A DNA stretch of 64,000 nt from Aptenodytes patagonicus. Its lineage: Eukaryota > Chordata > Aves > Sphenisciformes > Spheniscidae. The DNA lies in NCBI RefSeq assembly GCF_965638725.1, contig NW_027472011.1, forward strand, positions 651,633 through 715,632, given 5' to 3'. A program made the position numbers and the translations under genes. Below are positions 1 through 64,000 of the stretch, in pieces. The notes beneath the pieces are model-generated. The model did not search any database. It was not told where the DNA came from and worked only from the letters and a program-made list of their open reading frames with translations. Position 1 is the first letter of the stretch, and every line of letters starts with the position of its first letter.

Positions 1-224
1 GGCGGGGAGCCCTCTCCTGTGACGGGCTCAGGCACCGGGGGCCGGGGCAGGGCTGGGGGGCGAGTGGGCAGGGGCTGGCAGCGCCTGGAAAGCTGGAGGC
101 GATGGTGTGGGGTGACATGCGGGGGCTTTAATGACAGGCGTGTCCCTGGGAGCCTGGCGGACCACGGTGGGGGTGGGTGACGACGGCGCCCATGGGTGTC
201 CCCGGGGTGCAGCTGTGGCCAGGC

Positions 225-635
225 TCACGGGACCCTCCTGCAGTAGTAGATGGTCCTGGCTATGACACCTGGGGGAGAAGCGATGATGAGCGGCTGCGCC
301 CGTCGCCGCACCCAGCCCCGGCTGTGGGGACCGAGAGCTGGGACCCCTCGGCCATGGGGCCAGCCGGCACCACCGCTACCGCCACCAACATAGGCACCGG
401 CACCTCTGGGCACTGCCCAGTGCCACCTCCTCCTGCCAAGCCGCCTGCACTGCCAGCCGGCCCGGGGGCTCCTCTTGCGTCTCCTCTGCCGGGGCGGTGA
501 CAAGCGGACCCGCCGGCACATGGTGGTGGTGACGCGGGGCCGGTGGTGACGCTGGGCGGCCACCCTCCTCCTGCGGGCTGGGGCCGGCCCGTAGCCATGG
601 CGCCTGTGTGCAGCCGGGCGGCACCGTGGGGACAT
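225..635 (-). other. Candidate divergent Arg-rich open frame (136 codons)
   Basis: A minus-strand frame starting 147 bp upstream of the protamine ATG and pointing away from it. The predicted product is about 25% Arg (34 of 136) with blocks such as RRRKRSPR and CRRLGRRRW, and ends YYCRRVP. An ATTAAA at 127-132 (minus strand) lies 93 bp beyond the stop, and a TATA-like CTTTTATAGG overlaps the protamine TATA box on the opposite strand. The frame is kept in units 1-5 (copies at 4913, 9621, 14330, 19068; one Arg-to-His change in unit 4) and broken by a 7-bp deletion in unit 6. GC-rich DNA often yields Arg-rich frames by chance and no homologue is recognised, so coding status is doubtful. Confidence 0.22.
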
Positions 636-703
636 TGTGATGCCGCTGGTGATGCTGGCCCTGTAACGCGCCTCTGTCACAAAGGGCCTCGCCCCGGCAC
701 CCC

Positions 704-710
704 TATAAAA
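704..710 (+). promoter_or_regulatory. TATA box of protamine copy 1
   Basis: A perfect TATAAAA lies 78 bp upstream of the protamine ATG, in a GC-rich flank; transcription would start near 735. TGACG half-sites of the CRE type occur upstream (about 178, 531 and 548), a motif used by CREM in spermatid promoters, but no full palindrome was seen. Equivalent boxes are at 5392, 10100, 14809, 19547 and 24277. Confidence 0.8.
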
Positions 711-781
711 GCGGGGTGGGGGCGCAGAGCCAACCCGCGGCAGGGCAGGGCGGCTGGCCACCCCACTCGGCCAGCCCCAGC

Positions 782-1000
782 ATGGCCCGGTCCCGGCGCA
801 GCAGGTCCCGTAGCAGAAGCCGGCGCCGCCGCCGCAGCCTGGGCCACCAGAGACGCCCTCGCCGCCGATATGGCAGGAGCCGCCGCCGGCCTGCGGCACG
901 CAGCCGCAGGTATGGAAGCAGCCGCCGGCGGCCTGGGGCACGCAGCCGCCGGTCCGGAAGGAGCCGGCGGCGGCGTGGGGGACACAGCCTTCGCCGCTGA
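782..1000 (+). CDS. Protamine, copy 1 (72 aa)
   Basis: Sperm nuclear basic protein that replaces histones and compacts DNA in the sperm head. The 72-residue product has 36 arginines (50%), no lysine and no cysteine, and opens with MAR followed by alternating SR residues, as in chicken protamine (galline). Arg runs are broken by Ser, Pro, Tyr and Gly. Residues 33-46 and 47-60 form an internal duplication (SRRRPxARSRR core). The coding region is a single exon, as known for chicken protamine. The chosen ATG is the first one downstream of a TATA box 78 bp away; a frame-extending ATG at 716 would lie at or before the expected cap site. A poly(A) signal follows 82 bp after the stop. Avian protamines are usually about 60 residues, so this one is somewhat long. 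Confidence 0.92.
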   Translation: MARSRRSRSRSRSRRRRRSLGHQRRPRRRYGRSRRRPAARSRRYGSSRRRPGARSRRSGRSRRRRGGHSLRR

Positions 1001-1081
1001 GTAGACGCCAGCACTGGGCGTCTGCGGAGCCAGTGTCCCCGAGACCCCCGGCCGCCGCAGCACCGCGGCCCTGGCTCCATC

Positions 1082-1087
1082 AATAAA
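1082..1087 (+). promoter_or_regulatory. Poly(A) signal of protamine copy 1
   Basis: AATAAA 82 bp past the stop codon would give a compact intronless mRNA of roughly 370 nt before the tail. Equivalent signals: 5770, 10478, 15187, 19925 and 24652. Confidence 0.85.
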
Positions 1088-1189
1088 GCTGGAATGATTG
1101 AATGAGAGGTGTGCGTGTCCTTGGTGTCCCTGTGCGCCGGCTGCATGTCCCCTGGTGTCGTGTCCCACGGGTGGGCGTCCGTGTCTGCT

Positions 1190-1203
1190 GGGGGGGGGGG
1201 GGG
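1190..1203 (+). repeat. G-run downstream of protamine
   Basis: Fourteen consecutive G in unit 1. The length is 14 in units 2, 3 and 4, 15 in unit 5 and 10 in unit 6 (followed by A). It is the fastest-varying site of the unit. Confidence 0.9.
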
Positions 1204-1298
1204 TGTCCCATGGGTGCGCGTGTCCAGGACCAGCACACATCTCCGGGGATGGAGATGCCCCAGCCTGACTGCTCCTGTGCTGGCTCTGACCCCCATCT

Positions 1299-1455
1299 CC
1301 ACGTCCCCAACCCGCCTCCACGTCCCCAACCCATCTCCATGTCCCAGCCCATCTCCATGTCCCAACCCATCTTCTCGTCCCCAGCCCATCTCCATGTCCC
1401 AGCCCATCTTCATGTCCCAGTCCACCTCCACGTCCCCAGCCCATCTCCATGCCTC
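1299..1455 (+). repeat. 15-bp minisatellite of the protamine 3' flank
   Basis: About ten degenerate copies of CCCATCTCCATGTCC, directly before the CR1 3' end. The same tract is in units 2-6 (about 5987-6143, 10695-10851, 15404-15560, 20143-20299, 24865-25021). Confidence 0.85.
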
Positions 1456-1463
1456 CCGGGCAC

Positions 1464-2625
1464 TAGAATCAGAGAATCGTAGAAGCATTACGGTTGGAAA
1501 AGACCTCTAAGACCATCGAGTCCCACCGTCGACCCAACACCACCATGCCCACTACACCATGGCCCTAAGCGCCTCATCTACACGTCTTTTAAATACCTCC
1601 AGGGGTGGGGACTCAACCACTTCCCTGGGCAGCCTCTTCCAATGTTTAACCACTCTTCCAGTAAAGACATTTTTCCTCACGTCCATTCCAAACCTCCCCT
1701 GGCGCAACTTGAGGCCCTTTCCTCTCAAGGTCAAGCAGGACCTGCCTCTCATGAATCCGTGCTGGCTAGGCCGGATCCCCTGGTTGTCCCGCTCATGCCT
1801 TGTGAGCGCCCTCAAGATGAACCGCTCCATCATCTTCCCCGGCACCGAGGTCAGGCTGACAGGCCTGTAGTTCCCCGGATCCTCCTTCCGGCCCTTCCTG
1901 TAGAAGGGCGTCACATTGGCAAGCCTCCAGTCGCCCGGGACCTCCCCCGTTAACCAGGACTGCTGATGAATGATGGAGAGCGGCTTGGCAAGCTCCTCCG
2001 CCAGCTCCCTCAGCACTCTCGGGTGGATCCCATCCGGCCCCATAGACTTGTGAGCGTCCAGGTGGTGTAGCAGGTCATTGACTGCTTCCTCTTGGATTAC
2101 GGGGGGTTCATCCTGCTCGCCGTCCCTGTCTTCCAGCTCGGGGGGCCGAGTACCCTGAGGATAACTGGTCTGCCTGTTAAAGACTGAGGCAAAGAAGGCA
2201 TTGAGGACCTCAGCCTTTTCCTCATCCTCGGTGACAATGTTCCCCCCCGCATCCAGTAAGGGATGGAGATTCTCCTTGGCTCTCTTCTTGTCATTAATAT
2301 ATTTGTAAAAGCTTTTTTTGTTGTCTTTAACGACAGCGGCCAGATTGCGTTCTAGCTGGGCTTTTGCCTTTCTCATTTCTTCTCTGCACGACCTAACGAG
2401 ATCCCTGTACTCTTCTTGAGTCGCCTGCCCCTTCTTCCACAAGCGGTAAACTCTCCTTTTTTTCCTGAGTCCCAGCAAGACCTCCCCGTTCAGCCAGGCC
2501 GGTCGTCTTCCCCGCCCGTTCTTCTTACCGCGTACAGGGACAGCCTGCTCCTGCGCCTTTAAGGCTTCCTTCCTGAAGAGCGTCCAGCCTTCCTGGACCC
2601 CTTTGCCCTTCAGGACCGTCTCCCA
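1464..2625 (-). mobile_element. CR1 LINE, internally deleted (unit 1)
   Basis: Minus-strand chicken-repeat-1 retrotransposon. The 3' end (plus-strand 1464-1490) has the ATTCT-type short direct repeats typical of CR1. Reading leftwards, a 308-codon open frame (1552-2478) contains the CR1 ORF2 region before the reverse transcriptase and its first RT blocks (NYRPVSLTS), then jumps straight to the extreme C-terminus: about 960 bp holding the catalytic RT part are missing at about 1727. Further CR1 coding sequence without a usable start extends to about 2625. The 5' end is truncated, so the element is dead. It joins retroviral sequence at 2625/2626. Confidence 0.9.
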
Positions 2626-3074
2626 AAATTAAATTGCTTATTAACCTCGGACAAAACCAAAACAATATTCCCGAGAAGTACCAAGAGCAGTATCTTAACT
2701 ACCCAAGGATGTTCAAGATACTGAAAAGTGACTGTGATGGAGGAGGAAACACCATAGAAGAAGGTAGCGGCGCTGCCATGCTGTACCTCCTCCATAAAAA
2801 ACCTCTCAGAGGAAGAACTGTAATTGCTAATTGTCCCCACGCAGTGGTACCCGAAGGACAGGAATGGCTTCAGTGCAAAGCTCAAATACCAGGTTAAGCT
2901 CAAGGCCGGTGCTTTAATAACAAACCTCCCGGGCAAAACATCACTAATCACCGCAGGCCACAGCAAACTGCAAAACCCAACACTAATCTTTAACGTGTAC
3001 AGCCAAGAAAAGGGCATGGCGCAGATCACACAAACCAATATCGAGAACAGATGAATCAATGTTGTGACCCGCAA
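2610..3074 (-). other. Open frame of 154 codons in the retroviral internal fragment
   Basis: An uninterrupted frame in the endogenous retrovirus internal piece. It starts about 65 bp past the primer binding site and runs into the CR1 junction. The product would have a hydrophobic N-terminus (LFSILVCVICAMPFSWLY), further hydrophobic stretches and a C-terminal ILLLVLLGNIVLVL segment. I do not recognise it as gag, pol or env. It is intact in units 1-5 (2610, 7318, 12026, 16715, 21451), with one Leu-to-Ser change in unit 3. Lack of stops may simply reflect recent amplification of the array. Confidence 0.3.
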
Positions 3075-3138
3075 CTGCTAACGGGTATAAATTCCTTAAT
3101 GCGCTCTGGTTAATCTGTCGTTATCTCAAACCCTTCGG
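2626..3138 (-). mobile_element. Endogenous retrovirus leader/internal fragment
   Basis: AT-richer sequence directly downstream (in minus-strand sense) of the primer binding site. It is all that remains of the provirus interior; gag, pro, pol and env were not seen. At 2625/2626 it meets the CR1, with a short T-run as possible microhomology. Confidence 0.65.
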
Positions 3139-3156
3139 GCCCCACGTTGGGCGCCA
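3139..3156 (-). other. Retroviral primer binding site, tRNA-Lys type
   Basis: Read on the minus strand, the 18 bases TGGCGCCCAACGTGGGGC match the tRNA-Lys(1,2) primer binding site of betaretrovirus-like elements. It lies 8 bp past the LTR edge, which fixes the provirus orientation as minus strand. It is preserved in units 1-5. Confidence 0.8.
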
Positions 3157-3164
3157 AAAAGGAC

Positions 3165-3716
3165 TGTCGCGGTTCAACCTCAGCCGGCAACTGAGCCCCA
3201 CGCAGCCGCTCGCTGGGTGGGATGGGGGAGAGAATGGGAGGAGTAAAAGAGAGAAAACTCGTGGGTTGAGATAAGAACAGTTTAAGAGTTGAAATAAAAT
3301 AAAAGAGTAACAATAATAGCAACAATGATAAGAAAAGAATATACAAAGCAAGCGATGCACGATGCAGTTGCTCACCACCCGCCGACCGATGCCCAGCCAG
3401 TCCCTGAGCAGCGGCCCCCCCGGCCAGCTTCCCCCAGTTTAGGTACTGAGCATGATGTCCCATGGTATGGAATGTCCCTTTGGCCGGTTTGGGTCAGCTG
3501 TCCTGGCTGTGCCCCCTCCCAGCTTCTTGCGCACCTCCAGCCTGCTCAGTCGGCAGAGCACGGGAAGCTGAAAAGCCCTTGCCTAGTGTAAGCACTGCTC
3601 CGCAAGAACTACAACATCGCTGTGTTGTCAACATTGTTCTGGTCCTAAATCCAAAACACAGCTCTGTACCAGCTACTGGGAAGAAAATTAAAAATATACC
3701 AGCCAAAACCGGGACA
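3165..3716 (-). mobile_element. Endogenous retrovirus 5' LTR (unit 1), 552 bp
   Basis: Bounded by TG...CA on both strands (plus strand starts TGTCGCGGTT and ends AACCGGGACA), with the primer binding site on its left flank. It is therefore the 5' LTR of a minus-strand provirus. The type is very common in bird genomes. No second LTR is present in the unit, so the provirus has lost its 3' half. It was inserted into another LTR-type element that continues from 3717. Confidence 0.85.
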
Positions 3717-4279
3717 GATGCGCCCGAAGGAGGCTGTGACCCCGTGGGAAGCCCGCGCTGGAGCAGGTTTGCTGGCAGGACTTGTGACCCCGTGGGGGAC
3801 CCACGCTGGAGCAGTCAGTTCCGGAAGGACTGTGCCCCGTGGTGAGGACCCATGCTGGAGCAGACGCCCGTGGGAGGGACCCCACGCTGGAGCAGGGCAA
3901 GAGCGTGAGGAGGACGGAGCGGCAGAGACAATGTGCGATGAACTGGCCGCAAGCCCCATTCCCCGTCCCCCTGCGCCGCTCGGGCGGAGGAGGTGGAGAA
4001 TTTGGGAGGGAAGTTGAGCCTGGGGAGAAGGGAGGGGTGGGGGGAAGGGGTTTATAGATTTGTTCTTATCTCTCATTATCCTACTTCCTTGTTAATTGGC
4101 AATAAATTTATTTAATTTCCCCGACTCGAGCCTGTTTTGCCCGTGATGGTACTTGCGGAGTGATCTCCCTGCCCTGACCTCCACCCACGAGCCTTTTGTC
4201 GTGTTTTCTCCCCCTTGAGGAGGGCAGTGACGGAGCGGCTGGGTGGGCACCAGCGCCCAGCCAAGCTCAACCCACCCCA
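3717..4279 (-). mobile_element. Outer retroviral LTR remnant with short tandem repeats
   Basis: A second avian LTR-type sequence, minus orientation, starting TGGGGTGGGTTGAG at 4279 and running leftwards to the edge of the inserted LTR at 3716. The part at 3740-3900 is built from degenerate repeats with a GCTGGAGCAG core (about 30-50 bp apart). A 50-bp cycle of this repeat is gained in units 4 and 5. Minus-strand AATAAA and TTTATT-rich motifs lie near 4100. Confidence 0.7.
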
Positions 4280-5391
4280 GTGTCACCGCCGGCTCCACCG
4301 GAGCCATCGGCATCATCCTCCGGTCACGGCGGTGCACATCGTCCCCCACCACCGGCTCCCCGCTGCCCTCCACGCCCTCCCTGCCCCCTGCCCGGTGGGG
4401 GCAGCAGACCCCGGTTCGGAGCGTGGCTGGGAGCGGCCCCCGCCCGGCACAGAGCCCTGTGTGTGCCTGGGCTGCGTGTCCGGGGCTCCTTTCCGGGCTC
4501 CACCCTGGGGGTCCATCGCGGGGGTCCATCGCGGGGACCCCTGTGGGGACAGCCCATCCCCAGGTGCGCGGGACGTGGGCAGGGGCATGGGCAGGGCTCG
4601 GCTCAGCTCCCCGTCCCCGAGCCCCCAGCCCCAGCGCTGACGGCCCTTGTGCAGCCCATGGGGCCACTGGTCCCGCATCTCCGGGGCTGGCGGGGAGCCC
4701 TCTCCTGTGACGGGCTCAGGCACCGGGGGCCGGGGCAGGGCTGGGGGGCGAGTGGGCAGGGGCTGGCAGCGCCTGGAAAGCTGGAGGCGATGGTGTGGGG
4801 TGACATGCGGGGGCTTTAATGACAGGCGTGTCCCTGGGAGCCTGGCGGACCACGGTGGGGGTGGGTGACGACGGCGCCCATGGGTGTCCCCGGGGTGCAG
4901 CTGTGGCCAGGCTCACGGGACCCTCCTGCAGTAGTAGATGGTCCTGGCTATGACACCTGGGGGAGAAGCGATGATGAGCGGCTGCGCCCGTCGCCGCACC
5001 CAGCCCCGGCTGTGGGGACCGAGAGCTGGGACCCCTCGGCCATGGGGCCAGCCGGCACCACCGCTACCGCCACCAACATAGGCACCGGCACCTCTGGGCA
5101 CTGCCCAGTGCCACCTCCTCCTGCCAAGCCGCCTGCACTGCCAGCCGGCCCGGGGGCTCCTCTTGCGTCTCCTCTGCCGGGGCGGTGACAAGCGGACCCG
5201 CCGGCACATGGTGGTGGTGACGCGGGGCCGGTGGTGACGCTGGGCGGCCACCCTCCTCCTGCGGGCTGGGGCCGGCCCGTAGCCATGGCGCCTGTGTGCA
5301 GCCGGGCGGCACCGTGGGGACATTGTGATGCCGCTGGTGATGCTGGCCCTGTAACGCGCCTCTGTCACAAAGGGCCTCGCCCCGGCACCCC
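4280..5391. other. GC-rich spacer and upstream region of protamine copy 2
   Basis: This is the complete inter-element spacer (only its right part is visible before copy 1). It is GC-rich, has a short direct repeat (GGGGGTCCATCGC near 4508-4535), and no TE was recognised. On the minus strand it holds an Arg-rich 136-codon open frame (4913-5323) followed by ATTAAA at 4815-4820 (see findings). The same spacer recurs at 8988-10099, 13696-14808, 18435-19546 and 23171-24276. Confidence 0.7.
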
Positions 5392-5398
5392 TATAAAA
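5392..5398 (+). promoter_or_regulatory. TATA box of protamine copy 2
   Basis: TATAAAA 78 bp before the ATG; flanks identical to copy 1. Confidence 0.8.
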
Positions 5399-5469
5399 GC
5401 GGGGTGGGGGCGCAGAGCCAACCCGCGGCAGGGCAGGGCGGCTGGCCACCCCACTCGGCCAGCCCCAGC

Positions 5470-5688
5470 ATGGCCCGGTCCCGGCGCAGCAGGTCCCGTA
5501 GCAGAAGCCGGCGCCGCCGCCGCAGCCTGGGCCACCAGAGACGCCCTCGCCGCCGATATGGCAGGAGCCGCCGCCGGCCTGCGGCACGCAGCCGCAGGTA
5601 TGGAAGCAGCCGCCGGCGGCCTGGGGCACGCAGCCGCCGGTCCGGAAGGAGCCGGCGGCGGCGTGGGGGACACAGCCTTCGCCGCTGA
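5470..5688 (+). CDS. Protamine, copy 2 (72 aa)
   Basis: Protein identical to copy 1, with the same TATA box (5392) and AATAAA (5770). No base differences were noticed in the coding region. It sits 4688 bp from copy 1. Confidence 0.92.
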   Translation: MARSRRSRSRSRSRRRRRSLGHQRRPRRRYGRSRRRPAARSRRYGSSRRRPGARSRRSGRSRRRRGGHSLRR

Positions 5689-6151
5689 GTAGACGCCAGC
5701 ACTGGGCGTCTGCGGAGCCAGTGTCCCCGAGACCCCCGGCCGCCGCAGCACCGCGGCCCTGGCTCCATCAATAAAGCTGGAATGATTGAATGAGAGGTGT
5801 GCGTGTCCTTGGTGTCCCTGTGCGCCGGCTGCATGTCCCCTGGTGTCGTGTCCCACGGGTGGGCGTCCGTGTCTGCTGGGGGGGGGGGGGGTGTCCCATG
5901 GGTGCGCGTGTCCAGGACCAGCACACATCTCCGGGGATGGAGATGCCCCAGCCTGACTGCTCCTGTGCTGGCTCTGACCCCCATCTCCACGTCCCCAACC
6001 CGCCTCCACGTCCCCAACCCATCTCCATGTCCCAGCCCATCTCCATGTCCCAACCCATCTTCTCGTCCCCAGCCCATCTCCATGTCCCAGCCCATCTTCA
6101 TGTCCCAGTCCACCTCCACGTCCCCAGCCCATCTCCATGCCTCCCGGGCAC

Positions 6152-7333
6152 TAGAATCAGAGAATCGTAGAAGCATTACGGTTGGAAAAGACCTCTAAGA
6201 CCATCGAGTCCCACCGTCGACCCAACACCACCATGCCCACTACACCATGGCCCTAAGCGCCTCATCTACACGTCTTTTAAATACCTCCAGGGGTGGGGAC
6301 TCAACCACTTCCCTGGGCAGCCTCTTCCAATGTTTAACCACTCTTCCAGTAAAGACATTTTTCCTCACGTCCATTCCAAACCTCCCCTGGCGCAACTTGA
6401 GGCCGTTTCCTCTCAAGGTCAAGCAGGACCTGCCTCTCATGAATCCGTGCTGGCTAGGCCGGATCCCCTGGTTGTCCCGCTCATGCCTTGTGAGCGCCCT
6501 CAAGATGAACCGCTCCATCATCTTCCCCGGCACCGAGGTCAGGCTGACAGGCCTGTAGTTCCCCGGATCCTCCTTCCGGCCCTTCTTGTAGATGGGCGTC
6601 ACATTGGCAAGCCTCCAGTCGCCCCGGACCTCCCCCGGTCCTAAATCCATCCAGCAGTTAACCAGGACTGCTGATGAATGATGGAGAGCGGCTTGGCAAG
6701 CTCCTCCGCCAGCTCCCTCAGCACTCTCGGGTGGATCCCATCCGGCCCCATAGACTTGTGAGCGTCCAGGTGGTGTAGCAGGTCATTGACTGCTTCCTCT
6801 TGGATTACGGGGGGTTCATCCTGCTCGCCGTCCCTGTCTTCCAGCTCGGGGGGCCGAGTACCCTGAGGATAACTGGTCTGCCTGTTAAAGACTGAGGCAA
6901 AGAAGGCATTGAGGACCTCAGCCTTTTCCTCATCCTCGGTGACAATGTTCCCCCCCGCATCCAGTAAGGGATGGAGATTCTCCTTGGCTCTCTTCTTGTC
7001 ATTAATATATTTGTAAAAGCTTTTTTTGTTGTCTTTAACGACAGCGGCCAGATTGCGTTCTAGCTGGGCTTTTGCCTTTCTCATTTCTTCTCTGCACGAC
7101 CTAACGAGATCCCTGTACTCTTCTTGAGTCGCCTGCCCCTTCTTCCACAAGCGGTAAACTCTCCTTTTTTTCCTGAGTCCCAGCAAGACCTCCCCGTTCA
7201 GCCAGGCCGGTCGTCTTCCCCGCCCGTTCTTCTTACCGCGTACAGGGACAGCCTGCTCCTGCGCCTTTAAGGCTTCCTTCTTGAAGAGCGTCCAGCCTTC
7301 CTGGACCCCTTTGCCCTTCAGGACCGTCTCCCA
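6152..7333 (-). mobile_element. CR1 LINE, internally deleted (unit 2)
   Basis: Same element and same internal deletion as unit 1, but a 20-bp insertion near 6638-6657 splits the open frame into pieces of 136 codons (6240-6650) and 181 codons (6641-7186). Near 6580-6595 it keeps the Ile-Tyr-Lys-Lys form where unit 1 has Phe-Tyr-Arg-Lys. Confidence 0.9.
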
Positions 7334-8987
7334 AAATTAAATTGCTTATTAACCTCGGACAAAACCAAAACAATATTCCCGAGAAGTACCAAGAGCAGTA
7401 TCTTAACTACCCAAGGATGTTCAAGATACTGAAAAGTGACTGTGATGGAGGAGGAAACACCATAGAAGAAGGTAGCGGCGCTGCCATGCTGTACCTCCTC
7501 CATAAAAAACCTCTCAGAGGAAGAACTGTAATTGCTAATTGTCCCCACGCAGTGGTACCCGAAGGACAGGAATGGCTTCAGTGCAAAGCTCAAATACCAG
7601 GTTAAGCTCAAGGCCGGTGCTTTAATAACAAACCTCCCGGGCAAAACATCACTAATCACCGCAGGCCACAGCAAACTGCAAAACCCAACACTAATCTTTA
7701 ACGTGTACAGCCAAGAAAAGGGCATGGCGCAGATCACACAAACCAATATCGAGAACAGATGAATCAATGTTGTGACCCGCAACTGCTAACGGGTATAAAT
7801 TCCTTAATGCGCTCTGGTTAATCTGTCGTTATCTCAAACCCTTCGGGCCCCACGTTGGGCGCCAAAAAGGACTGTCGCGGTTCAACCTCAGCCGGCAACT
7901 GAGCCCCACGCAGCCGCTCGCTGGGTGGGATGGGGGAGAGAATGGGAGGAGTAAAAGAGAGAAAACTCGTGGGTTGAGATAAGAACAGTTTAAGAGTTGA
8001 AATAAAATAAAAGAGTAACAATAATAGCAACAATGATAAGAAAAGAATATACAAAGCAAGCGATGCACGATGCAGTTGCTCACCACCCGCCGACCGATGC
8101 CCAGCCAGTCCCTGAGCAGCGGCCCCCCCGGCCAGCTTCCCCCAGTTTAGGTACTGAGCATGATGTCCCATGGTATGGAATGTCCCTTTGGCCGGTTTGG
8201 GTCAGCTGTCCTGGCCGTGCCCCCTCCCAGCTTCTTGCGCACCTCCAGCCTGCTCAGTCGGCAGAGCACGGGAAGCTGAAAAGCCCTTGCCTAGTGTAAG
8301 CACTGCTCCGCAAGAACTACAACATCGCTGTGTTGTCAACATTGTTCTGGTCCTAAATCCAAAACACAGCTCTGTACCAGCTACTGGGAAGAAAATTAAA
8401 AATATACCAGCCAAAACCGGGACAGATGCGCCCGAAGGAGGCTGTGACCCCGTGGGAAGCCCGCGCTGGAGCAGGTTTGCTGGCAGGACTTGTGACCCCG
8501 TGGGGGACCCACGCTGGAGCAGTCAGTTCCGGAAGGACTGTGCCCCGTGGTGAGGACCCACGCTGGAGCAGACGCCCGTGGGAGGGACCCCACGCTGGAG
8601 CAGGGCAAGAGCGTGAGGAGGACGGAGAGGCAGAGACAATGTGCGATGAACTGGCCGCAAGCCCCATTCCCCGTCCCCCTGCGCCGCTCGGGCGGAGGAG
8701 GTGGAGAATTTGGGAGGGAAGTTGAGCCTGGGGAGAAGGGAGGGGTGGGGGGAAGGGGTTTATAGATTTGTTCTTATCTCTCATTATCCTACTTCCTTGT
8801 TAATTGGCAATAAATTTATTTAATTTCCCCGACTCGAGCCTGTTTTGCCCGTGATGGTACTTGCGGAGTGATCTCCCTGCCCTGACCTCCACCCACGAGC
8901 CTTTTGTCGTGTTTTCTCCCCCTTGAGGAGGGCAGTGACGGAGCGGCTGGGTGGGCACCAGCGCCCAGCCAAGCTCAACCCACCCCA
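7334..8987 (-). mobile_element. Nested endogenous retrovirus block (unit 2)
   Basis: Copy of 2626-4279: internal fragment 7334-7846, primer binding site 7847-7864, LTR 7873-8424, outer LTR remnant 8425-8987. Confidence 0.8.
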
Positions 8988-10099
8988 GTGTCACCGCCGG
9001 CTGCACCGGGGCCATCGGCATCATCCTCCGGTCACGGCGGTGCACATCGTCCCCCACCACCGGCTCCCCGCTGCCCTCCACGCCCTCCCTGCCCCCTGCC
9101 CGGTGGGGGCAGCAGACCCCGGTTCGGAGCGTGGCTGGGAGCGGCCCCCGCCCGGCACAGAGCCCTGTGTGTGCCTGGGCTGCGTGTCCGGGGCTCCTTT
9201 CCGGGCTCCACCCTGGGGGTCCATCGCGGGGGTCCATCGCGGGGACCCCTGTGGGGACAGCCCATCCCCAGGTGCGCGGGACGTGGGCAGGGGCATGGGC
9301 AGGGCTCGGCTCAGCCCCCCGTCCCCGAGCCCCCAGCCCCAGCGCTGACGGCCCTTGTGCAGCCCATGGGGCCACTGGTCCCGCATCTCCGGGGCTGGCG
9401 GGGAGCCCTCTCCTGTGACGGGCTCAGGCACCGGGGGCCGGGGCAGGGCTGGGGGGCGAGTGGGCAGGGGCTGGCAGCGCCTGGAAAGCTGGAGGCGATG
9501 GTGTGGGGTGACATGCAGGGGCTTTAATGACAGGCGTGTCCCTGGGAGCCTGGCGGACCACGGTGGGGGTGGGTGACGACGGCGCCCATGGGTGTCCCCG
9601 GGGTGCAGCTGTGGCCAGGCTCACGGGACCCTCCTGCAGTAGTAGATGGTCCTGGCTATGACACCTGGGGGAGAAGCGATGATGAGCGGCTGCGCCCGTC
9701 GCCGCACCCAGCCCCGGCTGTGGGGACCGAGAGCTGGGACCCCTCGGCCATGGGGCCAGCCGGCACCACCGCTACCGCCACCAACATAGGCACCGGCACC
9801 TCTGGGCACTGCCCAGTGCCACCTCCTCCTGCCAAGCCGCCTGCACTGCCAGCCGGCCCGGGGGCTCCTCTTGCGTCTCCTCTGCCGGGGCGGTGACAAG
9901 CGGACCCGCCGGCACATGGTGGTGGTGACGCGGGGCCGGTGGTGACGCTGGGCGGCCACCCTCCTCCTGCGGGCTGGGGCCGGCCCGTAGCCATGGCGCC
10001 TGTGTGCAGCCGGGCGGCACCGTGGGGACATTGTGATGCCGCTGGTGATGCTGGCCCTGTAACGCGCCTCTGTCACAAAGGGCCTCGCCCCGGCACCCC

Positions 10100-10106
10100 T
10101 ATAAAA
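10100..10106 (+). promoter_or_regulatory. TATA box of protamine copy 3
   Basis: TATAAAA 78 bp before the ATG of copy 3. Confidence 0.8.
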
Positions 10107-10177
10107 GCGGGGTGGGGGCGCAGAGCCAACCCGCGGCAGGGCAGGGCGGCTGGCCACCCCACTCGGCCAGCCCCAGC

Positions 10178-10396
10178 ATGGCCCGGTCCCGGCGCAGCAG
10201 GTCCCGTAGCAGAAGCCGGCGCCGCCGCCGCAGCCTGGGCCACCAGAGACGCCCTCGCCGCCGATATGGCAGGAGCCGCCGCCGGCCTGCGGCACGCAGC
10301 CGCAGGTATGGAAGCAGCCGCCGGCGGCCTGGGGCACGCAGCCGCCGGTCCGGAAGGAGCCGGCGGCGGCATGGGGGACACAGCCTTCGCCGCTGA
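10178..10396 (+). CDS. Protamine, copy 3 (72 aa, R65H)
   Basis: Identical to copy 1 except for one CpG-type change (CGT to CAT near 10370) that replaces Arg65 by His in the C-terminal Arg run. Length, promoter and poly(A) signal (10478) are intact, so it should be functional. It is the only substitution variant among the six. Confidence 0.92.
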   Translation: MARSRRSRSRSRSRRRRRSLGHQRRPRRRYGRSRRRPAARSRRYGSSRRRPGARSRRSGRSRRRHGGHSLRR

Positions 10397-10859
10397 GTAG
10401 ACGCCAGCACTGGGCGTCTGCGGAGCCAGTGTCCCCGAGACCCCCGGCCGCCGCAGCACCGCGGCCCTGGCTCCATCAATAAAGCTGGAATGATTGAATG
10501 AGAGGTGTGCGTGTCCTTGGTGTCCCTGTGCGCCGGCTGCATGTCCCCTGGTGTCGTGTCCCACGGGTGGGCGTCCGTGTCTGCTGGGGGGGGGGGGGGT
10601 GTCCCATGGGTGCGCGTGTCCAGGACCAGCACACATCTCCGGGGATGGAGATGCCCCAGCCTGACTGCTCCTGTGCTGGCTCTGACCCCCATCTCCACGT
10701 CCCCAACCCGCCTCCACGTCCCCAACCCATCTCCATGTCCCAGCCCATCTCCATGTCCCAACCCATCTTCTCGTCCCCAGCCCATCTCCATGTCCCAGCC
10801 CATCTTCATGTCCCAGTCCACCTCCACGTCCCCAGCCCATCTCCATGCCTCCCGGGCAC

Positions 10860-12041
10860 TAGAATCAGAGAATCGTAGAAGCATTACGGTTGGAAAAGAC
10901 CTCTAAGACCATCGAGTCCCACCGTCGACCCAACACCACCATGCCCACTACACCATGGCCCTAAGCGCCTCATCTACACGTCTTTTAAATACCTCCAGGG
11001 GTGGGGACTCAACCACTTCCCTGGGCAGCCTCTTCCAATGTTTAACCACTCTTCCAGTAAAGACATTTTTCCTCACGTCCATTCCAAACCTCCCCTGGCG
11101 CAACTTGAGGCCCTTTCCTCTCAAGGTCAAGCAGGACCTGCCTCTCATGAATCCGTGCTGGCTAGGCCGGATCCCCTGGTTGTCCCGCTCATGCCTTGTG
11201 AGCGCCCTCAAGATGAACCGCTCCATCATCTTCCCCGGCACCGAGGTCAGGCTGACAGGCCTGTAGTTCCCCGGATCCTCCTTCCGGCCCTTCTTGTAGA
11301 TGGGCGTCACATTGGCAAGCCTCCAGTCGCCCCGGACCTCCCCCGGTCCTAAATCCATCCAGCAGTTAACCAGGACTGCTGATGAATGATGGAGAGCGGC
11401 TTGGCAAGCTCCTCCGCCAGCTCCCTCAGCACTCTCGGGTGGATCCCATCCGGCCCCATAGACTTGTGAGCGTCCAGGTGGTGTAGCAGGTCATTGACTG
11501 CTTCCTCTTGGATTACGGGGGGTTCATCCTGCTCGCCGTCCCTGTCTTCCAGCTCGGGGGGCCAAGTACCCTGAGGATAACTGGTCTGCCTGTTAAAGAC
11601 TGAGGCAAAGAAGGCATTGAGGACCTCAGCCTTTTCCTCATCCTCGGTGACAATGTTCCCCCCCGCATCCAGTAAGGGATGGAGATTCTCCTTGGCTCTC
11701 TTCTTGTCATTAATATATTTGTAAAAGCTTTTTTTGTTGTCTTTAACGACAGCGGCCAGATTGCGTTCTAGCTGGGCTTTTGCCTTTCTCATTTCTTCTC
11801 TGCACGACCTAACGAGATCCCTGTACTCTTCTTGAGTCGCCTGCCCCTTCTTCCACAAGCGGTAAACTCTCCTTTTTTTCCTGAGTCCCAGCAAGACCTC
11901 CCCGTTCAGCCAGGCCGGTCGTCTTCCCCGCCCGTTCTTCTTACCGCGTACAGGGACAGCCTGCTCCTGCGCCTTTAAGGCTTCCTTCCTGAAGAGCGTC
12001 CAGCCTTCCTGGACCCCTTTGCCCTTCAGGACCGTCTCCCA
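10860..12041 (-). mobile_element. CR1 LINE, internally deleted (unit 3)
   Basis: As in unit 2, with the same 20-bp insertion (about 11346-11365) splitting the frame, plus one missense change (Arg to Trp) near 11564. Confidence 0.9.
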
Positions 12042-13695
12042 AAATTAAATTGCTTATTAACCTCGGACAAAACCGAAACAATATTCCCGAGAAGTACCAA
12101 GAGCAGTATCTTAACTACCCAAGGATGTTCAAGATACTGAAAAGTGACTGTGATGGAGGAGGAAACACCATAGAAGAAGGTAGCGGCGCTGCCATGCTGT
12201 ACCTCCTCCATAAAAAACCTCTCAGAGGAAGAACTGTAATTGCTAATTGTCCCCACGCAGTGGTACCCGAAGGACAGGAATGGCTTCAGTGCAAAGCTCA
12301 AATACCAGGTTAAGCTCAAGGCCGGTGCTTTAATAACAAACCTCCCGGGCAAAACATCACTAATCACCGCAGGCCACAGCAAACTGCAAAACCCAACACT
12401 AATCTTTAACGTGTACAGCCAAGAAAAGGGCATGGCGCAGATCACACAAACCAATATCGAGAACAGATGAATCAATGTTGTGACCCGCAACTGCTAACGG
12501 GTATAAATTCCTTAATGCGCTCTGGTTAATCTGTCGTTATCTCAAACCCTTCGGGCCCCACGTTGGGCGCCAAAAAGGACTGTCGCGGTTCAACCTCAGC
12601 CGGCAACTGAGCCCCACGCAGCCGCTCGCTGGGTGGGATGGGGGAGAGAATGGGAGGAGTAAAAGAGAGAAAACTCGTGGGTTGAGATAAGAACAGTTTA
12701 AGAGTTGAAATAAAATAAAAGAGTAACAATAATAGCAACAATGATAAGAAAAGAATATACAAAGCAAGCGATGCACGATGCAGTTGCTCACCACCCGCCG
12801 ACCGATGCCCAGCCAGTCCCTGAGCAGCGGCCCCCCCGGCCAGCTTCCCCCAGTTTAGGTACTGAGCATGATGTCCCATGGTATGGAATGTCCCTTTGGC
12901 CGGTTTGGGTCAGCTGTCCTGGCCGTGCCCCCTCCCAGCTTCTTGCGCACCTCCAGCCTGCTCAGTCGGCAGAGCACGGGAAGCTGAAAAGCCCTTGCCT
13001 AGTGTAAGCACTGCTCCGCAAGAACTACAACATCGCTGTGTTGTCAACATTGTTCTGGTCCTAAATCCAAAACACAGCTCTGTACCAGCTACTGGGAAGA
13101 AAATTAAAAATATACCAGCCAAAACCGGGACAGATGCGCCCGAAGGAGGCTGTGACCCCGTGGGAAGCCCGCGCTGGAGCAGGTTTGCTGGCAGGACTTG
13201 TGACCCCGTGGGGGACCCACGCTGGAGCAGTCAGTTCCGGAAGGACTGTGCCCCGTGGTGAGGACCCACGCTGGAGCAGACGCCCGTGGGAGGGACCCCA
13301 CGCTGGAGCAGGGCAAGAGCGTGAGGAGGACGGAGAGGCAGAGACAATGTGCGATGAACTGGCCGCAAGCCCCATTCCCCGTCCCCCTGCGCCGCTCGGG
13401 CGGAGGAGGTGGAGAATTTGGGAGGGAAGTTGAGCCTGGGGAGAAGGGAGGGGTGGGGGGAAGGGGTTTATAGATTTGTTCTTATCTCTCATTATCCTAC
13501 TTCCTTGTTAATTGGCAATAAATTTATTTAATTTCCCCGACTCGAGCCTGTTTTGCCCGTGATGGTACTTGCGGAGTGATCTCCCTGCCCTGACCTCCAC
13601 CCACGAGCCTTTTGTCGTGTTTTCTCCCCCTTGAGGAGGGCAGTGACGGAGCGGCTGGGTGGGCACCAGCGCCCAGCCAAGCTCAACCCACCCCA
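12042..13695 (-). mobile_element. Nested endogenous retrovirus block (unit 3)
   Basis: Internal fragment 12042-12554, primer binding site 12555-12572, LTR 12581-13132, outer LTR remnant 13133-13695. Confidence 0.8.
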
Positions 13696-14808
13696 GTGTC
13701 ACCGCCGGCTGCACCGGGGCCATCGGCATCATCCTCCGGTCACGGCGGTGCACATCGTCCCCCACCACCGGCTCCCCGCTGCCCTCCACGCCCTCCCTGC
13801 CCCCTGCCCGGTGGGGGCAGCAGACCCCGGTTCGGAGCGTGGCTGGGAGCGGCCCCCGCCCGGCACAGAGCCCTGTGTGTGCCTGGGCTGCGTGTCCGGG
13901 GCTCCTTTCCGGGCTCCACCCTGGGGGTCCATCGCGGGGGTCCATCGCGGGGACCCCTGTGGGGACAGCCCATCCCCAGGTGCGCGGGACGTGGGCAGGG
14001 GCATGGGCAGGGCTCGGCTCAGCCCCCCCGTCCCCGAGCCCCCAGCCCCAGCGCTGACGGCCCTTGTGCAGCCCATGGGGCCACTGGTCCCGCATCCCCG
14101 GGGCTGGCGGGGAGCCCTCTCCTGTGACGGGCTCAGGCACCGGGGGCCGGGGCAGGGCTGGGGGGCGAGTGGGCAGGGGCTGGCAGCGCCTGGAAAGCTG
14201 GAGGCGATGGTGTGGGGTGACATGCGGGGGCTTTAATGACAGGCGTGTCCCTGGGAGCCTGGCGGACCACGGTGGGGGTGGGTGACGACGGCGCCCATGG
14301 GTGTCCTCGGGGTGCAGCTGTGGCCTGGCTCACGGGACCCTCCTGCAGTAGTAGATGGTCCTGGCTATGACACCTGGGGGAGAAGCGATGATGAGCGGCT
14401 GCGCCCGTCGCCGCACCCAGCCCCGGCTGTGGGGACCGAGAGCTGGGACCCCTCGGCCATGGGGCCAGCCGGCACCACCGCTACCGCCACCAACATAGGC
14501 ACCGGCACCTCTGGGCACTGCCCAGTGCCACCTCCTCCTGCCAAGCCGCCTGCACTGCCAGCCGGCCCGGGGGCTCCTCTTGCGTCTCCTCTGCCGGGGC
14601 GGTGACAAGCGGACCCGCCGGCACATGGTGGTGGTGACGCGGGGCCGGTGGTGATGCTGGGCGGCCACCCTCCTCCTGCGGGCTGGGGCCGGCCCGTAGC
14701 CATGGCGCCTGTGTGCAGCCGGGCGGCACCGTGGGGACATTGTGATGCCGCTGGTGATGCTGGCCCTGTAACGCGCCTCTGTCACAAAGGGCCTCGCCCC
14801 GGCACCCC

Positions 14809-14815
14809 TATAAAA
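14809..14815 (+). promoter_or_regulatory. TATA box of protamine copy 4
   Basis: TATAAAA 78 bp before the ATG of copy 4. Confidence 0.8.
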
Positions 14816-14886
14816 GCGGGGTGGGGGCGCAGAGCCAACCCGCGGCAGGGCAGGGCGGCTGGCCACCCCACTCGGCCAGCCCCAGC

Positions 14887-15105
14887 ATGGCCCGGTCCCG
14901 GCGCAGCAGGTCCCGTAGCAGAAGCCGGCGCCGCCGCCGCAGCCTGGGCCACCAGAGACGCCCTCGCCGCCGATATGGCAGGAGCCGCCGCCGGCCTGCG
15001 GCACGCAGCCGCAGGTATGGAAGCAGCCGCCGGCGGCCTGGGGCACGCAGCCGCCGGTCCGGAAGGAGCCGGCGGCGGCGTGGGGGACACAGCCTTCGCC
15101 GCTGA
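14887..15105 (+). CDS. Protamine, copy 4 (72 aa)
   Basis: Protein identical to copies 1, 2 and 5. Poly(A) signal at 15187. The promoter side carries a C-to-T change near 14653. Confidence 0.92.
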   Translation: MARSRRSRSRSRSRRRRRSLGHQRRPRRRYGRSRRRPAARSRRYGSSRRRPGARSRRSGRSRRRRGGHSLRR

Positions 15106-15568
15106 GTAGACGCCAGCACTGGGCGTCTGCGGAGCCAGTGTCCCCGAGACCCCCGGCCGCCGCAGCACCGCGGCCCTGGCTCCATCAATAAAGCTGGAAT
15201 GATTGAATGAGAGGTGTGCGTGTCCTTGGTGTCCCTGTGCGCCGGCTGCATGTCCCCTGGTGTCGTGTCCCACGGGTGGGCGTCCGTGTCTGCTGGGGGG
15301 GGGGGGGGTGTCCCATGGGTGCGCGTGTCCAGGACCAGCACACATCTCCGGGGATGGAGATGCCCCAGCCTGACTGCTCCTGTGCTGGCTCTGACCCCCA
15401 TCTCCACGTCCCCAACCCGCCTCCACGTCCCCAACCCATCTCCATGTCCCAGCCCATCTCCATGTCCCAACCCATCTTCTCGTCCCCAGCCCATCTCCAT
15501 GTCCCAGCCCATCTTCATGTCCCAGTCCACCTCCACGTCCCCAGCCCATCTCCATGCCTCCCGGGCAC

Positions 15569-16730
15569 TAGAATCAGAGAATCGTAGAAGCATTACGGTT
15601 GGAAAAGACCTCTAAGACCATCGAGTCCCACCGTCGACCCAACACCACCATGCCCACTACACCATGGCCCTAAGCGCCTCATCTACACGTCTTTTAAATA
15701 CCTCCAGGGGTGGGGACTCAACCACTTCCCTGGGCAACCTCTTCCAATGTTTAACCACTCTTCCAGTAAAGACATTTTTCCTCACGTCCATTCCAAACCT
15801 CCCCTGGCGCAACTTGAGGCCCTTTCCTCTCAAGGTCAAGCAGGACCTGCCTCTCATGAATCCGTGCTGGCTAGGCCGGATCCCCTGGTTGTCCCGCTCA
15901 TGCCTTGTGAGCGCCCTCAAGATGAACCGCTCCATCATCTTCCCCGGCACCGAGGTCAGGCTGACAGGCCTGTAGTTCCCCGGATCCTCCTTCCGGCCCT
16001 TCCTGTAGATGGGCGTCACATTGGCAAGCCTCCAGTCGCCCGGGACCTCCCCCGTTAACCAGGACTGCTGATGAATGATGGAGAGCGGCTTGGCAAGCTC
16101 CTCCGCCAGCTCCCTCAGCACTCTCGGGTGGATCCCATCCGGCCCCATAGACTTGTGAGCGTCCAGGTGGTGTAGCAGGTCATTGACTGCTTCCTCTTGG
16201 ATTACGGGGGGTTCATCCTGCTCGCCGTCCCTGTCTTCCAGCTCGGGGGGCCGAGTACCCTGAGGATAACTGGTCTGCCTGTTAAAGACTGAGGCAAAGA
16301 AGGCATTGAGGACCTCAGCCTTTTCCTCATCCTCGGTGACAATGTTCCCCCCCGCATCCAGTAAGGGATGGAGATTCTCCTTGGCTCTCTTCTTGTCATT
16401 AATATATTTGTAAAAGCTTTTTTTGTTGTCTTTAACGACAGCGGCCAGATTGCGTTCTAGCTGGGCTTTTGCCTTTCTCATTTCTTCTCTGCACGACCTA
16501 ACGAGATCCCTGTACTCTTCTTGAGTCGCCTGCCCCTTCTTCCACAAGCGGTAAACTCTCCTTTTTTTCCTGAGTCCCAGCAAGACCTCCCCGTTCAGCC
16601 AGGCCGGTCGTCTTCCCCGCCCGTTCTTCTTACCGCGTACAGGGACAGCCTGCTCCTGCGCCTTTAAGGCTTCCTTCCTGAAGAGCGTCCAGCCTTCCTG
16701 GACCCCTTTGCCCTTCAGGACCGTCTCCCA
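15569..16730 (-). mobile_element. CR1 LINE, internally deleted (unit 4)
   Basis: Has the uninterrupted 308-codon frame of unit 1 (15657-16583) without the 20-bp insertion, and reads Ile where unit 1 has Phe near 16010. Confidence 0.9.
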
Positions 16731-18434
16731 AAATTAAATTGCTTATTAACCTCGGACAAAACCAAAACAATATTCCCGAGAAGTACCAAGAGCAGTATCT
16801 TAACTACCCAAGGATGTTCAAGATACTGAAAAGTGACTGTGATGGAGGAGGAAACACCATAGAAGAAGGTAGCGGCGCTGCCATGCTGTACCTCCTCCAT
16901 AAAAAACCTCTCAGAGGAAGAACTGTAATTGCTAATTGTCCCCACGCAGTGGTACCCGAAGGACAGGAATGGCTTCAGTGCAAAGCTCAAATACCAGGTT
17001 AAGCTCAAGGCCGGTGCTTTAATAACAAACCTCCCGGGCAAAACATCACTAATCACCGCAGGCCACAGCAAACTGCAAAACCCAACACTAATCTTTAACG
17101 TGTACAGCCAAGAAAAGGGCATGGCGCAGATCACACAAACCAATATCGAGAACAGATGAATCAATGTTGTGACCCGCAACTGCTAACGGGTATAAATTCC
17201 TTAATGCGCTCTGGTTAATCTGTCGTTATCTCAAACCCTTCGGGCCCCACGTTGGGCGCCAAAAAGGACTGTCGCGGTTCAACCTCAGCCGGCAACTGAG
17301 CCCCACGCAGCCGCTCGCTGGGTGGGATGGGGGAGAGAATGGGAGGAGTAAAAGAGAGAAAACTCGTGGGTTGAGATAAGAACAGTTTAAGAGTTGAAAT
17401 AAAATAAAAGAGTAACAATAATAGCAACAATGATAAGAAAAGAATATACAAAGCAAGCGATGCACGATGCAGTTGCTCACCACCCGCCGACCGATGCCCA
17501 GCCAGTCCCTGAGCAGCGGCCCCCCCGGCCAGCTTCCCCCAGTTTAGGTACTGAGCATGATGTCCCATGGTATGGAATGTCCCTCTGGCCGGTTTGGGTC
17601 AGCTGTCCTGGCTGTGCCCCCTCCCAGCTTCTTGTGCACCTCCAGCCTGCTCAGTCGGCAGAGCACGGGAAGCTGAAAAGCCCTTGCCTAGTGTAAGCAC
17701 TGCTCCGCAAGAACTACAACATCGCTGTGTTGTCAACATTGTTCTGGTCCTAAATCCAAAACACAGCTCTGTACCAGCTACTGGGAAGAAAATTAAAAAT
17801 ATACCAGCCAAAACCGGGACAGATGCGCCCGAAGGAGGCTGTGACCCCGTGGGAAGCCCGCGCTGGAGCAGGCTCCTGGCAGGACTTGTGGCCCTGTGGA
17901 GAGGAGCCCGCGCTGGAGCAGGTTTGCTGGCAGGACTTGTGACCCCGTGGGGGACCCACGCTGGAGCAGTCAGTTCTGGAAGGACTGTGCCCCGTGGTGA
18001 GGACCCACGCTGGAGCAGACGCCCGTGGGAGGGACCCCACGCTGGAGCAGGGCAAGAGCGTGAGGAGGACGGAGCGGCAGAGACAATGTGCGATGAACTG
18101 GCCGCAAGCCCCATTCCCCGTCCCCCTGCGCCGCTCGGGCGGAGGAGGTGGAGAATTTGGGAGGGAAGTTGAGCCTGGGGAGAAGGGAGGGGTGGGGGGA
18201 AGGGGTTTATAGATTTGTTCTTATCTCTCATTATCCTACTTCCTTGTTAATTGGCAATAAATTTATTTAATTTCCCCGACTCGAGCCTGTTTTGCCCGTG
18301 GTGGTACTTGCGGAGTGATCTCCCTGCCCTGACCTCCACCCACGAGCCTTTTGTCGTGTTTTCTCCCCCTTGAGGAGGGCAGTGACGGAGCGGCTGGGTG
18401 GGCACCAGCGCCCAGCCAAGCTCAACCCACCCCA
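16731..18434 (-). mobile_element. Nested endogenous retrovirus block (unit 4)
   Basis: Internal fragment 16731-17243, primer binding site 17244-17261, LTR 17270-17821, outer LTR remnant 17822-18434, which is 50 bp longer because one GCTGGAGCAG repeat cycle is added at 17872-17921. Confidence 0.8.
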
Positions 18435-19546
18435 GTGTCACCGCCGGCTGCACCGGAGCCATCGGCATCATCCTCCGGTCACGGCGGTGCACATCGTCCC
18501 CCACCACCGGCTCCCCGCTGCCCTCCACGCCCTCCCTGCCCCCTGCCCGGTGGGGGCAGCAGACCCCGGTTCGGAGCGTGGCTGGGAGCGGCCCCTGCCC
18601 GGCACAGAGCCCTGTGTGTGCCTGGGCTGCGTGTCCGGGGCTCCTTTCCGGGCTCCACCCTGGGGGTCCATCGCGGGGGTCCATCGCGGGGACCCCTGTG
18701 GGGACAGCCCATCCCCAGGTGCGCGGGACGTGGGCAGGGGCATGGGCAGGGCTCGGCTCAGCCCCCCGTCCCCGAGCCCCCAGCCCCAGCGCTGACGGCC
18801 CTTGTGCAGCCCATGGGGCCACTGGTCCCGCATCCCCGGGGCTGGCGGGGAGCCCTCTCCTGTGACGGGCTCAGGCACCGGGGGCCGGGGCAGGGCTGGG
18901 GGGCGAGTGGGCAGGGGCTGGCAGCGCCTGGAAAGCTGGAGGCGATGGTGTGGGGTGACATGCGGGGGCTTTAATGACAGGCGTGTCCCTGGGAGCCTGG
19001 CGGACCACGGTGGGGGTGGGTGACGACGGCGCCCATGGGTGTCCCCGGGGTGCAGCTGTGGCCAGGCTCACGGGACCCTCCTGCAGTAGTAGATGGTCCT
19101 GGCTATGACACCTGGGGGAGAAGCGATGATGAGCGGCTGCGCCCGTCGCCGCACCCAGCCCCGGCTGTGGGGACCGAGAGCTGGGACCCCTCGGCCATGG
19201 GGCCAGCCGGCACCACCGCTACCGCCACCAACATAGGCACCGGCACCTCTGGGCACTGCCCAGTGCCACCTCCTCCTGCCAAGCCGCCTGCACTGCCAGC
19301 CGGCCCGGGGGCTCCTCTTGCGTCTCCTCTGCCGGGGCGGTGACAAGCGGACCCGCCGGCACATGGTGGTGGTGACGCGGGGCCGGTGGTGACGCTGGGC
19401 GGCCACCCTCCTCCTGCGGGCTGGGGCCGGCCCGTAGCCATGGCGCCTGTGTGCAGCCGGGCGGCACCGTGGGGACATTGTGATGCCGCTGGTGATGCTG
19501 GCCCTGTAACGCGCCTCTGTCACAAAGGGCCTCGCCCCGGCACCCC

Positions 19547-19553
19547 TATAAAA
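19547..19553 (+). promoter_or_regulatory. TATA box of protamine copy 5
   Basis: TATAAAA 78 bp before the ATG of copy 5. Confidence 0.8.
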
Positions 19554-19624
19554 GCGGGGTGGGGGCGCAGAGCCAACCCGCGGCAGGGCAGGGCGGCTGG
19601 CCACCCCACTCGGCCAGCCCCAGC

Positions 19625-19843
19625 ATGGCCCGGTCCCGGCGCAGCAGGTCCCGCAGCAGAAGCCGGCGCCGCCGCCGCAGCCTGGGCCACCAGAGACGCC
19701 CTCGCCGCCGATATGGCAGGAGCCGCCGCCGGCCTGCGGCACGCAGCCGCAGGTATGGAAGCAGCCGCCGGCGGCCTGGGGCACGCAGCCGCCGGTCCGG
19801 AAGGAGCCGGCGGCGGCGTGGGGGACACAGCCTTCGCCGCTGA
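19625..19843 (+). CDS. Protamine, copy 5 (72 aa)
   Basis: Protein identical to copy 1. One synonymous change (CGT to CGC, codon 10) marks this copy. Poly(A) signal at 19925. Confidence 0.92.
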   Translation: MARSRRSRSRSRSRRRRRSLGHQRRPRRRYGRSRRRPAARSRRYGSSRRRPGARSRRSGRSRRRRGGHSLRR

Positions 19844-20307
19844 GTAGACGCCAGCACTGGGCGTCTGCGGAGCCAGTGTCCCCGAGACCCCCGGCCGCCG
19901 CAGCACCGCGGCCCTGGCTCCATCAATAAAGCTGGAATGATTGAATGAGAGGTGTGCGTGTCCTTGGTGTCCCTGTGCGCCGGCTGCGTGTCCCCTGGTG
20001 TCGTGTCCCACGGGTGGGCGTCCGTGTCTGCTGGGGGGGGGGGGGGGTGTCCCATGGGTGCGCGTGTCCAGGACCAGCACACATCTCCGGGGATGGAGAT
20101 GCCCCAGCCTGACTGCTCCTGTGCTGGCTCTGACCCCCATCTCCACGTCCCCAACCCGCCTCCACGTCCCCAACCCATCTCCATGTCCCAGCCCATCTCC
20201 ATGTCCCAACCCATCTTCTCGTCCCCAGCCCATCTCCATGTCCCAGCCCATCTTCATGTCCCAGTCCACCTCCACGTCCCCAGCCCATCTCCATGCCTCC
20301 CGGGCAC

Positions 20308-21466
20308 TAGAATCAGAGAATCGTAGAAGCATTACGGTTGGAAAAGACCTCTAAGACCATCGAGTCCCACCGTCGACCCAACACCACCATGCCCACTACA
20401 CCATGGCCCTAAGCGCCTCATCTACACGTCTTTTAAATACCTCCAGGGGTGGGGACTCAACCACTTCCCTGGGCAGCCTCTTCCAATGTTTAACCACTCT
20501 TCCAGTAAAGACATTTTTCCTCACGTCCATTCCAAACCTCCCCTGGCGCAACTTGAGGCCCTTTCCTCTCAAGGTCAAGCAGGACCTGCCTCTCATGAAT
20601 CCGTGCTGGCTAGGCCGGATCCCCTGGTTGTCCCGCTCATGCCTTGTGAGCGCCCTCAAGATGAACCGCTCCATCATCTTCCCCGGCACCGAGGTCAGGC
20701 TGACAGGCCTGTAGTTCCCCGGATCCTCCTTCCGGCCCTTCCTGTAGATGGTCACATTGGCAAGCCTCCAGTCGCCCGGGACCTCCCCCGTTAACCAGGA
20801 CTGCTGATGAATGATGGAGAGCGGCTTGGCAAGCTCCTCCGCCAGCTCCCTCAGCACTCTCGGGTGGATCCCATCCGGCCCCATAGACTTGTGAGCGTCC
20901 AGGTGGTGTAGCAGGTCATTGACTGCTTCCTCTTGGATTACGGGGGGTTCATCCTGCTCGCCGTCCCTGTCTTCCAGCTCGGGGGGCCGAGTACCCTGAG
21001 GATAACTGGTCTGCCTGTTAAAGACTGAGGCAAAGAAGGCATTGAGGACCTCAGCCTTTTCCTCATCCTCGGTGACAATGTTCCCCCCCGCATCCAGTAA
21101 GGGATGGAGATTCTCCTTGGCTCTCTTCTTGTCATTAATATATTTGTAAAAGCTTTTTTTGTTGTCTTTAACGACAGCGGCCAGATTGCGTTCTAGCTGG
21201 GCTTTTGCCTTTCTCATTTCTTCTCTGCACGACCTAACGAGATCCCTGTACTCTTCTTGAGTCGCCTGCCCCTTCTTCCACAAGCGGTAAACTCTCCTTT
21301 TTTTCCTGAGTCCCAGCAAGACCTCCCCGTTCAGCCAGGCCGGTCGTCTTCCCCGCCCGTTCTTCTTACCGCGTACAGGGACAGCCTGCTCCTGCGCCTT
21401 TAAGGCTTCCTTCCTGAAGAGCGTCCAGCCTTCCTGGACCCCTTTGCCCTTCAGGACCGTCTCCCA
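20308..21466 (-). mobile_element. CR1 LINE, internally deleted (unit 5)
   Basis: Frame of 307 codons (20396-21319). A 3-bp deletion near 20752 removes one residue before the NYRPVSLTS block. Otherwise as in units 1 and 4. Confidence 0.9.
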
Positions 21467-23170
21467 AAATTAAATTGCTTATTAACCTCGGACAAAACCA
21501 AAACAATATTCCCGAGAAGTACCAAGAGCAGTATCTTAACTACCCAAGGATGTTCAAGATACTGAAAAGTGACTGTGATGGAGGAGGAAACACCATAGAA
21601 GAAGGTAGCGGCGCTGCCATGCTGTACCTCCTCCATAAAAAACCTCTCAGAGGAAGAACTGTAATTGCTAATTGTCCCCACGCAGTGGTACCCGAAGGAC
21701 AGGAATGGCTTCAGTGCAAAGCTCAAATACCAGGTTAAGCTCAAGGCCGGTGCTTTAATAACAAACCTCCCGGGCAAAACATCACTAATCACCGCAGGCC
21801 ACAGCAAACTGCAAAACCCAACACTAATCTTTAACGTGTACAGCCAAGAAAAGGGCATGGCGCAGATCACACAAACCAATATCGAGAACAGATGAATCAA
21901 TGTTGTGACCCGCAACTGCTAACGGGTATAAATTCCTTAATGCGCTCTGGTTAATCTGTCGTTATCTCAAACCCTTCGGGCCCCACGTTGGGCGCCAAAA
22001 AGGACTGTCGCGGTTCAACCTCAGCCGGCAACTGAGCCCCACGCAGCCGCTCGCTGGGTGGGATGGGGGAGAGAATGGGAGGAGTAAAAGAGAGAAAACT
22101 CGTGGGTTGAGATAAGAACAGTTTAAGAGTTGAAATAAAATAAAAGAGTAACAATAATAGCAACAATGATAAGAAAAGAATATACAAAGCAAGCGATGCA
22201 CGATGCAGTTGCTCACCACCCGCCGACCGATGCCCAGCCAGTCCCTGAGCAGCGGCCCCCCCGGCCAGCTTCCCCCAGTTTAGGTACTGAGCATGATGTC
22301 CCATGGTATGGAATGTCCCTTTGGCCGGTTTGGGTCAGCTGTCCTGGCCGTGCCCCCTCCCAGCTTCTTGCGCACCTCCAGCCTGCTCAGTCGGCAGAGC
22401 ACGGGAAGCTGAAAAGCCCTTGCCTAGTGTAAGCACTGCTCCGCAAGAACTACAACATCGCTGTGTTGTCAACATTGTTCTGGTCCTAAATCCAAAACAC
22501 AGCTCTGTACCAGCTACTGGGAAGAAAATTAAAAATATACCAGCCAAAACCGGGACAGATGCGCCCGAAGGAGGCTGTGACCCCGTGGGAAGCCCGCGCT
22601 GGAGCAGGCTCCTGGCAGGACTTGTGGCCCTGTGGAGAGGAGCCCGCGCTGGAGCAGGTTTGCTGGCAGGACTTGTGACCCCGTGGGGGACCCACGCTGG
22701 AGCAGTCAGTTCCGGAAGGACTGTGCCCCGTGGTGAGGACCCACGCTGGAGCAGACGCCCGTGGGAGGGACCCCACGCTGGAGCAAGGCAAGAGCGTGAG
22801 GAGGACGGAGCGGCAGAGACAATGTGCGATGAACTGGCCGCAAGCCCCATTCCCCGTCCCCCTGCGCCGCTCGGGCGGAGGAGGTGGAGAATTTGGGAGG
22901 GAAGTTGAGCCTGGGGAGAAGGGAGGGGTGGGGGGAAGGGGTTTATAGATTTGTTCTTATCTCTCATTATCCTACTTCCTTGTTAATTGGCAATAAATTT
23001 ATTTAATTTCCCCGACTCGAGCCTGTTTTGCCCGTGGTGGTACTTGCGGAGTGATCTCCCTGCCCTGACCTCCACCCACGAGCCTTTTGTCGTGTTTTCT
23101 CCCCCTTGAGGAGGGCAGTGACGGAGCGGCTGGGTGGGCACCAGCGCCCAGCCAAGCTCAACCCACCCCA
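21467..23170 (-). mobile_element. Nested endogenous retrovirus block (unit 5)
   Basis: Internal fragment 21467-21979, primer binding site 21980-21997, LTR 22006-22557, outer LTR remnant 22558-23170 with the 50-bp extra repeat cycle at about 22608-22657. Confidence 0.8.
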
Positions 23171-24276
23171 GTGTCACCGCCGGCTGCACCGGAGCCATCG
23201 GCATCATCCTCCGGTCACGGCGGTGCACATCGTCCCCCACCACCGGCTCCCCGCTGCCCTCCACGCCCTCCCTGCCCCCTGCCCGGTGGGGGCAGCAGAC
23301 CCCGGTTCGGAGCGTGGCTGGGAGCGGCCCCCGCCCGGCACAGAGCCCTGTGTGTGCCTGGGCTGCGTGTCCGGGGCTCCTTTCCGGGCTCCACCCTGGG
23401 GGTCCATCGCGGGGGTCCATCGCGGGGACCCCTGTGGGGACAGCCCATCCCCAGGTGCGCGGGACGTGGGCAGGGGCATGGGCAGGGCTCGGCTCAGCCC
23501 CCCCGTCCCCGAGCCCCCAGCCCCAGCGCTGACGGCCCTTGTGCAGCCCATGGGGCCACTGGTCCCGCATCCCCGGGGCTGGCGGGGAGCCCTCTCCTGT
23601 GACGGGCTCAGGCACCGGGGGCCGGGGCAGGGCTGGGGGGCGAGTGGGCAGGGGCTGGCAGCGCCTGGAAAGCTGGAGGCGATGGTGTGGGGTGACATGC
23701 GGGGGCTTTAATGACAGGCGTGTCCCTGGGAGCCTGGCGGACCACGGTGGGGGTGGGTGACGACGGCGCCCATGGGTGTCCCCGGGGTGCAGCTGTGGCC
23801 AGGCTCACGGGACCCTCCTGCAGTAGTAGATGGTCCTGGCTATGACACCTGGGGGAGAAGCGATGATGAGCGGCTGCGCCCGTCGCCGCACCCAGCCCCG
23901 GCTGTGGGGACCGAGAGCTGGGACCCCTCGGCCATGGGGCCAGCCGGCACCACTGCTACCGCCACCAACATAGGCACTGGCACCTCTGCCCAGTGCCACC
24001 TCCTCCTGCCAAGCCGCCTGCACTGCCAGCCGGCCCGGGGGCTCCTCTTGCGTCTCCTCTGCCGGGGCGGTGACAAGCGGACCCGCCGGCACATGGTGGT
24101 GGTGACGCGGGGCCGGTGGTGACGCTGGGCGGCCACCCTCCTCCTGCGGGCTGGGGCCGGCCCGTAGCCATGGCGCCTGTGTGCAGCCGGGCGGCACCGT
24201 GGGGACATTGTGATGCCGCTGGTGATGCTGGCCCTGTAACGCGCCTCTGTCACAAAGGGCCTCGCCCCGGCACCCC

Positions 24277-24283
24277 TATAAAA
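24277..24283 (+). promoter_or_regulatory. TATA box of protamine copy 6
   Basis: TATAAAA 78 bp before the ATG of copy 6. Confidence 0.8.
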
Positions 24284-24354
24284 GCGGGGTGGGGGCGCAG
24301 AGCCAACCCGCGGCAGGGCAGGGCGGCTGGCCACCCCACTCGGCCAGCCCCAGC

Positions 24355-24570
24355 ATGGCCCGGTCCCGGCGCAGCAGGTCCCGTAGCAGAAGCCGGCGCC
24401 GCCGCCGCAGCCTGGGCCACCAGAGACGCCCTCGCCGCCGATATGGTAGGAGCCGCCGGCCTGCGGCACGCAGCCGCAGGTATGGAAGCAGCCGCCGGCG
24501 GCCTGGGGCACGCAGCCGCCGGTCCGGAAGGAGCCGGCGGCGGCGTGGGGGACACAGCCTTCGCCGCTGA
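24355..24570 (+). CDS. Protamine, copy 6 (71 aa, one Arg deleted)
   Basis: Same protein as copy 1 but one Arg codon of the run at residues 34-36 is missing (near 24455). A silent change lies just before it. Poly(A) signal at 24652. Reading frame, promoter and start are otherwise intact, so it should be functional. It is the copy nearest the array edge. Confidence 0.92.
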   Translation: MARSRRSRSRSRSRRRRRSLGHQRRPRRRYGRSRRPAARSRRYGSSRRRPGARSRRSGRSRRRRGGHSLRR

Positions 24571-25029
24571 GTAGACGCCAGCACTGGGCGTCTGCGGAGC
24601 CAGTGTCCCCGAGACCCCCGGCCGCCGCAGCACCGCGGCCCTGGCTCCATCAATAAAGCTGGAATGATTGAATGAGAGGTGTGCGTGTCCTTGGTGTCCC
24701 TGTGCGCCGGCTGCATGTCCCCTGGTGTCGTGTCCCACGGGTGGGTGTCCGTGTCTGCTGGGGGGGGGATGTCCCATGGGTGCGCGTGTCCAGGACCAGC
24801 ACACATCTCCGGGGATGGAGGTGCCCCAGCCTGACTGCTCCTGTGCTGGCTCTGACCCCCATCTCCACGTCCCCAACCCGCCTCCACGTCCCCAACCCAT
24901 CTCCATGTCCCAGCCCATCTCCATGTCCCAACCCATCTTCTCGTCCCCAGCCCATCTCCATGTCCCAGCCCATCTTCATGTCCCAGTCCACCTCCACGTC
25001 CCCAGCCCATCTCCATGCCTCCCGGGCAC

Positions 25030-26555
25030 TAGAATCAGAGAATCGTAGAAGCATTACGGTTGGAAAAGACCTCTAAGACCATCGAGTCCCACCGTCGACC
25101 CAACACCACCATGCCCACTACACCATGGCCCTAAGCGCCTCATCTACACGTCTTTTAAATACCTCCAGGGGTGGGGACTCAACCACTTCCCTGGGCAGCC
25201 TCTTCCAATGTTTAACCACTCTTCCAGTAAAGACATTTTTCCTCACGTCCAATCTAAACCTCCCCTGGCGCAACTTGAGGCCCTTTCCTCTCGTCCTACC
25301 GCTTGTTACTTGGGAGAAGAGACCGACCCCCACCTCGCTACAACCTCCTTGCAGGTGGTTGTAGAGAGCGATGAGGTCTCCCCTCAGCCTCCTTTTCTCC
25401 AGGCTAAACAACCCCAGTTCCCTCAGCTGCTCCTCAGAAGACTTCTTCTCCAGACCCCTCACCAGCCTCGTTGCCCTTCTCTGGACACGCTCCAGCACCT
25501 CGACGTCCTTCTTGGAGTGAGGGGCCCAAAACTGAACACAGCGTTCGAGGTGCGGCCTCACCAGGGCCGAGTACAGGGGCACGATCGCTTCCCTACTGCT
25601 GCTGGCCACACTGTTTCTGATACAGGCCAGGGTGCCATTGGCCTTCTTGGCCGCCTGGGCACACTGCCGGCTCATGTTCAGCCGGCTGTCGACCAGCACC
25701 CCCAGGTCCTTTTCCGCCGGGCAGCTTTCCAGCCACTCTTCCCCAAGCCTGTAGCGCTACATGGGGTTGTTATGGCCGGAGTGCAGGACCCGGCACTTGG
25801 CCTTGTTGAACTGCACACAATTGGCCTCGGCCCATCGATCCAGCCTGTCCAGGTCCCTCTGCAGAGCCTTCCTACCCTCAAGCAGATCAACGCTCCCGCC
25901 CAACCTGGTGTCATCAGCAAACTGACTGAGGGTGCACTCAATCCCCTCATCCAGATCATCGATAAAGATATTAAACAAGACCGGCCCCAAAACTGAGCCC
26001 TGGGGAACACCGCTCGTGACCAGCCGCCAACTGGATGTAACTCCATTCACCACAACTCTCTGGGCCCGGCCGTCCAGCCAGTTTTTGACCCAGCGCAGAG
26101 TACACCTGTCTGAGCCATGAGCCGCCAGCTTCTCTAGGAGAATGCTGTGGGAGACGGTGTCAAAGGCCTTGCTGAAGTCCAGGTAGAGCACATCCACAGC
26201 CTTTCCCTCATCCACTAGGCGGGTCACCTGGTCATAGAAGGAGATCAGGTCGGTCAAGCAGGACCTGCCTCTCATGAATCCGTGCTGGCTAGGCCGGATC
26301 CCCTGGTTGTCCCGCTCATGCCTTGTGAGCGCCCTCAAGATGAACCGCTCCATCATCTTCCCCGGCACCGAGGTCAGGCTGACAGGCCTGTAGTTCCCCG
26401 GATCCTCCTTCCGGCCCTTCCTGTAGATGGGCGTCACATTGGCAAGCCTCCAGTCGCCCGGGACCTCCCCCGTTAACCAGGACTGCTGATGAATGATGGA
26501 GAGCGGCTTGGCAAGCTCCTCCGCCAGCTCCCTCAGCACTCTCGGGTGGATCCCA
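25030..26555 (-). mobile_element. CR1 LINE with reverse transcriptase retained (unit 6)
   Basis: Minus-strand CR1 without the internal deletion of the other units. Reading leftwards, the RT blocks NYRPVSLTS, the [13 protein letters not shown] block, [10 protein letters not shown] and the catalytic FADD box appear in order, then the CR1 C-terminal part ([10 protein letters not shown], the RPHLE and RVQRRAT blocks) to the end at 25118. One in-frame stop near 25757-25759 separates a long upstream frame from the 193-codon C-terminal frame, so ORF2 is broken. The 5' side is cut at the array border (26555). Confidence 0.92.
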
Positions 26556-26965
26556 GCCCAGCCCAGCTTGTACAGCCTGTGCACCCGGTGCAGCTCATGC
26601 AGCCTGTGCTCACTCTGCACCCCACATGCCCTGTGCACCCTGTGCAGCTCATGCACCCCATGCACCCCAGGCACCCCAGGCACCCTGTGCAGCTTGTACA
26701 GCCTGTGCCCCCGGTGCAGCTCATGCAGCCTGTGCTTCCTCTGCACCCCATGCACCCCACATGCCCTGTGCACCCTGTGCAGCTCATGCACCCCATGCAC
26801 CCCAGGCACCCCAGGCACCCTGTGCAGCTTGTACAGCCTGTGCCCCCGGTGCAGCTCATGCAGCCTGTGCTTCCTCTGCACCCCATGCACCCCACATGCC
26901 CTGTGCACCCTGTGCAGCTCGTACAGCCTGTGCTCCCCATGCACCCCATACGGCCCGTGCACTCC
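26556..26965. repeat. Minisatellite at the array border, higher-order period 135 bp
   Basis: Built from short GTGCA/CCCC/ATGCA words organised in a higher-order unit. AGCTTGTACAGCCTGTG occurs at about 26568, 26691 and 26826 (spacing 123, then 135 bp), with a decayed fourth start near 26916. It abuts the truncated CR1 without a visible target-site duplication. Confidence 0.85.
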
Positions 26966-28014
26966 ACTCTCCAGGGCCCAGGGGCTCCAGGGGGGTCACC
27001 TCGCAGTGCAGCGCCCTCCTCACTTTGTTGCTGTTAAGTTCCCAGCAAAACAATGCTGCAGCCTGACAGCCCTCGCTAATTGAATTAAATTCATTTATCC
27101 TGGGTGCAGCTTTTTAGCACATGGCTTGTTTCCTTGCATGAGAGATGAGTGCGCAGCTCCTGAACCGCTCTGCCTGTTGAATCATTTAGAGCCCAGGCTG
27201 TAACGGAGCTGGCGGGGTCGGGGAGGGAGGGCTGCTGTGGCCAGCGCTGGGCAGGGGTGCTGCGAGCTGTGGGGTATCAGCTGTCTCCCCCTTGGTTTGT
27301 TCGTCCTCTGAAGAGATGCCGTGGGGCAGGGGGTAGGTGTGTGCCCAGTGGGAGGCTGGTGGCCGGCGGCTCCTGGGCATCCAGGGATGGGCTGCATGGG
27401 GGGGGGTGTCAGCCACAGGCACCCTGAAGATGGGGGTGCCGGGGTGGGGGGACCTGGGCATGGTGGACTGGTGGGAGCCTGGAGGCTGCTGGCAATGCAG
27501 GGCTTGCACGCTGCTGGGGTGGTTGGGGCCACTGAGGGCTGCGAGGGGCTCACATTGCCCCAGAGCCGGGAAGGGGCCCGTGTGCCCCGGCCATGCCTGT
27601 CCCAGGCGCCCGGCGCTGCCTTCCCCTCCTCTGCTTGCGTGGGGCTCTGCTCCGCAGAGGAGAAGGAGCAACCCCTGGGCACCATCCCCTGCGTGGGCTC
27701 CTCCACCCTGCGTGGGCTCCTCCGCCCCGGGACAAGGAGGGAGCCGGGGGTCCGCATCTGTGCTGCCCCCTCCCCGCACCCCCCTGCCCTGTTCTGCAAG
27801 GGCTGGGCACGGGCTGGTGCATGGAGCCGTGCAAGGGCTGCAGGTGGTGCACCGAGTCCGTGCAAGAGCTGGGGTGGTGCTGGTGCATGGGCTGCATCCC
27901 GCAGCACCCACACTTGCCCCAGCCCCTCCTCAGCACTGCACAGCTGCCCCCCGGGCATTGGCCGCTCCCTGGTCCACGGGCCGTGTTACCCGCCATGTTG
28001 CTCCCAGCATGGGC

Positions 28015-28295
28015 TTGATTAGAAAAGTTTAACGTTACAAGTGAGTTAATAAAAGTCTTTCTTTCCCCCGCCTGCCCCGCTGCAGCAAATAGTGATAAAT
28101 GGTTTCCATATGGTCCCCATAAAGGCAGCGAGTGCCACATGCCTCCCCCTCTGCCCCAGCCATAAGCAAATAAATTAAAGCAATTACTGCTGCAGCTCGT
28201 CTGGCTGTTAATGAGCCGCAAGGAGTGGCTGAGAGCTCCTGACGCGTCCCAAAAGCTGGAAATGTCAGCATCGCTCTTCAATATGGCACTGTGAA
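28015..28295. other. AT-rich island, candidate conserved non-coding element
   Basis: About 280 bp of complex, AT-rich, non-repetitive sequence inside GC-rich DNA, with several TAATT/AATTA-type homeodomain cores, CATATGG and AATAAATTAAAG motifs. No coding frame, no TE. A distal EBF4 regulatory element is a reasonable guess, since EBF loci are rich in conserved elements. Confidence 0.4.
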
Positions 28296-28619
28296 GGCTG
28301 CCAGGTGCTGGAGCCCTCCAGGGCCACTGGCCAGCAGCTGGAAGGGGAGTGGGGTGCTCCCAGGGAGCGGGGTGCTCTGGGGAAGGGGAGCGCAGTGCTT
28401 CGGGGTGGGAGAGCCACAGGGAGATGGCTGTGCGGGGTAGATGCTCCAGGCCATCCCCTCCGAGTGTTGCCCCCGGCCCTGAGAGCCCCCGGACCCTTCG
28501 GGCCCTCCGCGGGAGCCAGCTGAACCCCTCGGCTTCAGGGCCCCGAAGCCGTGCATGCTCGGGTGCAGGGCTGAGGCGCAAGGTGGCTGTGCGTGGGCTG
28601 GGGTGCAGGTTGGGGCACA

Positions 28620-28965
28620 CTGACAGGATTGCGTGGCCAGGGGTGCATGGTCAAGGGTGCAGGACAAGGGGTGCAGGGCCAGGGGTGCAAGGGCAGGGGT
28701 GCATATTGGGGTGCAGGGCAGAGATGCAGGTTGGGGTGAAGGGCAGGGATGCAGGCAGGGGTGCATGTTGGGGTGCAGGGCCAGGGGTGCAAGGACGGGG
28801 GTGCAGGTTGCAGTGCAGGGCAGGGGTGCAAGGGCAGAGGTGCATGTTGGGGTGCAGGGCAGAGATGCAGGTTGGGGTGAAGGGCAGGGATGCAGGCAGG
28901 GGTGCACGGCCAGGGGTGCAGGACAGGGATGCATGTCGGGGTGCAGGGCCAGGGGTGCAGGCACC
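28620..28965. repeat. GGGGTGCAGGGCA-type minisatellite
   Basis: Degenerate 13-30 bp repeats of GGGTGCAGGGCCAGG and GGTTGGGGTGAAGGGCAGGGATGCAGGCA. One block of about 55 bp recurs near 28725 and 28865. Confidence 0.85.
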
Positions 28966-29439
28966 ATCCATGGGCCGCGACAGCCCTCTTGTGGTCCGGT
29001 GCAGCCGGGGCCGCTCCCAGGGCCCGGCTGGGGAGGGGGTTGGGGGTGGGGACAGGGATGGGGACGTGTCCCCGTGGGGTTTTCAGCTCCAGCTCCTCCC
29101 CGCTGCAGCCGGGGGGGCTCGGCGGGCTCCGTGCACCACCGGGCTCCCCCAGCCCAGCCGCATCCCTCCTTAGCCCGCTGCAACGAGCGGAGTGCATGTG
29201 CCAGGCACGGGGGCATGCACACGCATGCACATGCCCATGCGCACACGTGCATACACATGCACCCATGGCAATGGGGCGCTCTCCCACCCCATCCACGCGC
29301 GGCTGAGCACCCTGTTTCAGCACCGGGCCGTGCTGCCAGCACTCCTGGGGCCCAGGGTGTCTGCAGAGCCTGAGCAGAAGCCAGAGGCCGGGGTGATGGC
29401 CAGGCGCTGGGGGGGGGGGGGGGGCGTGTTGTGAGCATG

Positions 29440-30240
29440 TCGCTTGTGCAAGTGGGAATTGCGTGTGGGGCATGGATGTGAACACAGCGCTCACGCAAGC
29501 AGGATGTGTGCAGGGCACCAGTGCGAGCACAGTGCTTGTGCAAGCAGGACATGCAGGCAAGGTACCGATGCGAGTGCATGACTCGTGAGCAGGGTGCTGT
29601 GTGGGGCACCAATGTGAGTGCGGTGCTCGTGCACGCAGAATGCATGTGCAGGGTCCTGTTGCGAGCACGGTGCTTGTGCAGTGGGATGTGTGTGCAGGGC
29701 ACGGGTGCAAGCACAGCACTTGTGTGAGTGGGATGTGCATGTGGGGTACTGATGTGAGCACATTGCTCAGGCAGGTGGGGTGCAAATGCAGGGCACCGAT
29801 GTGAGCTTGTGTGCTTGTGCAAGCAGAGTGCGTGTGCAGGGCACTGTTGCGAACAAGGAGTCTGCACGTGCAAGGCACTGGTGCAAGGATGTGAGTAGGG
29901 CATGTGTGCTGAGCACGAATGTGAGCGTGTGAGCAGGGTGTGTGTGCAAAGCATGATTGTGAGCATGAGTGGGGTGTGCAAGCAGGGCACCACTGTGAGT
30001 GTGCGAACATGCAGGGCACCATTGCAGCGTGTGAAGTGTGCAGGGCACCGTTGCGAGCGTGCAGGGCACTGTTGCAGTGTGCAAGTGTGAAGGGCACTGT
30101 GGCAGCATGTGAGCGTGCAGGGCAGCATGTGACCGTGCAGGGCACGATGCAAGCGTGCGGGGCACTGTTGCAGCATGTGAGTGTGCAGGGCACGATGCAA
30201 GCGTGCAGGGCACTGCTGCAGCATTGCAAGCGTGCAGGGC
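29440..30240. repeat. GTGCAGGGCACC-type minisatellite
   Basis: Roughly 800 bp of degenerate 25-45 bp repeats with the core GTGCAGGGCACxGxTGxGAGC, drifting in sequence from left to right and more homogeneous towards 30040-30240. Confidence 0.85.
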
Positions 30241-32204
30241 CCCGCTGCAGCGCCCAGGCCCGCAGCCTGCAGGTGTCCCTGTTTCCTGCGAGATGCGGAG
30301 CGGAGCAGGCAGCAGCAGCAGCCGGGGCATGGCGGGGTCCCTGCCTGGACCCCTGACTCCAGCCCCCTCCCAGGGCCTGGCCCCAGCATCCCCCGGCTCC
30401 CGCAGCCTGGGAGAAAACCGGGCAAAGCCCCCAGTGGCACAAGGTCCCCCGAGGACTCAGGGACTGGCCCGGGTGGTCCCAAGGGGTGCAGATCCCCACA
30501 GCAGCAGGGTGCCCCCGCCCTGCTCAGCCGAGCCCCTCGCTGGCAGTGGCGGCAGGTCCTAGGGGGGCAGCGGGAGGGATCCCCGGTGCCCTGTGGCGAG
30601 TGGCCATGGGGGGCACGTCCCGTCCCCCCCCCGCTCCAGTTCTCGCCCTGCGCCGTGGCTCCCTCAAGTGCAGCCTGAAGAGCCATCGAGCGCTCACTTG
30701 CCATGAAGTGCCAATTCCAGCACCAGCTGCACCGCGGTGCTGGGCCAGGCGCCAGGGGGTGGCTGCACCCGCAGCCCCCACTCCCTTTGGGGACAGCCAC
30801 GGCCCCCAGCAGGTCACGGCCACCCCAGGGGGACACCTTGGCTGCGGGATGGGGACCCCTACGCGGGCAGGGGGGCTCTGGGGCAGACCCCCGGCACATG
30901 GCAGCATCCCGTGTCTGCCAGACCCAGGCTGGCCTCGGTGGCAGCCCACATCCCCTGGGAATGTGGCATGTCCCCGAGGGGGGTCACGGGGACGAGGCAG
31001 CCCCAGACACGTGCCGATTGCCCGGAGTGTGCCACACTCGGCGTCACCATCCTCCCGCACCCATCGCCTGCAGGAGGGCCCTGGCAGGCGGCGGCTGCCC
31101 ACCGCAGGCAGGGGCTGCCAGTTCACCCTCAGCACAGGGCCCGGTGCCGGCTGTGCCGTGGCTGTCGCTCGCCGAACGCTCCTGCTCGCCCCGGGCTGCG
31201 CTGGCGCCCGCCGCCGTTGTACGCGCAGGCAGCCTCATTAACCTTTCTTGATTAAGGCAATTATTTCCAGCACATTATCCTCTAATCTAAACATCACGGC
31301 TGCGCTGCTCCGGGGGGGGCTGGGGGCGGGAGCTGGCACCCGCAGCCAGAGAGGCCACGTGCCACAGGAGACGCCGGCAAGGCGGGGGGGGGGGGGGTGT
31401 CCCCGGGGTCCCCAGGTGGGGTCCCCTCCCTGCCCTGCCTTGTCCCAGACCTGTGGGCAGAGACTCCTGTGCGAAGGGGTAGGATGTGGAGGGGGGGAGA
31501 CAGGGAGGGTCCTTGGGGTGATCACAGATCATGGGAGCCCCCGCCCTGGCCACTCCCTGATAGGGGCAGCCCCCCACGACTCCCGGGGGCCAGAGGAGAC
31601 CCCTGGGTGGGGCTGGGGGCTCCAGGGGGGCTGTGGTGCTCACCCTCCTGGTTGTGTGGCTGGGTCCTGCATCCTTGCATGGGACGCCCCATCCCTGAGG
31701 GAGGGACCCCCCCAGCCAGGGGAACTGGGGAGAGCCGGGTGGGCTGCGGGTGCACCCCAGGAGCCGCTGCCTGTGTCAGGGGTGATAAATATTTATGGCT
31801 GTTAAGGCAGATGCTGTCAGCATCGGTGGGAGGGGAGGGGGCCATTGGCACGCTGTTAGCGCGGCCACACACACTGTCCCTGAGCGCCCTGGTTCCTCTG
31901 GCACTGCTATGTGCCGGGCGAGCCACCGGCAGCCCCGGGGCACCGGGAGAAACTGCAGCGGGGAGACGCCAAAGCCGGTGTGAGGAGCCAAAGCCCAGAG
32001 CCTGGGCACCCTGGGTGACCCCCGGCTCCCTGCCTGGCCCTGGGGCTGCCCCGAGGGGTCATCTCTCCCTGGGGTCACCACCAGCGTGAGACCCTCGGCT
32101 GCACCCGCCGGTCATGATGGGTGCTTACGCCTGCACTGGTGGTCTGCTCCTTACGGGGGGGACCCCAGCCAGGAAGGAGGGGAGCCCTGGACTGGGAAGG
32201 GGCT

Positions 32205-32262
32205 GGGGAGGGGGCTGGGGAGGGGGCTGGGGAGGGGGCTGGGGAGGGGGCTGGGCACGGTG
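32205..32262. repeat. 12-bp G-rich tandem repeat
   Basis: About five copies of GGGGAGGGGGCT. G-tracts spaced this way can form G-quadruplexes. Confidence 0.85.
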
Positions 32263-34228
32263 GGGCTGCCTCAGTGGCTCAGGGTGTCAAGGGGCAGCCT
32301 GGGAGCAGGGTTTGGGCCGGGCTGGGGAGTGGGGTCCAGAGCCACCGGGACAACAGCGGTGACAGAGCGGGGACCTTCCCGAGTGCCAGGCAGTGGCTCC
32401 CTAAGGAAAACGGGTGCTGGTGGGCAGGTGGGCAGGGCTGGGTGGGTGTGCATGTCCCCACCATGTGCCACGTGTGTGTCCCCACTATGTGCATGGCCAC
32501 GTTCGAGTGTGGGACCCCCAAGGCAGCCCCGTGCCCCCCTTGCTCCTGCCCAGGGCACGCTGCCAGGCTCAGCCATGGCGGCAGAGCCCTGCCATCCTCT
32601 GTCACCGAATGCCGCCACGTTGGCAAAACCGTCCTGGCAGGGCCAGAGCAGCTGCGCCGGGCGGGGACCCCACAGCTCGGGGGTCATGCCCCTTCCTCCA
32701 AGGCTCTGCAGGTGGCAGGGGCTGAGATTTTGGGGTTCCCTCCCCACGTCTCTGTGCTGGGTCCAAGCAGGGGCACAGCCCCCTGCCCACCCCACTCTGC
32801 CCACGGCACCTGGGTAGGGGCAGGCCCCTGTTTTGGGTGCCCCTGCCCCCCCCAGAGCCCCCCAAGCCATCCCTGCCAATGCGCACGGCAATGCTCTCGG
32901 GGGGGGGGGGACGGGACACTGTGCCCCCTGTCCCACCCTGGTTCTGGGGCTGTGGGCAGTGCTGCCGTGGGCACTGACCGATGCCCCCTCCCCTGGGACA
33001 GCACCCCTGGGGGGGGGATCCCCACCCATGGGCATCGGAGCAGGCTGCGGGGGGGGGGGGGGGGGCGCGATTGGGATCCATCAGGACCCGCAGTCTCAGC
33101 TGGGCTACGCTGTCCCCGGCCGTGGGGGGGTCCGGGCCCCCCGTTCAGCCCTGCGGCAGCACCGGTGGGTGTCTGTTCACTCCCCTGGCATACAATGAGC
33201 TGCAAGGCCTCAGCTGCCTTCGAGGGGGTCCCTGCATGGGTGCTGCCCACCCGGGCAGGGCTGGGCGATGGCGGGGGTGGGCACAGAGACCCTCCTGCTC
33301 CTGCCCAGTCGGGGTGCTGAGGTCGCGGCTTGCGGGGGGGGGTGACTGAGGGGCCGTGGACCGGGGCGGGGACACGACCCCACGTCCCCCTGGGGGTCCG
33401 ACCCCGCAGGGCGTGGGGGCGTGGGGCAGCTGCCTGGGGGTCCCGTGGGTCCAGCGTGGGAGGGAACGCCACGCCTGCCTTTCCGGGACTCCAGCAATGG
33501 GAACAAGCTGGGGGGCCAAGCCTGGGCTGAGCGCTTCCAGCTGGGGTGGGGTGGGACCACCGCTGGGACCCCGAGCCGCCCGAGATGTGTGGCCAGGACC
33601 CTGGGGGGCTGTGGGGTGCAGGGTGGGTGCTGCCAGAACAGGGTAGCCAGGTGCTGGGGGAGGGCGCGGGTGAAGTCCTCTTGCCCTGGGCCTGTACCAG
33701 CCGGGACCCCCACGCACTCCTGCTGCTGCGGGGCTGGCGTCACCGTCCCCGGGGGTGTCCCCATGTGTCGCCCCCTTCCCTGCTTACAGACACCCGGAGC
33801 CGGTGCCTTTCTGCAAGGCCTTTTATTTCCATGTCAGAAAGCCCCCCTGCTCCGAGGGACGCTGGCACCGCCGTCCTGCGCCTCTGCTACGGGGGCACCA
33901 GGACCCCCTGGGGGGGGGGGGGGGGGGGTGTGCACCCTGTCCCCGAGGGCGGGCGGGGGGCTGCCCCCAGCCCCAGGACCCCCGCGGTCACCCCAGGCAG
34001 GGGCTGGGGACATCGGGCCAGGACCCAGCGCCGAGCGAGGGGTAACAGGGGCAGCACGGTGTGGGGGTACATGTGCTGACGCTGAGCAGGGCATGGTGGC
34101 GTCACCATCGCTGCGGCACATGGCAGCACGAGACACAGGGGCGGGGGGGGGGGGGGACACGGGCCACCCCCACGGGTGGGATGCGGGTGGGGGGGAGTGG
34201 GGTTATTTTTTTTTTTTTTCCCTTTTTC

Positions 34229-34234
34229 TTTATT
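34229..34234 (-). promoter_or_regulatory. EBF4: Candidate poly(A) signal of EBF4
   Basis: AATAAA on the minus strand about 1.16 kb past the EBF4 stop, followed downstream (leftwards) by T- and G-rich sequence in the minus sense. A second AATAAA is at 33822-33827. Confidence 0.45.
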
Positions 34235-34714
34235 TACAAAATTCCCGGCTGCTCCCTCCCAGCTGGGAGGACAGGAAAAACCCCGGTGCGGGGAGGCAGC
34301 GCCAGGGTTGGGGGGGGTCTCCTGCCCGCCCTGCCAGAGCCCCTGCCTACTGGCTCGCCTGCTGCTAAAAATAATAATAATATTAATATTAATAGTGATA
34401 ATAATGAGAAAAGACCTGCGGTTGTGTCCTGGGGCAGCCAGCCCGGCGGCTGATGGGGCCGGGAACCGTGCCATCCCCATGCCAGGGGCTCAGGTCGGTG
34501 GGCCAGGGCAGCCCAGATCCCCTGCCCGGGCGGCGCTGAGGCCCCGATCCTGCGCGGGGGCGCGGGGTGCAGGCAGAGATCCGGTCTCAGCTGCCCGGGA
34601 GCTGCAGGTGGGCGGCTCCAGATGTGGAGCTGCACATCTGGGGAGGGAGTGCTGGCCACGGCGGTGAGAGAGCCGGGAAGTGTGGGGGGAAGCTGGGTCA
34701 CAGTGGAGCATCCA

Positions 34715-34816
34715 TCCTGCCCTGGAACATCCCCTCATCCTACCCTGGAGCATCCATCCCACCCCGGAGCATCCATCCCGCCCCGGAGCATCCATCCCTC
34801 CCGCCCCCGAGCATCC
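34715..34816. repeat. 25-bp minisatellite in the EBF4 3' UTR
   Basis: About four copies of a CCCGGAGCATCCATCCC-containing unit. Confidence 0.8.
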
Positions 34817-35391
34817 TGCCCGTGGCTTCCGCTGCTGCCACCCCGCACCCCCGCAGGTCTCTCGGTGTCTTTCTGAGGCTAAACCCAGAGCGTTTGGGTC
34901 ATTCCCGGGGGCTCCCCCCAGGGCCCCTCTCTGGCCCCAGGAGGGGCTGCCCGCCGAGCCGAGCCTTGCCAAGCCACGCCGGTGCTGGCCCTGGCCAGGA
35001 TCACCCCCCCACACCCCGGAGACACCCCGCTGGGGGGTGCAGCCCCCATCCTGTGAGGGGGCCGAGCTCCGTGGGGCCGGGTTGGGGCGGCCGCAGGGCA
35101 GCGGGGTGGCGGGTCCAGTGGCCCCACATGCCCTGACCCCGGTGGGAGCCCCCGGGAGCAGGTCGGAGGGGCCAGCACCACTGGGCTGCGAGACCACGCT
35201 CAGTCCCGGTCCATGTCGCGGCTCCGGCACTGTCCCGGCTCACATGGGCGGCACGAGGCGGCCGGGCCCGGCTGCAAGGGAAGGCGAGGGGTGGGCACGC
35301 CGGGGCAGGGGGTCCCTGCCCTCCTTGGCCCCGCTCCCCCTGCCCGTCCCAGCAGGATGGGGGCGCCGGTGCATCCCAGGACCTACTGTGC

Positions 35392-54584
<19,193 letters not shown>

Positions 54585-54879
54585 GGCAGGGGCTCAGCGG
54601 CCGCCCCCAACTTTCCTGCCCCGGGCCCGGCAGCGGAGCTCAGAGCCGGGCAGGTGCCGGGGGCCGCCGTCCCGGCCGCCGGGGAAGCGGCATCTGCGGC
54701 GGGTGGCCGGGCGGGAGCGGGGGGAGGCTCGGGGGGAGGCCCGGGGGAGGCGGGAGGCGGAGGCAGGCGGAGGCAGGGCCGGAGAAGTTGGAGACGGAGG
54801 CGACCAGCAGCCAAGTGTGGGGACCGGGAGGGGAAGGGGCGGGGGGCGGCGGCGGCGGCGGGGGGGGGCGGGGAGGAGG

Positions 54880-55240
54880 GATGGGGAAGGCAGGGGAGGA
54901 GTGGAGGGAGGGATGGAGGAAGGGATGGAGGAAGGCTTAGAGGAGTGGAAGGAGGGATGGGGAAGGCAAAGGAGGAGTGGAAAGGAGGGATGGAGGGAAG
55001 CTTAGAGGAGCGGAGGGAGGGATGGAGGGAGGGATGGGGAAAGCAGAGGAGGAGTGGAGGGAGGGATGGAGGAAGGCTTATAGGACTGGAGGGAGGGATG
55101 GAAGGAGGCAGAGGAGGAGTGGAGGGAGGGATGGAGGGAGGCTGCGAGGACTGGAGGGAGGGATGGAGGGAGGGAGAGGAGGAGTGGAGGGAGGGATGGA
55201 GGAAGGCTGAGAGGAGGAGTGGAGGGATGGAGGGGGGAGG
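54880..55240. repeat. GGAGGGAGGGATGGAGGAAGG minisatellite upstream of EBF4
   Basis: About ten copies of a 28-50 bp unit with the core GGAGTGGAGGGAGGGATGGA on the plus strand, purely purine apart from T. It has strong G-quadruplex and triplex potential, 0.3-0.65 kb upstream of the EBF4 ATG. Confidence 0.9.
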
Positions 55241-55309
55241 AGGCCGGAGAGGGGGCGCGGGAGGGGGCAGGCGCGGCCCGGGATGGGGCGGGCGGCGGCG
55301 GGGGCTCGT

Positions 55310-55361
55310 TACCGGGCGGGCAGCGGCGGCGGCGGCGGCGGCGGCGGGCGCGGCGCGGGGC

Positions 55362-55392
<31 letters not shown>

Positions 55393-55420
55393 GCGGCAGC
55401 GGCAGAGGCAGCAGCAGCAG
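55310..55420. repeat. (GGC)n trinucleotide tract
   Basis: Interrupted GGC/GCA repeats; length polymorphism is likely. Confidence 0.9.
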
Positions 55421-55844
55421 GAGCGGGCGGGCGGGAGGGCCGGAGGGTCCGGGGGGGCCGCCTCCCCGCCGCCGCCCCGCTCCCCGGCCCCGCCGCCCCG
55501 CCGCGGCCACCAGCACCATCAGCACCAGCACCCGCCGCCGCGGCCCCGCCGCCCCGCCGGCCCGGGCCATGCCGCCGCCGCCTCCCCGGGGAGGCAGGGC
55601 CGGAGCCGCCGGGGGAGGCGGGGGCCGCGGCCGGGCAGGCTGACATCATTCCGGGGAGGAGCGGTCCCTCCCCGCGCCGGCGGAGGGGCTCCGCGGCCAG
55701 GGCCGCACCGGCCGCGCCGGGGGAGGGGGCGGCGGGGACCGGGCACCCCGGGGGGCAGCCGGGACTGGACGGACCGGAGAGCCCCTGCGCTCCCTGGGGC
55801 GGCCGGTGCGACCACCGCGCCTCCCGCCCCGAGAGACCCCAGGC

Positions 55845-56115
55845 AGGCCCCGGGGGTACCCCGGGGAGACCCCGCTGCGTCCCCCGAGATGCCCTGGAGG
55901 GACCCCAGACAGGACCTGGAGCTGCTCCGGAGCAACCTCGCTATATCCCGCGAGACACCCTGCAAAGACCCCAGGCAGGCCCCGGGGGTACCCCGGAGGA
56001 GACCCCGCTGCATCCCCCGAGATGCCCTGGAGGGGCCCCAGGCAGGCCCCAGGGACACCCTGGGGAGACCCCGCTGCATCCTCTGAGACACCCTGAGAGA
56101 CCCCCCTGCATCGCA
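55845..56115. repeat. Tandem repeat with GGGGGTACCCCGG core
   Basis: About five copies of a 55-65 bp unit (GACCCCAGGCAGGCCCC, GAGACCCCGCTGC, GAGATGCCCTGGAGGG), degenerating towards 56300. Confidence 0.85.
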
Positions 56116-57394
56116 ACGTGCCTCGGAGAGACCCCAGACGAGCTCTGGAGATGAGCCAGATGTCCCCCCAACACCCCAGAGAGGCCTCAGGGCATCCCCT
56201 GCAGAGACCCCGTTTGGGTCCCCTGCACCCCCAGGGTCCCCCACACTGACCCCCAATCAGCCCCTCAGACACCTCGGAATGACCCCAAAGAGCCACCAAG
56301 CACCCCAAAAACCCCAGCGTGACCAGCTGGACCCCTTGAAATGCCCCTCACGGGACCCCTGCACACCCGAGACACCCCAGGGTGACCCCTGTGCCCCTCA
56401 GCATACCCCAGAGGTGACCCCCAAAATCACCCCCAGTGCCCCACATAAACCCGACTGACCTCTCTGGGGCACAGCCAGTGGGGTCTCAGCCCCCCACGTC
56501 ACCGTGCCCACAGCAGACCCACGGCGAAGGGGGCCCATCCCCATCCCCTCCCCGCTGTGCAGCCCTGCCAGGCAGGGTACGGGCAGGGTACGGGCAGGGA
56601 AGGGGGTGCCAGCCCTGCACAGCTGCCTCCAGTCCCTGCATTGGCATCGGGCTGGGGGCCACGGGGGGCAGCGGGAAGCACCCAAGGGGGCAGGGACCCC
56701 AGGGGCAGCATGGAGACACCCGTCCCAGCCCCTCCTGTGGTGTCCCCAGCACCCAGCGGGGCAAGCTGGGAGCCCTCGGGGGGTGCACGTTGCCCAGGGG
56801 ACCCTCACCCATGGGGAAAGGCCCCAAAGGAGGCTGAGGAGTTGGGGCGTTGCTTGATCTTCCGCCAGGGAGCCAGCGCTGCCAGCCCGGGGGGAGGCGA
56901 GGGGGGTCCCGGGGGGAGCAGAGGCTTCCAGCAGCTGAAGGGGCTGGGAATCCCAAACCGCGACCGGCTCCGGCTCTCCCTTGCTGCAGGAGGGGATGCC
57001 GGCCCCGCGGCGGGAGCGGGGAGTTGGTGTCCGTGCCCAGGCAGCCAGGCTGCGGGCAGAGCTGACGAGGGCGGCACACAGGGACCCCCAGGGCAGCCCC
57101 TCGCCACGGGCAGCGTCTCTCGCACACTGCCCTCTCGCTCACACGCTGTGGGGGGGCTCTGCAGCCTGTCCCCCGATGCAGCTCCATGCTGTGCCCTTTT
57201 CCCTCTGGCCACGCAGCCCCAGGGCTGCCGCAGCACCTGCACGGGGCTCGGCAGCAGGGGCCGAGCCCACCCAGAGCCCACCCAGCACCCCGCCCCCATC
57301 ACCCGGAGCCTCCCGAGGGCTGGTGAGGCCACGATGGCTCCTGCAGAAACCGGGCGTCCGTTTATTCATGCACCCACCCAGCCCAGTGTCCATC

Positions 57395-57605
57395 TGTCCA
57401 TGCCCCCGTCCATCCCAGCATCCATTTGGGTGTCCACGCCCCCCGTCCATCCCAGTGTCCATCTGTCCATGCCCCCGTCCATCCCCGTATCCATCCATCC
57501 ATCCCAGCATCCATCTGTCCACGCCCCCGTCCATCCCGGTGTCCATCCGTCCATGCCCCCGTCCATCCCCACATCCATCCGTCCCTGCCCCCGTCCTGCC
57601 CAGAT
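57395..57605. repeat. CCATCTGTCCATGCCCCCGT minisatellite
   Basis: About seven copies of a 25-30 bp unit (GTCCATCC, GCCCCCGTCCATCCC). Confidence 0.85.
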
Positions 57606-59053
57606 ACCCCAGGGATGGGCGCCACCGAAGGGACCCCAGCTCCTGCTGCAGGCGGAGCAGGGGGCAGTGGGGGACCTGCTCCCTGCCCCCCCTCCCCCCC
57701 CTTTCCAGGCAGCACCGGGCTGAGCTGTACCGGGGGACACGAGTCCCTCCACCAGGACTGGCCCCATGGGGAGCCGTGTTCCCTGGCGTGGCTCCGGTAA
57801 TGGGCCCTAATGGAGGCAGCGCGGCTGAGCACCGGGGGGGGGGGCCGGCAGCGCTGCGGGGACTGCCCCCGCTCATGGCTGGGGGTGAGGGGGGGATGCT
57901 CAGGGCCCCTCGCTCCAGCCGCCCCACAGCAAACCCCTGTGGGGCCAAGCAGCTGGGGGGGTGCTGCTGCACCCACTGCCCAAGGGCACCCACAGGGACC
58001 ACCGCAGCCCCCCACACCCGCTTGCTGCGGGCAGAGGGGCACTGGGGAGGGGGCTGGGACCCCGGGGCAGCTGGGCTCCGGGGGGGGGGTCCAGGGGCGG
58101 CCGGGGAGGATGGAGGCTGGGGGGCAGGGGGTCTCACCCCCGCTCGCCTCCCCCCAGTTGGGTTTTCTGGACGGGCTTCTCCCTCCCTCCGGCTAATGGG
58201 CTGCGGGGCCCATGGGAGCCACCGGCGTTAGGGTAAGTGCAGGGTGGGGCTGAGCCGGAAGGGGGGAGCCCATTTACTGCCTCTCCAGGGACCCCCCCGC
58301 CCTGGGACCCCCCTTCCCCTGCAGGCAGCACCGGTGCTGCCGGGAGGGCTGGGTTCCCCCCCGCAGCAGGGAGATGGGGACCCCCGTGCAGCTGGGATCC
58401 TGTCCCCGAGCCTCCCCTCCTGTGGGGCTGGGGCTGAGCGGGGGCATGGGGACCCCGGGCAGGGCTGGGCCCCGTCCCTGTCCCTGTCCCCGTCCCGTTT
58501 CGCCTGGGCTGGAGAGGGGCCACCCGGTCCCGTCCTGGCGTGGGCACGGGGATGGGCATGGGGAAAGGGGTTTGGCAGCAGAGCTGGGAAAGGCAACCCA
58601 CGCCAAGCCCGCGCCGTCCCGTGCCAGATCCGCGCCAAGCTCCTGCCAGACCCACGCCAAGCCCATGCCACCCCACACCAGACTCATGCCAAGCCCCTGC
58701 CGTCCCACACCAGACCCACGCTAGATCCATGCCAAGCCCAGGCCATCCCCTGCCCAGGACCACCCCAAAACCCCCCCAAGCTCCCACCACCCACGCCAAG
58801 CGCCCGGCACGTGCCACCCGTGCCATCTAGTGGGGTAAGGCCAGAAGGCAGCCGGGCACCCACCGTGTACCTGTCGGGTGCCCACCCTTCCCACGCCTCG
58901 CAGCACCCCAGGGACGCACTGGGCACAGGCCACCGTGCCCGCACGGGACACCGTCCTGGCACAGGGCACCATCCTGGCACGGGGCACCATCCCGTCACAG
59001 GGCGGGCGAGACGCGCAGCCCCGGCCCTCGGGCGCAGCCGCTTCAGCTCCGGC

Positions 59054-59059
59054 TTTATT
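59054..59059 (-). promoter_or_regulatory. Poly(A) signal of the RNF145-like gene
   Basis: AATAAA on the minus strand (TTGCAATAAAGCC context) about 140 bp past the likely stop codon near 59192. Confidence 0.7.
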
Positions 59060-59191
59060 GCAAAAAGAGTCCGTAGGGGTGCAGGCACTCGGGGATGCTG
59101 GTGCCACGTGGGGTCCCGGCCCCACTCGCTGCCAGCCGGTGGCACGGCCCCCGCAGAGGGACCCTGGCACGGGGGGCGGCAGTCCACGGTG

Positions 59192-62100
59192 CTAGGAGGG
59201 GCGGTGGCTGCTGTGGGAGTCCCCGCTGTCCCCCGCGCCGAGCTCGGGGCTGGCAAAAGGGTCCGGGCTGGCGGGCGAGGGGGACGGATGCTGCGTGTCC
59301 CTGCTACGGGGGTGAGGGTCCCCGTGGGGCTGTGGGACGGCACCCGCTTCTCGTTCCTGCGGGGTGGAGGCGTGGGGATGAGCGGGGTGGTGGGGGGCTG
59401 CGCTCCCCAGCCCCATCGTCCTGGGAAGCCCCTCTGTCCCCCTGGCCTGGGGCCACGCTGGGCAGCCCGTCCTCCCGGGGCTGAGCTGGGGCTGGGCTCG
59501 TGGCGGCTCCTCCGTCCTCCAGCACCTCATCCCCGTTGGCCAGCACCGGCCGAGCCGCCCTCCCCATGCCGGGATCCTCCTCGGCAGCCACCGAGCGTGA
59601 CTTGCTGGTGGCACATGGGGCACGTGTCCTGCACGTAGAGCCACTTGCGGAGGCAGGTGGCGTGGAAGAAGTGACTGCAGGGGGTGACGACGGCCACCTG
59701 CATGTCCTGCGGGCAGGGAGAGGACGTCACCCAGCGGGCAAGGGACCCCCTGGGGCTGCCCAGAGTGGGGTCCCCCCAGCACCGCAGGGAGGGGGGCAGC
59801 CCCCAGGGTGCTGGCGAGGGGAGGGGGCTGACTGGAAGCAGATGGCACAGACATCGTTGTGGTCCCGCAGCTGCCTGCCCGTGGCCCGGGGCAAGGAGTT
59901 GATCTTCTTGGCAGCCTGCGGCGCAGCAGAAAGCTCCTCCAGCCCGACTGAGCGCGCAGCCAGACGTTGAAGTAGGAGTGGATGATGATGACGGAGGCGC
60001 CCATCCAGCTCCACTCCCCGAAGAGGGACTCACAGGTGCCGTAGCCCACCACGCAGACGGCCACCAGGAACTCCAGCACCCGGCTCACCGCGTTCACGCA
60101 GTAGATGATCTCGTCCATCCGCTCCAGCGGCGTGTCCTGGAGGCAGCTCCACCATGAAGAGGGCGTAGATGAAGAGGGTGCCCATCACCTGGCGAGCGGC
60201 GGGACGGCGCCTTGTTGACGGTGCCGGATGGCAGATTGCACACCCCCACCCGGTGTCCCAGTCGGGGTTGGGTGGGGGTGACTGGGGCAGGGTCGTGGGC
60301 ATGGGATGGGCAGGGATGCCCACCCCGGGGGGCCCACCGAGACCCCAGTCGGAGGGAGCGGGAGCTGCCATACCTGCAGAGAGGTGAGCATGCAGCTGGA
60401 GACAGGATCAGCAGCCAGAAATCCAGGTGGAAGAAGTGGGCGATCTTGTAGGCCATGAAGCAAGGGAAAACCAGCAAGAAGAGGCACATGCTGACGCCGC
60501 GGAAATGCTTCCAGGGGCTCCTAGGGGAGGCACAGCTCAGCGGGGCTGTGCCCACCCTGGGAGCAGCACCCACCCCCCCGGGACACCACGCTCCTGCCCC
60601 CTCCGCTGCCACCGATTCTGCCCAAAAAAAGGGGAACGAGGACCCGAGGCGGGGGGAGCACATGGAGGGCATGGACCCAGCCTGGCTCTTCCCCCGACGC
60701 AGCGGGGGAGGACCCCCACCACCCCTCCCCGCTGCCCCCCAGCACAGGGGGCCGGATCCTGCTGCTCTTCCTTCCCCTGGTACCTGTTGCGGGAGGCCCC
60801 CAGCGCCAGCACGATGGATCAGCTATCTCGATCATGGACTGCAGCGTGGAGGTCACCACGATGAAGAGGATGATGCTGAGGAGGAAGGTCCGCTGGAGGA
60901 TCTGCAGGTCGAGCAGCCCCGTCTGCAGCGCCAGCAGCAGCAGCGTCACGCCCTCCGTCACCCCCCCTGCCAGGAGCGGGGCGTGAGGCCGGCAGCCGCA
61001 GGCACGTGCCACGTGGCCACCGCGTGTGCCGTGCCCTGGTCACCCCTCGGGGAAATGCCCCGGCCCCCGGATCCCCTCGCGACTCCCCCATCCTCCCCAC
61101 CCTGTGCTGGGCTCCTGCAGGCAAACTGGACTGGGAGAAGGGATGCCTGCCTGTGCCCCTCGCCTGGCCGTGCCCCCGCCGCGGGCTCACCTGTGCATGA
61201 CGTTGCCGTTCTGGAAGGCACCGAAGCCCAGGAGGTAAAACTTGCAGAGGTTGAGGACGCCCAGGGCGAGGTAGGAGACGGTGAAGGTGAGGCCAACGAG
61301 GGAGTAGGGTGTGCTGCAGCACTCGGCCGCGCTACAACGGAGCCCGGGGTGAGTGTGGATGCTGGCAGGGGCTGGCAGGGGCCAGGCAGCGCAAACCAGA
61401 GCCCCAGCCCCTCCTCATCCTCCTCCCGCAGCTATGCCAGAGGAAGGCTGAGCTCCCCCAGCTCCTGCCTGCCCTGGTCCCTACCTGCTGAGGAGGAGGA
61501 AGAGGAGGCCCTGCTGGGGCCAGGGGGCTACCGGAGGAGGCGAGGAAGGAGGAGAGCCGGAGGGAGAAGAGCACCAGCCAGAAGACGAGGAAGAGGAGCG
61601 GGACGGCCAGCTGGCTCCAGAGGGACACCCCCAGCGCGACCAGCCGGTACACCTCCAGCGCCTGCGGGGACGGGGACGCTCAGCGGGCTGCCCCCCATCC
61701 CGCCCCACACGTGGGGGACAAGGAGGGTGCAGGGGGCCTGGCCGCTCGAGGGGACAGCCCTGCAACCAACCCTGCATCAAGCCAGGCTCAACATGGGAAC
61801 CCTCATCCCACAGCCCCCTGTCCCACAGCCCCCCGTCCTGCAGCCCCCCGCCCCACTCACCTGCACGACCTGCCGGCAGGCAGCGGCAGCCAGCTGGAAG
61901 GGGACGAGGACGTGGGAGCCGAGGACGTAGATCACCTCCAGGACGGTGAGGATGGCGGCGAAGGTGTTGAGGACGGGCAGGGTGTGAGGGGGAGGCCGCA
62001 GAGGCGAGCCAGCACCGGCAGCAGCGGGGCGCCGAACAGCCACGGCCGCCTGCTCCTCATCAGGAGGGAGCAGAGGGCGCACAGGCAGAGCTGGCCTGCG

Positions 62101-64000
62101 GAGGGGACGGGGACGGCTGAGCACGCGGGAGGACGCGGGACCCCCGTGCCCCCTCCCTGGCTCCCCCGGCACAGCCACCTTGCACCGGCACCCGGGCACC
62201 AGCCGCAGGAGAGGGGGCTCAGGGCAGGCACCGGGCCGGGGGCGGGGGGACACCTCGCAGCCAGCCCCGCCGTGGGGCTCAGCCCTGCCCCACGGCAAAC
62301 CCTGCTGCTGCCCTCGCCCCGCCACAAGCAACACCCCGAGACCACCTGGCCCCAAGGCTCAGCCCCTTCCCCTGCGAGCCCCGGGGTGGCGGGGGCAGAG
62401 AAACCCCCCCAGGGCTCACGTCCATGCCCCCTGCTCGATGCTGAGCGGTGCAGATGATCCGGCTCAGCTGTGCCATCGCCACCCAGCACGCTGTCCCACG
62501 GGTGATGGCTCCCACAGCCGGGTCAGCACAGAGACCCTCACCCTGCCCAGTGCCACCCCCCATCCCCTGACAAGGGACATCTTCGGGGGGGCTGGGACAC
62601 CCCCCCCCCCCCCCCCCCCCCCGGGCTCACCTGCGAGGGTGGTGGCCAAGCGGCCGAGCGCTGTGGGGTCGCTGCACAGGGTGCCCTGGAAGCCGTACTC
62701 CAGCTCGCGACGGACGTAGTCCCTGCAGGGAGAGAGGTTCAGCCCCCGTTCCCCCCCCCGCACCCCGGCATGGCCCCCCGTGGCCCCCGGGCTCACCTGG
62801 CCGCTGTGTGCCCCGCGCCGAGCAGCAGCGCGGTGAGGAGGTGGAGGTAAAGCTTCACCAGGGACCGCACCGGCAGCATCAGCACCACCACGCACAGCAC
62901 GTGGCCTGTGGCGGGGGGGGGACGACAGGGGGGTGAGACGGCCCCCGCCGAGCCCCCCGCCTGGCCGAGCCCCCCCCTCCAGCCCGGCAGCCCCCGCCAG
63001 TGACATGGCCGTTCACCGCGCACGGCGCTGGGGCTGCATGGGCAAGACGGGGCTGTGCGAGGAGCACCTCCCAGCCCCGGGGCCGCAGCTGTCCCCACTG
63101 CCAGGGGACATGCGGTGCCGAGGGCACAACGCTGGGGACGCAGCGCCCGCCGGCCCTGGGGACAGCTCCACACCGAGCAGGTGTCAGCAGGGGCTGGAGA
63201 GGCAAGACCCCAAACACCGGCAGCCCTTGGGGTGTCCCCACCGGGTGTCCCCAAACACGTGGCCATCCCTTGGAGCATCTCCTCATGTCCCCAGCCTGGC
63301 CAGGGCCTGGGTGTCCCCTCGTGTCCCCACCGTGTCCCCAACCTGGGCAGGCCCTGGGATGTTCCTTCATGTGCCCAACATGGCCATCCTTTGAGCTGCA
63401 CCCTCATGTCCCCAAGCTGGCCATGCCATGAGGCGTCCCCTCGTGTCCCCAACCTGCCCATCCCTTGGGGTGGCCCCTCGTGTCCCCAGCATGGTCATCC
63501 CTTGGGGTGGCCCCATTGTGTCCCAACCTGGCCAGGCCCTGGGGTGTCCCTCATGTCACCAACCTGTCCATCCCTTGGGATGTCCCCAACCTATCCATCC
63601 CTTGGGGTGGCCCCACCATGTCCCCAGCCTGTCCATCCCTTGGGGTGTCCCCGCGTGTCCCCAGCCTGTCCATCCCTGGGGGTGTCCCCTCGTGTCCCCA
63701 GCCTGTCCGTCCCTTGGGGTGGCCCCGCATGTCCCCAGCCTGTCCATCCCTGGGGGTGTCCCCGCATGTCCCCAGCCTGTCCGTCCCTTGGGGTGTCCCC
63801 TCGTGTCCCCAGCCTGTCCGTCCCTTGGGGTGGCCCCGCATGTCCCCAGCCTGTCCATCCCTGGGGGTGTCCCCGCGTGTCCCCAGCCTGTCCGTCCCTG
63901 GGGTGTCCCCAGCCTGGCCAGCCCCGGGGTGGCCCCCCGCGTCCCGCCGCAGCCCTCACCCAGGCAGTAGGCGCCCTGGAGGGCGGGGGGCCGCAGGAGG
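59192..64000 (-). CDS. RNF145-like multi-pass RING E3 ubiquitin ligase, 3' part, frameshifted as read; 5' end beyond the window
   Basis: Homologue of RNF145 (TRC8 family), an endoplasmic reticulum E3 ligase with many membrane segments and a C-terminal RING-H2; RNF145 is linked to sterol-induced turnover of HMG-CoA reductase. Exons 5' to 3': 63960-64000 (cut by the window), 62797-62905, 62631-62722, 61861-62095, 61485-61661, 61191-61331, 60784-60966, 60374-60520, 59832-60188, and 59706 leftwards to a stop probably at 59192. Hydrophobic segments such as FLVFWLVLFSLRL, FLLSIILFIVV and CLFLLVFPCFMAY follow the RNF145 order. The frame is broken by single-base gains or losses near 61985, 61525, 60965, 60815, 60401, 60145, 59916 and 59606, and the donor at 59831 reads CAG|TC instead of CAG|GT. 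Most sites touch short C or G runs. It is either a decaying gene or a region with base-calling errors. It may be a paralogue rather than RNF145 itself. Confidence 0.85.
59600..59706 (-). CDS. RING-H2 core of the RNF145-like gene
   Basis: Second half of the RING finger: HFFHATCLRKWLYVQDTCPM. The preceding exon ends with CAICFQ, so the full pattern is C-x2-C-x11-C-x-H-x2-H-x2-C-x10-C-x2-C with all eight zinc ligands present. The acceptor at 59707-59708 is a clean AG. Beyond the last Cys pair the frame probably shifts by one base (near 59606) into an acidic tail (KSRSVAAEEDPGM). Confidence 0.85.
62600..62622. repeat. Run of 23 C in the intron next to an RNF145-like exon
   Basis: Homopolymer 7-29 bp from the splice donor of exon 62631-62722. 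Confidence 0.95.
63225..63958. repeat. 37-bp minisatellite in the first visible RNF145-like intron
   Basis: About 18 copies of a unit of 36-39 bp (CCCTTGGGGTGTCCCC, GTGTCCCCAGCCTGTCCATC), most regular at 63600-63910. It ends at the splice donor of the first visible exon. Confidence 0.9.

Follow-up and report, generated by a model that had tools for sequence, protein, structure and literature searches.

A 4.7-kb unit with a protamine-like gene, repeated head to tail in 104 copies over 499 kb of a bird contig

The window, that is, the whole 64,000-nucleotide stretch of Aptenodytes patagonicus DNA analysed here, occupies positions 651,633-715,632 of a 715,632-base contig (C50). Its left part is made of six head-to-tail units of 4.69-4.74 kb (successive copy-to-copy spacings 4688, 4708, 4709, 4738 and 4730), each with one protamine-like gene, and these units (C50:651,633-678,187) form the right-hand end of an array of 499 kb (C50:179,207-678,187) that lies on a single contig, with its genes all on the same strand, between a CPXM1-like gene and an EBF gene (Table 1).

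Table 1. Features of the window, numbered from its first base
Feature	Position	Strand	Basis or remark
Right-hand array end: the terminal unit, preceded by five full ones	1..26555	+	Unit comparison
Protamine-like frame, copy 1, 72 aa, 50% Arg	782..1000	+	ORF
Protamine-like frame, copy 2, 72 aa	5470..5688	+	ORF
Protamine-like frame, copy 3, 72 aa, R65H	10178..10396	+	ORF
TATAAA of copy 4	14809..14814	+	Equivalents at 704, 5392, 10100, 19547, 24277
Protamine-like frame, copy 4, 72 aa	14887..15105	+	ORF
TCCATCAATAAA, poly(A) signal sharing one base with TCCATCA motif	15181..15192	+	In 6 of 6 copies
CR1-type LINE piece in unit 4, without the 959-bp stretch of unit 6	15590..16735	-	Limits by eye; equivalents in units 1-5
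Protamine-like frame, copy 5 (72 aa; codon 10 silently changed)	19625..19843	+	ORF and copy comparison
Protamine-like frame, copy 6 (71 aa; lacks one Arg codon, codon 31 silently changed)	24355..24570	+	ORF and copy comparison
CR1 piece of terminal unit, including the 959 bp (25293-26251)	25030..26555	-	Left limit by eye
Right-neighbour gene for an EBF (COE) transcription factor; COE1_DBD and TIG domain exons	35905..48861	-	Pfam; outer exon limits by eye
RNF145/RNF139-like gene; TRC8_N in three exons tested	59963..61974	-	RNF145 label and outer limits by eye

Frames starting with ATG, of at least 50 aa and with at least 45% Arg, numbered 6 of the 379 in the window vs. 0 of the 15,385 in 40 first-order Markov shuffles, so these Arg-rich frames are not due to chance. 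TATAAA stands 78 bp upstream of the ATG, and AATAAA 82 bp downstream of the stop, in all six window copies, and both distances were identical in 30 of 30 copies checked; a single uninterrupted frame with these signals nearby would fit the intronless form of avian protamine genes. The TCCATCA that overlaps the poly(A) signal is, in the mouse PRM1 3'UTR, a target of YBX2/YBX3 (PMC7825780, in excerpt). The exact motif was matched by 334 of 100,000 shuffles, and for the degenerate Y-box consensus the signal is weak, with 1286 of 5000 shuffles doing as well.

Chicken protamine (galline, of the P1 family) is a 62-aa protein encoded by an intronless, single-exon gene present at two loci. The gene in the array is likewise small, Arg-rich and apparently single-exon, with a protein start of MARxRRSRxRSRS and two RYG[SR] motifs, but it encodes 72 aa with a 14-aa repeat and stands in a 104-copy array. 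The copy 1-type protein, at 50% Arg, falls within the range for protamines (short, about 50-75 aa, and half Arg), and two RYG[SR] motifs were reached in 20 of 20,000 shuffles. Aligned to a galline sequence not taken from a database, it scored 141, vs. 106 ± 8.8 for shuffles (6 of 5000 as high), and 12 of its first 16 residues were identical to that sequence, as equalled by 2 of 20,000 shuffles. Low-power searches with the ORF of Pfam (including Protamine_P1, PF00260), of PDB and by phmmer gave no match at E ≤ 10 to a named protamine, a protein search with this galline sequence as query gave no match, and PF00260 matched nowhere in the whole genome, 14 control genomes being equally silent. In local phmmer runs the ORF and this galline sequence missed each other, though each matched itself; the blank searches thus tell us no more than that they reached no named protein nearly identical to the query. 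These blanks, together with this galline sequence as sole comparator, would suit a different small Arg-rich nuclear protein that is not a protamine, yet we find this quite improbable given the length, the Arg content, the start, the two motifs and the compact TATA-to-AATAAA gene. By composition, gene form and likeness to the chicken protein, the gene is very probably an avian protamine (galline) orthologue or close paralogue.

A preliminary description of this DNA had reported at least six head-to-tail protamine units, with intact frames and identical TATA spacing, in an array exceeding the window. All of this held, and the tandem amplification proved far larger than the window showed, continuing leftwards to 179,207. 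A search of the 1.352-Gb assembly with the 34-nt start pattern (at most two mismatches) gave 107 forward and 3 reverse matches, with 0 for the reversed-pattern control; 104 of the forward matches are on the array contig (100 listed, plus window copies 3-6), and six start-region matches in the assembly (3 forward, 3 reverse) fall outside the array. The array thus counted has 104 gene copies, plus two gene-less units between its left edge, placed by unit mapping, and the first gene at ~190 kb. Neighbouring gene copies are spaced 4,717 bp apart on average; with a largest spacing of 5,892 bp, the array interior has no room for a whole unit without a gene. At the right edge (678,187), unit homology stops exactly at window position 26,555.

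Copy number could have been misjudged, with a real number much below (or above) 104, if the assembly were at fault: two units match exactly across 4,729 bp and many are 1-3 bases apart, perhaps beyond what reads can resolve, and our reading of the middle 351 kb consists of small stretches. Such an artefact is nonetheless very improbable, given unit-specific indels (7, 20, 50 and 959 bp), 15 distinct coding sequences among 44 copies read, two array ends that both fall within one contig and are bordered by non-array sequence, and a single 100% match in the assembly for part of the flank on the EBF side. We state with high confidence that in the assembly a gene with its own TATA box, a short 5' leader, an Arg-rich frame of 58-72 aa and a poly(A) signal, in a 4.7-kb unit, is present in 104 head-to-tail copies over 499 kb. 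With units longer than 1 kb, tens of head-to-tail copies and a frame per gene unit (46 of the 104 frames read, all open), the array fits the coding megasatellites, and it also falls under SNBP amplification, taken as at least five copies at one location.

Among the 46 fully read coding frames, 44 were of 71-72 aa and two of 58 aa, one 14-aa repeat having been removed in frame from the latter. The distance from the start to the C-terminal part was 113, 110 and 107 nt in 68, 29 and 5 of 102 copies, respectively, all in frame, and the remaining two copies are the 58-aa ones; for the other 58 frames, the start and C-terminal patterns show in-frame spacing. Among the matches listed, mismatches never exceeded one for the 34-nt start (100 of 107) or two for the 111-nt C-terminal part (100 of 102). 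The copy-specific variants named in the preliminary description (R65H, an Arg deletion and the silent change in codon 10) were all present, and the commonest protein forms, in 18 and 11 of 44 copies, are one Arg apart. R50W and S33R are further variants specific to certain copies, and the distances predict a 70-aa form as well.

Divergence among read units averaged 0.42%, with the end units differing most: the first and last gene-bearing units were on average 0.59% and 0.75% from the rest, vs. 0.34-0.49% for the other 27 units. In the 23 left-hand units, divergence was 0.24% at lag 1, rose to 0.33-0.39% at lags 2-11, and was 0.25% at lag 12 and 0.23% at lag 13; a block of 12-13 units recurs in the array. 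Two units were identical across 4,729 bp, and many others differed by 1-3 bases. Near-identical units, divergent ends and the recurring block together indicate that unequal exchange and the duplication of blocks have both generated the copies and held them close in sequence. In window units 1-5, of 21 informative site pairs 6 broke the four-gamete rule, a single site being involved in five of the six, and among the window copies neighbours were no closer than distant copies (44 of the 120 orders as good).

Within the frame, 44 copies held 10 nonsynonymous and 2 synonymous variant sites (~0.69:0.30 expected without selection), and 8 of the 10 nonsynonymous sites lose an Arg. Diversity in 28 units was 0.0066 in the frame vs. 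0.0042 at unit positions 1100-4700, and neither the variant sites of the 44 copies nor the diversity of the 28 units gave a detectable sign that single copies are under purifying selection. The main rival to a dosage role is neutral expansion: unequal crossing-over on a GC-rich contig, aided by repeats like CR1, would have produced a neutral megasatellite in which the protamine is a passenger and few copies matter. Frame substitutions that look neutral, a gene core about as variable as the remaining unit, whole loss of the gene from two units and the existence of other coding megasatellites all agree with it. We nevertheless rate it as somewhat unlikely, since every frame read is open, gene-less units are confined to the left edge, and indel types were in frame in 3 of 3 cases inside the frame (3, 6 and 42 bp) vs. 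1 of 6 outside (P = 0.048), although the frame's repeat structure favours in-frame slips and the 6-bp type comes from distances only. As to function, the sequence evidence is neutral.

The best explanation overall, which we consider probable, is a protamine megasatellite in which the many promoters serve to increase output of the protein. On this reading the copies, multiplied and homogenised by the exchange and duplication described above, would all or mostly be transcribed in round spermatids, and a higher copy number would then give more stored mRNA for protamine synthesis at histone replacement, much as gene arrays do for other bulk structural products. Protamine, a sperm protein sensitive to dose, normally comes from one or a few genes. 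Dosage matters in other animals (PMC10120018; PMC10944935, both in excerpt). Mammals manage with few protamine genes, PRM1 and PRM2 (PMC10120018, in excerpt), so 104 copies are unnecessary for packaging as such, and the dosage role of copy number itself is put forward tentatively. The array makes one ask why a gene normally found once or a few times should be needed, or tolerated, as a long repeat in sperm packaging; its ~104 natural copies would allow the limiting effect of protamine dose on packaging to be tested directly, along with any variation of array length between males and its relation to sperm traits.

Human coding megasatellites (the RS447/USP17, D4Z4/DUX4 and TSPY arrays) resemble the bird array: each of their kilobase-sized units carries a frame, and exchange homogenises the copies, which number from tens to about a hundred. 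Their products, unlike that of the bird array, are not a bulk sperm chromatin protein, and individual copy-number variation is known for them, vs. one assembly here. Genetic conflict, in which copies multiply by biasing sperm success (through drive, sperm competition or suppression), may also be considered by analogy with what has been proposed for Drosophila SNBP arrays, the nearest studied case. In its favour, SNBP genes were amplified 20 times across 80 drosophilid species, in many cases in tandem and mostly recently (PMC9917458, in excerpt), and Mst77Y overexpression is described, in an excerpted source, as disturbing compaction. Against it, 16 of those 20 events are on sex chromosomes (PMC9917458, in excerpt), and the array contig carries genes, presumably neighbours at human 20p13, that look autosomal. 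Protein diversification in the bird array is small, as the near-identity of its two commonest forms attests, and we regard conflict as an improbable origin. The fly amplifications (Prot, tHMG, Mst77Y) are alike in being tandem, young, many-copy arrays of sperm chromatin genes (PMC9917458, in excerpt), whereas HMG-box proteins are what the majority of amplified fly copies encode, most of those copies are sex-chromosomal, and the bird product is Arg-rich and protamine-like; the array also bears on whether vertebrates amplify SNBP genes outside X/Y conflicts such as those known from flies. The PHF7 expansion of turkey and chicken is likewise an expanded avian spermiogenesis gene family (PMC10360393, in excerpt), but PHF7 has its role in the exchange of histones for protamine, and its copies are grouped in several clusters that are no protamine array.

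The preliminary description knew of no account of such an array, in agreement with the open-access literature searched, subscription journals being mostly outside that coverage. That this might be the first vertebrate protamine megasatellite, in which array length would set a fast-changing, individual-specific protamine dose and unequal exchange would feed packaging variation to sperm competition or drive, is a speculation that we think unlikely.

As to other content of the unit, its further frames (eight, and four taken first) gave against Pfam a clear match only to CR1 reverse transcriptase, and Rfam gave none at gathering score over window positions 1-30,000. CR1 runs uninterrupted through the right-hand homology break, and gave no sign there of CR1-to-CR1 recombination as the founding event. 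Among the best 120 of 7996 matches to the CR1 reverse transcriptase, many rows are nameless and every species-named one is a bird, including stork, crane, godwit, sandpiper, goose, ducks and swallow. Further CR1 pieces occur on the same contig.

The six head-to-tail units on the + strand of the window, each with a short Arg-rich frame, stood as the preliminary description had them, and so did its claim that the array exceeds the window: homology to the 4.7-kb unit continues leftward on C50, the contig carrying the window, as far as C50:179,207. The window forms the right end of this contig (715,632 bases), in an assembly of 1.352 Gb and 618 contigs, and unit 6 is the terminal unit. A genome search for the array returned 259 candidates, and all 40 that were scored lay on C50. 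The array is a very large coding repeat in this assembly and most likely a protamine megasatellite.

Features of the protamine-like array and its surroundings
Feature	Position	Detail
Unit homology, whole	C50:179,207-678,187	498,981 bp
Right end of unit homology	window 26,555
Two leftmost, gene-less units (L016, L017)	C50:179,207-189,379	common deletion of unit positions 711-1327, 617 bp
Identical units (frame positions)	C50:233,381 and 252,217	identical across 4,729 bp
Contracted copies (L048, L049)	C50:411,605 and 416,244	58 aa
Longer units	C50:491,165 and 637,177	spacing 5,288 and 5,892 bp
20-bp insertion, units 2 and 3	window 6637-6656 and 11345-11364	within CR1
Unit-like piece outside the array (L010)	C50:116,725-117,285	561 bp, 98.8% identity to unit positions 3164-3725, in dynactin gene region
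Right flank	window 26,556-64,000	~70% G+C, minisatellite-rich

Gene copies were counted assembly-wide with two patterns. The 34-nt start pattern (at most two mismatches) had 107 forward and three reverse matches; all 100 of the matches listed were on C50, and adding window copies 3-6 gives 104 there, all on the + strand, so that the other three forward matches lie outside the array. The three reverse matches were absent from the 324,000 fully read letters of C50. The 111-nt C-terminal pattern (at most three mismatches) had 102 forward and no reverse matches, all accounted for on C50 (100 of the 100 listed, plus window copies 5 and 6); therefore the six extra start matches (three forward, three reverse) are without that C-terminal half. 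These six are probably diverged protamine-like loci.

Complete reading covered C50:1-60,000, C50:100,001-300,000 and the window; from the sequence between these, 15 stretches of ~350 bp each and a single 3.5-kb locus were also read. Coding frames were fully read for 46 of the 104 copies (30 from contiguous sequence, 13 from the short stretches, one from locus L004 and the two contracted copies), and all 46 were open; the 44 of 71-72 aa comprised 15 nucleotide and 11 protein forms. The start-to-C-terminus distance was 113, 110 or 107 nt (68, 29 and 5 of 102 copies), always in frame; the other 58 copies may hold a substitution-made stop in their unread parts, mainly codons 10-36. The contracted copies, which are adjacent and without the C-terminal pattern, have an in-frame 42-bp contraction, leaving one 14-aa repeat fewer, and an assembly search with this form gave full-length matches solely at these two places. 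Arg-rich frames like those of the array go beyond composition: at least 45% Arg occurred in 6 of 379 real window frames vs. 0 of 15,385 shuffled ones.

The identical TATA spacing previously claimed was borne out, with TATAAA 78 bp 5' of the ATG in all six window units; AATAAA lies 82 bp 3' of the stop in the same six. Its size, an Arg share of 50%, the form of the gene and its resemblance to galline (chicken protamine) make it most likely a protamine; profile methods gave no decision either way on this identity. At the 3' end of the gene, TCCATCA overlaps AATAAA by one base in all six window copies, and a review names UCCAUCA as the YBX2/YBX3 target in the mouse PRM1 3'UTR (PMC7825780). The exact motif arose in 334 of 100,000 shuffles of the 105-nt 3' stretch, and it also stands at seven other + strand window sites, six of them within CR1 by the unit map.

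Among the 44 copies, 10 nonsynonymous and 2 synonymous variant sites were found, in agreement with neutrality (expectation ~0.69:0.30, P = 0.53), and diversity over 28 units was 0.0066 in the frame, 0.0028 at unit positions 1-700 and 0.0042 at 1100-4700. All three indel types inside the frame (3, 6 and 42 bp) were of frame-preserving size vs. one of six outside (P = 0.048), a weak contrast, since repeats of 3 and 42 bp make up the frame and the 6-bp type was deduced from distances. Thus, no guarding of individual copies is visible, and the array is either young or well mixed. Arg was lost at 8 of the 10 amino-acid variant sites, giving way to H, C, L or W, a pattern similar to what CpG decay in Arg codons would yield.

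Window units 1-5 differ from each other by 7-18 substitutions over ~4.7 kb, and mean pairwise divergence was 0.42% among 29 aligned units; averages were 0.59% for the first gene-bearing unit, 0.75% for the last and 0.34-0.49% for the rest. Within the left-hand group of 23 units, lags 12 (0.25%) and 13 (0.23%) showed divergence as low as lag 1 (0.24%), with lags 2-11 at 0.33-0.39%, and therefore a block of 12-13 units (~56-61 kb) was copied. The four-gamete rule was broken by 6 of 21 informative-site pairs in the window, five via one site, which is weak evidence. Together with the identical units, these observations are the pattern expected of unequal exchange with less homogenised edges.

The deletion common to the two gene-less units runs from just 3' of TATAAAA to beyond the poly(A) signal, removing the gene. 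A 959-bp stretch of CR1 (the LINE element within each unit) is retained in these two, in the leftmost gene-bearing unit and in the rightmost unit of the array, but is missing from all other fully read units. Since neighbouring gene copies are at most 5,892 bp apart, the array holds no further whole gene-less unit; the spacing of the two longer units implies insertions in their unread parts. The 20-bp insertion in units 2 and 3, with two nearby changes also common to both, looks as if it had been patched in from a different CR1 copy. The CR1 reverse transcriptase best matches bird proteins (up to 88%).

Searches of the open-access literature, PMC8812575, PMC9258737, PMC11186999 and PMC10360393 among it, turned up no account of a protamine array in birds. 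The nearest known process is the amplification of sperm chromatin protein (SNBP) genes reported in Drosophila (PMC9917458). Avian piRNA loci are described as structural-variant hot spots (PMC9925758), and a link to the array is possible, as a lead only, because read-through of the unit would yield RNA antisense to CR1.

Outward from the left end of the array lie genes for a peptidase M14 (CPXM1-like), Vps16, isocitrate dehydrogenase (IDH3B-like), a Nop-domain protein (NOP56-like) and dynactin, names beyond Pfam domains being assigned by eye. The piece in the dynactin region is probably a dispersed repeat that the unit also contains. To the right stand an EBF/COE gene and then a TRC8_N (RNF145-like) gene; the former is probably EBF4, since NOP56, IDH3B, VPS16, CPXM1 and EBF4 are neighbours on human 20p13. 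A stretch of 1.5 kb taken from the EBF gene had one 100% match in the assembly, the rest reaching at most 83%, and the gene spans only ~13 kb in the right flank.
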